From positions 8,286,001 through 8,350,000 of the forward strand of contig OY754466.1 of assembly GCA_963575645.1 (NCBI GenBank): 64,000 nt of DNA, read 5' to 3'. Positions 1-64,000 of the stretch are shown here, in pieces (the stretch's first letter is position 1; each line of letters opens with the position of its first letter). Source of the DNA: Xanthostigma xanthostigma (Eukaryota; Arthropoda; Insecta; Raphidioptera; Raphidiidae). The notes under the pieces were generated by a model. That model was not told the origin of the DNA and did not search any database. It saw nothing but the letters and a program-made list of their open reading frames with translations. Both the position numbers and the translations under genes were made by a program.

Positions 1-1022
1 AAACGAAAGGTAGAATTTTATACATATACAAATCCTTTTCGCTTTATAGGCAAAATTATAATCCTTGAGGAGGTGAATGTATTTAATGAATTAATTGATC
101 AGTTGAAAATTTTTTTATGTGACACAGAACTGAAAAAATGCCCGACTGCACTCATTAAAAATTTCTAATTTTTAAAAGACAACAACAAAAAATTAGTTTT
201 TTTTTTTCAATTAAAATCTTTTAAACCCTTTAATTAGTAATTAGTGGCCCGATCCGGCTTTGCACGAATTTGTAGATTGCCACCATTTTTTTGTCGACTT
301 ACGTTGCAAAGTTGGTCTCCACGAAAAGCGCTTTATTTTAACGCGATAACATATCGTCGTTGGTTCTGTAATAGCTCTTATGTGCATAGTTGGCAGATTT
401 TACGTTTTTTAGATGAAAAGATTCAGGAAACGGAGCTCTATACACTAGTAATACCTCCAAATTAATTTTACAGTAACCAACAAGGGGAAGTAACTCTTAT
501 GTGAAAAGTTGTATCAAATAATTCCTCACATGTGCCAATAAATCCGAAATTAACGTTAAATATTTTTTAAGAAAATACTTCGACTTAATGAAACATGTAT
601 AGTGAAGATAAGTATGAATTAGTAGTATACCTCTGAAATTGCTAGTTCTTACCATCCATTGCTGAAATAACCACTTTTTGGCCTTTCCTGCAAATTTTAC
701 TTTTTGCACATAAGACGTATTACAGAACCAATGACGATGTCCATCCTGAAGGTCCAATAGTGAAAAAATTTTTGAAAAGGGATGAGTAGTTTCGAAGAAT
801 ACTCCCCGTATATATAGACAGACAAAACACACAAAATTCGCGCTAGTCATATAGGAGTATTAAGTGTATGGTTTAACCTATGTCTGTACACGCGGGCTGA
901 TCGACATTCTCTTAGTTGTTGACTTGACCGGGTAAAATACCTTAATATTTCAAAACGAACAGCTTTAAAGATTAATTTCGCGTAGTATTGTTAATTGCGT
1001 TTTTAACGTGAAATAATTTCAG
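1..1022. other. intron upstream of first visible exon
   Basis: This is intronic sequence ending in a pyrimidine-rich acceptor and AG at 1021-1022. It holds two diverged, oppositely oriented copies of one short repeat, about 353-400 on plus and about 690-740 on minus, which share the block TTGGTTCTGTAATA and a following CTTATGTGC. The short reading frames here (for example 244-465) follow the repeat and look like neither transposase nor host protein. I see nothing else. Confidence 0.6.
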
Positions 1023-1514
1023 GATCGTATCGCCGGAACATCGTCCGAATCGGAATCCCGCCGACAACCTTCAGCAACGATAGTTTCCGTATGTCACAAA
1101 ACGACTCCGCCCTCTCCGATTACATACACGTCCTCCTCGACCGTAGTTCAGCAGCACCGTTCGACGCCTTATGCTACGAGCACGCCGAGTCATTCGACTC
1201 CCTTGGGGCGCAGCGCTTCGAATACTCCGGTCGGTCGCGCGTCCTTAAGTCGCAGTAGCTCGGCCGAGGAGCCTAGCGCCACCAGTACGCCCTCCGTGCA
1301 ACGCAGCGTCTCTTACGAATCGCGCAGCAGTTCCGGACACGGCGCCAGTTCGAGTTCTAGGACACCGTCGCCCGGCGCTACGAAGTTTTCCTCACTCTCG
1401 CGTGATGTGTCAGAGTTTGAGAGACAAGCTAACGAAATGCACAGACGGATTGGTCAAGCGCTAGAAACCGTTAAATCTACCGATAAAGAGAAGGATCCCA
1501 ATCGCAGACTCGAG
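1023..1514 (+). CDS. dystrophin-like exon A, Ser/Thr/Pro-rich linker then helix
   Basis: This exon is 492 nt, open throughout, with an acceptor AG at 1021-1022 and a donor GTGCGT at 1515, phase 0 on both sides. The first ~125 residues are low complexity and rich in Ser, Thr, Pro, Arg and Gln (SRSSSAEEPSATSTPS is typical), so this is probably a flexible, phosphorylatable linker. The last ~40 residues (SEFERQANEMHRRIGQALE) have the heptad look of the first helix of a spectrin-type repeat that continues in the next exon. An in-frame TTG lies at 1203, but the frame is open back to the acceptor, so this is an internal exon with no start codon. The dystrophin assignment comes from the downstream exons. 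GC content is clearly higher than in the surrounding intron. Confidence 0.85.
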
Positions 1515-2347
1515 GTGCGTTTCTAGAATTTATAGTTTTGAAGTAAAACTTTTTATGGCACGGTGGAGTGAATTTGATTCTTGAGATTGAAAATGTAACT
1601 GAAACGGTTGCAATGTATTATTAGTGTCGAAGAATGTTTATTTACAGGTTATAGACGCTCGATAGCTGAGCTTATCAATGTGCTATTACTAGTGATTTGC
1701 CGGATATCCGTATCCGTATACGCGGATATCCAAGGGAGAAAAAAGATCCATATCCATATCCGTTAGTTTTTGGCGGATCTTTTACCGTATTAATTTTCAA
1801 TTCATAGATGAAATTTTATATATATAGGTGATTAGGTAATAATGAAAACCTGTTAAATTCAATTCAGATTATTTTTTATTTTTTTAAATCGTATTTAGCA
1901 CCTTTATATTGCAAACATTTATCGTAGTGAGTACCATACTAATAGTACATAACTCAAAGGTACTAAATCAACTATCTTTATAATGAGATATTGCACATCG
2001 ATCTTTGGAAAGAGACAATCTGTTATGAGAGTTAACTCTTAAAGAGGTCAATAACTTTTTTCCCATAACAGATAGTCTCTTTCCAAAGGTCGATGTGCAA
2101 TATTTACCGCCGCGTACTCTAAGAAAGTTAAGATCCGTATCCGTATCTTAAAACCAAAAATCCGTATTCAGATCCGTATCCGCGGATATACATTTTTGAC
2201 GATCCGGCACATCACTAGTTATTACTTGTTTATAATATTAATGTTAGCGAATTATGGGCATCCACTTTTTTAAATTTCTTGGGGCACTCATTCGAATTTA
2301 GTTTGAGAGGAGAACGTGTTGTAACCTGGACGCGTTTTAATTTCCAG
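1515..2347 (+). other. intron 1
   Basis: An 833-bp intron with donor GTGCGT and acceptor TTTCCAG. Most of it is the hAT-like miniature at 1690-2217. The rest is AT-rich and unremarkable. Confidence 0.8.
1690..2217. mobile_element. hAT-like MITE with internal hairpin
   Basis: This 528-bp element is flanked by an 8-bp near-perfect target duplication: GCTATTAC at 1682-1689 and GTTATTAC at 2218-2225. Its ends are inverted: TAGTGATTTGCCGGAT at the left, and TAGTGATGTGCCGGAT when the right end is reversed. Subterminal runs of ATCCGTATCCG occur at both sides. A second inverted pair of about 40 bp (about 1986-2026 with 2063-2102) would form an internal hairpin. No coding capacity remains. The 8-bp duplication and TIR style fit the hAT superfamily. 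Confidence 0.85.
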
Positions 2348-2656
2348 ATTCTGAAGAGCGAACTGAGTCATATTGCTCCCGATGCTGCGACACTCATAAG
2401 TCGAGGCGACAGTATAATTCTCGAGTTACATTCGACACAACCGCGAAACGCCGATTCGCTCCGAATTAATGTCGTTGCTAAATTGAGAGCATCTTGGCAT
2501 TCGTTTAGAGACGAAACTGAAATTCGTCGCGTAACGGCGATGAGATTAGCGGCATCGATCGATAAGATCAAAAAGATGATCAGACAGCTAGACGGGTGGC
2601 TTGATGGAGTTTCGGAACAAGTCAACATTGCGAATAACCATGAAGGACTTCTTAAT
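2348..2656 (+). CDS. dystrophin-like exon B, spectrin repeat
   Basis: This exon is 309 nt (103 codons), phase 0 at both borders, with acceptor TTTCCAG and donor GTGAGT at 2657. It continues the repeat begun in exon A: the first ~60 residues give helices B and C, with the conserved helix-C tryptophan in RASWHSFRDE. The next repeat starts with an amphipathic helix A containing QLDGWLDGVSEQV. Trp in helices A and C is the hallmark of spectrin repeats. The exon ends inside helix A/B of the second repeat, which exon C completes. Such repeats form the rod that separates the actin-binding and dystroglycan-binding ends of dystrophin. Confidence 0.88.
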
Positions 2657-3121
2657 GTGAGTAAAAGAAAAAAATTATTTCCGTCTATCCAGTAGAACCC
2701 AGATTTTAATGGAGTCCGTGATTTTAATCTAATTTTTGCACCTCGTATAAACCGAACCAACTCGTGTAAGAATCCAGAGGTATATCTGAACATTGCGGTT
2801 GTTTTATGATTTACATAAATATTTGATTGTATAAATGTTCATTTTGTAACAAACATAATGTGTAGTTTTTTTCCTCCATATTATTTTTTCTCTATATCTC
2901 TATCTATCTATTCGAGTTTCTCGATTATTCAATTGCTCTTAAAATAAAAATAACGAATTAAAGAGGATTTCATTTATGTGTCAAATACATATTTGCCAAA
3001 TATATTTTTAGTGTCATTTTAGCGATCATAAATGTGGTAAATACAGGAACAACTTGTTTTCATTTGATTTTATTTTTGGTGCTGTTTTTTTCAAAAAATT
3101 ATCTGCCAGTTTTTTCATATA
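2657..3121 (+). other. intron 2, left part
   Basis: AT-rich intronic sequence. I recognise nothing in it before the Tc1/mariner relic that starts at 3122. Confidence 0.6.
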
Positions 3122-3683
3122 CAGTATGTAAACACGTAAGGTGCACATAGGGAACTTAGCATTGGGAAAAAATACTTGGATCAGAGTTAGCCATGACTGC
3201 ATTAATTGTTATTTCTATTGAATTATCGTGGTAATCTTGAGGATTTCTATTTTATTTTGATTTATTTTTATTTTACTTGGCTTTTTTAATAATAAAAAGC
3301 TCTTATAAATCATTATTTCATTTTTTTGTACAAAAAAACAACTCCATCTGTTTGGAAACATTTCATTCAAAAATTGTCTGACTGGTATGATGTATGCGCG
3401 TTGGTAAATCAGTGACCCAATGTCTTTAGGTTCAACACGAATAGGCGGAGATATTTGATCTCGTACCATATTTAAGTATTTTTGGGAATTTAATGTCCCA
3501 TTAATAAAAAAGTCCGATTATGTTGTAATCATTTGAATATTTTCTTCGGTAGTATACACATTCATTTTGCAAAAGACTATATTATCTGTCAAATTGAAAA
3601 ACAAGATTTCAAGGCTCACTCTGATCCAGTCATTTTTTCCCAATGTTAATTTCTCTATGTGCACCTTACGTGTTTACATACTG
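3122..3683 (-). mobile_element. Tc1/mariner relic, 562 bp
   Basis: The element is flanked by TA at 3120-3121 and 3684-3685. It has long inverted ends starting CAGTATGTAAACACGTAAGG, with the same sequence reversed at the right. It encloses a decayed transposase piece on the minus strand. A second, heavily interrupted copy lies at 34601-36108 with the same ends. Confidence 0.87.
3344..3511 (-). pseudogene. Tc1/mariner transposase fragment
   Basis: On the minus strand about 56 codons read FFINGTLNSQKYLNM, later IIPVRQFLNEMFPNRW. The second stretch matches the block that follows the DGAPPH motif in a well-known group of insect Tc1/mariner-type transposases. The DGAPPH motif itself, with a catalytic Asp, cannot be read here. 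The frame stays open past the conserved Trp to about 3215, but with unrelated residues. It is a dead remnant, not a gene. Confidence 0.75.
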
Positions 3684-3966
3684 TATACAGTCGAATCTTT
3701 CAGATTGCAGCGAATCTTTACAGGATTTAAAATTCAGAATCGCCTTAAGAATACAAATATTTTCTGGTAAACCTGGATTTGCTCCATTTCTGATGTTCCT
3801 AAATTACATAGTATCTTGTAAGGATTTAACGCAATATGAAGGTTCAACAATATTTGAATTTGGGATAAAAATTATGTTTGTTTTCAATGAGGAATCTTCT
3901 AATATTTGTAAACGTTCAGGCTAATATTATAATTTGTGAAGCGTAGTAAAGTAGAATTTTTTTCAG
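3684..3966 (+). other. intron 2, right part
   Basis: AT-rich intron ending in a T-run and CAG acceptor at 3964-3966. No further repeat was recognised. Confidence 0.6.
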
Positions 3967-4170
3967 GAACTCAAACAAGAATACGGTATTTACGAAAACG
4001 AATTGGGAGTTATTAATGATATATCAAAAGAACTTAAAAATCAAAAAGTGGCATTCCCTGAAGCTGAAGTGATCTCGCTGAACAACAGATGGCAAACGAT
4101 AGCGTCCCAAATCAAACATCTCTTAACAACTTCCAAAGGAACAAGCAAGTTTCCATCTGACTTAGAATTG
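3967..4170 (+). CDS. dystrophin-like exon C, spectrin repeat helices B-C
   Basis: This exon is 204 nt (68 codons), phase 0 at both ends, with acceptor TTTTTTTCAG and donor GTAAGC at 4171. It begins ELKQEYGIYENELGVINDIS, a typical helix B that follows directly on helix A at the end of exon B. It carries the canonical helix-C block SLNNRWQTIASQIKHLL with the conserved Trp. The last ~12 residues are a Ser/Thr/Lys-rich turn before the next repeat. Size and layout fit a dystrophin-family rod repeat. On this exon alone another spectrin-repeat protein (nesprin, spectraplakin) could not be excluded. Confidence 0.88.
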
Positions 4171-6035
4171 GTAAGCTGAATGCCTTTTCATCAATAATTA
4201 TTTTTCATTTTGTTTGCTGCCTAGATAATCGCTGGATCTACATTCTTTAAAAAGAGATTTCGATAATTGTACAACAGCTTAACTCTAAATAAGGCAAAAT
4301 AGAGAATAGTTACTTCTTACCACAACAAGTTTATTAGTGGATGTACATTTCGAGAGCTATGCTCTCATCTTCAGCAATACACTAAACTAGTTTATTGCTG
4401 AAGATGAGAGCATAGCTCTCGAAATGTACATCCACTAATAAACTTGTTGTGGTAAGAAGTAACTATTCTCTATTTTTTATTAGATTCAAACCACAGTGCT
4501 CCTAATATTTTTGTTATCTAAATAAGGCTACTAAAATTGGAAAAAGATCTATTTCAAAATTAAATACATTTCTTTTTAAATAAAATTTAAATTGACTTAC
4601 CAAAATATCTGGCTAAATTCACTTCACACAAGTTGAAACCGTGAAAGTCCCTAGCTTTTGTTGTTTTGAAGCACACACTTTTTAACTAAGATGTTACAAA
4701 CGTTTAAATTGTTAAATGTGAAACATTTTTGTATTTACTATTCATGGCGAACATTGATGAAGTTCATGTCTGTCGTTTATTTGAAGATCAAATAAATTAA
4801 ACACGTCTAATTAATATTCTAAGGAACTATTCTGACAGGCGGTTAAAAACTAAACACATCATAACTTTTATACCGCGTAACTGCCATCTTGCTTTTAGAT
4901 AGTCTAATAACAGTCATGCGCACTAATCAAAATGTGTTTTTTGTTTGTTGTAACGTCTTTTTGAAACGTTAAAATTTAAATTAAACGGTGCGAGTTGAGA
5001 TGAATGTGTTGTTATTCACTAATATAATTCAGTGTCAGCATATTACATAACTAATATAAAAATGCAATCATTGAAATCACCTTTTGTGTACAGAATGAGT
5101 GTTAAACAACGTAAAACAAGTGATTGATCAAGCTTTTTAAAGTTAGGTTATAAAATGCAGTGAAAATAAAATAACTTGTGATATTGTACACTGGATTTCG
5201 CCTGTAACATGTTTATAAAAATATCAAATATTTTCGTCCTGTCAGCTATGTATATATGTAGTATCAGTTTTTCTTTGAGTAATCAATGTTAATACTTTAA
5301 CCTGACACAAACTAAATTGCCGCCTGTCAGTTTGAAACTTTAGTCACATAGAGCGGGCGGCTGAGAGAATGTGAAATCATTTTGCTTTGACAGGCCTAAA
5401 TATAGCACATTCTAAGACAGTTCGTAGTAGCGATGTAAATAATAAAGTCTATTTTTGTCATGAGACACCTTTAATACACTCCACTGTCTCTTGAACTGCA
5501 GTGTTTTTATTTTAGTGTGTGGGTGATGATACAGACATGTGAGTGAAACAAAAGAAGGTTAAAATAACAAAAAACAAAACAGTGGTAGATAGTGCTTTTT
5601 CAATTTGAATTTTCAATAACCGTAACAGACATTTTTAATTGATACAAAACTAAAATTTAATAAACACTAAACTGGCTTTCAACTTTTTTTTGTGTATTTT
5701 TAACTGTGCTACTTATATTTAGACCAAAATAATCTTTTGTTAATTAAATACAGACTAAAGGTATTCTTTTTTAGAGTAAAAAACAAATGAAACTAACGTA
5801 TCCATTTATTTATCTTGTTTATATTTACCTATACTAATATATATAGAAAAAAATTCATGTACTTTAAAACTGAAGAATCACTGAACCAATTTGAAAAATT
5901 ATCTGACTGTGTAAAAGCCTACTTCTTTATAACGCTTTGAAAAAATTGTTGAATATTTAAACAATCTGAATAGTAAAATATGATAAGAAAGTGACAAAAT
6001 ATAGATAAATTTTAATCGCTTGGTGTATTTTACAG
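4171..6035 (+). other. intron 3
   Basis: A 1,865-bp AT-rich intron. It contains the long hairpin at 4297-4475. CTGACAGGCGG near 4834 and its reverse CCGCCTGTCAG near 5320 could be ends of a roughly 500-bp miniature element, but I find no convincing target duplication. Nothing is recognised from 5340 to 6035. Confidence 0.6.
4297..4475. repeat. long near-perfect hairpin with Penelope-like stem-loop
   Basis: Two ~83-bp arms (4297-4379 and 4393-4475) are essentially perfect reverse complements around a 13-nt loop. The right arm contains CTGAAGA, then GAGAGC-ATA-GCTCTC, then GAAATGT (4398-4427), the layout of the Penelope-like terminal motif seen elsewhere in the window. By symmetry the left arm carries it on the minus strand. 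Confidence 0.85.
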
Positions 6036-6200
6036 AAAGAATTGGAGCTCGGTGATAGCAGTGACAAAAACAAATCGTTGCATCGTTTCGTTACAAATTT
6101 AGACAATTTGATATCATGGGTGATGGAAACCAAAACTCGTATCAACATTAGTCATGATCTGCCGCAATCCGAGAGAGATTCAACTCTGCAAACGCTAGCG
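6036..6200 (+). CDS. dystrophin-like exon D, spectrin repeat helix A
   Basis: This exon is 165 nt (55 codons), phase 0-0, with acceptor TATTTTACAG and donor GTGAGT at 6201. It encodes a charged lead-in, then SLHRFVTNLDNLISWVMETK, a classic helix A with the conserved Trp, then the A-B turn. It opens a third repeat that exons E and F complete. Confidence 0.87.
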
Positions 6201-7106
6201 GTGAGTTACTTTTAACCTTTTGCAGACCCGTAATAACCTTAAACGTTGTACAGTAACATCGGGTAGCTGAAACTAAAGTTTTAACTGTGTACTTATGCAG
6301 TCTGATATATTTTAGAAGTTTCTATACAACATTTTAGCGTATGTATTGTATTCAAAAATCGACCAAGAGTTCCAGCTCCTTTTGTACACATATAGTTCCG
6401 CACCGGTAGCTATCGCGTTTCCGAGACGCTTGGTTCGGAACTACGGAACCGATTTTCATGAAACTTTTGTGCCAATAGTTGAAGTCGTGTATTTTTAACC
6501 TACCGGGACTAATCGACTTATGTATTTTCAACTTCTTCTTAATTCTCACTTCGTGGCAGTTATGGACCAATGAGAAAACACTTTTATTAATTTGAGGTTA
6601 AACAATTGTCAAACGATTTTTTCATTGGTTGAGCAGCGCAGACCCTTTGCGTGAGAAGTGGGTACTAAAATGTTGAAATCAGTTGAAAATAGATGGTGTT
6701 AAAAATACATGAGTTCGATTGTATCTATAAAACGTCATGTTTCTAAGTTAAATGCGGCTGGGGACACGATATTGTAATAAAATTACCCACTTTGTTGATC
6801 CCCCACATGGTATCTATTATTAGATAATTCAAATGGCTGTCTTCATAGAATTAATAAAATTAAACTTCATAGAATTTAATTTTTTTAAATACCTTATGTA
6901 AGGAAACGCCCTAAATATGTATTCTATAAAAAAATAGTGTTTTTCTGAACTTTATTCATCAAATTGGATAAGTAGGGATAGACGGAAAGACAGGTGAAAT
7001 ATTGAAAGCAAAGATTCCATCTTTTGGGTTCGGAACTTTAAACTAAGGAAAACCTTGAAAAATCTAAACAGCTTAAATTATATGAATTCTATACATTTTT
7101 TTTCAG
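6201..7106 (+). other. intron 4
   Basis: A 906-bp intron. Around 6440-6480 it has the wording CGGAACCGATTTTCATGAAA, common in the 3' regions of insect LINE/SINE relics, so an old fragment is likely at about 6351-6560. Nothing else is recognised. The acceptor is a long T-run followed by CAG at 7104-7106. Confidence 0.55.
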
Positions 7107-7205
7107 AATTCAATTCAAGATCGTGAAATGGAAGTCAAAGAAGTTTTTGAAAATTATCATAACTTAGAGTCTTCTCTGAAACCTGCCAAAGCTATTGAAC
7201 TACAG
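7107..7205 (+). CDS. dystrophin-like exon E, spectrin repeat helix B
   Basis: This exon is 99 nt (33 codons), phase 0-0, with donor GTAAGA at 7206. It encodes a single amphipathic helix (EMEVKEVFENYHNLESSLK), the helix B of the repeat begun in exon D. Only a 284-bp intron separates it from exon F. Confidence 0.86.
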
Positions 7206-7489
7206 GTAAGATCTTGTTTCAAATGTTCTTATAAGATTCAAGAAAAAGTAAAATTTCTCTCGAAAGTAAAACATTTTGCGAGTTTCAGAACAGTTCTCTG
7301 ATTTTCTTTGAAAAACTTCTGAAATAATTTTCAGTGATTTTCCCCGAAACAAACAATGTTTACGTAAATTGCTAGTAAAATTTTATACTTTTTCATTTGA
7401 ATGCTTTTACCGGGGAATGAATTGTCAGTATTCGAAACTTTAAAAGCAAATTTTTAAAAAATGCGTTTTTTTTTTTTTTTATTGAACAG

Positions 7490-7577
7490 GAAAAAATGAA
7501 GAAACTTCGAGAAGATTGGGGCTACATCAACAAAAACAGCCAAACGGTCGTTGCTGAGGTGCATTCACCAGTAAAAG
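7490..7577 (+). CDS. dystrophin-like exon F, spectrin repeat helix C
   Basis: This exon is 88 nt, phase 0 in and phase 1 out, with acceptor ATTGAACAG and donor GTAAGA at 7578. It encodes the helix C of the third repeat, with its conserved Trp in KLREDWGYINKNSQTV, then the start of a Ser/Pro linker (HSPVK). Its last G combines with the AA that opens exon G, 26 kb downstream, to make Glu. It is therefore the only visible exon here whose end phase is not zero, apart from the matching start of exon G. Confidence 0.87.
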
Positions 7578-7857
7578 GTAAGAAATCCATATTTTTTTTA
7601 ATCGTCTATCGGCTAAAATAAGCGAAAACAATTAACACTCCGCGATTCTTGTCCCCTAATTGTGTGTACAACAACAGTGCAAAACTGGGTGCCTACGTAA
7701 AAAGAAATTTAACTAGCAATAATTGTATTTTACAGCATGTAAAAAAAAACTAATAATTATATTTTTGATAGATTTTGTAAAAAGCAAATGAAAAATGTTG
7801 ATTTCTATTTTCTATTTATCATAATGCACTATAAATTTTATAATACAATTTTAATAA

Positions 7858-8110
7858 TTGTGTTTTTTAATCTGTTCTTCAAAAATCTTAAACGCTGTTC
7901 GCCATGTTGGATTTCGGCGTGACGTCACTTCGTCTATAAACTACCTAATGTTATGTTGTGCTGTGTGTTATTTTGAAGTTATTTCAAGTTATTATCACGT
8001 TTATAGACTTCCATCGCGTATTTTATTGATTTCGCATTATGGAAGATGGTTTCGTAAAAACAGAAAGTACTAATCTACAGTATATATTAGATATCGTGTC
8101 CATCGATAAT
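7858..8110. other. unassigned intronic stretch
   Basis: AT-rich sequence with a short open frame at 7858-8073 that resembles nothing I know. No repeat recognised. Confidence 0.4.
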
Positions 8111-8243
8111 AGTTAATAAGAAAAAATTCGCAGGTTTGTGGACAAAAGTTATATTTATAATTGTACGACGTTTCGTCTATAAATTTAGACTTTTTCAAGT
8201 ACAATTTTGTACTTGAAAAAGTACGAATTTTTTCTTATTAACT
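8111..8243 (-). repeat. Penelope-like terminal unit in a palindrome
   Basis: Twenty-bp arms (8111-8130 and 8224-8243, CGAATTTTTTCTTATTAACT at the right) enclose a stem-loop on the minus strand at 8167-8199. That stem-loop reads TTGAAAA, A, GTCT-loop-AGAC, GAAACGTC. This is the Penelope/hammerhead-like layout with two core changes, so it is probably an inactive relic. Confidence 0.7.
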
Positions 8244-9240
8244 AATCTACAGTGTTACTATGATTACTGTGCACGTGTCATTTTGGCGCGAAAATTCATA
8301 ATGACAAATTAAAACTCATTTTTATGGGACTATTCGGTTATAAAATATTGTTATAAAAATTGTAGTGGTTCTTTATCACTTTAGGATTCATTTAAAACAT
8401 TTTATCAAAAACGGTGTAATAGCCTATATTTTACAATTTTTTAAGCGAAAGTTCGAAACTATGAGAACAGAATTCATTTAAATAAGTTTTATGCAATCTT
8501 TAATTAAAAATATTGATTTAATGACTGTTCATTGTTAAGCGGCGTGTACACTATATATTTCGTTGTCAGTTGGGCTGATCCTAAGGTGCAAAAACCTAAT
8601 GTGTCGCCCCCCTAGAGAATTTTTCAAATTTTGGCTTATATTTAACGTTGACGTTATACACTCATCTACCTGTATAAGAGTAATAAAAAATAAGTTAAAA
8701 AACTAAAATCCGACTACTGAAAAGTATGAAACTATAAAAAATTCTCATCTGTGGATAGCCGTGGTCATATGCCACCTACCCTAACAAAACATTACATTTT
8801 AACAGTTGTAAGCGATCATAAGCTCTTGGGCAGTGATGACGAACCTTTTTGAGAAGTGGGTCAAATTTTGCTAATCATTTTTTTAGTACTAGTCAGTGGC
8901 GTTATTTGGAAAAGGAGAGGGGGGATGGTAAAATATTATTTTTTTTTTTTTAGTTCAAAACTCTTTTTGGACGATACACGACGTTTTACGACCATGCTGG
9001 ATTCAGCGTGTTTTTTTCTATAAGCATGATGATTTTGCAAAAGTGCCGAAAAATTTCGGTTTTCGTCAAAAATCGTATTTTTTTAAAGGGGTATGCCTTG
9101 AAAAAATTGCAAAAATCGAGTTCTTTAATTAATTTTTGAAATTGAGAATGTTTAAAGAAAAAAATACGCTGAATTCAATGAGCGTAAGCAAACGTCTGTA
9201 TCTCTTTTAGTTTGGAAACTACAGCCATTCGAAGGTTTTA
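8244..9240. repeat. intronic stretch with a duplicated 130-bp block
   Basis: The block at about 9000-9130 recurs in the same orientation at about 9985-10101 (shared words include GATTCAGCGTGTTTTTTTCT and CCTTGAAAAAATTGCAAAAA). About 850 bp of other repeats therefore lie between two direct copies. The remainder, 8244-8990, shows nothing I can name. Confidence 0.65.
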
Positions 9241-9248
9241 TAATTTTA

Positions 9249-9415
9249 CTAGCCGTCCCGTCCGGTTTCACCCGGGTGTAAAAGAACGAATGGGGAAGGG
9301 AGGAACATGAGTACACACATTCATCTTAGTTTACCGAGATGAATGTTGTGTCCAAATTTCATGATGATCGGAGTTACCGTTCAAAAGCTTTTGTCTATAA
9401 AAAGCAGTATTTATA
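9249..9415 (+). mobile_element. RTE-like tail, 5' portion
   Basis: Shares the family blocks CACCCGGGTG, GAACGAATGGGG and CCGAGATGAATGTTGTGTCC with copies at 15891-16234, 36494-37075 and 43861-44170. It stops after the GTTCAAAAG block and runs into AT-rich sequence. Confidence 0.7.
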
Positions 9416-9508
9416 CTTTTTTTAACTAATAATTTTTTTTTTATTAATTAAATAAAATTAAAATAAATTTAAAGCAATGTAGAAAATAAAAAAAAATAAA
9501 AATATTTT

Positions 9509-9581
9509 CGCCCAACGTGGGGCTCGAACCCACGACCCTGATATTGACAGTCGCACGCTCTACCGATTGAGCCATTCGACG
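9509..9581 (-). pseudogene. tRNA-Lys-derived SINE head
   Basis: Read on the minus strand this has GGCTCAATCGGTAGAGCG (box A region) and GGGTCGTGGGTTCGAGCCCC (T arm), ending in GTTGGGCG, like insect tRNA-Lys. The anticodon loop is altered, and the 5' acceptor strand does not pair well, so it is not a working tRNA. The same tRNA-like unit with the same flanks recurs at 24396-24467, which marks it as a SINE. Confidence 0.75.
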
Positions 9582-9652
9582 TTGTGTACTCTCAACGCTA
9601 ATATGAGTATATTTAGTTAGTGCATTTCACCTGAATAGAAGCTTATTTTCTA

Positions 9653-9895
9653 TGTCACTGAACTCCTCCTAAACGGCTGGACCGATTTTGATGAAATTTT
9701 TTGTGTATGTTCAAGGGGATTCGAGAATGGTTTAGATTCACAATTTGGTCCAGTGGAAAATTAATAAAAAAATTAATTAAAAAAACATATTCCAGTGGAC
9801 AAAATTGTGAATCTAAACCATTCTCGAATCCCCTTGAACACACACAAAAAATTTCATCAAAATCGGTCCAGCCGTTTAGAAGGAATTCAGTGACA
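9653..9895. repeat. palindrome of a LINE/SINE 3' fragment
   Basis: Arms of about 105 bp (9653-9760 and 9788-9895) are near-perfect reverse complements. Both contain the motif CGATTTTGATGAAATTTTTT, typical of insect non-LTR retrotransposon tails. Two copies of one tail lie head to head. Confidence 0.85.
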
Positions 9896-10212
9896 TACAC
9901 ACGGACAGAAGAAATATATATAAAAATATACGCAAATAGCTTCTAAACCAAAAGACATACATACGTTTGTTTGTGCTCATTGGATTCAGCGTGTTTTTTT
10001 CTATGATTTTGCCAAAGTTCCGAAATATTTCGGTTTTCGTAAAAAATTGCATTTTTTTAAAGGGGGCCTTGAAAAAATTGCAAAAATCGAATTCTTTAAT
10101 ACACTGTACTTCCCCCTAAAAACCGGTTTTAAACTGACATTGTAAAACCAATCTTAACTGTTATAAATAGGCATTTACAGAACATTTTTTTTGCCATGAT
10201 TAATATATACCG

Positions 10213-11158
10213 TTATAGTAGAAGAGCCGAACCTAAATCGACCTTCACCGAGCTGATAATACTTAGAATGAAACATATTTTATCATGAATTTAGTATATT
10301 AGAAAATATATTAAAAATGGGTTTGCTAAAAAAATCCTGGACAGACTATTTTTAATTATTTTTAAAAAAATGATTTTTTATTAAATGTTGCAACATCAAG
10401 ATAAGAAAATTTTGTCCTGACTTGAAGTATAAAACGTATCCTATAAACGTATCGGTCCTATTAGGGGTTTGCGAATTTTAAAGATTTTAATTTTGACGCG
10501 CGTGGAAGTGTATGACAGAGAGATCCGAGGTAAGTAACTGTGTAATAATAAAGGACCCAACATCGCAGTCGCTTGTGATGGCACCCTGAATATTAGAAAG
10601 TGCTCGGTATGTAAACTTTCTAATATTCAGGGTGCCATCACAAGCGACTGCTATGTTAGGTCCTTTATTATTACACAGTTACTTACCTTGGATCTCTCTG
10701 TCACACACTTCTACGCGCGTCATAATTAAATTCGCAAACCCCTAATAGGACCGAATTTTTCGCAGACGAGACAACCCTATATCAACGTGTTCGCAATAAA
10801 ACAGCGCTTATGATGATATAAATTTTTTTCTATTATCCAATCAAGTGAAAGTAACTTGCATCGACATACCTGTTTATACCTGACAACCCAGTAGTTCGCC
10901 CAGGTAAATAATAGACAACCCAACGGCTGCACATTCTATACGTTTTATACTTCAAGTCAGGACAAAATTTTCTTATTATCTTGATGTTGCAACATTCATT
11001 TTTTTTAAAAATAATTAAAAATAGTCTGTCCAGGATTTTTGTAGCAAACCCATTTTTATTATATTTTCTAATATACTAAATTCATGATAAAATATGTTTC
11101 ATTCTATTATCAGCTCGGTGAAGGTCGATTTAGGTTCGGCTCTTAGACTAATAGCGTT
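10213..11158. repeat. giant imperfect palindrome, about 950 bp
   Basis: Outer arms of about 230 bp (from AGAGCCGAACCTAAATCGAC at 10224 to its reverse ending near 11144) enclose inner arms of about 150 bp that meet near 10610. About 180 bp present only on the right side (10760-10940) interrupts the symmetry. No coding capacity is seen. The class is unclear: it is a fold-back or long-TIR element. Confidence 0.8.
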
Positions 11159-11264
11159 AAATGTTTGACGCTGTGAACGAGCTGAACTCGCGTAAGAAGT
11201 TATACGCTTCAAAGCGAAACCGGTTACAATTTTACCATTCTATGAGATTTCTAAGCGTCGAACG

Positions 11265-11640
11265 TGATTCATAACAGTTGTAAGTTTATTAACCTAAGAT
11301 GCCCTTTCGTGCGAACGTCACTGGCTGCTATTCGTCTTGTACTCCGTCTGTGACGTTGCACCGCTGCGTCGCGTACTCTAGTACGCCATTTGACACGTTT
11401 CCGTGACTTCGGCGCTCGTCGCACACCCGCGATGGTGGACGCGAGTACGCGACGCAGTCGGGCGCTTGTTCGCCTGCTGCGGCGTCGCAGCCCCGAACAC
11501 GCCCGACGCCGGTCGACGCCGTAACCACCGCCGGGCAGGTTTGACGCGACCACCTAGCGCATCAGACTGGCGTCCACTCCCTCGCGTGGTGTCTGGTGGG
11601 TCCTCTCTATACGCACCACGTCGTCATGTAGTCTAAATAA
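11265..11640. promoter_or_regulatory. CpG-rich patch, possible internal promoter
   Basis: GC content and CpG count rise sharply here against an AT-rich intron. Frames on both strands are open but arginine-rich, and read as by-products of composition. Candidate internal promoter or alternative first exon for a shorter dystrophin; this rests on composition only. It could instead be an old GC-rich repeat. Confidence 0.25.
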
Positions 11641-14038
11641 CTAAACAATCGAATTATAAAACATATCCTGTTCAACTGTTTAAACAAATGAAATTAGGGT
11701 ACGCGTGTGTTGTGTGTGTGTTTCTGTTTGGAGTGATGCTGTTTTGTTTTGTTCTTCATGTCATTTGTTTACGAACGTGCGATGATAACCAACAAACAGA
11801 CAGTTGTTTTTTTTAATTTTCTTTAGTAAATTATGAATTGTTTTTAAAATTTTGAAAGTCAACGTTGCTAGTAGTGTAATTGTTAAAAATGAGAGAACGA
11901 CTCTAATAAGAAAACATGTTTTGTAATTAATTTTTTACCGGCTCGCTTTTGTTAAAATAACTGAACGTGATGACAAATGACGTGTGAAACAAGCAAATTG
12001 TGCGATTTTATTTTTATCATATATGCATTTTTTTGCGAATAATGCAAAAAATTGTATTGAAAAAATAGTTGCTTTTTTGTTTTTGTTAAATAACAGTTGA
12101 ATGTTATAGTTTAGCTGCAGTAAATGAAGGTGTAGTTTTTTGAAATATAAAACAGAAATATTAAAAAAATATATATTAGGTAGCTAAAATTAAACAAGAA
12201 TTTAAAAAAATGTGATCGTTATAAACAAGTCATCTGTTGCATTGATCCTAAAAACATAACCTTAAAAAGTAATGATTACTCAACTGTATTAAAGTCTGTC
12301 TTTTGTTTTATTTCGTAATAAACAAAACAGTATTTAATTGTCTATTATAACTATTTAACAATCATAAGTTGTATCCGTGAGTAAAAAGCTAATATTTATC
12401 AACCCAGCTGTTTTTTAAGTGCTTTAATATTAACAAAATATCAATAAGTGGTAAAAGTGTACGGCATATCAAGTGTTCTGTGTAAAAAGCTTTAAGTGTT
12501 TGTTTATCGATAAACATAACCTCAAAGTATAATTTAAAAAAGGGTTTGTTGATTATTTTTTTATACTTTGTTAAAAGTAAACATAATTAGATATTGTCAA
12601 TAGGATGTCGTTCATGAAAATGTTTTTTTACAATGTAATTTGAAAAAATATTTGCATAAGTGGTTTTTTATTTAATTTTTAAATATTCAGCGTACTTTTT
12701 AGTTTATTTCAAACGAAAATTTCTGTAAAATTAAAAAATTAATATTACATATTTTTTTTGCAAAACCCAGAGCTCTCACGCTATATAAAGTAAATTTTTA
12801 ATTTTGTTTTTAATAAATCAATCTAGAAATTACTTCTGTAGTGTGTAGGGTAAACTACGCGATCTTACAAGTTAAACTAAATTTTACTCTGTAATATTTG
12901 AGCATTGCATAAGAAGTTGCACTTCCTCCAAGTGTCGCGAGGCACATTTTTTTATCTTTGCATTCTCACAAGTCGGGAATTGTAAAATTATTATTCCATG
13001 ATGCATTTTCCTCACACCATAATGACCCGTTACTTCCACCATTTTGTCAGCAATATTTTCAGTTTTACTGTTTTGAAATATGATACTTCTCTCCCATTAA
13101 TAATAGTAGATTGTATATCTAGTGTCGTATAATGACGTATATTACGGACGAGTCATGGCATTATGTTAAGACGAGCGATAGCGAGTTTTATCGATTTGTG
13201 GGTGAGGATATCAATAGGCATGGGATATCTAGGCTCCTTTTTGCGCGCACCTCGTATAAAATAGATGTTTTTCACTTCATTTTCACTATTTTAAAAATGT
13301 TTGAGAGTTCATTTGTATTATAATACAGTGGAGCCGAAGGCTGCATTACTCTTGTCGCTTCCGTGTTTCTTGTCAGTTACGTGTGAAACCCCGATTAGCG
13401 GCTAATGCTAAATTTTACTTTACGCACCCGACACTTTGATCTTTTCTCTTCGAAAAAAGTTTTCTTATATTTTGAAAAATTACAGAGATCTTTGGTCGTA
13501 AAATAACTACAAAAATATTTACATATTTCTCCCATTGTTTCTGTGTAAAATAAATGTGATTTAATTACTATGTTAAATAATCATTAAAATAACTACGCGT
13601 TTAAACACAATCATTGATTTAATAAAAAAAAATTAAATATAAAAATTGAGTGTATTTTGGCACAAAAAAAAATCTTCTCGTTAACTTGTCTTCCCCGACG
13701 CCATTAACGCCGAATGTATGTTTCTCTTAACGCATAGGTAAGAAATATGATCTGTTTGTTTGTTTTGTTTGTAAGAAATATGATTCTTTTGTTTGTTTGC
13801 TAATGACTTATTTAAGTTGTACTGTTCTTTTGTTTTTGTACGCTTGCTGTTTCTTGAACAATATTGTGTACAATTTTGTTCGAAATTCCAATGTGAAAGC
13901 CCACACTGGAACTCCGATATTTCGGAATTTCGCACAAAATTTTAAACTGGAACTGGTTAAAATATCCGAATTTCGAAGTTAATGAAAAGATTAAAAATTA
14001 GCCTTAGACTAGAAAGCGGACCTTAATATAAATTTTAT
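11641..14038. other. AT-rich intron, no gene
   Basis: I see no exon, no clear element ends and no tandem array here. A short near-repeat AAGAAATATGAT occurs at 13740-13790. Confidence 0.5.
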
Positions 14039-14239
14039 ACACGCTTTATATTAACTTCACTTGTAAGTTTGTATGTATGTATTATTGTGAAAAAAGCGTG
14101 GGGCGCTTTGTTCCACATTTTCGTACATCGAGCGCCCCACGCTTTTTTCACAATAATACTAGTATTTTTTATTCATTATTGTTTTAAGCTTATTTTAAAA
14201 AAAAATATGTTTTACTTTTTAGTTCGATATAAAGCGTGT
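14039..14239. mobile_element. 201-bp MITE with a 28-bp perfect hairpin
   Basis: Inverted ends read ACACGCTTTATAT at both sides. Inside, 14080-14158 folds into a perfect 28-bp stem (AAAAAAGCGTGGGGCGCT in the left strand) with a ~23-nt loop. A larger relative lies at 37642-38139. No clear target duplication. Confidence 0.75.
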
Positions 14240-15097
14240 TTTTTAGTTTTTTTTAAACTATATTTATTTACTATAATGATTGATTTCGTTGTATGTATTT
14301 TATTCCTATCTTGGGATATAGTGGTATCATCTTCGTTAAATAAAAAGAATTTTTCTAATAATTTTGCGGCATGCAGAGCTTGTTCAGTGAAATTAATGTT
14401 TATTAGGGTCTAAATAATGACGTATTGTTTCGCTATTGAGAGTGGTTGTTACGCTATATATAGAGTTTACACTGTATATCTAAAATGTATAGATTTTTTA
14501 AGGTTTATATTAGTAGTGTTAATTTACGAAAAGGCACCAACTCCCTTAATTTTGAAGAAAAGAGTAGCTTCCCCAGGCTTCAAACTATCTCCATATTAAA
14601 TTTCATCACAATGGGTCCAGTGGTTTGGCCGTGAAAGCGTAACAAACCGACAGACAGACAGAGTATGGATTTGTCTGTAAATTAAAGATGTATATAGATC
14701 GTAGACTTTTTAATTGTTGCCATTGTCAACTGCGAGCCGTTCTGAATTGTTGTCGTTTCGACGTGTCAAAACGGAAGTAAACGATTGTATAACCGTTTCC
14801 GGTTTTTGTGTCACAATGCATTATGTAATATATTTATTTGTCACAATGCAATAATAATTACCATGCGTGTGTTAATTGTGTTATTAGAGCAATTATTTGT
14901 CAGAAATGTGTACTGTACAGCAGCGGTCAGAAGTTATTTTTTTACAACAGTATACGGTGGAACTTCGTTAATTCGAAGTCAGAGAGATCGGCCCGAAACA
15001 TCGATTCAACGAGATTTCGAATTTTTGAAGTTGATGTCGTTTCTTTCTAATTGTCAAGCCATCCGACGCACGCTGGTCTTGAATTGGTCTTTCCTAA
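14240..15097. repeat. intronic stretch with an RTE-like tail fragment
   Basis: At 14570-14670 the text GGTCCAGTGGTTTGGCCGTG, followed by GAAAGCGTAACAAACCGACAGACAGACAG in separate blocks, is a standard insect RTE/CR1-type 3' tail. Around 14955-15035, GGTGGAACTTCGTTAATTCG resembles a pogo-type TIR without a partner I can place. The rest is unassigned. Confidence 0.5.
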
Positions 15098-15549
15098 AGG
15101 CCGCTGTACACGAGACTAGAAAACGCTGCCAGATTCTTTGCTAGATTTACCTACCTACTAGTTTTCTTAGTGCTGACTTTCTTGATTGCTGTTATGTGCT
15201 CGCTTCACACGAGACGTCTTTTCAAGCTAGTTTTGTGAATAGATCTGGTGCGTGCGCAGTGACAGTTCAAATATAAACACAGAGCAAAACGTTTCTGTTG
15301 TCTGACTCTGCGAGCAGAATGACGCCGTGTTGGTTTGTGGGCGTTTGTACAAGTCGCCCACGTGACAAGATACTGCTTCCTAATTGGTTCTTGCTCATAT
15401 CTGGCAGCGGGCCTAGCAAGGAAAATAGCCCCTGTTCTAATTTTAAAACCTATCTTGTGAGCCCGCAGTGACGTCATTTCCAGCTTCGTACCCAGCCTAC
15501 CGGCCAGCAGAACTCTATGCAGTGTTTCCAGCCTCGTGTGCAGCGGCCT
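15098..15549. mobile_element. PIF/Harbinger-like MITE, copy 1
   Basis: 452 bp with ends AGGCCGCTGTACACGAGACT and, reversed, AGGCCGCTGCACACGAGGCT, flanked by the 3-bp duplication TAA (15095-15097 and 15550-15552). The 3-bp T-A-type duplication and GGCC-type ends fit PIF/Harbinger. Other copies are at 21849-22275 and 60558-60965. Confidence 0.82.
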
Positions 15550-15890
15550 TAATTCGTTAAAGAATACCGATTTCCAAGCTCGTTCTGTGAATTCGGAATT
15601 TTGGCTTTTTTTTTACTTTTGGCCACACGTGTATTAAATTACAAATGTCGCTCGGACCAATTAGAGTCGACGTAACATTTTGTTTATATCAACATATCCA
15701 TTAAGAGCTAGCCGTGTCTCACTCCCCTCTCTTCGTTTCGTACCCATAATTATGTCCTGTTTTGGTCAATTTATTGTGCCCCTCCCTACATAGTGGTCGG
15801 AGTTCGGTTAATTATTATTGTTATTGTAGAGGCGCTGCTGGCACCTTGTTTACACCAATCGTAGTTTGTTTAAACAGTGACGTGACGAAA
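15550..15890. other. unassigned intronic stretch
   Basis: No gene or recognisable element. The sequence is ordinary intron with mixed composition. Confidence 0.4.
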
Positions 15891-16234
15891 TCTATACTAA
15901 TATATAAAGCTAAAGAGTTTCTTTGTTTGTTTGTTTGAACGCGCTAATCTCAGGAATTACTGGTTCGAATTGAAAAAAAAAGTATTGTTGGATAGTCCAT
16001 TTATCGAGAAAGGCTATAGGCTATATAATATCACGCTACGAGCAGTAGGAGCGGGGAATCAATGAAAAATGTTGCAAAATGTGTCCGTCCGACAAAAACT
16101 TTTGAACGGTAACTCCGATCATCATGAAATTTGGACACAACATTCATCTCGGTAAACTAAGATGAATGTGCGTACTCATATTCCTCCCCCCATTCGTTCT
16201 TTTGCACCCGGGTGAAACCGGGCGGGACCGCTGA
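15891..16234 (-). mobile_element. RTE-like tail repeat, near full length
   Basis: Read on the minus strand: CACCCGGGTG, GAACGAATGGGG, CCGAGATGAATGTTGTGTCC, then TATAGCCTATAGCC, CTGAGATTAGCGCGTTC, CAAACAAACAAA, and the terminal TATATTAGTATAGA. This is the commonest dispersed family in the window. Such non-coding tails resemble the 3' ends of RTE-clade retrotransposons or SINEs that borrow them. Confidence 0.8.
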
Positions 16235-16244
16235 TCTTATCTAT

Positions 16245-16735
16245 ATATATTAATAATAATAATAATAATATTTATTGGTTAAAAGACCAAAAGGCATAAG
16301 TTCAGCTATAGAAGCTGTTTTACAACTTAACCTACCGTGTCACAATTTTGGCCGCGCTAATCACCGAAACCACTGAACCGATTTTAATGAAATTTTGTTT
16401 ACTTGGTGCAACTTACGCTATAGGTACGATAGTTTTTATTAAATATTTTGTACAAAATTACGGTGTTTTCTCAAAAAAACTGTTTTAGTAACATGTAACG
16501 ACATCTGACAGAATTTACTCGTAGCTATTAGTTCAGAAGCAAACAAAAAAGCTGTTTTAATATCAAGTAGCGACATCTGATAGAATTCGATCAAAGCTGT
16601 TAGTTCAGAAGCAAATCTGGTATAGCATTTGCTTAAAGCTATTAGTTCAGACGCCGGGCCGCAAACGTAATACATTTTGCAGAACTATATCTGTCGCACC
16701 CGGGTGAAACCGGAACGGGCCGCTAGTATTTTTGT
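16245..16735 (-). repeat. LINE 3' tail, 60-bp repeats and RTE-like end
   Basis: At 16250-16275 an AAT/TAA run beside ATATTTATTGGTTAAAAGAC is a LINE tail on the minus strand. At about 16490-16660 three imperfect tandem units share CATCTGA, GAATT and TTAGTTCAGA. The segment ends at 16695-16727 with CACCCGGGTGAAACCGGAAC, the reversed start of the RTE-like family. Confidence 0.6.
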
Positions 16736-17280
16736 ATTTTTGAAGTGACTGCCAAATTTGATGGCGGTAATCATTTATTATAAAACTAATTATGAACGAT
16801 CCTATCCCCTATGTGAAGCAATTTGGTGTTCGAATCAATAATTTACCTCCATGCAATTCCCGTTTAATCGCTTTATAATTGGTATTTATATATACATTTC
16901 TGATATTTGTTTTCACGTCATCGAAATTTAATGAACTTAAGGCTTTTTTATGCATTCGCAATTTTGTAAACGTGAACAACGGTTGATGAAATTTATCGAA
17001 ATTAAAAATAATTGTAATAGAATAAAAAAAACGTAAGTATAACTCTTCAACGTATGCGCCTAATTTCTCCAAAAATATTTGCAAGTTAAATATTCCACCA
17101 AAATTGTTTTTGATGGGATCTCATTTCTTTTAGGTAGGTCATCCTCTTTTTTTCTAGGGTAATACCTATATCTTGTCTGCCAGCTACTGAGTTTCTTAAA
17201 CCCCACTCTCTGACCCTATTGATTTTTCGAATAATGAAATTTCGAGATTTTTCATTTTTTTCTTCCTTTATAGGCTAAAC
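16736..17280. other. unassigned intronic stretch
   Basis: AT-rich; the open frame at 16809-17084 (minus) matches nothing I know. Ends with the 8-bp target site of the next element. Confidence 0.4.
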
Positions 17281-17571
17281 CAGGCCTGGGCAAATGGCGA
17301 CCCGTGGGCCGGATTTGGCCCGCAGTAGACTTTTGTCCGGCCCGCGAAGCATTTTATAAATGGTTATTAAGAGCTAAAATAGTTTGCCAATATAATTTGG
17401 CGCATAAAATTTTTTTAGAAAAATAGTAAATAGCAAGGGCCACAACAGACGAAAAAAGACCTTTTTGTTGCGGAAATAAAAGGACCTTTTTTTTGCTCTC
17501 CAAAGTTTTGGCCCACGATCAAATTTTCATCAGCAATGTGGCCCGACGATCAAAAAATTTGTCCGCCCCTG
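17281..17571. mobile_element. hAT MITE, 291 bp
   Basis: Ends CAGGCCTGGGCAAATGGCGA and TTTGTCCGCCCCTG, flanked by GGCTAAAC (17273-17280) and TGCTAAAC (17572-17579), an 8-bp duplication with one change. The 'CAGGCCTGGGCAA...GGCCCG' wording is typical of hAT miniatures in many animals. Confidence 0.88.
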
Positions 17572-18219
17572 TGCTAAACGCTAACTAAAATTCAAAATTT
17601 CAAGTTTGTAAGACTGCTAGAAGTACCTTAGAATTTTGATGATCAGTCAAAATAACTGAGTTGGCTTTACATGAGATCTCACAACTTTTTGTAGCGGAAG
17701 AACTGTGTTGCGAGACTTGGCATTTTTTTACATTTTATGTTTTTGATGGGATCTCATCATCTCATTTCTTTTTGTAGTATTTTTTAGACGAAACATGTAT
17801 CTTAGCACCATTTTTTGTTTAACGAAAACTTTTTGACATAATCCAGTCTGACCCCAGCAGAGAATTCCGTAATGAATAAGCCCCCAACATAACGCTGCGC
17901 CGATGCAGTTTAGTGCATGTAGTTTTGATGTCAAACATATCGTGTACACGTGTAAAATACGGCGACCCGAACGTGTGTAGAGTTTATGGGTGCACGTGTC
18001 AGTTAAAAAGAAGGGGGATGGCATTCAGGAGGAAGAAGGGGATGCTGCATTTATACATAGCAGGTTGCAGGAGCTCTCTTGACACTGCGTTTTGTTTATT
18101 CAAGATGTCGGGGTTGTTGTAAGTAAATGATGCCGCTCCGGAACGCTTTGAAGTATTTGCTGAGCGGCAAAGGACGAAGTAACGATCGTAATCTATGCAT
18201 AGGTAACTAGCCGTCACCC
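17572..18219. other. unassigned intronic stretch
   Basis: No gene or clear element. The open frames at 17728-18226 overlap on both strands and have no familiar motif. Confidence 0.4.
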
Positions 18220-18365
18220 GCGGCATCGCGCGCCTTAATAGAAACTTGACGTATACCTATATCCGGTATTAGATTAGAAATATATAGACAGCATTGATTC
18301 TCCGAAGATGGCATAAAGATTGCCGAAACGTCAGACAATAAAATGCAATAAAAACCTTGAGTATT
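18220..18365 (+). repeat. Penelope-like terminal unit
   Basis: A short retroelement-like start (CTAGCCGTCACCCGCGGCAT) is followed at 18302-18332 by CCGAAGA, T, GGCA-loop-TGCC, GAAACGTC. That is the Penelope/hammerhead-like stem-loop seen nine times in the window. No palindrome arms are seen around this copy. Confidence 0.65.
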
Positions 18366-18740
18366 TGCTCTGTTCATCGATCCTATGCCACCAGGATTCT
18401 TCCTTTTTAATCTTCCAACATTTGAACAGGATCATCATCTCTCTAAATTATTAGAGTTATCTTTCACAGAAATATATAACCCTCATCTGTTATTTGATGA
18501 TGACAAAGATTATATGTTAGATCGGAGAATCTCGTTAGAGATTCTCTTCTGTGCTAAATTCCGCACATCTCTAAAAGATTCTTATACATTGATATTGCCG
18601 CTCTCCCATATAACGCCGTGTATAAGACGCCAGTTTCCGAGTTCTATAGTTCTGTGACCACGTGACTTTCGTCTTACCAATTTTTCGTATCACCCGCATA
18701 TAGTACTTTTATACGACAATAATAGCGATATACTGTGACC

Positions 18741-18812
18741 GCCCGGTGGCCGAGCGGTTAAGACGTAAGGCCAGTAGTGGCAACGTCTAGGGTTCGATTC
18801 CCGCCATCATTG
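18741..18812 (+). pseudogene. tRNA-derived (Leu/Ser-like) SINE head
   Basis: Contains box A GTGGCCGAGCGGTTAAGACG and box B GGGTTCGATTCCC in the right order and spacing, followed by an A-run and AT-rich tail. The anticodon region does not fold cleanly and there is no proper 3' acceptor pairing, so a SINE or tRNA relic is more likely than a live tRNA. Confidence 0.6.
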
Positions 18813-19054
18813 GAAAAAAAAAATTCTACTCCATTTCATTTCCAATTGATATTTTTATATTATATATAATATATTTCTTATATATATATATTTTTTTAAA
18901 TTTTTATTTTTTTTTTATTTTCAACCTTAGCTGGAGAGTACAGTATAATGATCAGAGATTATAAGAACGGTTGGGTTTATGTAAAAGATCAAACCGTTGA
19001 GAAAAGAAAGTGGCCTCTTAATTCTAAAAATGCACATAATATCTATGTTTATTT

Positions 19055-19393
19055 AAAAAAAAAAACTTCGGAGAAGTAAAAACTTCGTTCTGAGCTAAAT
19101 TCAAAAACTTGAGGAGACTGAATCTCAAGATTATAACTTAAAAAAAAACAATTTCGAGGCAGACAAGACATTGAAATCAAGATCGAAATTATGTGTCTAA
19201 GACGTCTAAAAAAAATGAATTTCGAGGCAGACAAGGAATTGAAATCCAACCTCGAAATTCGAGCTTGATTTCAATTTCTTGTCTGCCTCGACATTTTTTT
19301 TTTTTAGTTATAATCTTGAGATCAAGTCTCCTCAAGTTTTTGAATTTAGCACAGAACGAAGTTTTTACTTCTCCGAAGTTTTTTTTTTTTTAA
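19055..19393. repeat. inverted-repeat element with CTTCGGAGAAG ends
   Basis: Ends read AAACTTCGGAGAAGTAAAAA and its reverse. Internal words GAGGCAGACAAG and ATTGAAATC recur in both orientations. One arm recurs at about 61395-61610. Probably a DNA-type miniature with long inverted ends and internal duplications; no target duplication was identified. Confidence 0.75.
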
Positions 19394-20453
19394 TATACAC
19401 ACTGATAAATCGCACATGGGTTGCCTAGCTAAGTCGCGTACCGATATTATTAAATTAAGTAAATTCTAATTAACTGTTTTGGATCAAGTTAAACATAAAA
19501 ATCGAGCCTAAGATGAGAGATTATGACTTTCACCGCAACCTACGAACACCACTGGAATCAGTCGAAAGTTCTGGAAGTATCGAGAAACGAGGCTGGAGAG
19601 ATGTATCACGCAGCGCAAACAGTGCGAGATGTACCATAGATTCTATACATAAATATAGATCATCAACATAAACATACCTTGTAAATAGTTACCGCTGTAT
19701 TCGGTTACATTGTCTGCACTGTTCGAGCTATCTTATATATCTCTCCAGCCTCGTTTCGGACAAGTTCCCAAAAAGTTGTTCCCAAAAATAGTGTTGTACG
19801 CCACTGGTGACGTAAGACAGCGTTATGGAAGGCAATATAGAAAGACTGGCAGCGCATGCATACATATGAGATAAGTTATAGCTGTTATATAACTGAATCT
19901 TACCTGAAACGACTCACTTACTAAGACTGTCAATTGTTCAATAGGAACAATTGACAGTCTCTATATAGTACACCGACCGGGACATTGTAGGAGGTAATGG
20001 TTTGTACGCAGGCTTATGGCACTCTCTTCTTAAAGTAATTTCACTAATATTCAATAACTGTCATATACTTATCTACTTCCATATCCTTTTATCTTACCTT
20101 AGTGCTAATAACTCTACGTTGATGCACTGGTTTTTTTCTTTCTCTTGTTTTCTTCTTCCTTTTTTGTTTATATATTGTGTTTTTTTTCTTTTGAATTTTC
20201 TATTCTAAATAAAAAAAAAGTTTCTCTACTTGCCTAAGTTGATTGTACGGGGAATACCCCAGGCAATGATACAGTGTTGTCATTTTAAAACATTGTTTTA
20301 AATAAAAATAAACTGTATGTTAGGTTGGGTACATCACTTTTAAGGCGCCACTCATAAAAACGAAATTACGGTAGAATTGAACATGTCTACGGTGGTAGAT
20401 ATGTCCAAATTACGGTAGGTTTACCGTAATTACGGCGTTGTTAGAGACACTGA
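19394..20453. repeat. intronic stretch with two small inverted pairs
   Basis: At 19582-19603 and 19738-19757 CGAGGCTGGAGAGAT and its reverse face each other. At 19926-19960 GACTGTCAATTGTTC and its reverse form a short hairpin. The remainder is AT-rich without recognised features. Confidence 0.5.
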
Positions 20454-21459
20454 ATAGGTCATATGCATAAAACTCCAAATTGGTTAAAATTTTTATTTCG
20501 AAATATATTTTAGTTCTTGATCATAACGTAATGGTTATTTTATTAATCTAATCACTGAAAAAAATGCAAATAATAAAAAAGAAATGTAGAAAATAAGCGC
20601 TATTTTCGAATTCTCAAAACGCATTGTGACGTCAGAGTATATATCCACAACAGTTTTCATGACGACTGTGTCGTCTCACAGTAAGATTATGTCAGTATTT
20701 AGAGAAAACAACAAATAAACTTCATTTAGAACATTGACAATAGGTCATATGCATGATTTTTTTTTATATTTTTAATAGATTATTTAGTCAACCATAATAC
20801 GGAAAAAAATTGATAATCATTTAAAAATGTAATATTATCATAAGAAAAAAAATATTAAATTCCACATTCAAAAATAGACAGTTTAAACAATCGGCCATGT
20901 TCGCGGGCTTATGTGACGTCATGATATACGATGCATGCCAACCTTGATGTCAAATTGTCAATGTTCTAAATGAAGTTTATTTGTTGTTTTCTCTAAATAC
21001 TGACATAATCTTACTGTGAGACGACACAGTCGTCATGAAAACTGTTGTGGATATATACTCTGACGTCACGATGCGTTTTGAAAATTCGAAAATAGCGCTT
21101 ATTTTCTACATTTCTTTTTTATTATTTGTATTTTTTTCAGTGATTAGATTAATAAAATAACCGTTACGTTATGATCAAGAACTAAAATATATTTCGAAAT
21201 AAAAATTTTAACCAATTTGGAGTTTTATGCATATGACCTATTTGACATCAAGGTTGGCATGCATCGTATATCATGACGTCACATAAGCCCGCGAACATGG
21301 CCGATTGTTTAAACTGTATATTTTTGAATGTGAAATTTAATATTTTTTTTCTTATGATAATATTACATTTTTAAATGATTATCATTTTTTTTCCGTATTA
21401 TGGTTGACTAAATAATCTATTAAAAATATAAAAAAAATCATGCATATGACCTATTGTCA
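20454..21459. mobile_element. MITE inserted into its own relative (A-B-A'-B')
   Basis: TAGGTCATATGCAT occurs at the start of A (20454) and of B (about 20741), and its reverse ends A' (about 21241) and B' (about 21452). A (about 286 bp) pairs with A', and B (about 213 bp) with B'. A followed by B' would be one ~500-bp element with 14-bp inverted ends. B followed by A' is its exact reverse, placed in its middle. The arms are highly similar, so the event looks fairly recent. Confidence 0.82.
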
Positions 21460-21848
21460 ACGGTCATTTATATGTAATCTGCGAAGGCTTCGACTATATA
21501 TACACCTGAAGTCTGTTTGCATGTACAAATTGCCTATAGCGTATACTAAAGACATTAAAGCTCTTGAGATATGTATACCTACGTGCGTTGGGAGAGGGAG
21601 GGGATGGCGAGTCGTGTTCTAGGACTAGCTAGAGCAACTGTCCCTGCGCCCCTCACATACCGCCCGTCGGTGATTTCCTCTTGCGTATGTCTAAAAGGAA
21701 GTCGTAAATATAGTCCGAAGAAGGCATTCGCTCTCTCTGTCTTGATGTCTGTTCTACCCCATTCAGCAGCTACTGTTCGAATTCGTCGTCGTCGGTCGGA
21801 TTCCGAACTATGTCGAGCGCAAATTGTCGCTGTCAAACTTGCTGTATA
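21460..21848. other. unassigned stretch, moderately GC-rich
   Basis: Between the nested MITE and the Harbinger-like copy. Open frames on both strands at 21571-21860 have no familiar motif. Nothing else is seen. Confidence 0.4.
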
Positions 21849-22275
21849 AGGCCGCTGCACACGAGGGTAGAAACGCTGCTAGGAGCTCTGCTAGCCGGTA
21901 GGCTGGGTACGAAGCTGGAAATGACGTCATTGCGGGCTGCCTTGCTAGCTCAGAAGATAGGTTTTAAAATTAGAACAGGGGCTATTTTCCCTGCTAGATT
22001 TGTTGCTAGCAAGAACCAATCAGGAAGCAGTATTTTCACGTGGGCACTTGAACACCCACATGGCGTCATTCTGCCAGACAACAGACACGTTTTGCTCTGT
22101 GTTTATATTCGAACTGTCACTGCGCGCGCACCATATCTATCCACAAAACACGCTTGAAAAATAGTCTCGTGTGAAGCGAGCACTTAACAACAATGAAGAA
22201 AACCAGCGCTAGAAAACTAGTAGGCAAATCTAGCAAGGAATCTAGCAGCGTTTCTAGCCTCGTGTGCAGTGGCCT
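21849..22275. mobile_element. PIF/Harbinger-like MITE, copy 2
   Basis: 427 bp. Ends AGGCCGCTGCACACGAGGGT and, reversed, AGGCCACTGCACACGAGGCT. Flanks ATA and TTA agree with a degenerate TWA duplication. Body shared with copies 1 and 3, including CTGTCACTGCGCGCGCAC and GGTTTTAAAATTAGAACAGG. Confidence 0.78.
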
Positions 22276-22451
22276 TTACATTTTGCATGACAGTTGAATC
22301 GCGGTAATCCGACAAACGTTTTGCATGACGGTGTCGGATGATCGAATTTGTCGGACTATAGAGTATTGCTATCGACCCCTTGTAGTCCGGAACTTTTTTT
22401 GAAAAGGAGTACAAATTACATACACTGTAAATATGAAAAGATCTTTACAGA

Positions 22452-22960
22452 GTGGTTTTTAAGTTGATTCTTCTTTTTTAACGGCGTGTAGAAATCAAAT
22501 AGACCAATAAATATTTTAAGTCAGTAACTTTTTTATCAAAACTCAAAAATAAGAGAAAACCAGTCGTTCAAGGTTTATTAATTTTTTTTTTAATTTCATT
22601 TAATTAATTTAAAAGTCCGGTTAATACACGCGAAGAAATGATAGCACGAATCGGAAATGCATCCCAAATAATTCGCGGAAGGCCCTTATCGCTACTACAA
22701 GCTACGACGCACGCATCTTTGTGTCCAACAAAACGGGGACAACTTCAAACAATTTTTGTGAATATTTGATAATGACATAACATATTTCCATAGTGACATA
22801 CTTAACATAACGCCAGGACCGATCTCAAAATTTGATTAAACTTTGAAAGCGCGTTTCTCTTCCATTTTTGAGTTCTGATGAAAAAGTTACTTGAAATATT
22901 TGTTCCTCTATTTGATTTCTACACGCTGTTAAAAAAGTAGAATCAACTTAAAAATCATCC
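22452..22960. mobile_element. MITE-like element with ~100-bp inverted ends
   Basis: The left end (TTTTTAAGTTGATTCTTCTT, ACGGCGTGTAGAAATCAAAT) is mirrored at about 22855-22955. The ~300-bp centre is unrelated and has no coding capacity. No target duplication was identified. Confidence 0.65.
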
Positions 22961-22989
22961 CTATGATCAACATAATATACAATATGGGA

Positions 22990-23260
22990 CCATGAGTTAG
23001 ACAGGGGCTGGATTGAAACCTAGCAGCCAAATTTAGCAAGGAATCTAGTGACAAAACCAGCTTCGTGTGTAGCTAATTTAAGTTAAGGTTCATGATTAGT
23101 GGCCGTATGTCAACAAAGACAGCTTCAATACAGGCATCGTGTAAAGCGAATAGACGAAAGCCACCACGAAACCCAGCGTCACAGTGCGTTTGAAACCCAG
23201 CAGCCAAATTTAGGAAGGAATCCAGCGGCAAAACTAGTCTTGGATGCAGCGACCTTGACT
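22990..23260. repeat. decayed Harbinger-like fragments
   Basis: Words such as CGAAACCCAGCGTCA, AACCCAGCAGCCAAATTTAG and GTTAAGGTTCATGATTAG recur at 60420-60560 and just after 60965. This is an old copy of the same composite repeat. Confidence 0.6.
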
Positions 23261-23329
23261 GTTTCGTGTTTGGCTCTGTACACACTTTTTGAGCAGACCG
23301 CCCGTGTTACGTGTGTCTGTAAGTCGTAA

Positions 23330-23530
23330 AACACACCACGCGCTGTCTGTAGCTCCTTCTCCTGTCGCTCCGCCACCCCCGCCCCCTCCGCAACCGCCAC
23401 CTGCGTGTTGTGCGTGCGGAGTGAATTTTGTTACACACTAGCGCGTTCCCTTCCAGAAATAGTTCAGCGAACCAACGCGGTGATGCGCTGCAGTGGACTG
23501 GCGGTTTAGTTTGTGTTTTCTTCGAGATCG
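23330..23530. promoter_or_regulatory. GC-rich patch, possible internal promoter
   Basis: About 200 bp that are GC- and C-run-rich (CGCCACCCCCGCCCCCTCC) within an AT-rich intron, on the sense strand of the host gene. No open exon with a good donor is obvious. Candidate regulatory region only. Confidence 0.2.
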
Positions 23531-23534
23531 CACT

Positions 23535-23906
23535 TTATAGCTTGTTTATCGGCCAGTTTTGGTCAGATTTTCGGTATACAGGCGATTTTAAAATATAGTT
23601 GAGAGATCGAACGAGTAGCTTAAGGGTGAGAGCACTAGATTTACGTTCGGAACTGCAGTGGCGGGTCCAGGATTTTGGTTTGGGAGGAGCTTGACCCAGC
23701 TGAGGATAGGGTTTGTCAAGGCAAACACTGAAAAAACACACGGTATTATTGAAGTGAAAACTTCTGTATAGCGGCGTTGTACACTTTTTTTGTAATGGGT
23801 AAAAAATTTTAAACCCGCGTCAGATCTGACGCGTCAGGCGTCAGGGTCACGTGACCCTGACGAGTTGTTGAGACGGTCTACCGTACTTGCTTCGGCAGTA
23901 CATATA
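23535..23906. repeat. intronic stretch with hAT-like end
   Basis: At about 23656, CAGTGGCGGGTCCAGGATTT resembles a hAT terminal sequence, but I cannot place its partner. Otherwise unassigned. Confidence 0.3.
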
Positions 23907-24191
23907 CTAAAATTCGCTAGATGTCAGTAGCAATATAAGTTACATGCAGTGCAAAAAATTATAAGCTATAAGCTTTAACAAAACCTTAAGAGATGTCGCC
24001 ATGTACTCAGGTTTCGTAAAACTACAAATTTAAAAAAATACATCCAGTGACTGACTGCATGTAATTTTATAAAACTGTGTAGTTTTACGAAACCTGGATG
24101 CATAGCGACATCTCTTAATGTTTTCTCAAAGCTTATAGCTTATAATTTTTTGCACTGCATGTAACTTATATTGCTACTAGCGAAATTTAGT
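23907..24191. repeat. palindrome, about 285 bp
   Basis: GCAATATAAGTTACATGCAG at left is mirrored at right by the matching reverse ending near 24177. Symmetry extends outward to a shared CGCTAG, with a short insertion on the left. Arms of about 125 bp, no coding capacity. Confidence 0.78.
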
Positions 24192-24395
24192 TTAAGTACA
24201 TCTAGGTTTTCACTTCCGTCGGCACTCCCGGAGTGCAACCCGTCTTTTTTTATTTTGCTCATTGAACGCACTGCGAGTGTCCTTGGATAACTTTTTGCAA
24301 TCCCTTCGACAGGCTATATCTCAAGGACCCGGGTCTAAAATAAAATAAATTTAAATGTAAGAAAGTAATGTAGAAAATAAAAAATTAAACCCATT

Positions 24396-24467
24396 CACCC
24401 AACATGGGGCTCGAACCCACGACCCTGATATCAAGAATCACGTACTCTACCGACTGAGCTATTCGAG
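24396..24467 (-). pseudogene. tRNA-Lys-derived SINE head, second copy
   Basis: Minus strand: TAGCTCAGTCGGTAGAGTAC and GGGTCGTGGGTTCGAGCCCC, closer to tRNA-Lys than the copy at 9509-9581. CTT appears at the anticodon position, but the anticodon stem is disturbed. Flanking sequence is shared with the other copy on both sides. Confidence 0.75.
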
Positions 24468-24499
24468 CTTCCGATGTGCTAGGCTAATATTGGTATATT

Positions 24500-24715
24500 T
24501 AGTTACGGCATTTCACCTAAATAGACGCTCATTTTTGTGATACATTTTGCAACATTTTTCATTTATGCTCCGCTCGTATTGGTCGTAGCGTGATATTATA
24601 TAGCCTATAGCCTTCCTCGATAAATGGGCTATGCAACAAAAAATTTTTTCTTCAATTTGAACCAGTAGTTCCTGAGATTAGCGCGTTCAAACAAACAAAC
24701 AAACTCTTCAGTGGA
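24500..24715 (+). mobile_element. RTE-like tail, 3' portion
   Basis: Contains CATTTTGCAACATTTTTCAT, GGTCGTAGCGTGATATTATA, TATAGCCTATAGCCTTCCTC, GAGATTAGCGCGTTC and CAAACAAACAAACTCTTCAG, the second half of the dispersed family. Directly joined to the tRNA-Lys-derived unit. Confidence 0.75.
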
Positions 24716-24974
24716 ATGAGTAACGAAACAATGTGAAGCCCCGTTCTATTTAAACTGTGCCGCTTATGCTGTGAAGTGTAAGTGTACGAATCACTGACAA
24801 TTATTTTAGAATCGTACTGTATTACGTATAGGTGTGTGTGCGGTAGGATAAGTCGTCGCTATCACAAAAAGGGGGCGAATGACAGAACAAAAAACTGAGC
24901 CTCCCTCCTCTTGCGGTATGTTTGACAGGCACACCGACAGTGGATGATCCCAGTGCCGGGGAAATGTTATGTTC

Positions 24975-25363
24975 TATGGACTATGTGCAAGGAGGCGAAG
25001 TTACAAATTTTTCGATGCGAGCGTTTGTGGTGAGCACTAGGGGAGACTTCAAGCTCAAATTTTCCGTATGTCAGTGAGCAATGTTTATTAAAAGTGAAAA
25101 TGGTTATAATTTTATGAAGTCTTTTAATTACAAAGAAAACATGGGCAAAACTAAGCGATCTGGAAATGCTTGTTGTGCTCCAAGCTGTTGCGCTGATTTA
25201 AGTAAAATAAATACCATTGGCGCCATAATTTGACGTTCTGCTGTCAGCGTAAACAAATTTATTGTTTATATATTGTACGTCATAATTGATAAATAAATAA
25301 TTCTCACGTACCTTTTATGTTATGCTATTTATATAATAGTTTACAATCTGAATTTTGTGGTAT
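24975..25363 (+). mobile_element. THAP-like transposon derivative, copy 1
   Basis: Shares TATGTGCAAGGAGGCG, GAGCACTAGGGGAGA, a short coding-like start (ATGGGCAAAACTAAGCG, reading MGKTKRSGNACCAPSCCAD) and TTGTTTATATATTGTACGTC with copies at 27592 and 32292. The Cys-Cys-x-Pro pattern resembles the start of a THAP zinc finger. The frame closes within about 30 codons. Confidence 0.65.
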
Positions 25364-25930
25364 TTTTTCAGTACGCCATTGAATTCCGCTATCGAACAGA
25401 TAACGAAGGTTTGACTGCACCGCAAGTTATTAATACATAAGTTTTTATTTGTCCTTCTCGATTTTGTTTTCGACGTGATTTTGTTTTTGCGTTCACTTGT
25501 TTTACGATGTGCTGTTATTTTCACTCAGCTTCTGGATTTGACATTGCGATTTGTAGGTATAGGTGGTATTTGTGATTTTCATTCATAGATTGCTTTTTTA
25601 TTGTTACTTTAATGGAATATTGATTTGTTAAGATATTGGCATTCGATCAAAGGTTTCGAGTACGTGCCTTTTTCAATCTCGCATAGCGTAAAGCGTTGTT
25701 TTGACTGAATTTGAAAACTGAAAGTAGTTGTTTAATGTTGATTCAACTTAGAACTCACAAAATTTGGTTTCAATCCGTTCGTTTGACCTGTATCGTGTTC
25801 ACAGACACTTTTTTGAAGTAAAACTTCTTTAGGCGACTTGGGGAGTGAGCTGGTGAATGCGTGACGAGAGCGTTTACAAAAAGCGTGATCGGGCGAGGCG
25901 AACGGAAGTTGACGCGAACAGTGATTTGGA
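25364..25930. other. unassigned intronic stretch
   Basis: Mostly AT-rich. At 25760-25810 (minus) it carries the family word AACGGATTGAAACCAAATTT, also found at 32810, 39500 and 61815. No gene seen. Confidence 0.45.
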
Positions 25931-26075
25931 TGACAAATACTTCATTGGCCAGTGGCGCCATCGGGTGGCCGAAACAAATACTTCACTGGCTAGTGGCGCG
26001 ATCAGGTGGCCGAAAATATAAGCAGTACTGACAATACATACTTTACTTGCCGGTGGCGCTATCGGGTGACAGAAA
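25931..26075. repeat. three imperfect ~55-bp tandem units
   Basis: Units share ATACTTCA(C/T)TGGC, AGTGGCGC and ATC(G/A)GGTGGCCGAA. The third is more diverged. Confidence 0.7.
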
Positions 26076-27442
26076 AAAGTTTTATAAACCTGCTTAACTT
26101 GCAGAGCTAAATAATATTTCGTAAAGATTTACGCTTAAAATCCAACGAGAGCTAAGTAATTGCAATGTATTACTTTTGTTTTCATTATCTATATGTTTAT
26201 ATTTCTTTTTTCTTACATTAGACTGTTCATTTCGTTCTTGAACAATTTTATAAATTAATATTTTGTTCAATCCATTAAATATTCTACGTTTAAAAGTGAA
26301 TAAAATTGTAAATTCATTTTAAAGTTCATATTTTGTGAATTTTCGGGTGAATAATAACAAATTATGGCAGGAAGAAGTTTTATTTCAGTCGTGTGGTTTA
26401 AAGCACACTCGTTTTTTTTTTTTGAAAAATATGTTTTTTAGATTCGGGAGATCTCAAAACTAAAAAATAGTGTAAAATTATGAAAAGTGAATTTTGACCC
26501 AAATTAGTTGCCATTCTTCACTGGTGGATTTGGAATGGTAAAATTACTCGTCTAACATTATATCAAATGTCTGCTATACGTCCGTCTGTCCGTTATTGAT
26601 GACCGATCCCGTGTCGGACTGTCGATTTACCGACTAATTTAAAAACGGTCCGACATTCCGACAGCTAACGGAATATGCCGAGCGCAGTGCTGAAGGAGAG
26701 TGAGTCTTTGATGTCTGAAATGACATGACCTGTCAGCCGTAGAAATGATGGAACTTTGTAATCTGTGGAAAGTGGGAAAGACTGACAGGATAGGGAATAG
26801 TGCGGCTTCACAGATCAAAGGCAACTGTGAAACTCTGTGAGTTTGTTTCAAGACGCGGCGACTATAGGGCTACCATCCAATATTTCACAATTCCGAAATT
26901 TTGGGTAACATTTTTAAATATCTCAAATCCGGAAAAAATAAATGAATGTCGGAATTCTGGGATTAATGAAATGTTAAAAAAATTATCATATTTTTGCTGT
27001 TTCCCGATAAAAAACTGTGTTTTTTTACTGGGGAATGGTGAAGTTTAGAGGAAAATACCAAGAGACAAAGAATGTTTAGATTTTTGCTAGAAGTCGGCAT
27101 GAATTTTTTGTGACAATTGTATTTTTTGTTGCCTCTGAAACTCAGCTGAATAAGTCGATCAAGCTGGTAATTTCAAAAAAAAATATTTCGGACAAAAGAT
27201 TAATGTTTTTTTACGTATAATCGATTGCCCGTATGAAAAATAGGGGTGTCCATTTAAAAAAACAAAGTTGACCTCCAATGTCCTTGAACCGTCTATCCAA
27301 GGTCTAAAGTATCAGTAGCATCGGATGCCCCCCTTCAAACTGTACAACTTTTGCCCGAAACTTTTTTCATTCAGTGTCACTGTCAATTAAAATAGGACAC
27401 TCTGTATATTAAGAATTAAGTTGACAGAATTTCATACATCCT
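26076..27442. other. intronic stretch, one decayed repeat
   Basis: At 26445-26560 a diverged copy of the family seen at 32640-32860 and 39490-39690 can be read (CTCAAAACTAAAAAATAGTG, GGAATGGTAAAATTACTCG). I see no gene or other element in the remainder. Confidence 0.45.

Positions 27443-27476
<34 letters not shown>
27443..27476. repeat. (GA)n microsatellite
   Basis: Uninterrupted AG/GA dinucleotide run of about 34 bp. Confidence 0.95.
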
Positions 27477-27482
<6 letters not shown>

Positions 27483-27591
27483 ATTATAAACGCTCGACAA
27501 CATAGTTAAAAAGTGTGACTGAGCTCGTTCAAATCACACGCCGAGCAAAATTTCCTTCTATTTTTAACAAGCATGTTTTATGATCTACATG

Positions 27592-27985
27592 TATGGACTA
27601 TGTGCAAGGAGGCGGAGTTACAAATTTTCGATTGCGAGCGTTTGTGGTGAGCACTAGGGGAGATTTCAACCTCAAAGTTTACGTATGTCAGTGAGCAATG
27701 TTTATTAAAAGTGAAAGTAGTTATAACTTTATGAAGTTTTTTTAATTACAAAGAAAACATGGGCAAAACTAAGCGATCTGGAAATAATTGTTGTGTTCCG
27801 GGCAGTTGCACTGATGGCGATTTAAGTAAAATAAAGACCATTGGCGCCATAATTTAACGTTCCGTTGTCAGTGTAAACAAATTAATTGTTTATATATTGT
27901 ACGTCATAGTTATAAATAAATAATTCTAACATACCTTTTATGTTATGCTATTTATATAATGGTTTACAATCTGAATATTATGGTA
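27592..27985 (+). mobile_element. THAP-like transposon derivative, copy 2
   Basis: The best-preserved of three copies. The small open reading start is MGKTKRSGNNCCVPGSCTDG, ending soon after at a stop. GTAAAAT just after GATTTAA could be a fossil splice donor. No inverted ends were found by eye. Confidence 0.65.
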
Positions 27986-28753
27986 CCTATATAAAATTAA
28001 CATCAGTTTTCCTTATAGGTATTACATTTTTTTTGACACATCATGGCCAACTAAAATTTTTTACTTATCACCATAGAAACATGTCGCGATTTCCATAAAA
28101 AGTGAGTTCAATAATTTTCTATTACTCACTAGCGGCGCTAGTAGGCTTCGTGCACACAACCTATATCCCCTGCTTTACGTCGGGTTATTATCACAAAGGC
28201 GATCTTCGTTTATTCTTAACTATTACAAAAAAACGGTTAACTTTCGTACGATAATTGTAATTTCATAATCATAACACTAGAGATAATAATCCTTGTTGGA
28301 CTTATTTTTTATTACTCCTTGGCTGTGTATTTTTCTTTCCTTGTCCACGAGTTTCTGTGAGAACATTAACATCGGGCATTTATGTAATATTCCGTCAGCT
28401 ATACAAATTTAACGAGGTTTCCAAGGCAACGTCGCGTGGTCTGTTCCAAGAACTGTTTGCCGAATGATAACTACTACACAAGAACCGACTGAATACTAAA
28501 AATATTCGAACTCCAGGAAACTTGACTTCCAGGGCTGAAACATATTAATATATATCACTTTAAAACTTTGATCGCAAGTTCAACCGATGTGTATATAGTT
28601 GGTAAAGTTTTCAGCGCGTACGATGATCGAATGCCTGCCCCAGGGCCGTGTGGGGTTGAGGTGGAGAGTTCAGTTGAACCCTTCAACTCGAACCTAAAGA
28701 AATCTTCCGAATCTATGATGATAACTGTTTTATATTTTATTGATTACTACCAC
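27986..28753. other. unassigned intronic stretch
   Basis: No exon, element end or tandem array recognised. Confidence 0.4.
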
Positions 28754-29033
28754 GCGGTGTAGCGTAGTGGTCAGAGCACTAGACTCGCATTCGGGAGGTA
28801 ATCGGGTTCAAATCCCGGCGGGAGCAGATGTGGCTGGGACTTTGTCCTGCTGCCTCTCGTCGAGAAACGGTAATTCCTGGACCTTGTTGAGGTTTTCCAT
28901 GGTTTCCCTCACTAATTCCAGATAAATATCGAGATGGTTCCTTATTCAAGGCCATGGCCATGTCCTAAAATTTGCCTACCTTATCGTAATGTCCTGAAAT
29001 TCCTTCATTCGCCCATTGCCCAATCGAACTATT
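28754..29033 (+). mobile_element. tRNA-derived SINE with conserved centre
   Basis: tRNA-like head: box A TAGCGTAGTGGTCAGAGCAC, box B GGGTTCAAATCCC (28804-28816). The body contains GAGGTTTTCCATGGTTTCCC and AAGGCCATGGCC, a central wording I recall from several insect SINE families. It ends where the next repeat starts. No target duplication was pinned down. Confidence 0.72.
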
Positions 29034-29375
29034 AGGGTGCAAACATATACTTCTGTCTTTTTTTACGCCGTAAGCACTGGCGTATCCAGAAGAGCAAAAC
29101 AAGCACGGGGGACCCGGCTTAAGAAATTTCTAATTTGCCCCCTCCTGGGCCAAAAACTGAGTACGCCCATGTTAACGTCATAGAAAAAGACAAGGATTTT
29201 GAAACAGAGATACTTTATTCAGATTGAATACAAGTACATCAACCAATCCTATCATCGGAGAAATCAGGGAATTACATCGAAGAAAGAGACGCAGATATAT
29301 TTTCAATACTCTTTGTTGCGTTCACTCACCGCACATTGAGTGGATAGGCAATGATTCATATAGTTAATTAATAGA
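29034..29375. repeat. dispersed repeat holding a small hAT-like unit
   Basis: About 340 bp shared with 49955-50300, and partly with 48775-48890 (GAGACGCAGATATATTTTC, CACTCACCGCACATTGAGT). An internal segment CACTGGCGTATCCAGAAG ... GAGTACGCCCATG has hAT-like ends, but its flanks are identical in both full copies, so it was carried along. Confidence 0.65.
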
Positions 29376-30746
29376 TAAATAAGAAATTCCAACTCCGAAA
29401 AATATTGTAGACCCTGAAATCGTATGAAAAGTCATCAGGTTATTAGAGATATCGAGGTAGCTGTTGAATTTTCCAGCGTCGTGATTTCTGAGTAGCGGAT
29501 TTTCACCGTCCGGTCGCAGCTTACGCAGAGAGAAAGAGGCTTCTTACACATCTCCTTCAGGTCGTCCTCTCAGAACCTTTATTTTTCTTCCTTCAAATCC
29601 GACCTCTCTCCATCCCTAATCTCTTTTCTTCCCGCATTTTATTCTCCTGTTTAGTAACGGTTCGCAGTAACTAAACGCCGTTTTAAAACGAAATATTTTT
29701 ACTCCGGATATAGTGACGTTCCTAATCCCTTATTTGCGGAGAGCGGCAAGTGCAATGCAATGTTTCTGGTATACGGGCCGCATAACTGCATCTAGCGCAT
29801 ACCAGAAATAAGAGATTAGGAGATCATACTGAGTTTTTATTTTTTGTGCCCCTGAGACGTGATGCCATAAGCAATTGCTTATTTTGCTTATATAGGTTAA
29901 TCCAGCACTGCCTTAAGTACCCCGTCGCTTTAAGTTGATGCATTCGCAGCTATTTTCATTCTACTTACGTGTGCCCATAACTTTCTGCAACACTCTGTAT
30001 AGTAGCATAGTAAATTATATGCTTGGCAATTACATAACATTATACGTTTGGTAAATTAACAGGGCGAGACAAGGCGCTAGGGGGAAATCGACCGGCGTCT
30101 GTTACATAAGGCAGACGCTCCGACACTAACTAATAATGTAACCGACAGGACGCTACGAGCTCACTTTATTAACTTGAGGATTAACGGTTCTCTTCCCGCG
30201 ATGTTCTCTTTTTTTTCTATCAGAAGAAGTGACAGTTGACAGTCGAGACGTCGACATCGATTGTTTGTTGGTTTATTGCCCCACCTGCTTGATCTGAAAT
30301 ATTTATTCTGCTTGCTGCTAATACCTACTGGAGAGATTATCAACTTCGTTTGTGCGCTGAGGGTTCCGGACTTAAAACTTACTATATACGAATTTCTAAG
30401 CCGCTTATCTCAGATATTATTTGACTCAATCCTGTCTGGCAATCGCTGTCGATGTGGGGTGAAAAATTTAAATAATTTTTTTTATCAGTATTGATCATCC
30501 GTGTCAAGAACTTCTATATATTCTAGGACATGACCTGTTCTCAATTATTGTTGAAGCTAACCCCATTTCATAAATGGGATGAAATTCACTACAAGATGGC
30601 CGTCAATTTCGACATATCGGTACAGACCAGAGAGACAACATTCAACTTTTTTTCATAAATAGCACCATACATATTCTTTTAACTAGTCTGATAGAGTTTT
30701 TTTTCTCCCTTATTTTATCTAATTAATTGCCTAGTTTTACATAATA
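29376..30746. other. unassigned intronic stretch
   Basis: At about 29720-29825, CCTAATCCCTTATTT and TTTCTGGTATACGG face their reverses, a small inverted pair. Otherwise no gene or element is recognised; composition is somewhat less AT-rich around 29450-29650. Confidence 0.4.
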
Positions 30747-31163
30747 CAGTGTAAACTTCATTTAATGTCTCTCGACATAACGACAAACTCCTTAAAACGT
30801 CGAAATTACTTAATTCTAGTTGGTTTATTTTGTTGTTCATACAATGATACACTCTAAATAACTACAACAATACGTCATCATTAAGCAATAAACAGTACTT
30901 GTTTGCTATTTTGTTGCTTTGTTGTCGGCATCATGCGTACCGCAGATTCTTAGAAATTCGTTCTTTTGTTGGGATTATCTTTCATATGTTTAGCAACTGC
31001 TTATCAATAAGTTATCATAGTTGTAAATTTCATATATTATGAGTAAATACATATGTAGGTACATATTATAGTAAAAAAATATTAATGGATTATTTCTTCT
31101 CTCCGTTTAACGACGCCACAAAATGCACAGTTCCTTGAGTGTCGCTATATTGAATTTACACTG
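30747..31163. mobile_element. pogo-like (Tc1/mariner) MITE, 417 bp
   Basis: TA target duplications at 30745-30746 and 31164-31165. Ends are CAGTGTAAACTTCATTTAAT and, reversed, CAGTGTAAATTCAATATAGC. CAGTG-type ends and TA duplications are typical of pogo-like miniatures. No coding capacity. Confidence 0.82.
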
Positions 31164-31356
31164 TATATTTTCGAGAAAAACGTAATTAAATGGCACATAC
31201 AAAACGACGCGGGTAACGGCTAGCGTTGTTCTAATAATTCGCTTTTTTAAGTTAATTTATATTTGCCTGCTAAAGAGGTCCTTTAATTTGCTAGGAATTA
31301 GCCTGTGACGTGTTCACTGAATTCGTTATGCGCCCAGAACTTTTATTTATAATTAA

Positions 31357-32062
31357 GGAGGTTGAGCCGTTTTACGAGGACAATGAAAAAAAATCTGAAA
31401 TAAAGTTTTTTTAATAGATTTTTTTATGACAAAATTTTCTGTAAAAAATCCAAAATCATTAGGAGATTTATAAAGTTAATAGTTAAAAAAAACTTTTACA
31501 TGTAGTCTATAGAAAATATGTCAACCTAGCATGCAAACGGTACATTTTAATTTTTTGCAAATAACCAAATGTCAGCAATTCCGAAAACTAACTATGTAAA
31601 GCATCGATGTCCTACTCATATTTTAATATTTTTTCCAATTTAATTAAGAGACTTAATCAATAAAAAAAATCATTAAACCTTAGCACTTTTCGATTATGGA
31701 CTTTTATTTTTGCCAATTTTAACAATTTTAACTGAATTTTCAACTTTGTAATGATTTAATTTTAATTTTTATTACTTCTAATTTCTTTTTTTAATTATTT
31801 ACTGCAAAAAATATGTAAAATACAGATATTTACATACATTTATTTATTCTAACCTAACTTTGTACAAAAAATTCAAAAGCTGGTCCATTAAGTAAAATAC
31901 TGAAATAATTAATTAATATTAAAAAAAATTATTTATTTATGCCTTTATGACAATAATTTATTGGTATCATCGACTTATAACCTTTTGTAAAAATTTATTA
32001 TGGAAAGGTTCTCATTTAGAATTCGACTTACTTATGATTGGGACTGTAACGCATCAACCTCC
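31357..32062. mobile_element. TTAA-flanked inverted-end element, 706 bp
   Basis: TTAA at 31353-31356 and 32063-32066. Ends read GGAGGTTGAGCCGTTTTAC and, reversed, GGAGGTTGATGCGTTAC. The interior is very AT-rich and non-coding. TTAA duplication is the habit of piggyBac-type elements. The ends do not start with CCC as many do, so the class is tentative. Confidence 0.72.
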
Positions 32063-32291
32063 TTAACTCTTCTATAATTCGTTCGTTTTACATCGACTAT
32101 ATTATAATGATAATAATAATAAGCGTTGCAATATTTTTTCCATTTTCGCAAGCGCGCTATTGTCTATTCCATTGTTGAGAGTGTATAATGGAACTGGTGA
32201 ATTACAGCGCCTGTAATATAGGCAAACGTTGTGCGCTTTTAAATATACAGAATGGAACTAAGCACTGAAGGTCGGGTTTAGTCTGTGCTAA

Positions 32292-32596
32292 TATGGGCTA
32301 TGTGCAAGGAGGCGGAGTTACAATTTATCGATGCGAGCGTTTGTGGTGAGCACTAGAGGAAACTTCAAACTCAAATTTTCCGTATGTCACTGAGCAATGT
32401 TTATTAAAAGTGAAAGTAGTTATAATTTTATGAAGTTTTTTAATTACAAAGAAAACATAGAAAAACTAAGCGATCTGGAAATGCTTGTTGTGTTCCGGGC
32501 TGTTGCGCTGATGGCGATTTAAGTAAAATAAAGATCATTGGCGCCCTAATTTGACGTTCCGCTGTCAGTGTAAACAAATTAATTGTTTATATATCC
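32292..32596 (+). mobile_element. THAP-like transposon derivative, copy 3
   Basis: Same body as copies 1 and 2 but shorter at the 3' side. The ATG is lost (ATAGAAAAACTAAGCG in place of ATGGGCAAAACTAAGCG), although the following Cys-Cys-Val-Pro-Gly wording is retained. Confidence 0.65.
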
Positions 32597-32619
32597 ATCT
32601 ATTTCAGAAATAAAATTAA

Positions 32620-32950
32620 CAACTTTAATTTTACCATTCCAACCCACAAGTGGGGAATGGTACTAGTTTAGGTCAAAAATCACTTTTCAAAAATTTTACA
32701 ATATCTTTCCGTTTTGAGGTTCCCCGAATCTAAGAAACATAGTTTTGGAAAAAACTCTGTGCGTCTGTTTGTGTGTATGTCTGTGAACACGATACAGGTC
32801 AAACGGATGAGCGGATTGAAACCAAATTTTGGGAGGATGTTTTATTTTCTTTATTATAATCAAATGTCAACATTTTTGAAGTTGGAATGGTCCCGTCGCC
32901 CAATTGGCTGGGATTTTTTAATTAAAATAGCTGTGCCAAGAAATTGAATG
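32620..32950 (+). repeat. dispersed repeat family (GGGGAATGG ... GTCCCGTCGCCC)
   Basis: Shares CACAAGTGGGGAATGG, CTTTCCGTTTTGAGG, GAACACGATACAGGTCAAAC, GGATGAGCGGATTGAAACC and TGGTCCCGTCGCCCAATTGG with copies at 39060-39125 and 39485-39690 (minus) and 61690-61860, 62155-62200 (plus). Class unknown. Confidence 0.65.
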
Positions 32951-33839
32951 GTAACCAAATCAATTTTTTTTATTAATACGTTATATTATTATCAAAGTTC
33001 AAATTTCATTAGAAAACTCGATGGACGAAGATCGAGCCAAATCGTGATCTTAGACTATGTTTTTATAAATGAAATCTTTTACGATTTTTCGTTTACTGAC
33101 GGGTATTATTGGTAGGTTGAACATCAAACGGAATGAACTTTTGGCGCACTGTGTAGTTGCACAGTTTCCACGTTTTAATCAAGTCCGTTTGGCAGATATA
33201 CGAGTCGAGTGGTTAGCTCCTCACCGGAGCTCGAACCACGCTTTCCTAGCGTATATCAGCTTTATCGTGGTTATATTATAAGGTCGTCTACGTATGCTTA
33301 ATACAATGCAGCGTTTCCTAAACTTTTTCGCTTATGAACCCCTTAGAGACTAGTAGGTACACCTCCATTAATATAAAAAAACAGTGAGATTTTTTTAAGC
33401 GTGTATGAACCATCTAAAAGTAGTCAGGGCAATCCCTTTATCGTTTCAACAGTTGAGTGGCTCGTGTGGGATGCCCCACAAGAATCAAATTCCAATGCGC
33501 TTTGGAAAGCTATTGTTAACTTCTTATGACCTTGAAAGGAAGTAAGACAATTATTTGTTTAGGGGATTGTTAGGGATATTTCGACTTGTGGTTGGGGGGA
33601 AACATTTTTAGTAGTTGGCGCCCCTGAATAGTCAAGGTGTTTCAATATTCGGCGACTGTCTGTCGTCTGCGGCGAGTCCACCTCGAATCTGGTCGGATAA
33701 GATAAGAGATGGGGCGGAGGGAACGAGAGAGAGGAAGTGTCGTTTGCGTCTATTCTTACATTTTAAGTGTGGTACCCGTTGGTAGTACTTATATTACAAA
33801 TTGTATTGTAAAATTAATTGTTGTTTATTATTGTTGCAG
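32951..33839. other. end of the 26-kb intron
   Basis: At 33310-33610, GCGTTTCCTAAACTTTTTCG and a later GGGATATTTCGACTTGTGG / AGTTGGCGCCCCTG resemble the hAT miniatures at 42917-43325 and 44820-44912; no target duplication is certain. A (AC)-poor stretch leads to the acceptor TTATTGTTGCAG at 33839. Confidence 0.5.
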
Positions 33840-33949
33840 AATCTTCGCCGAAATCCGGTGCGAGCACATCGGCGCCACCGACACCCAAAACTGGTCTGGA
33901 CACGGCTGCCGCTGCCCTCCTAGCCAGCTTCGATAAGTCCGTACTTCAA
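33840..33949 (+). CDS. dystrophin-like exon G, Ser/Pro/Ala linker
   Basis: This exon is 110 nt, phase 1 in and phase 0 out, with acceptor TTGTTGCAG and donor GTAAGC at 33950. With the G from exon F it reads ESSPKSGASTSAPPTPKTGL, then a short Ala-rich helix (DTAAAALLASFDKSVLQ) leading into the next repeat. The Ser/Pro part is a hinge-like linker between rod repeats, and the second half begins helix A. It is much more GC-rich than its surroundings. The join with exon F keeps the frame open, the main evidence for the 26-kb intron. Confidence 0.85.
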
Positions 33950-34600
33950 GTAAGCATGAAATATTTATAATGTAATCATTTTGTAACAATACTGTTCTAG
34001 TACGTGGTAGAAATTATTTATTTACAATAACAAACGTTTAACAAAACAGTTAAACACCCAAACAAAAAGTACTTCTTTAACATAACAGAAACAAAACAAC
34101 AAATTCTAACATTTACAGTTACCTCGGTATTACTGCACCGACTGAACAATTTATGTGACACCTACTGTACGTTTGCCGTATGAACTCACTCACAAACGAA
34201 ATCTGACTGACTGTTTGACTCGCTGAGCTCGCCGTATTTATAGGCGCTGGGTACGTTTTTCCAGCCTTTTCTAGAATCTTCTGGTCCCTTCTATACCTGC
34301 ATTTATTGTTGTTACAAGTTTGGGATTTGGCTTTCGGCCGCCACAAAAATCCTTATACCTGCGTTCATTGTTGCTGTTTGCGAGAACATTCGACCGAAAG
34401 CATAGGCGTCCCAACGGCGAGCGCGCAATAATTTATTATTTGTGATACAGAAATGATCCGTTGCTTAACACTAAGAGTATACTGGTAGAAGAACGGTTCT
34501 AATTAATCCTCACCCTCTATTGACAAAAAGTCAATGGCTAGTCATTGGAGGGTGAGGGTGGATTAGAACCGCTCTTTTATCACTACTGCTGATAGATATA
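33950..34600. repeat. intron 7, left part
   Basis: Mostly plain intron. At about 34487-34585, TTCTAATTAATCCTCACCCTC and its approximate reverse GAGGGTGAGGGTGGATTAGAA face each other in a ~100-bp hairpin-like unit. No target duplication. Confidence 0.5.
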
Positions 34601-34650
34601 CAGTATATAAACGCGTAAGGTGCACATAGGGAAATTAGCATTTGAAAAAA

Positions 34651-34790
34651 ATAATAATAATAATAATACTCTTTATTTTATCTAATTTTACATTATATAG
34701 TAAAATTTACTCAACTTGTGAGTATAAAACATGTCAGAAAACTTAAATTAAATGTTGAAGTTAAATGTATAAAAATCATCCAAAGTGTAT
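34651..34790 (-). mobile_element. LINE 3' tail insertion
   Basis: Absent from the homologous Tc1/mariner copy. On the minus strand it ends GATAAAATAAAGAGTATTATT with an ATT-type tail, like short 5'-truncated LINE copies. Confidence 0.6.
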
Positions 34791-35051
34791 ACTTGGATCA
34801 GAGTTAGCCATGACTGCATTAATTGTTATTTCTATTGAATTATCGTGGTAATCTTGAGAATTTCTATTTTATTTTGATTTATTTTTATTTTACAAGACTT
34901 TTTTAATAATAAAAGGCACTTATAAATCATTATTTTAATTTTTTTGTACAAAAATAAAACTAAAAAACAACTCCATCTGTTTGGAAACATTTCATTCAAA
35001 AATTGTCTGACTGGTATGACGTATGCGCGTTGGTAATTCAGTGACCCAATG

Positions 35052-35846
35052 TAGACGTGTGTCGATCGATCATTTCTTGCGACCCGGGTCGATCGCGACC
35101 CACAGGTTAAGTGATCGTATCACAATGTTTCGATCGTTTGATCGATCAGCTTGTACCTATTAGACGTGTGTCGATCGAACATTTCCTGCGACCTAGGTCG
35201 ATCGCAACCTACAGGTTAGGGGATAGTATCACAATGATTCGATCGTTCGATCGGCTGTCTGAGTACCTATTTCATTTCTATACGAGTTACCATTGACCTG
35301 TTGATGTAATTTTCTGCGCTAGCTTGTTTGTACGAAAGAAAAACTTACCATTGAACAGAACAATGAGGCTTTTATTTAACTCGACTCAAATTACTTATAT
35401 AAAATAGATAATGAGATACGATAAATTAACACCAAGTAGGTATTTTAAGATTAAATTAATGTTTATATCTATTTTATGACACTATAGGTTATGATTAAGA
35501 AATAAAACTTGAGAATTTTTTTCGGGTTTTAAAGAACTTCTTTTTGCACTTATTGTCATTCCAGCTTTGGAAAAAAATCGTTCGCATGGTACAGATGTAG
35601 CATTCATTCAAGTGATTGTTGTATGTTATTATGACTCACGAGTCACGACTCTACCATAGAAATTCATCATTCAATCACTCGGTCACGCTCTGTCATCTAT
35701 TCCCTGTGGCTCTTTGGTTGCTATTGAGCTGACGATCGACTCGAGACCGAACGATTGGATCTTGTGAGATTCAGTGATTCAATCACTCAGTCACGGGTGG
35801 TGATCGAATCAAAACGATTCGATCAATCGCGATCGACACACGTCTA
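35052..35846. mobile_element. hAT element with doubled subterminal region, 795 bp
   Basis: Perfect 8-bp duplication ACCCAATG (35044-35051 and 35847-35854) inside the Tc1/mariner copy. Ends TAGACGTGTGTCGATCGAT and, reversed, TAGACGTGTGTCGATCGCG. The first ~110 bp are repeated in tandem (35052-35160 and from about 35161), including a second copy of the terminal sequence. No transposase gene remains. Confidence 0.9.
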
Positions 35847-36108
35847 ACCCAATGTCTTTAGGTTCAACACGAATAGGCGGAGATATTTGATCTCGCACAA
35901 TATTTAAGTATTTTTGGGAATTTAATGTCCCATTAATAAAAAAAGTTCGATTATGTTGTAATCATTTGAATATTTTCTTCGGTAGTATGCACATTCATTT
36001 TGCAAAAAAATATTATCTGTCAAATTGAAAAACAAGATTTCAAGGCTCACTCTGATCCAGTCATTTTTTCCCAATTTCCCTATATGCACCTTACGTGTTT
36101 AAATACTG

Positions 36109-36493
36109 TATATATACAATTGAAGTTAATAAAAGAGTGTTAAAGAGACTAGGTTTTTAAATTTTTGAAGTCCGGCTCTGGAAAAACGTACATCTTCGAC
36201 GTTGTTCGGATGTAATCGTTCCACTACACAAAATATTATTTCAACAAATACATTTAAAAGCTTTATAAAAAGCGGCAGGAGCTGCAGCGCGTGAATTATT
36301 TAAAGCTTAGAACGGAAGAACTTCTCGTACGAAACTTTCCCCTTAAAATGTGGCAACCGAGTTTCTTTCGTATAAATATTTAAAATTTATGTGGTCGGCT
36401 CAAAGTCAACATGTAAATTAGTTCGCATTTTTTAACTAATTCACGCTTGCGTCTTGGGTTTTAAATTTATTATTATTCTTTTCAATTTTATAG
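36109..36493. other. unassigned intronic stretch
   Basis: No gene or element recognised. Confidence 0.4.
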
Positions 36494-37075
36494 TTCACTA
36501 GCGGTTCCGCTCGGTTTCACCCGGGTGCAAAAGAACGAATGGGGGCCCTCCCCTCATTCGTTCTTTTGCAACTAAGATGAACGTACTCATGTCCCTACAT
36601 GAGTACGTACGTTCATCTTAGTCAGGGCCCGATCCAGCTATTTCGCCGCTCCGGGCAAAATAATATTTGCCGCCTTTTACTCATAGATAGTGTAATTTTT
36701 TTTTGTTTATCCATCTTTCAAATTTTCGCCGCGGACGCCGCGCCGCCCTCAATTTTGCCGCCCCGGGCAATTGCCCTCCCCTAGATTGGGCCCTGATCTT
36801 AGTTTGCCGAGATGAAAGTTGTGTCCAAATTTCATGACAATCGAAGTTACCGTCAAAAAGTTTTTGTCGGACGAACAAATTTTGAGTTGTATTTTGCAAC
36901 ATTTTTCATTGATGCTCCGCTCCTATTGGTCGTAGCGTGATATTATATAGCCTATAGCCTTCCTCGATAAATGGACTATCCAACAAAAAAAATGTCTTCA
37001 ATTCGGACGAGTAGTTTCCTGAGATTAGCGCGTTCAACCAAACAAACAAACTCTTCAGCTTGATATATTAGTATA
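36494..37075 (+). mobile_element. RTE-like tail repeat, interrupted
   Basis: Starts ACTAGCGGTTCCGCTCGGTT with CACCCGGGTGCAAAAGAACG, ends GATTAGCGCGTTC ... CAAACAAACAAACTCTTCAG and TATATTAGTATAGA. Interrupted by the hAT miniature at 36623-36795, and by a short inverted duplication of its own words (ATGAACGTACTCATG and reverse) just before it. Confidence 0.82.
36623..36795. mobile_element. hAT MITE, 173 bp, nested
   Basis: Perfect 8-bp duplication ATCTTAGT (36615-36622 and 36796-36803). Ends CAGGGCCCGATCCAG and, reversed, CAGGGCCCAATCTAG. Body with CGCCGCTCCGGGC and GCCGCCCCGGGC. Sits inside the RTE-like repeat, which dates it as the later insertion. Confidence 0.92.
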
Positions 37076-37509
37076 GATTACAGCCTTTATGAGCGGCTTC
37101 GCTCGCGTTGATATCGCTTTTGACAGATCGTACAGAATCGATTAAACATTTAAAAAAAATCATAATTCATTATTGAAACCGGAGTTCCATTAAAAATTTC
37201 AGTCATCCCCACCACCACGCAGGAGACGGTGTTTTTTTATATTTAATCGATGACCCAGACAACAAATCAGACAACTATTTGCAAAACAGTCGCGGACCAC
37301 GGCCTGGCAACCGCTGGTCTAGAATAATACTTTATAGTTTGACTCCTTAAACCTTAAACAGTTGTTAATTCATATATTTTACGAAATATAAACATAATTT
37401 ATTTCCCAATGAGAAATTGATTTGTTAGTTTCCAGAAGTGTATAAATCTGCAAAGGAACTACGATCTGAGAAGCGATGCGATCTAGTGATGTGTTTTGTT
37501 TGATTGCAG
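37076..37509. other. intron 7, right part
   Basis: Nothing recognised apart from the acceptor TTGATTGCAG at 37509. Confidence 0.5.
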
Positions 37510-37608
37510 ATTCGTGATTGGCTGACAATCGAGGAAGGAATGTTACGTCAACAAACAGTTGTAGTTAGTAACGTCGATGAGATTGTACAGTTGATTGATA
37601 AGCAAAAG
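37510..37608 (+). CDS. dystrophin-like exon H, spectrin repeat helix A-B
   Basis: This exon is 99 nt (33 codons), phase 0-0, with donor GTAAGC at 37609. It reads QIRDWLTIEEGMLRQQ after the last residue of exon G, then VVVSNVDEIVQLIDKQK. Helix A has the conserved Trp. The second part matches, in order and spacing, the block in vertebrate dystrophin/utrophin rods that reads like MVGDLEDINEMIIKQK. This resemblance is my main reason for choosing dystrophin over other spectrin-repeat proteins. The following helix is not found before 64000, so the next exon is probably beyond the window. Confidence 0.87.
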
Positions 37609-37641
37609 GTAAGCGCCTAAACCGCTATTTTTCTTTTTTTT

Positions 37642-38139
37642 ACACGCTTTATATTAACTTCGCTTGTAAGTTTGTTTGTAACCTTCTTTTGAACTACAGC
37701 AAGTGGTTTATTACTGTAGTATAATATGCCAGCACTGTAACTACAGTGGTTAGCTGTGCGGTCTAAGGCACGGGTCTTCGCTGACGTCAACTCTCGGAAT
37801 CACCGGTCGTGAGTTCTAATCCCGTCCACGCCGAAAAAAAAATTGTTTTTTTTTTTTCGGCAAATTTTTGACAATAAATCGAACTAAAAAGTTTAAAATA
37901 AATATAGTTTAAAAAAAACTAAAAAAGTAAAAAATATTTTTTTAAAATAAGCTTAAAACAATAATGAATAAAAAATACAAGTATTGTTGTGAAAAAAGCG
38001 TGGGGTGCTTTGTTCTACATTTTCGTACATCGAGCGCCCCACGCTTTTTTCACAATAATACTTGTATTTTTTATTCATTATTGTTTTAAGCTTATTTAAA
38101 AAAAATATTTTTTACTTTTTAGTTCGATATAAAGCGTGT
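37642..38139. mobile_element. MITE with tRNA-like insert and hairpin
   Basis: Ends ACACGCTTTATAT at both sides, as in 14039-14239. Inside are a tRNA-like unit (37737-37828), arms 37893-38010 mirrored by 38050-38139, and at the apex the same stem AAAAAAGCGTGGGG as in the small copy (37982-38071). Confidence 0.72.
37737..37828 (+). pseudogene. tRNA-derived unit (Leu/Ser-like)
   Basis: GTGGTTAGCTGTGCGGTCTA (box A-like) and GTGAGTTCTAATCCCG (box B-like), with a long variable region, followed by an A-run. Box B departs from the GGTTCGAAYCC norm, so it is likely inert. Confidence 0.5.
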
Positions 38140-39484
38140 TTTTCAGTTTTTCTTAAACTATATTTATTATTATTGAATTTCAAACTTTTTTGCAGCAATT
38201 TAGAATCAGTCTTTTTTTTCATTCTCTGTGATCTGCGTTTTTGTGGCACTCTGTATATCTTTTATGAACCTGTTTTCATGACTCCGTGCTCCTTTGGGTA
38301 ACAAACTTTCACGTCACGACGAAATATTTGCAACTTTCGTATTAAATTTTGATGTAAAATCGCTTAGAAACCTCGATAACTTTTTGCTAAATGAAATTCT
38401 TTGCAAATGACACATGCAACTTCCAATGAAATTACATTTTGATCGTTCATGTTTTCGCAAACGACCACAATACGATTTACCATCGGAAAGTCCATTCTCT
38501 GTTCCCAACTTCCTATTATAACTTTTCAATTTGAAAACTTTATTTCCCTTTATATTTTACAGTAAAATCTCACTTGAATATTACGTTTGTTCAGAAGAGA
38601 TATTGTACTGTACATACATTAAGTAGGTTAAGCTACGTTATATCAGTTGCAATGTAAACTGCAAAGGTAGTATTGATTATAACACTTACTTAATTGTTCT
38701 AGTTAATAGTGCGTGATTAGCATTTCAACAATACAATATTCGTTTAAGAAACTTTTAGCTTAGTCATTCCACAGAAATCTATAGATAGCCGATTGTACCA
38801 CAGTAGAGGGAGAATAGAACGTCCGACATCTTGTGTGAACCTTTTCCGGGCCATGCGCATATATATATGCGCAATCGACGCAAAACAGCTCTTCGACACC
38901 GTGTTGAAGTTGAACACATATACGGCTCATGCCCTGGAAATGGTCCCAACAAAATGTCGGACATTAAATTTAAGTGATTGGTGCAAACTAAATTCAAGTC
39001 AGTGAGTCTTTCTCGCTTTCTTTTGCGTAAGAGAAAGACTAGCCTAATATTTTCACCTTCGCTTACATAAAAATTCCAGCCAATTGGGCGACGGGACCAT
39101 TCCAACTTCAAAAATGTTGACATTAATAAATAAAATTTCTAATATCGTGTTAGGTGACGTGGGTAATGGCTAGTATTTAATATGATATTTGCTATTCGTT
39201 GCCATAATATGTTCCACGTAATGTAAAAATCAATCAAAGCATGCCGAACTAGTTTATTTCTGACAGATCCATAAAACAAAAGAGCGGCTGATTTTTTTTT
39301 ATTTTCAAAAAATATTTTTGAAACTATTTATAAGTTTAGAAAAAAAAAAATTAAAGAAACTTTCTTGAAAAAATAAATAGAATAATAAGCCGTTATGAAA
39401 AGTATACCATTATTATGTAAAAAACACCGTTATAGCATGCGCTGATTTTCCCCAAAAATAATAGGGCTCTTCATATTTGCATAG
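38140..39484. repeat. intronic stretch with an inverted pair and repeat fragments
   Basis: At about 38820-38960, GTCCGACATCTTGTG and ACAAAATGTCGGAC face each other around ATGCGCATATATATATGCGC. At 39060-39125 (minus) the end of the family with GTCCCGTCGCCCAATTGG follows. The rest is AT-rich and unassigned. Confidence 0.5.
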
Positions 39485-39690
39485 GTACCAAACATCCTCC
39501 CAAAATTTGGTTTCAATCCGCTCATCCGTTTGACCTGTATCGTGTTCACAGAACAGACGCACAGAGTTTTTTCAAAAATATGTTTTATGGATTCGAGGAA
39601 CCTCAAAACGGAAAGATACTGTACAATTTTTGAAAAGTGATTTTTGACCTAAACTAGTACCATTCCCCACTTGTGGGTTGGAATGATAAA
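39485..39690 (-). repeat. dispersed repeat family, minus copy
   Basis: Minus strand: CACAAGTGGGGAATGG, CTTTCCGTTTTGAGG, GAACACGATACAGGTCAAAC, GGATGAGCGGATTGAAACC, as at 32640-32860. Confidence 0.65.
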
Positions 39691-40279
39691 AAAACGGTAA
39701 ACAATGAACGTTCTATATACATCGATGGCTCCATAATTAATTGAGTTGACCTTAAAAGTGTATTTTGACGAAAGTTAAACTCATATTTGTAAAACTATAC
39801 TTTCCCTGCCTACTCAATTCCGCGGCCCATAAGTCAAGCAATATTCAGTTATTTTATTTATATTTCACAGTTAATTAAATGTTCCCAGTTCAGTTCCTTT
39901 TCAAGCAGTGCATTCGTCCAACAGCGTGATAGTATTGCTGTGCGTAATCACGCAAGTAGCGCTGTTATCAGTTCTTTAAATAAAGCTGTTGTAACACTCA
40001 CTGCTCCAATATTATTTCGGTGGTACAACATGTTTTGCGGACGTTAATAAACCTCAGTTATCGAGCGCCTATAATATATAATCAATCAACCACAACATAC
40101 TTCGTAACATTAGGTTTCCTAGACAAAAGTTGTGATCATCATTTTCAATTTGACTTCAGTCTGGAGATAAGTCCAACCAGACTCTTACGTTCTCGTATTT
40201 CTTGGAAACTTTTCTTGACTATTTTGTGATCAATCCTATTCCGAAACAGTAAGAAAAATAAATCAAAGGTACACTAAAT
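39691..40279. other. unassigned intronic stretch
   Basis: No gene or element. Ends with the 8-bp target site of the next hAT copy. Confidence 0.4.
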
Positions 40280-40600
40280 CAGGGGTGTCTGACTGATTTT
40301 TCTAAAGGGCCATTTATAAGATTTAGGGTGTGTTAGCGGGCCAGGCTCTAAATTAAAAACTAAAACACATGCTAAATTAAAATCTGTATTTATTTAGTTT
40401 AAATCAATTTTCATATAAAGGTAATAAAAAGGGTAAATTGTCTTGAGCTTGAGGATCCAGACACCTGAGGTCTCTTGTTTTTGATAAGCTCATTGATGTC
40501 AGGTGTCTAAAATCCTCACTGGATAGATTCTGGTCACAGACCGTATTGAGATGGCTTGAGGCCCGGATGCGTCTCGCGGGCCGTATCTTTGACATCTTTG
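40280..40600. mobile_element. hAT MITE, 321 bp
   Basis: Perfect 8-bp duplication CACTAAAT (40272-40279 and 40601-40608). Ends CAGGGGTGTCTGACTGA and, reversed, CAAAGATGTCAAAGATAC, the common hAT 'CAGGGGTGTCAAACT' type. Internal GGGCC words. No coding capacity. Confidence 0.92.
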
Positions 40601-40608
40601 CACTAAAT

Positions 40609-41175
40609 TGTGCCAGAATGTCGACAAGATTTGATTCCGAGAGGGTGTAAAATGCAGCACGATTATATCGGGAAATACAACCGTGCTATTGCTTTAATTA
40701 ATATTGATTGATTAAGTTTTCTGTTTTCTCAAGTAAATCATATCCTATAATGCAATTCTGATTTTATTTTTTTTCCTCTCAGGGATTTTCAGTTTTTCTC
40801 TTCCGTGCAATCACATATCCTTCCACCATGGTTAACATAAAGTTTAGAAGCTCATTCATTATAATAAATAATGCCAAATTTGTTTTTGTACTAATCAACC
40901 TTCGGGAAAATCAATCTGGAATTCGAGGAGAATATGATTTGTTTATGTCGCATTGATTGCCTTTTGTGATTGTTGATTTTTAAATCCTTCGATTGTGATT
41001 AGGACTTTTTCTAAAGCATCAAGAATACATCTGCAAGTGGCAGAATACACTTCTCTGATTGCCCAGAACAGCAAGTTTTATATCTTAAGCAGTTGTCGAT
41101 TCCCAAATTCGTCTACTAATGCAAAAGGAATATAAACCCAAAATTGTTGGTAGAAGTTTTGTTCCAAAAATATGT
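40609..41175. other. unassigned intronic stretch
   Basis: AT-rich, no recognised features. Confidence 0.4.
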
Positions 41176-41335
41176 ATTGAAGGAGATTTATTTGCTTGAT
41201 GAACAATAAGCTTTACCAGAGTATCGCATTGATGCCCTGATGATGAAAATATATTTTTCGAAACGTTGGCCACAAGCGATACTCTGCTAAAGCTTATTTT
41301 TCAATTGTTCCTCAACCAAATAAATCTCCTTCAAT
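41176..41335 (+). repeat. Penelope-like unit at apex of a hairpin
   Basis: Arms of ~55 bp (ATTGAAGGAGATTTATTTG at the left, mirrored at the right, and AGAGTATCGC / GCGATACTCT closest to the loop) hold a stem-loop at 41237-41267: CTGATGA, T, GAAAA-loop-TTTTC, GAAACGTT. CTGATGA and GAAA are the two invariant blocks of a hammerhead ribozyme. Confidence 0.8.
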
Positions 41336-42916
41336 AAACCCAAAACTGTGTGACAATCATAATACAAAGAATTGATTGCCTAAAATTGCAAACGCGATTT
41401 CTTCAACTGCTCCTCGATTTATATCTTTACCTCTGATTGGAACTGTTCCCAAAACACAAGAAAAGGACTATTTCTGCACTCAGTGTAACACCATCTGTCT
41501 TTAGATCGCGTGCATCCGGCGGTAGCAGTGAGCAGGCTATAAACAAGAAATAGCGCCCGCCCTTCTCTCCCGCCGTGTGTTTATCGGCGATCTGACTACG
41601 TGTAACCGCCGTTACGTGTTGCACAACCGTGTGGGTTACGTGACCACGTCACAACAGCAGACCAGTTACAAGATGCCGGGTTACGGCGATCGTTTTGATT
41701 AGACTACCATCGCTCTTTTCCATTCGCCACGAAACCTATGCAAAAACAATGTTTCAGGCGTTGGGGATATCTTCCCAACTACTTCGTCAAATATACCGTA
41801 CTATTCGATACATGCGTCGGTCCCTTAAGCGCTGTGAAATTTTAATCAAACGTCTTTGCTCTATGTAGCCCCAAATCTCTTAGTTTTCGTGATTCCCGTG
41901 TTTACTGTTGTCAAGTGTAAACGAGGGTAGATTAGATATACATGTTGCTTATCTGAAGCCTATAATAAATCATTGATAATAATAATTTATTACATACAAT
42001 TTATTTGCTGTTGAGCCTGAGATACTTAAGTTTGGTGGATTTACCATATAAATCTTACTCCTGCTTAAATCCTCGAGTCTTTCGAAACTATCGAGTCAGA
42101 TGTATGTTCTCATTTTGATTCATCTAATTCTACTTTGTCAAAAAAATATCATCAAAGGGATAGAGTTGAAAAACAGCAGTTTTGTTGCTGAACTCATTTA
42201 TCCCATTGATTTCTGTGATCAATAAATTTATTTATTATTATTATCATAACCTTTAGCAGAAAGTTCTCTCAGTTGTAACAATATTTTTATTTGAAATTAT
42301 TGTAACTAAGTTACAATCTAAGAAATACTTTTTTCATGATCAAACTACTGATTTGTCGTACAGATCTCTGCAATTCGTATTAAATTTTTAGATTTAGCAG
42401 AAACCTTATCAGACCACTTTTTTATTGTCTGGTGCTCATGAATCTCAATGCTATTTAATTGTTTGTCTGAAGATATTCATATATTTTATAATCACCGCAT
42501 AAATTCTCTGCCGTTTGCTATTGGGTTTGATATTCGTGGTCAAAGGCTTGAGCCTTGCGAAACTCCAGTTTAACTAAAAGTGTGTTCCATGTATTATGCT
42601 TTGTATTTTCCATTAATCATTAACCTCATCACAGGTGTACTCAGCTTCTCAAGTTCAGGTGTATCTAAGGGTTTACCACAAGTGGCGTTGTATATGCTGC
42701 CATGCAAAACTTTGAACCTTGCGTTATCATAGCTCATTCGATAACCAAAAAAATATTTTTCCTTTGATGTTTCTTAATTTTTCTTTAGTTTTATGAATGT
42801 ATTTTTATTGAAATATAATAATTCATGACCATTTTTTATACAGCATTGATAAATTGAAAACCCAATGATGTCATTAATAATATAGAACGAAAACTGACCG
42901 CAGCAATGCCCTAAGA
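41336..42916. other. unassigned intronic stretch
   Basis: No gene or element recognised; mixed composition around 41450-41700. Confidence 0.4.
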
Positions 42917-43325
42917 CGGCGATTCCTAAACTTTTTTGCCCACGAACCTATTAGAGTCTAGCAAAATTGTCGCGAACCATTAATATAAAATATAGAGCAA
43001 TTATTTTTTTAACTTCTTTGAAGTGTAATTGTCTATTTATAACATATAGATGTAGATTTTGCATAAGTTTCACTTATGTGGTGTGTAGTGTAAACCACAT
43101 GTAACTGTTTATCGAACAGCGTTAATGATTTTCGACCGAATTTATAGCTTCGTCCCACGTACAAACTTGCGCTCCAGATCGTTGACTATAGAGAATCACT
43201 GTTTGCCGGACGGCGTTTATACAAGTCGACCGTCGCTGGCCGAACTGTATATTCTACCAGAGAATGATGTGCCCGCGAGCCCTCTCGGATATACCCACTT
43301 CCGGAACCCAATTTGAGAATCGCTG
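42917..43325. mobile_element. hAT MITE, 409 bp
   Basis: 8-bp duplication with one change: CCCTAAGA (42909-42916) and CCCTGAGA (43326-43333). Ends CGGCGATTCCTAAACTTTTT and, reversed, CAGCGATTCTCAAATTG. A relative is visible at about 33310. Confidence 0.85.
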
Positions 43326-43333
43326 CCCTGAGA

Positions 43334-43860
43334 GGTTATTACCGCAAAATGATCAAAGAATAAACTGCCTCCCCGGTGTTCTTCCGTTGGTAGGACCGCT
43401 TTGTTAATGGGGAGAGGTCGGTCCTTTCAACAATCCTACAAGGCATTCCATCAGTTTCTATAGAGTGTAGTCTGCACATACACACACAAGATCCGTACAA
43501 ATGAAACCATTCTACGAAGCTATCATGTAATGACTTTGACAAATGGTTACAGAAGTTAGAAGTCGTCAATATTTTATGTATAGAGTGATCGAAAACGAAT
43601 GAACATCTAAGAGGCCTATCTGGTTTTGATATACAGGTTGTTCTCAGTCCACTTATTTTTTATTTTTAATTGGTGTAATTATATGTCAAAAGACCTTCCC
43701 CTGAATTTGAAGGAATGAAATTTTTTTAGGGCCGTAATATTTTTAGGGGTAACTTTAGGGACACAAAAAAAAACTTAAAATTTGAATTACAGAACCGACT
43801 CATTGTTAAATATCTGTTTACTAAGTCTTAACCTAAGTCCAAATAAATAATATAGTAAAC
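43334..43860. other. unassigned intronic stretch
   Basis: The minus frame 43339-43569 has no recognisable domain. Around 43720-43770 TTTTTAGGGCCG / TTTTTAGGGGTAACTTTAGG resembles the decayed element at 57715-57960. Nothing else. Confidence 0.4.
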
Positions 43861-44170
43861 TAGCGGTCCCGCCCGGTTTCACCCGGGTGCAAAAAAAACG
43901 AATGGGGGAGAGGGGCATGAGTTCATCTTCGTTTACCGAGATGAATGTTGTGTCCAAATTTCATGATGATCGAAGTTACCGTTCAAAAGTTTTTGTCGGA
44001 CGGACAAATTTTGAGTTACATTTTTCATTGATGCTCCGCTCCTATTGGTCGTAGCGTGATATTATATAGCCTATAGCCTTCCTCGATAAATGGACTATCC
44101 AACAACATTTTTTTTCAATTCGAACCAGTAGTTCCTGAGATTAGCGCGTTTAACCAAACAAACAAACTCT
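43861..44170 (+). mobile_element. RTE-like tail repeat
   Basis: ACTAGCGGTCCCGCCCGGTT, CACCCGGGTGC, CCGAGATGAATGTTGTGTCC, TATAGCCTATAGCCTTCCTC, GAGATTAGCGCGTT and CAAACAAACTCTTT in order. An internal ~10-bp block is missing near ACATTTTTCATTG. Confidence 0.82.
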
Positions 44171-44608
44171 TTTTATAATTTTTTTTATTTTTTTATAATA
44201 TAATATATATTATAATAAAGAGTATACAGACAATTATGCCTAACAACTCACAAAGATTAAAATTTACAATATAATATTTTTTAATGATCTTAAAGATATA
44301 TTCAGATATATTCTTCAGCTCTTATAAACAGAAAAAAGTGATGAATACTGAAAATTCGCTCTAAGAATTTTTAAAAATGTTCAATTACAGTCTAAGTTAC
44401 GATTTTATTTATTTGAATTAATTGAGCTAACGCCTGTATAATTCATTAAAAAAACAACTCTCACAGTATGTGAATTTTGTAATCCGGTACTATATATACA
44501 GACACCGGACAAACCACACCATATTATATGTAAAATATATTATAAACAAACTCTTCATCTTTATTTATTTAGTATAAATATCATGTGACTCTCGGTCTCC
44601 TTCAGTAG
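44171..44608. repeat. AT-rich tail region
   Basis: Contains AATAAAGAGTATACAGACAA, similar to a LINE 3' end. Otherwise AT-rich and unassigned. Confidence 0.4.
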
Positions 44609-44755
44609 CAGAATAACGCCGTCAAAGCGGCAGACTTTGTTGAAAATAAGTTAACAAAGAATTACGATTATTGTAACTGTAGAACAATCGTTTTTTTATT
44701 GTTAACTTATCTTCAACAAAGTTTGCCGCTTTGACGACGGTATTCACTATTCTGA
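44609..44755. repeat. palindrome, ~50-bp arms
   Basis: CCGTCAAAGCGGCAGACTTT ... AAGTTAACAA is mirrored by TTGTTAACTT ... AAAGTTTGCCGCTTTGACG around an AT-rich loop. Confidence 0.8.
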
Positions 44756-45280
44756 TATTATAAGGATACCGAGCGCGGTCTTCTTAAATATTAATATAAA
44801 TTAATAGAAATGAAATTTTTTTCATAGTAAAACAATTATTTTTTAAGGGTTTTTTAGGGATATTTCAATTTGTGGGGGGAAAGATTTTTAGGAGTTGGCA
44901 ACCCTGGTATCTGGAGAGACAGTGCCAAGTTTAGGACTAATAACACCTGTATATAGTGTTTTGGCGAATGTGTCACACCTGTATTTTAAGTATGTATGTG
45001 TAATAGGTACACAAATATCCATTACAACATCAACAAAGAGACGTTCTCTGTTACGGTTTAACAACAAACAGTGGCGACAATGTGCTCTTCTGTGCGGACT
45101 GCTGGAGTACCATCAAACAAAAAATGTCACATTGCAATTTCCGCCGTCGCTTTGTCCACACAAAGAGTTTCTAGATTGTTCCAGTATTCACAACTGGTAG
45201 CGCTGCAGGAACATGTCATAAGCAGACACGTTTAAATCTGCAGTTTGGCTCGAAGATTCTAGTCAGTAACCAGTGACTAA
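44756..45280. repeat. intronic stretch with hAT-like remnant
   Basis: 44840-44912 resembles the right part of the element near 33560-33640 (GGGATATTTCAATTTGTGGG, AGGAGTTGGCAACCCTGG). The open frame 44895-45200 has no known domain and no splice support. Confidence 0.4.
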
Positions 45281-46035
45281 AGACCGCTGCACACGAGGCT
45301 GGATTATCTGCTAGATTCCTTGCATCTAGCACACGAGGCTAGAAACGCTGCTGGATTCCTTGCTAGATTTGCCTACTAGTTTTCTAGCGCTGGTTTTCTT
45401 GATTGCTGTTAAGTGCTCGCTTTACACGAGATTATTTTTCAAGCGTGTTTTGTGGATAGATCTGGTGCGCGCGCAGTGACAGTTCGAATAGAAACACAGA
45501 GCAAAACGTGTCTGTTGTCTGGCAGAATGACGCCATGTGTGTGTTCAAGTGCCCACGTGAAGATACTGCTTCCTGATTGGTTCTTGCTCACACCTAGCAA
45601 CAAATCTAGTAGGGAAAATAGCCCCTGTTCTAATTTTAAAACCTATCTTCTGAGCTAGCAAGGCAGCCCGCAGTGACGTCATTTCCAGCTTCGTACCCAA
45701 CCTACCGGCTAGCAGAACTCCTAGCAGCGTTTCTAGCCTCGTGTACTAGTTTTCTAGTGCTGGTATTCTTGATTGCTATTATGCGCTCGCTTCACACGAG
45801 ACGTCTTTTCCTACTTGTTCTGTAGGTAGGTTCGTTACGCGTGTAGTGATAGAACGGTAACAAATGTGCATGTTTATTGTCTCTGAACAGAACACACACT
45901 ATGACACAGTGTTTGTGGGCGTTTGTTCAAGTCGCCCACGTGACACGATACCGCTTCCTGATTGGTTCTTGCTCAGAGCACGCAGAGGACGTAGCAGGAA
46001 AAATAGCCCCTGTTCTAATTTTAAAATCTGCCCAT
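45281..46035. mobile_element. fused Harbinger-like MITE copies
   Basis: Starts AGACCGCTGCACACGAGGCT after TAA (45278-45280), restarts with ACACGAGGCTAGAAACGCTG at about 45328, and shows a right end (CGTTTCTAGCCTCGTGT) at 45738. It then continues directly into a second, truncated copy (TTCACACGAGACGTCTTTTC) to about 46035. Two or three copies joined end to end. Confidence 0.72.
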
Positions 46036-46229
46036 TTGTTTGCTTGACTATATATAGACCATATAGCCCTCGTTAACAAGCAAACGAGGCTATGGACAGA
46101 AAAATTCATTTACAAAATTATGTATTATTGACTTATTTCAGCTTAATACTACTAAACTTAATACTACTAAAATTTTACGAATGGTAGACAAGGACGTAAC
46201 GTTATTATTTTATTGTTTATAGTAGCTAC

Positions 46230-46490
46230 TGTTTGCTACAATTGTTAAGAAACACCCATTGTTACAATGCTATCAACATAGAAAAATTAGTTTATTTTTT
46301 TCAAACAATGTCACCGTCGGGATACGAACCCCGAATCTTTCCACTCTCGCGGCGGACTGTGTTACATTACACTACAGTGACACAAACTATCAAACTATCA
46401 TTCTAATATTTATAGCATTGGTAACTGATTTTTTCACATCATGCGAGAGCCAATTATATTAGTTAACGCTAGATGTGAACCATTACAGTA
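46230..46490 (-). mobile_element. tRNA-derived SINE-like element, single copy
   Basis: Body identical in layout to one arm of 55261-55751. The minus strand of 46310-46381 has a tRNA-like fold: acceptor strands GTCACTG/CGGTGAC, a TCCGC/GTGGA anticodon stem with 7-nt loop, and T-arm wording GGGGTTCGTATCCCGA. The base before the anticodon is G rather than U and the T arm has an extra base, so it is not a normal tRNA. An 18-bp A-run lies nearby at 46550. Confidence 0.68.
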
Positions 46491-47048
46491 GTGAGAGCTA
46501 TGAGTGAATCAAAGGTGAATTATAATTACTAACTGTAACTAAACTACTCTAAAAAAAAAAAAAAAAAGTTATTATTTTAGTGTTTCTATGACTTGCTCTT
46601 TTGCAGTGCAGCCTACGAATGCGAGCCCTAGAACCTTACAAAGTAAACATGTGTGCTTTTTCCGACATATCTACTTGTAACCGTACATTTTACATGGGAA
46701 AAAAAGGGAAGGCTTTGGAATGTGGCGCGTTTTAGACATCAGTGTCTAGTCAGGCGTTTTAATGTTCAAACATTTTGGAAGTCATTATGTGTGCGAAGAT
46801 GCAGCAAAATTGATATTGAAAATCGGTATGTTTTTATGATGAGTTTTTTTCAATAGTTTTTCAAGAATTTGAATTATAAATCTGAAACATATACTTCTGT
46901 ATTGTTTTTAAGTCGTAAGAGCTCGTTAGTTCTGATTGGCTAGCGCCATAGATAAAGACATAGAACTGTTGATAAAGAGAGATATACTCCATGCTAATGC
47001 AAATATATAAAAATTTGAAAAGTAGTTTGACCCTGCAGGCCATCCCTG
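46491..47048. other. unassigned intronic stretch
   Basis: A-run at 46550-46567; no gene or element. Confidence 0.4.
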
Positions 47049-48547
47049 TAACTTCCCGCTATTTTCGAGCTCAAAACGCTCAAAAATATATCAAATATAG
47101 CAAGAAGTTTATTTTTTAGCTCTTCGAGCTCAAAAAAAAAACACTTTGTTACGAAATTTTCGTTCACGTTATCTCATGAACAAATGAACCGATTTTGATG
47201 CGATTTGCGGCAGTCGACGCAATTTTTTAACCTTAAAAAGTAATTTAATACAGAAAAATCGATCTCATAGGAATTTTAAGAGCAATTTAAAAAAAAACAC
47301 TTTTTTACAAACTTTTCGTTCACGATATCTCGTGAACAAATGAGCCGATTTTGATGCGGTTTGCTGCAATCGACGCAGTTTTTTTAACCTAAGAAAGTAA
47401 ATTATTACAAAAAAATCGATTTGATAAGAATTTTACGAGTAATTTTAAAAAATTACTTTTTTCCTAATTTTTCGTTCACGTTATCTGATGAACAAATGAA
47501 CCAATTTTGATATGGTTTGCGGCGATCGACGCAGTTTTTTTAGCTTAAGAAAGTAATTTATTACAAAAAAATCAATCTGATAACAATTTTAAGAGTCATT
47601 TTAAAAAAACACTTTTTTGCGATTTTTTCGTTCACGGTTTCTCGTGAACAAATGAGCCGATTTTGATGCGGTTTGCTGCAATCGACGCAGTTTTTTTAAC
47701 CTAAGAAAGTAAATTATTACAAAAAAATCGATTTGATAAGAATTTTACGAGTAATTTTAAAAAATTACTTTTTTCCTAATTTTTCGTTCACGTTATCTGA
47801 TGAACAAATGAACCAATTTTGATATGGTTTGCGGCGATCGACGCAGTTTTTTTAGCTTAAGAAAGTAATTTATTACAAAAAAATCAATCTGATAACAATT
47901 TTAAGAGTCATTTTAAAAAAACACTTTTTTGCGATTTTTTCGTTCACGGTTTCTCGTGAACAAATGAACCGATTTTGATGCGGTTTGCTGCAATCGACGC
48001 AGTTTTTTTAACCTAAGAAAGTAAATTATTACAAAAAAATCGATTTGATAAGAATTTTACGAGTAATTTTAAAAAATTACTTTTTTCCTAATTTTTCGTT
48101 CACGTTATCTCATGAACAAATGAACCAATTTTGATATGGTTTGCGGCGATCGACGCAGTTTTTTTAGCTTAAGAAAGTAATTTATTACAAAAAAATCAAT
48201 CTGATAACAATGTTAAGAGTCATTTTAAAAAAACACTTTTTTACGATTTTTTCGTTCACGGTTTCTCGTGAACAAATGAACCGATTTTGATGCAGTTTGC
48301 GGAAATCGAGGCAGTTTGTTAAGGAGAAGAGCTGATTAGTTTTTGGAATTAATCGGTTTAGTAGTTTAGAAAATTTTTTACAAAAACAAATTTTTAAAAA
48401 TTTTTGAAACTTGTTTTTTTAAGATTTCTCAAAATTTTTTGGGCCGAATCGTTTCAAATTTTCAGGAAGTCTAAGTTCACCAAGATCACGTCAGATGCCG
48501 CAAACCGCGTTTCAGTCGGACACTCCGTTCAAAAGATATAAAAGGTT

Positions 48548-48582
<35 letters not shown>

Positions 48583-48755
48583 CCACATACATACAGCCCT
48601 ACGGACATCATCGCCAAAATAGTTTCAATAGCTTCCTAGGACCTCAAAACGTCGAGATCTGGCGAAAACTCGATTTTCGAAAATCGGGGTGAAACCAATA
48701 ACTTCCCGATTTTTGAAAAAAAAAAAAATTTTTTTTTTTTTAAAGCGGGAAGTTA
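47049..48755. mobile_element. 1.7-kb TA-flanked element carrying a satellite
   Basis: Inverted ends TAACTTCCCGCT and AGCGGGAAGTTA, with TA as probable duplication. About 70% of the interior is the 156/312-bp tandem array listed next. A (CA)n run lies at 48563-48582 and an A/T homopolymer stretch near the right end. No transposase frame. Confidence 0.7.
47139..48330. repeat. 156-bp tandem array with 312-bp higher order
   Basis: Seven to eight units, each with CGTTCACG, GAACAAATGA(A/G)CC, ATTTTGAT and CGACGCAGTTTTTTTA. The word TGA(A/G)CCGATT recurs at 47185, 47341, 47653, 47965 and 48277: steps of 156 then 312. A-type units (GCGGTTTGCTGCAATCGACG) alternate with B-type units (ATGGTTTGCGGCGATCGACG). 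Confidence 0.92.
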
Positions 48756-48774
48756 ATATATTGTCGGAATAACC

Positions 48775-49207
48775 AAGGAATTACTTCGAAAAAAGAGACG
48801 CAGATATATTTTCGATACGCTTTGTTGTCTTCGCTCACCGCACAATGCACATTGAGTAAATATGCTTCATATAGTAATTATTATATAGATGATCTGAAAA
48901 CAACCTTCATTTGTTATCATTATTTAGTTAAATCAACACTTACATACAACAAACGAAATAAATAAAACATAATATTTTCATTATTATATCTAAGAATTGT
49001 GTGTTTCCGTTGAGACTGGACTTCGAGAGTTTCAGGTCATAAGTTCCCTCGATAAATAGCAGTACGGCGTACGCTCCATTAAATAATTTTCGATATAAAT
49101 CTGACATTTATTGTACAAACATTTCATAAGATTGTGTAAAGAATGTTTTCCTTTGCAACATAAGTAATTCTTACATGTTTATTTCAAACAGTAACTTTTA
49201 AAATCTA
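48775..49207. repeat. partial dispersed repeat, then plain intron
   Basis: 48775-48890 repeats part of the family at 29200-29375 and 50190-50290 (GAGACGCAGATATATTTTCG). The rest is AT-rich. Confidence 0.55.
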
Positions 49208-49606
49208 TCATATATATTAATATGCTAAGGTTTAAGATGTTTGCCTCCCTTTTTAGAAAAAACCTCACAATTTCTCCCCATAAATTATATATCATTTTAC
49301 AGATAATTGCTTGCTCTACTGACATCGACAACTAAAAAATGTATTATTGCTTTTGTTTTTGTAAATTAATTAAAATACAGCAACGCTGAACAACGTCTGC
49401 CATCTAACGGCTTTAATTTTGAAACAACGTCAACACTTCCATCTGTCATTTGACCTTCATTGTAATACAACAAAAAGAAGAACGTTATAAGCAGTGTGCA
49501 AAATTAGAAACGAATTGAATACCTGCAATCATATTTAAAAAATAATTTTGTAAAGTGATAATTATTATACTTATTTAGTGCGAATAATTCGCACAGGTCA
49601 CTCTAG
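49208..49606 (+). mobile_element. non-autonomous Helitron, copy 1
   Basis: Begins TCATATATATTAATATGCTA with an A before it. Ends with the hairpin GTGCGAATAATTCGCAC (49578-49594), 8 nt, then CTAG, followed by T. That is 5'-TC, 3' hairpin, CTRR and A/T flanks without inverted ends, as expected of Helitrons. Confidence 0.82.
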
Positions 49607-49954
49607 TTGTGATGTAATGTTATATGAGTCCGGTATTACATCACTGCGGTAAAACATGAACGACGTGCGCTATTATTATTGACGATTTTAAATTACTTTT
49701 TCTCGTAAAATAAGAGTTCGGTGAGCGTGTAACTTTTCCAATATTTTTGTTAGGATATGAGCTCCTTTGATGATGCTATAAAACATAGGACATGATTGAT
49801 TGTTATATTACAGACACTTAACAAATGCAAGACAGCATTTTAATGACATTAAATAATGAGCCAGTGCGAGTAAATATCATATAGTTATACAATATACGTA
49901 CACCATATACTTTTATTCTATACTGAGCATAGGAATAAAATCGCAATCGGACTA
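49607..49954. other. unassigned intronic stretch
   Basis: AT-rich, nothing recognised. Confidence 0.4.
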
Positions 49955-50300
49955 TTACGATGCAAACATATACTTCTGTCTTTTTTTACGCCGTAAGCAC
50001 TGGCGTATCCAGGAGAGCAAAACTAGCACGGGGGACTCGGCTTAAGAAATTTCTAATTTGCCTCCTCCTGGACCAAAAGCTGGGTACGCCCATGTTAACG
50101 TCATAGAAAAAGACACAGTTTTTGAAACAGCAATATTTTATTCAGATTGAATGCAAGTACATCAACCAATCCTATCATCGGAGAAGTCAGGGAATTACAT
50201 CGAAGAAAGAGACGCAGATATATTTTCGATACGCTTTGTTGCGTTCACTCACCGCACATTGAGTAGATAGGCAATGATTCATATAGTTAATAGATATATG
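49955..50300. repeat. dispersed repeat, second full copy
   Basis: Same ~340 bp as 29034-29375, including the internal hAT-like unit CACTGGCGTATCCAGGAG ... GGGTACGCCCATG and the ATTCAGATTGAATGCAAGTA block. Confidence 0.68.
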
Positions 50301-50523
50301 GCATACACAAAGAAAAAAACTGTACCAACAAACAAATCAAATGTATTCAAGTCAGAAATATTGTGTATTATTGTTATTGATTTTTTTCTTCATTGTTGTT
50401 TTTATCCAAAGATGCATTTTAATGTTCAACAAAGTGTACAATTTTCGTTTTTTACCGAAATGTGGCATACTGCACAGAAAAGTTTTTTTTCAATGTTTCA
50501 TTATTCGTTTCCATAGTATAATA
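50301..50523. other. unassigned intronic stretch
   Basis: T-rich, with short open frames at 50274-50535 that match nothing. Confidence 0.4.
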
Positions 50524-50850
50524 TTAGTTAGATAAATCGTAGGAAGTTGGAAAGGTAAATAAACTTGAATTTGATTTTATTAAATTGGACGTTTCGTCAT
50601 TTAATTTGGACTTCATCAGCAACTTACTAATAAAATTCAATTATTAAAAATAAAAACATTTTTGTTAAAATAATTATAAAATCTAATAAATGCCATTTTG
50701 TCACTTTGAATTTCTCGAATTTTATTTAAAGTGACAAAATGGCATTTATTAGATTTTATTATTATTTTAACAAAAAAGTTTTTATTTTTAACAATTGAAT
50801 TTTATTAGTAAGTTATTTACCTTTCCAACTTCCTACGATTTATCTAACTA
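50524..50850 (-). repeat. Penelope-like unit in an asymmetric palindrome
   Basis: Outer arms (AGTTAGATAAATCGTAGGAA at left and its reverse at right) and inner arms of ~110 bp. The left side holds ~60 bp extra with a minus-strand stem-loop at 50588-50619: CTGATGA, A, GTC-loop-GAC, GAAACGTC. The right side lost or never had that block. Confidence 0.78.
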
Positions 50851-52780
50851 GTTTTTTTTTTCAATCTTTTGTAATTTGCAATAACAAAATTGCCCTTGGA
50901 AACGCGTATAAACGCTATAACGATGAAAATTTTTGATTAATTTCAGCAAATAAAATAGCGACATGTTTCAGAAACTGAAATATTTTTATATTATAACTTC
51001 AGGAAGTTCGCTTTATTGATTCTCTTAATTAAATTCCTCGGATGATTTGTAGGAATTAAAAATATAAAGTCTTGAAGAGGAGTTTGAGGCGAACGCGTTG
51101 TGCAAGAAACAAAACAATAAAACGGAAACAGGAAGTTCCAATTACTCGAGCTGCGACTTTCTTTTATTTGTAACTCGAGAGCCAATGATGAAAGTATAAA
51201 TCAATACGACATTCGAATGAAGTGTTCTATGTTTAATCTAAAACCTGTTACAGCTTCCACGCAATATTTAAAATTCGTTATTTACACTTGAAAACAACGT
51301 ATCCTTGGCGCCAAAAATTACTCCAACACGGCGTCTAAAATACTATTACCACTTACTCAAAAATCAATTCCGCATCTGGCATTGTATTTTACTCCTAGAT
51401 ATTTTTTCTGGCTCAAAGGAGCCCGCACAAACCTTATGGGATTTGGTTCTCGGTTAAATTGATCGAAAATGGTTTTATTTTATAGTTTAAAGGTCTATAA
51501 GAAAAAGTGTCCAAGGGCGCATATAGCCTAAAAACTAAGATTTTTAGCTATAGAGTAATGTTTAGCGAGATTTAAGATACAGGGATATCATTGAATTCAC
51601 AAACATGTTCCATATGTTCAGCTTTTGTGCTTTTTTTTAGAATTAGAAAAATAGTCGAAAACTAGGTAATATTGGAAGGTATCATCCTGTATAAAATAAT
51701 AATGTCATATTCGGATTCAGCGGATTCGAAAACATATAGCTCTGGAACTTAGGATTTTTTAAGATTGTGAATTCAATGAATATCTTATATCTAAAATCTA
51801 GCTAAACTTATGTGTAGCAAGAAATCTGTTGGTTTTTAAGTTATCAGATTCTGGAAAACTTAGGAAATTGACTAGGTATATTAGTTTTCAAAAGACGTAC
51901 AGTTCGACCTTACGACGAACAAAGGAAACTTGGATATATTGTAAGGAAGCAGAATTTAGTCGAAATAGAATAGTAAAAACAGATGGACTAGAAGGCGCCA
52001 ACGAAATCGCTGGGTTGGATTTCCGCAAGGCTCAAGTGTTTGACCAGAAATTAATGATTAACGTTTGTTGTCGAACTTCATGATTGGTAAGAACGAGCAA
52101 ATTAAACAGCATACGCACGATTTGGAGACAAGATCAAGGAATGGAATTTTCGCAGAATTTTGTACTTGGATCAGAAATAATGCACACGACTTGGGACAGA
52201 GTATTTTGACTGAATAAGACTTCAGGATAAATCTGTAGATGAACTCATTATTTTTGTTCAGTTTTCAAATAAACTGTTTTCTGTTTCAAATGCGCCCTCT
52301 GTATTCTGACCATGCGTTTTAACAGCTGTGTTTTAACAAAATGTGACAAAAACTTAGAATTTTCTGTTTCTTAAGTTTGCGTGCTGCAATTACCGACATG
52401 AACACCAGGAGCTGTGCTATCGGAGTCGACTGTGTTTTGTTTACACTTTGTGTCTGAAAAGTGCGCCAACATGTAGATTAAAAACGTATTATTATGAAGT
52501 AATCGGTTCTACAAATAATCGTTGTATGGAATCATACTTCTAATTTGACCTAACGATGTACTAAAGCTATTGGGGTGCAGTACGCCAGTTGTATGGGAGC
52601 GATAAAATTCGAAGAAAAAAAAACTTTTTTTGAAATATGGGCGTAAGTTTCATTTTGGAATAAGCTTTTCACGGGACTTAATTTTGTTGTCCTATTTAAA
52701 GCACATAAATATATGTAATAAGTATAATGAGAACTATATAGATATTAAAATCTTTGATTAACGTTTGATTAGAACTCTTC
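50851..52780. other. plain intron, about 1.9 kb
   Basis: I see no element ends, tandem array, tRNA-like sequence or exon in this stretch; 51829-52083 is open but unsupported. Confidence 0.45.
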
Positions 52781-53065
52781 GATAAATAAAATTATCGACC
52801 AATTTTTCTTCAGACAATATATTAACAAAATATATAATTAATACATTAACGTTTCGATCCGGATTTGGACCTTTTTCAGAACTGATCTAAAAAATATAAA
52901 AAAATAATTAATATTTAATTTCTAATTCGCTTTTTATAAAATTCCTTCAAAATTATTAATTAATATCAAAATATTGAAAAAATAATAATAATCGAACCGT
53001 TGATGTATTAATTATATATTTTGTTAATATATTGTTTGAAAAATTGGTCGATAATTTTATTTATT
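52781..53065 (-). repeat. Penelope-like unit in a palindrome, family P1
   Basis: Arms TAAATAAAATTATCGACC and its reverse, with AATATATTAACAAAATATAT inside. The minus-strand stem-loop at 52848-52879 reads CTGAAAA, A, GGTCC-loop-GGATC, GAAACGTT. A close relative is at 57996-58272. Confidence 0.78.
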
Positions 53066-53773
53066 ATATAGATATTATTTAGATGTGTTTGATATCGTAT
53101 TCCAGTGTAAAAAGTGATAGGTAACACTTTTGACACTAGTGCGTTTATTATATACAAAAATATTTAAAAAAAGCGAGTGTGTTTTAGACCACATGACTGA
53201 AGTAAATCTTATTCCTGCCATAATTATTTTAAATATGTTTATTAAGAATAATGCGTAAATACCTCAAACTTGCTCATGTTAAATTCATAAACGAACAATA
53301 ATATGCAGTCGGTTCGTCTCAAAGTTTATCGAACACAATATAACCTCACGTGTTAAAACAATAAAATAATCTTATATTCAGTTGGGCTGTTTGTAGTTCT
53401 TAATTTGTTTTGTTTTTTTCGGTCAAATGACTCAATTTACACGCTATCAAGTAATGTGTATAAAAACCCTTTCGAGTTTTTGACGAGGGGTTGTAGTTTC
53501 CATATGATACGGTTCTAGTTGTTCTATCCCTTTGTATAGGGGTTGTTCTGTGTTGTTTGTCCAATATAATTTGGCATATACATTCCATATTTTCGATCCC
53601 GTAGCTGTCAAAATACACAACTGGGACCAGATTTGTAATCTCAGAGCGCAACATGTCGAATAATAATTAATTGTTGTACAAGCACTTATGAATAATTGGT
53701 AAATAAAAATTTTATGTTAATTTTTGCGGTTTATAATGGATATGGAAATAATATATACGTTAATATAAATATA
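53066..53773. other. unassigned intronic stretch
   Basis: AT-rich, no recognised features. Confidence 0.4.
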
Positions 53774-54120
53774 CTAGCGGCCCTGTACGTGCTTCGCTAC
53801 GTATAAAGTGAAATAATAAAACAATTTAATTGGAACATCTATCTATCTATTTTATTTATTTTAAAATATACATGGACGTATATGTGTGTATGTCGAGCAC
53901 TCCGGCTGCGCCGTCGTGCCCGGTGCAAAAGAACGAATGGGGAAGGAAGAAAAAAAATTTAGGGGTGGACTACCCCTAACATTTAGGGGGATGAAAAATA
54001 GATGTTGGCCGATTCTCATAGATACCGGATAAGCACAAAAAATTTCATCAAAATCGGTCAAGCCGTTTCGGAGGAGTATGGCAACAAAAACTGTGGCACG
54101 AGAATTTTATATATTAGATA
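53774..54120 (+). mobile_element. RTE-type 3' tail, distinct subfamily
   Basis: Starts CTAGCGGCCCTGTACGTGCT, contains AAAATTTCATCAAAATCGGT, AAGCCGTTTCGGAGGAGT and ends GAGAATTTTATATATTAGAT. Layout of an RTE-clade 3' end, different in sequence from the commoner family. Confidence 0.72.
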
Positions 54121-54827
54121 AAATATGTCTCTATAAAACCACCGGCGCACAAAAATTTGAACGGTGTATGTATTCAACTCAGTGTGTAAACTACGAAGGC
54201 TGTATCTAGAAAACCTAGCTTCCTATGCTTGCCGTGTTTCGAGACGGATCGTTTTCTGGCGCACGCGAGATGGCGCTGTTATCACTACCTGGGAAAACTT
54301 CGGTTCTTTCCGCCTGTTTTCGCCATAGTTACCAAAGTTGTTTAACTTCACAGACACTACACACATGTAAGCCATGAACGTGTGTGCGTTACCCAGTAGC
54401 TGACGCCATATTGGTTCATGCGACAGATATCGGTCCACCGCTACACTCGAGCTGAATCTCCTGATTAAAGTCTTGTTGGTGTATACAATTTTGACATAAA
54501 AAATTAATATTGTTACTTATTGGTAACGGTTATAATTTTTCCATTATTTGAAAATAACTAGTTCAGTTACAAATGACAGTCTGTACACATTTCCAACCAA
54601 TTTATGTTTTTCTGTTTAAATTTTGTTGTCGGAAATAAGAAAAAGAACAACAATAAATAAGTTACGGTTAAGAAATAACAGCATAACGTTAGGAACTATT
54701 ATTTTGAATAACAGTTATTCTGATAATAGTGCCAAAATAACAGTTAGAACATTTGTTGTTTAGTCATCTCGCACTAAAGAAAACTGTTGATCTAGTTGGA
54801 TCGATGTAGGTACTAACTTACGTTGAA
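54121..54827. other. unassigned intronic stretch
   Basis: Around 54220-54440 the sequence is less AT-rich and open on the minus strand without a known domain. Nothing else. Confidence 0.4.
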
Positions 54828-54920
54828 TGCACATTAAAAACCGGACGGGTGTCCTGCAGCCCCTTCGGAGGGCGCTACGTCCCACTGGATTTGCTTACGG
54901 ACTTGCACCTCTAATGTGCA
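54828..54920. repeat. GC-rich, possibly structured ~90-bp unit
   Basis: TGCACATTA and TAATGTGCA enclose a GC-rich centre with CAGCCCCTTCGGAGGGCGCT, which can form a small TTCG-capped stem. I cannot name it. A single copy is seen in this window. Confidence 0.45.
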
Positions 54921-55260
54921 CACAACAATGAACTATAACATAACACAATTTCAGTAATTAATTCTGTGGAGAATTAAAAACTCCTATTCATTAGACGAAA
55001 ATACAGTCACAAACAAAAGCTTTCTTTATGTGAAGTTATTTGAGGTCAATGCTTGAAACACCGCGCGACAAAATTTCTTGACGTGAAATTGCTTTACGAC
55101 CGTATTGATGATCCATGCAGAACTTGAAGGAAACCTGTTGGTAAACTAGCAAACCGTATATAATATAATTCCTACGAACTTGATCCCTTGTCTGTCCTGA
55201 CCTTGAGGAAATAATATATTGATGAATTCTTTTACAGTATAGTTCGTAATTACTATAATA

Positions 55261-55751
55261 CATTACAGAGTAGCTACTGTTTGCTACAATTGTTAAGAAC
55301 ACCCATTGTTACAAACGCTATCAACATTAGAAAAATTTTAATTTTTCAAACAATGTCACCGTCGGGATACGAACCCCGAATCTTTCCACTCTCGCGGCGG
55401 ACTGAGTTACATTACACAACTAACAGACAATCATTCTAATATTTATAGCATTTGTAACTAGTTTTTTTTTCACATCATGCGAGAGCGAATTATATTAGTT
55501 AACGCAGATATGAACCTTCACAGTAGTGAGAGCTATGGATGAATCAAAGGTTACAAATGCTATAAATATTAGAATGATTGTCTGTTAGTTGTGTCACTGT
55601 GGTGTAATGTAACTCAGTCCGCCGCGAGAGTGGAAAGATTCGGGGTTCGTATCCCGACGGTGACATTGTTTGAAAAATTAAAATGTTTCTAATGTTGATA
55701 GCGTTTGTAACAATGGGTGTTCTTTGTAGCAAACAGTAGCTACTCTGTAAT
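55261..55751. mobile_element. head-to-head pair of tRNA-derived elements
   Basis: Arms 55261-55457 and 55550-55751 are near-perfect reverse complements around a 92-bp spacer. Each arm has one tRNA-like unit (minus 55355-55426, plus 55593-55664). The left arm plus spacer matches the single copy at 46230-46490, so the right arm is an added inverted copy. Confidence 0.82.
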
Positions 55752-56630
55752 GAAATAATATATTATTAATGAGAAACCTGGTCCGGTAAATATTGTTCGG
55801 TGATTGTTGATCATCGTCAGTGGGATGCTAATGACCTCATATGTTGATAATCTTTAATATCTCTTTTTCATTCTTGACCGAACTCTTCCAGGTTGATGGC
55901 GCTCATACAGTTCAACCTTCACATACCCACTCACAATCTCCCATCACAGATGCAGGATCTAGAATTGTTTCGATCAGCACACGAACAGTCTTATTTTCGT
56001 CTCTTTTGTAATAACTCTGGTCATACCTTTGAGCCTTGCGGAACTCCTATCTGACCAACGTTGTGTTGCCGCTCTCTTATTTATCTAGTCATTCTTTTTT
56101 TTAATCTTGTGTTTATTTTTATTGATACTAAAGAATATATTATTACATGGTCGACTACATGTGTTCACCGTTGAAGTCTTGCAAAACTCTGTGAGCCATT
56201 AGATACCCAAGTTTCATAGTACGTACCTCTTTGAGTCTTGCGAAATTTAAATTGTTACTATTAATGTAGCGCATACAGATCGTCCCTACAATGTGCAACT
56301 GCAATGTCCCATTATCGATATCGAGTTTCTGTCGTCACCGAGATATCGGACTCCCCCCTTTCTTTCCCCGCACCTGTAATGACAGACCACACATTGTTAC
56401 GGCGTCAGCATGTAAAGCATGAATGGAACGACACTGCTCTCCGTCGCCAGGAGGGGCGGAGGGAGTATACAGGAAGGGCGCCGCGACGTGCAGTCTACTG
56501 CCGCGGCGCCGACGTTCCCTGACTTGACAGAAGGCGCTTATGGATGTTAGAGCGCAATGGTGGTCGATTCTTATTTTACCGATGAATTCAGTACAATATT
56601 ACATGGAATTGTTGTTTAAATATAGAATAA
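55752..56630. other. intronic stretch, GC-rich at 56400-56520
   Basis: Mostly unassigned. 56400-56520 is GC-rich (GGCGCCGCGACGTGCAG and its near-reverse CTGCCGCGGCGCC face each other), which makes a short stem. No gene call. Confidence 0.4.
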
Positions 56631-57223
56631 CTAGTGTGACCTGTGCGAATTATTCGCACTAAATAAGTATAATAATGATCACTTTACAAAATTATTTTTT
56701 AAATATGATTGCAGGTATTCAATTCGTTTCTAATTTTGCACACTGCTTATAACGTTCTTCTTTTTGTTGTATTACAATATGAAGCTCAGATGACAGATCG
56801 AAGAAATATTTTACTACAATTGTCATATAGAGGCGCAAGTAGCAAAAGCGTTGATCTAAGCCAGATGGCAGCATGTAGCATTGCTGTGACGTTGTTCAGC
56901 GTTGCTCGCTGTTTCAAAATTAAAACCGTCAGATGGCAGTATGCAGTATTGTGTATGTTGTATTACAATATGAAAGCCAGATGACAGATCGAAGTGTTGA
57001 CGTTGTTTCAAAATTAAAGCCGTTAGATGGCAGACGTTGTTCAGCGTTGCTGTATTTTAATTAATTTACAAAAACAAAAGCAATAATAAATTTTTCAGTT
57101 GTCGATGTCAGTAGAGCAAGCAATTATCTGTAAAATGATATATAAGTTTATGTGGACAAATTGTGAGGTTTTTTCTAAAAAGGGAGGCAAACATCTTTAA
57201 CCTTAGCGTATTAATATATATGA
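56631..57223 (-). mobile_element. non-autonomous Helitron, copy 2
   Basis: Minus orientation. 3' end CTAG at 56631-56634 with T outside, hairpin at 56643-56659, 5' TC at 57222-57223 with A outside. Larger than copy 1 because the CAGATGGCAG / TTTCAAAATTAAA block is repeated inside. Confidence 0.82.
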
Positions 57224-57995
57224 TACATGTCTTATATCTAGATTTTCTGGTTTTTGCGATAGAGCCTTAACAAAAACGACCTAAAATTGGTAACTTTGAC
57301 GACCTCTCACATAGTACGTATCAAAGATTTTGAACGTTTCTGAAGTGAAACTTCTTTAAGCGCGGCAGAGCATGTTGGCCAAGATCAAACAAGTGAAACG
57401 CTTCTCCTTCTCCAACTTCAACCGGCAATTGTGAAGAAAAGGTGGGAGAATCGTTTCTGCTCTCTCTGTTAAAGCATTATAAGCACTCTACACGCATGCG
57501 CAGTGCGTACTGTGTGTATACGTAGCATCTTCTACTCACGTTAACAAATTCTACATAACCATTGCCTAACCTTGAAATAATAAAATCGTCAACAAATGCC
57601 AGAACTTAAGAAGTTTAACTTTTGTGAAGAAAACTTATCTCAAATAAGAGAAGACTGTGATCCTCGATTGATTATGATGTTTGGATGAAGATAGTGTTTC
57701 CACCTTAGGGTATTTTTTCCTAACTTTAGGGGAACTTTTTCTCATCAGGGAAATTTTTAGGGTAGATATATATTTTTTTTAGGATAAATTATTAGAAGTT
57801 TAAGAATTTAGTTTTTAGTTCATTAATACACATTTTAATTTATAACAAACATTCAATTTTAAAGATTTATAGGGGAACATATTTTCAAAGCTGTTTTTAG
57901 GGAATTTTTATTTCCGGGTTAGAGGAAAATCAATTCTCAAAATGTCAACACTGGCTGAAGAATTCAAATCTTTGACTAACGTCTGAATAAAACTC
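57224..57995. repeat. intronic stretch with decayed element
   Basis: 57715-57960 has repeated TTTAGGG words (TTTTTAGGGTAGATA, TTTTTAGGGAATTTTTA), like 43720-43770 and 44840. Otherwise unassigned. Confidence 0.4.
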
Positions 57996-58272
57996 TTCAA
58001 ATAAATAAAATTGTCGACCAATTTTTTTCAGACCATATATTGACAAAAAATAATATAAAAATATAAATCAATATAACAAAAGATGACGTTTCGATCCGGA
58101 TTTGGATCTTCTTTAGAAATATCTAAAAAATATAAAAATTAATTAGTATTAGTTATTTATTATCTAATAGAATGCACGAATGATTGAGTTTGAATGAATC
58201 AAATTTATATTTTTATATTATTTTTTGTCAATATATGGTCTGAAAAAAAGTCGACAATTTTATTTATTTGAA
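57996..58272 (-). repeat. Penelope-like unit in a palindrome, family P1 copy 2
   Basis: Arms TTCAAATAAATAAAATTGTC and its reverse, with CCATATATTGACAAAAAATA inside. The minus-strand stem-loop at 58085-58116 is CTAAAGA, A, GATCC-AAATCC-GGATC, GAAACGTC, with a perfect 5-bp stem. Homology to 52781-53065 extends left of the arm (TTTGACTAACGTCTGA). Confidence 0.8.
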
Positions 58273-58335
58273 CTGGATGAAGAACTTTTTCGTTGCATAG
58301 GATCAAAAACAAAAGCAATACTATTGTTAGAAATT

Positions 58336-58367
58336 GCATTTCGACAAAATATGTTTGTCGTCTTCGA
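58336..58367 (-). repeat. Penelope-like stem-loop, solitary
   Basis: Minus strand TCGAAGA, C, GACAAA-loop-TTTTGTC, GAAATGC. Core positions deviate; no palindrome arms found. Weakest of the nine. Confidence 0.5.
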
Positions 58368-58978
58368 AGCGTGACTTTTCTCTCAAAATTAATATCGCGT
58401 AGAGGTTATGTTTTCCGTTGCGATTTTCCGAATGCAACTCTCATCACAGAGGGATGAACACACGCACACGCCGACACAAAGGCCCTTTCATCCGATGCAA
58501 CAATCCCTGTTCGAGCCGGCCACCCTATTGTAACTTCAGTCAGTCTACCGCGTGAGTTACTATAGCTCCGTACTACGAACTAGTACAATACTACATGACA
58601 TAGTACAACCATTCCATAGTACTACTATCACAGTGGGTACTTCACATTACTACAATAATATTAATTAGAGCTCATAGGACGAATGAAGATTTGTAATACC
58701 TATAGAAATTTGAAATTAAAAACGTGTTTCAAATACAGTGTCTAAATGCAGTGAGAGTGATATATTGGAAGCATGCTAGCGGAACCCGTTTTTATAGTGC
58801 GCTCAAACCCGGCATTAATATAATGAATAAATGGCGGCCAGTTTAAAAAGTGAATCCAAATTGAATTATCTGTAAAAGAAAAATACTGTTTTTTAACCAT
58901 CTCCTATAAAATAGCTTCTGTAAATACAGGCATGTAAAGTGATTCCTTACGCACTAGTGCGGTAAAGTGAAATGAAAC
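58368..58978. other. unassigned intronic stretch
   Basis: No gene or element. GC-richer at 58450-58560. Confidence 0.4.
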
Positions 58979-59697
58979 TGGTCGTTCTATATCAACTACA
59001 AAGTAAAGCTCTGTTTGTATGTCAGTTGTTAGTTTTTTATACCCTGGTATTAGAAGTGTGACGTTTGTTCATAAGTGAACTGTCATAAAATTTTAAAAGT
59101 TAAGTGAAAATCAGCTATTTTATAAACTTGATACCAGTTTCAACTGTAAATCACTGTTTATCTGTCGTTTTTTTATAAGCTACTATTACAAGTGACGCTT
59201 GTTCAGAAGTGAACCGTCAAAAATTTCGAAAATGAAGTGAAAACCAGCTTTTTTATAAACTGTATCAGTTCAACTGTAAATCACTGTTTGGCAGTCGTTG
59301 TTTTTTTATAAGCTACTATTTCAAGTGACACTTGTTCAGAAGTGAACCGTTAAAAATTTTGAAAATGAAGTGAAAACCAGCTATTTTATAAACTGTACCA
59401 GTTCAACTGTAAATCACTGTTTATCTATCGTTGTTTTTTTATAAGCTATTATTACAAGTGACGCTTGTTCAGAAGTAAACCGTCAAAAATTTTGAAAATG
59501 AAGTGAAAACCAGCTGTTTTATAGAAGGTACGTGCAAATAAATACCATATATATCTCGTACGTAATGGTTTTCACTTCATTCTCAAAATTTTTGACAGTT
59601 CACTTTTGAGCAAAAGTCACTTTTAATATAGTAGGTTAAGCACCAACTGACAAACAATCCTATTTACTAAGAAATTGATATAGCGGGACCAGTTTTC
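58979..59697. mobile_element. MITE with four 133-bp tandem units
   Basis: Ends ACTGGTCGTTCTATATCAA and, reversed, ACTGGTCCCGCTATATCAA, then CAGTTGTTA / CAGTTGGTG further in. Between them four direct units (AAGTGAAC at 59073, 59207, 59340, and AAGTAAAC at 59473: steps 134, 133, 133) and one inverted, truncated unit at about 59565-59635. Confidence 0.82.
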
Positions 59698-60557
59698 TTT
59701 TACGTTTTGTGTCTCGTACCAAATTTTTGATTTTGTGGTTGAAATTATTTTTCGGAACAGATTGTAAAGTGTTTTGTTTTATACCATAATTACAACATCT
59801 TGAAAATAAGATATTAAACGCTTGTGGTGTGTTGTGGTTGAGTGTTTGGTGTTATTTTGAACTATTTAAAGCCCGGATTACACTTGAGACGCGCGCCATT
59901 GAGGAGGAGGTACTTTAATGCTATCATGTGGTATGCCTCAGGCACTTTGCAGCATCGCTTTAATGTAAGCCTTTTGTTTCTTTTGCTTAAGTAAATATTT
60001 GTAACAGTTTTTGTTGTAAAATGAAATGTTTTGTCAGCTGTCAAAACACACAAACGTTGATACAAAGAATAGTAGTTTGTTTATAGTTCGTAACAGCAGT
60101 TATTATTTACGAGTTGTAACATAAAAAAATGAGATTTTGGCGAGTCATAATAGCATTAAATTCGAGAAACATATTGCAATTTTTTGCACGTCTCTCCTAT
60201 AAAATAGCTGATTTTCACTTAAATTTATTTTTGACAGCTGTGTGTAGTCATTTGCTTACGAATACCACGTCTGCTTTGCTATCTTTGTTAGTCTTATTTT
60301 ATTTAAATGGCAACTGACAGGTATTTTGTCACGTTGGCGACATGGAAAAACGCCGACAAACAAACATGGCGTCGTAGTGTGCGTTCTGTTCAGAGACAAT
60401 AAACGTCCACTTTTGTTAACATTCGAACTGTCACTGCGCGCGCACTAAACCCATCTACAAAGCAAGTTTCAATACACGCATCGTGTGAAGCGAACACATA
60501 AAAGGCGTCACGAAACCCAGCGTCATAGTACGCTTGAAACCTAGCAGCCAAATCTAA
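59698..60557. repeat. intronic stretch, truncated Harbinger-like piece at end
   Basis: 60420-60545 repeats CGAACTGTCACTGCGCGCGC and CGAAACCCAGCGTCATAGT from the Harbinger-like composite. 59700-60400 is unassigned; the frame 60129-60317 has no known domain. Confidence 0.45.
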
Positions 60558-60965
60558 AGCCCGCTGCACACGAGGCTAAAAACATTGCTGAGACTTCTGA
60601 AGGCCGGCAGGCTGGAAATGACGTCACTGCGGCCTCGTCTGCTAGCTCACAACATGGATTGTAAAATTAGAACAGGAAGTATTTTTTTCTTGCTTGGCCC
60701 TCTGCTTGCCCGGAGCAAGAACCAATCAGGAGACAGTATCTTGTCACGTGGGCGACAAACGCTTACAAACAAACACTGTGCCATGGTTAGATGTTCTGTT
60801 CAATAAACGTCCAGTTTTGATTACCTTTCTATCACTGTCTATACCTACAAAACAAGCTTGATAAGACGTCTCGTGTGAAGCGAGCACATAAGAGCAATTA
60901 GGAAAACTAGTAGTGAAATCTAGCAAGGAATCTAGCGGCAAATCCAGCCTCGTGTGCAGCGGCCT
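60558..60965. mobile_element. PIF/Harbinger-like MITE, copy 3
   Basis: 408 bp. TAA at 60555-60557 and 60966-60968. Ends AGCCCGCTGCACACGAGGCT and, reversed, AGGCCGCTGCACACGAGGCT. Confidence 0.82.
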
Positions 60966-61394
60966 TAAGTTAAGGTGCACGATTAGCGGCTGTATGCTAA
61001 CAAAGTTTGCCTTTTGACACGCTGTTAATTCTCCTCGTTGCCGCTAGTTCTTTAATAGTTTTAATAACATTTTCACAAAAGCACTTAACTTCTAAGAAGG
61101 CTGCTTCGTTTAGTTACTTTCAAACAGTGTCTTACAAAAGTTTGTTAACTGTTTTAATAATAAAATCATCCGCAAATAAAATTGAACATGTTTTTTTTAT
61201 GCTGGTAGATTTTTTTATTGAGAACGTTCAAGTATTAATTTTTTATTATCGAAGAATCTCGTTAAAGCTTCTTTTCTGTGCTAAATGCAACAGCAAAAAA
61301 AGTGCACAGACGGCGTTTTTTTAGTGGTAAATAAAGGAGTTATGCGAACACCGTCTTTGATTTTTTTGTTGTTGCTCTTGTAGCTTTTATAGGC
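60966..61394. other. unassigned intronic stretch
   Basis: The first ~45 bp match those after 23080. The open frame 61007-61324 is AT-rich and has no domain I know. GAAGAATCTCGTTAAAGCTT near 61252 resembles GGAGAATCTCGTTAGAGATT near 18527. Confidence 0.4.
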
Positions 61395-61610
61395 ACAGAA
61401 TTTCGAGGTTGGATTTCAATTCCTTGTCTGCCTCGAAATTCATTTTTTTTTTCGACGTCTTAGGCACAGAATTTCGAGCTTGATTTCAATTTCTTGTCTG
61501 CCTCGAAATTCTTTTTTTTAAGTTATAATCTTGAGATCCAGTCGCCTCAAGTTTTTGAATTTAGCACAGAACGAAGTTTTTACTTCTCCGAAGTTTTTTT
61601 TTTTTAAGAT
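61395..61610 (+). repeat. arm of the CTTCGGAGAAG element
   Basis: Same words as the right half of 19055-19393 (GATTTCAATTTCTTGTCTGC, TTTTTGAATTTAGCACAGAA, ACTTCTCCGAAGTT), with the ATTTCGAG-GCAGACAAG block present twice. Confidence 0.72.
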
Positions 61611-62672
61611 ATTATATATTTTTTATTTCGCTAGTTTTGAACCCCATCATAACAAATCATATTTCACATCTGCCAAACATCCCAAGACGGCTCCTAATTT
61701 TGCCATTCCAACACCACAAGTGTTTTACAATATTTATTCGTTTTGGGGTCCCCGAATCCAAAAAAAAAATAATTTTGGAAAAAAAACTGTCTGTGAACAC
61801 GATGCAGGTCAAACGGATGAGCGGATTCAAACCAAATTTTAGGAGGATGTTTGATATACAAATATGAAGAGCCCAGTTGTTATGAAGCGATATATGCTAT
61901 AAGGTTGTTTTTTAATATAATAATGGTCTACTTTTCTATCTGTTTTTACGTGAAAGTTTTGTAAAAAAATTCTTTCGGAAATATTTTCAAATTAAAAAAA
62001 ATCAGCTGTTTCTTTTGTTCTGTAGATCTGTTAGTTGTCAAGCATGCTTTGGTTAATTTTACATATAGATAACCATGTAAATATCGCAAATATCATAATA
62101 TTTAATACTAGCCGTTACCCGCGCCGCCGTACGCGTTAACAGAAATGTGTCAAATAAATATTTTTAAAGTTGGAATGGTCCCGTCGCCCAATGGGCTGAA
62201 CTTTTTTTATTCTATCCGAAAAATATTTTTTCTGTGCTAATTTTCAAAATGGAAAACTGTTGAGGACACTGCTCTCTTATTCATTATTATAACAACTGAG
62301 TGTATGTTACATACTTGACAGTCGAGTGCAGTAGACACTGGCGCGTACCTCATTAAGGCCTCAATTACTGCCGGCCAGAGCCTCAACATAACTCAACGGG
62401 TAATTACCGACACACTATTGTGCTCTAACAGTGATGCAAGTCTGCACTGCAAATTGGGTTTTACACGCAACTACCTAAAATCAATCCAGCGATCGAGCAG
62501 CCATGGAACCATGTTGAGCTATGAAACATAACCTATAATTTAGCCTAGATTTTGTATCGATGAAAACATGGCTTTACAATTTTACGTAGACTTTTGGACT
62601 GTTTAGAGCTTATAGAACGTCAACAATTCTTATAGAATTCACGCCAGGAAATTATAGGAAAGTACTTATTTA
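61611..62672. repeat. intronic stretch with dispersed repeat fragments
   Basis: 61690-61860 carries GTCTGTGAACACGATGCAGG and GGATGAGCGGATTCAAACC, and 62155-62200 carries TGGTCCCGTCGCCCAATGGG, from the family at 32620-32950. CTAGCCGTTACCCGCG at 62108 is a retroelement-like start. The rest is unassigned. Confidence 0.5.
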
Positions 62673-63464
62673 CTAGAGTGACCTGTGCGAATTATTCGCA
62701 CTAAATACATAAGTATAATAATTATCACTTTACAAAATTATTTTTTAAATATGATTGCAGGTATTCAATTCGTTTCTAATTTTGCGCACTGCTTATAACG
62801 TTCTTCTTTTTGTAAAATTTTTCAGGTCTTATAAATAATAAATAGGAAATTATAATCTAATTAATCTAATTTTAATTTAAATGTATAATTTGTGTCTGTT
62901 TTGTTAGATACCTGAAGAAGTCGGAATCAAACCGACGAAACGTCGTGTATATATGAAAAAATAGTCAAAACAAATTGGCTGTGGTCTTTTCACCTGATTA
63001 AAATTTCCTATTTGTTCTTCTTTTTGTTGTATTACAATATGAAGCTCAGATCGAAGAAATATTTTACTAAAATTGTCATATAGAGGCGCAAGTAGCAAAA
63101 GCGTTGAGCTAAGCCGTCAGATGCCATCATGCAGCATTGCTGTGACGTTGTTCAGCGTTGCTCGCTGTTTCAAAATTAAAGCCGTCAGATGGCAGTATGC
63201 AGTATTTACAATATGAAGGTCAGATGACAGTCGAAGTGTTGACGTTGTTTCAAAATTATAGCCGTCAGATGGCAGACGTTGTTCAGCGTTGCTGTTAATT
63301 AATTAATTTACAAAAAACAAAAGCAATAATAAATTTTTTAGTTGTCGATGTCAGTAGAGCAAGCAATTATCTGTAAAATGATATATAATTTATGTGGAGA
63401 AATTGTGTGGTTTTTTCTAAAAAGGGAGGCAAACATCTTTAACCTTAACGTATTATATATATGA
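62673..63464 (-). mobile_element. non-autonomous Helitron, copy 3, interrupted
   Basis: Minus orientation. 3' CTAG at 62673-62676 (T outside), the GTGCGAATTATTCGCAC hairpin just inside, 5' TC at 63463-63464 (A outside). Interrupted by the 201-bp Penelope-like unit at 62813-63013. Confidence 0.84.
62813..63013 (+). mobile_element. solo Penelope-like unit with 13-bp duplication
   Basis: Flanked by GTTCTTCTTTTTG at 62800-62812 and 63014-63026; the uninterrupted Helitron copies have it once. The stem-loop at 62912-62944 reads CTGAAGA, A, GTCGG-AATCAAA-CCGAC, GAAACGTC, with a perfect 5-bp stem. AAATAGGAAATT occurs inverted at 62849 and at the right end. Confidence 0.85.
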
Positions 63465-63793
63465 TAGTAATCGTTTAGGTGGAGAATCTGCGTAGAAAAG
63501 CAATCAGCAGCTGCCTGATTTGTAATTTCAAGGACAATCATAAACGGTATCCGTGGTGTCTGAACTAACGGTCAAACTTGTTAGAGAAATGATCCGACAA
63601 GACGTGTCCGACCGAACTTCTGGTTTTGGTTTCGGCTGCCATCGGGCCGAATCAGAAACTGTAGTCGGGAGGTTTCGCGCTGAAATCAGACATGTTCGGT
63701 GCAGCTGCGAGCGACGAATTGTCTTTTATGCCTCCGCGCTCCGCGTTAGTTATGACTTGCTTTAAACTTGTTTAGTTTGCGTTAGTTTTGTAG
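63465..63793. other. unassigned stretch, moderately GC-rich
   Basis: 63553-63765 is open on plus (start-like MVSELTVKLVREMIRQDV) but matches no family I know and has no splice or promoter support. Confidence 0.4.
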
Positions 63794-63921
63794 CTTTTAT
63801 TTTATTTCATAATATTAAAAAAAAGTATATTTATTTGTGCTTTTTGAAATAAGGACCCCCCCTTATTTCAAAAAGCACAAATAAATATACTTTTTTTTAA
63901 TATTATGAAATAAAATAAAAG
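63794..63921. repeat. perfect palindrome, 61-bp arms, ACCCCC loop
   Basis: Left arm 63794-63854 and right arm 63861-63921 are exact reverse complements with only a 6-nt loop. AT-rich apart from the loop. Confidence 0.93.
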
Positions 63922-64000
63922 GATATGATAAGTTAATAATTAGTTAAAATATCAGAGGCTGAATGATTAATATGTGATTGATTTAAAAATAAAAAAAAAT
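63922..64000. other. window end
   Basis: AT-rich intron; nothing recognised. Confidence 0.5.

Follow-up and report, generated by a model that had tools for sequence, protein, structure and literature searches.

Across the window, by which we mean the entire 64,000-nucleotide stretch of Xanthostigma xanthostigma DNA that was analysed, most copies of the elements that carry a hammerhead-like motif are short non-coding insertions of two inverted pLTR pieces (Table 1). An earlier note had named nine motif sites, all of which contain exactly the letters quoted, although the pattern CTGANGA-stem-loop is exact in only three (41237, 50588 and 62912) and carries substitutions in the others. The covariance-model search that it had proposed supports eight of the nine at E < 1e-4 (1.1e-10 to 3.8e-5) under our model R1, built from 19 sequences including four window sites (62902, 50578, 18292 and 4388), with four of the eight recovered sites themselves being rows of the model, but the Rfam hammerhead families gave no match. 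R1 returned 30 window matches at E ≤ 10, the next best after the accepted sites having E 0.079. The ninth site, 58336-58367(-), is not among these 30, reads TCGAAGA in place of CTGANGA, and is at best possibly a decayed copy. R1 additionally recovered 4344-4374(-), the overlooked mirror image of the motif at 4398(+). An Rfam scan of the window yielded two tRNA matches at gathering score without any hammerhead, and listings extended to E 10, for the window and for 41200-41320, contained none either. The earlier note placed the sites in the introns of one putative host gene; Pfam returned no family for two exon-like window ORFs, and a "dystrophin-like" identity for that gene is without support.

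Table 1 Hammerhead motifs and motif-carrying insertions in the window
Feature	Position	Strand	Details
Palindromic element	4284..4528		Inverted arms 4296-4384 / 4388-4476, 89 nt, 99%
Target duplication TCTAAATAAGGC of 4284..4528 element	4284-4295 and 4517-4528
Hammerhead motif	4344..4374	-	R1 E 5.4e-6; absent from the earlier list
Hammerhead motif, GAAAUGUA variant	4398..4427	+	R1 E 5e-6; R1 row
Inverted-arm element	8110..8244		Arms 8110-8137 / 8217-8244
Hammerhead motif, core partly altered	8167..8199	-	R1 E 6e-7
Hammerhead motif, solo, without visible inverted arms	18302..18332	+	R1 E 1.1e-10; R1 row
GAAAA-family short head-to-head element	41132..41349		Duplication ATAAACCCAAAAYTGT (41132-41147, 41334-41349); left tail
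Hammerhead motif	41237..41267	+	Exact pattern; R1 E 2.8e-10
Inverted-arm element	50483..50869		Duplication TTTTTTTTCAATSTTT (50483-50498, 50854-50869); motif on one arm only
Hammerhead motif	50588..50619	-	Exact pattern; R1 E 1.1e-10; R1 row
Short copy, RT-encoding GATCC family	52735..53077		Duplication TATATAGATATTA (52735-52747, 53065-53077); left tail
Hammerhead motif	52848..52879	-	R1 E 6.7e-8
Short copy, GATCC family	57950..58284		Duplication ACTGGMTGAAGAA (57950-57962, 58272-58284); left tail
Hammerhead motif	58085..58116	-	R1 E 3.8e-5
Claimed motif, unsupported	58336..58367	-	Not among 30 R1 matches at E ≤ 10
Young element	62800..63027		Duplication GTTCTTCTTTTTGT (62800-62813, 63014-63027)
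Hammerhead motif	62912..62944	+	Exact pattern; R1 E 4.3e-10; R1 row

That most sites lie inside short inverted-arm insertions with target duplications of their own had escaped the first description. Our automatic test itself missed the TCTAAATAAGGC duplication because its search began more than 60 nt from the motif. The copy at 52735..53077 shares its pLTR with loci L021 and L069, and the young element at 62800..63027 is 96-99% identical to at least 41 further long matches in the genome; its duplication, a T-rich 14-mer (GTTCTTCTTTTTGT), occurs once more, at 56754.

Type I hammerheads combine CUGANGA and GAAA core blocks with stems I and II and an open end at stem I; their stem III is closed by a loop, no base separates A9 from 10.1, and cleavage follows H17. 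Judged by its core and stems, the window motif belongs to the minimal form of this type. Pattern and alignment both place the CTGANGA...GAAA core blocks, which 58336 lacks, and the earlier identification of these blocks as a hammerhead core is strengthened by stem I, which directly adjoins CTGANGA...GAAACGTY, the position required in type I, and whose two sides covary from family to family. A covariation test with shuffles and slides puts stems I and II at their type I places with the open end at stem I and bears out the view that structure is conserved more than sequence: 90.7% of stem cells are paired vs. 52.6% in shuffles, and the covariation score is 0.992 vs. 0.222 in shuffles and at most 0.189 in slid versions. 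Among 36 distinct motifs, stem I positions 1-4 are paired in 97/72/69/56% vs. 66/44/40/42% in shuffles, some GATCC copies having a short or broken stem I (one pair in many rows). Families with entirely different stems I and II share identical core letters.

The motif departs from the type I consensus in a base inserted between A9 and 10.1 and in a stem III without a loop. The former, already reported as one extra base ahead of stem II, is an A or T present in 19/19 aligned sequences. Stem III consists of a self-complementary palindrome, ACGU, between the core and the cut site, and for want of a closing loop its pairing would require a second copy; cofolding of two copies gave mixed long-range dimers in which the ACGU helix was not isolated. 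Neither stem I nor the loopless stem III had been noticed before.

We read the motifs as minimal type I hammerheads carried by several families of Penelope-like elements, with a probability of about 0.85. The proposed Penelope link is upheld by an RT ORF between direct motif copies, target duplications, a one-sided tail and head-to-head arms, the carriers having both direct and inverted pLTRs. At L069, a motif, an 835-aa RT ORF and a second motif all run in the same direction, each motif being one letter off the strict pattern. The RT part of this ORF matches Pfam RVT_1 (E 3.1e-10), the whole ORF matches no Pfam family at E ≤ 0.01, and PDB matches are weak (E 0.1 and above). Its C-terminus presumably resembles GIY-YIG; Pfam returned no GIY-YIG for the C-terminal part, so that this assignment rests on motifs read by eye. 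An autonomous partner was found for one family only. Penelope features in the cited passages of two published accounts agree with the carriers here (PMC3846280, PMC11167929), and, hammerheads in Penelope elements having already been published, these carriers are a further case.

Insertion structure was examined across genomic pairs. Among the first 100 places listed, 21/23 close neighbours are arranged -/+ and 2/23 in the same direction. Target duplications scoring at least 12 flank 17/25 pairs vs. 2.5% of 600 swapped flanks, and 14/20 pairs in another set vs. 1.3% of 380 swapped flanks; by this score they are mostly 9 to 17 bp long, and the flanks form direct repeats. Arms vary in length and are joined at many points. 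The tail, which in the GATCC family is the sequence 3' of the pLTR in L069, is one-sided in 48/57 pairs (28/37 distinct pairs and 20/20 pairs) and two-sided in 0/57, a constraint on any integration model; the remaining nine pairs, all from the 37-pair set, have no scored tail, four of them coming from families whose tail had not been defined. An A/C difference between arms (16 C-A, 2 C-T and 3 C-C among 21 pairs) had raised two source RNAs as a general rule, which we dropped because linked markers agree between arms at most loci. The marker alignment comprised 20 loci picked for the A/C difference together with L011, L018, L019 and the window copy; 3/20 picked loci gave a single arm, and L082, L088 and L089 were ambiguous.

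The genome (623 Mb) holds 15,487 exact pattern matches (7710 + 7777) vs. 3 (3 + 0) for the reversed pattern used as control, a count of forms with the extra base after A9, which the pattern required, so that forms without it are uncounted. The first 1200 bases of three contigs held no TTAGG arrays. A search of the window with the relaxed pattern CTGANGAN{10,40}GAAAC gave 4 matches vs. a shuffle mean of 0.85, with 2/100 shuffles reaching 4. The claim that the pattern is commoner than chance is thus weakly supported inside the window and decisively so genome-wide. With some 15,500 exact matches and hundreds of countable junctions, two questions become answerable by counting, namely ribozyme cutting of integrated RNA and the origin of head-to-head insertions.

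The insertion scars here bear on how these elements insert. Two RNA copies would probably pair via ACGU, form a double hammerhead and cut after GUC/GUU, trimming the transcripts. At roughly even odds, each 3' end of the cleaved target would serve as a primer for reverse transcription, the first starting at the pLTR end and the second about 30 nt downstream, which would produce the tail. Microhomology or a short palindrome could then join the two cDNAs, both antisense, giving a head-to-head insertion.

A fold-back in which a single cDNA templates its own second strand, in place of the joining of two primed cDNAs, is a possible though tentatively held alternative, proposed earlier for Adineta vaga elements in the cited passages of PMC3846280. 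Near-identical arms (99.9% over 4850 bp in L071) and the palindromes favoured at junctions are consistent with such self-priming, yet it would copy the tail to the second arm, where no pair has it, and the direct repeats at the flanks also argue against it, as does at least one counter-case to same-source arms, the pair C4:13545926, which joins a T-type to an A-type arm from two subfamilies.

Whether junctions record cleavage differs among families. In the GAAAA family, 34/44 junctions close to the cut coincide with the predicted cleavage site, GAAACGTT^GGCC (29/44 with both arms at the cut by classifier, plus five by eye with one or two base changes), and none at the neighbouring six-letter palindrome AACGTT. 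Adjacent copies of the GATAC family are exact at the cut in 2/18, with three more within 1 nt; GATCC-family junctions lie within 2 nt of the cut in 2/26, at AACGTT in seven, and at ATCCGGAT in six (plus up to three altered) of the 26. A cut-site peak is therefore striking in GAAAA and absent in GATAC and GATCC, and we demoted a general cleavage footprint because palindrome joining covers all three families. The caution that self-cleavage is not assured stands. It is rather improbable, in our estimate, that GAAAA junctions record hammerhead cleavage in the animal, with cDNAs running off the cut-RNA 5' end and their GGCC ends pairing; such pairing would explain both the 34/44 and the lack of AACGTT junctions, and would make these junctions a genomic footprint of in vivo Penelope hammerhead activity.

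The motifs might instead be inert, retained through descent from few masters with RNA uncut in the animal, which we consider unlikely. This reading draws on the extra base and loopless stem III, on the junctions of the two families lacking a general footprint, and on an Anolis element whose ribozyme mutants left in vitro insertion unaffected and for which no reads ended at the cut (cited passages of PMC11167929). Two points count against it: core letters are the same across families with wholly different stems I and II, and reviews citing Lunse 2017 report that Penelope hammerheads cleave as dimers (PMC7761336, PMC6466107). A MITE origin, with inverted-repeat DNA transposons sharing a conserved hairpin, would likewise fit the short length, lack of coding sequence, inverted arms and target duplications, but is highly improbable given the one-sided tail, which makes the terminal repeats non-equivalent, the variable arm lengths and many joining points, and the same pLTR flanking an RT ORF.

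We compared the carriers with known systems as described in the cited passages of each source. Minimal Penelope hammerheads (Cervera and de la Pena 2014; Lunse, Weinberg and Breaker 2017; both via citing papers) are type I with helix III missing or minimal, lie in pLTRs and dispersed non-coding DNA, number thousands per genome, and have dimeric cleavage proposed (PMC7761336, PMC6155905, PMC6466107, PMC7229834). Ours resemble them in type, minimal helix III, placement and abundance, may differ from them in the extra base after A9, constant in 19 sequences, and occur mostly in inverted rather than tandem pairs. Animal retrozymes are also non-autonomous elements with type I hammerheads, but they are tandemly repeated, carry canonical hammerheads and have circular RNA (PMC7229834), whereas the elements here, seen as DNA, form inverted pairs (21/23 of those listed) with a minimal motif.

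The Anolis carolinensis Poseidon element PAc likewise has an RT ORF flanked by hammerhead pLTRs and a tail, with its ATG at the stem II start and the cut 26 bp downstream (PMC11167929), a placement that appears to match the CTGANG-ATG families here; in L069, unlike PAc, the ORF begins downstream of the motif. PAc cleavage needed protein and was dispensable for insertion (PMC11167929). A. vaga Penelope shares head-to-head inverted pLTRs, junction palindromes and a tail, there of 31 bp, on one inverted pLTR (PMC3846280); its target duplications of 8-10 bp compare with mostly 9 to 17 bp here, where the copy number makes tails and junctions countable.

All nine stretches that the earlier note had claimed as hammerhead-like stem-loops (CTGANGA...GAAACGTY, named here by start coordinate) are present in the window as written, with the strict form of the pattern exact in three of them. 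A relaxed pattern was barely in excess in the window (4 matches vs. a shuffle mean of 0.85), and the exact pattern CTGANGANGN{5,30}CGAAACGTY matched the 623-Mb assembly 7710 + 7777 times, whereas the reversed pattern gave 3 + 0 matches. A covariance model built from 19 sequences recovered eight of the nine sites, leaving out 58336, as well as an overlooked mirror copy at 4344, all at E < 1e-4; four of the recovered sites are themselves rows of the model, and 41237, 52848, 8167, 58085 and 4344 are absent from it, with relatives of 41237 among the rows.

Type I hammerheads follow the order stem I, C3 to A9, stem II, G12 to A15.1, C-G-U16.1 and H17, and, judged from sequence, this is the geometry of the motif. 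The bases immediately 5' of CTGANGA are complementary to those immediately 3' of GAAACGTY (stem I), and in the 19-sequence alignment 90.7% of stem I and stem II cells are paired (52.6% shuffled), with a covariation score of 0.992 (0.222 shuffled, at most 0.189 slid). In all 19, stem II opens with a G-C pair and a single extra base separates it from A9. Stem III is cut down to a loopless ACGU that could pair with a second copy, and many copies of the GATCC family (families are named by stem sequence) have just one stem I pair directly at the core.

The carrier element was approached with an inter-motif fragment of one fetched locus (L021), which yielded 2709 candidates and, among them, 150 scored matches; long open frames are present in many of these. 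In the RT-encoding GATCC locus L069, a motif, an 835-aa ORF and a second motif run in the same direction, either motif being one letter from the strict pattern. The RT part of this ORF matched RVT_1 at E 3.1e-10; the whole ORF matched no Pfam family at E<=0.01, its PDB matches were weak, and its C-terminus looks GIY-YIG-like by its motifs, a putative assignment unconfirmed by Pfam. Locus L071 is a palindrome of an L069-type element (4850 bp, 99.9% identical). The tail of short GATCC copies, an extra stretch beyond the terminal repeat (pLTR), is the sequence immediately 3' of the pLTR in L069.

Motif copies often lie head to head: among the first 100 places listed, 23 neighbours fell within 1.5 kb, 21 oriented -/+ and 2 +/+. 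Direct repeats flanking such pairs scored >=12 in 17/25, vs. 2.5% of 600 swapped-flank controls, in a set that combined five window elements with hand-given coordinates, four of the five bearing the motif on a single arm only, with 20 pairs that were fetched; the 17 include L024, whose repeat is a portion of a longer palindrome with no clear duplication. Among 20 further insertions, 14 reached this score (1.3% of 380 controls). The tail was one-armed in 28 of 37 distinct pairs (39 rows, with duplicates L072 = L020 and L073 = L024), two-armed in none and unscored in nine (four of families without a defined tail, two slightly below threshold, three tailless), and one-armed in 20/20 of the further insertions (8 left, 12 right), with tail definitions drawn from copies of the same families as those scored. 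At L024 = L073 (G000:C1, near 3812790), each side of the palindrome runs ~50 bp past the pLTR end; a search there found no tail.

Where the two arms meet, the sites are recurrent. In the GAAAA family, a closely spaced head-to-head pair in which both motifs are present fits 196 places, the first ~50 of which were listed; where both arms end near the predicted cleavage site (the cut), 34/44 junctions are the palindrome TGGCCA spanning it, 29 by automatic classifier and five with base changes counted by eye. Across twenty such loci fetched, several sub-haplotypes occur and each is common to both arms of its locus (exceptions with diverged arms, L102 and L110), which argues that this junction arose more than once. 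As controls, the adjoining palindrome AACGTT accounted for 0/44 junctions, GTTTCGAAAC for 2 (one altered) among 50 pairs listed of 69, and AAGCTT for 6/27 plus one altered. Among 26 GATCC junctions, 7 are at AACGTT, 6 at ATCCGGAT (plus up to 3 altered) and 2 within 2 nt of the cut; among 18 adjacent GATAC copies, 2 are exact at the cut and 3 more within 1 nt. For pairs with the motif retained on one arm and the other arm shortened (68 rows), a manual count placed 7 of the joins at GGCC. What the families share is that arms are joined at microhomology or at short sites that are self-complementary; ribozyme cleavage may also contribute to the GAAAA junctions, with an effect indistinguishable from that of such joining. 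Two junctions hold added sequence: inverted foreign sequence joined to two arms, each ending at GGCC at the predicted cut (G000:C5:17452093-17452173), and a 14-A run between arms ending at the predicted cut or one base short (G000:C3:6228293-6228352).

The Anolis Penelope-like element protein described in PMC11167929 cleaves both strands of its target, extends them and begins reverse transcription at two adjacent sites. If each target end primed its own cDNA, both outer insertion ends would be element 3' ends, with directly repeated flanks and a tail on one end; this is the arrangement observed. Pairing between two antisense cDNAs would be confined to self-complementary sites, in agreement with the observed junctions. 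Within an insertion the two arms are mostly of the same haplotype, indicating that the RNA usually came from one source, with one mixed pair seen; conjecturally, ACGU pairing may also bring two RNAs together. Self-priming remains a rival to this two-primer origin of head-to-head insertions. At one position in the GAAAA stem II loop, the arms differ (A vs. C) in 16 of 21 C-carrying pairs, and linked markers in such pairs mostly agree between arms.

Minimal type I hammerheads without helix III, thousands per genome in Penelope pLTRs, and their dimeric cleavage are reported in passages of PMC7761336, PMC6155905, PMC6466107 and PMC7229834, and head-to-head pLTRs, tails and target duplications in A. 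vaga in part of PMC3846280. The elements here are an abundant addition to these known hammerheads. We found no comparable junction count in the literature listings searched or in passages of the papers cited here and of PMC10085705 and PMC12910113, which is no proof of absence.

Elements and other features located in the window
Feature	Coordinates	Strand	Remark
Window element	52735-53077		GATCC family, assigned by sequence
Window element	57950-58284		GATCC family, assigned by sequence
Window element	62800-63027		Young family; at least 41 other long matches, 96-99% identity
tRNA-like match	24396-24468	-	Rfam RF00005; seemingly part of tRNA-derived repeat
tRNA-like match	9517-9574	-	Rfam RF00005; seemingly part of tRNA-derived repeat
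Sub-threshold Rfam matches	9682-9866, 10566-10650, 19212-19300, 44598-44759, 63825-63890		Mostly microRNA families
ORF piece	15205-15612	-	Common peptide stretch GRLGTKLEMTSLRA..KIGFKIRTGAIF
ORF piece	21714-22157	+	Same peptide stretch

The sub-threshold Rfam matches probably mark other inverted-repeat elements, and the two ORF pieces are, by their sequence, another dispersed repeat.
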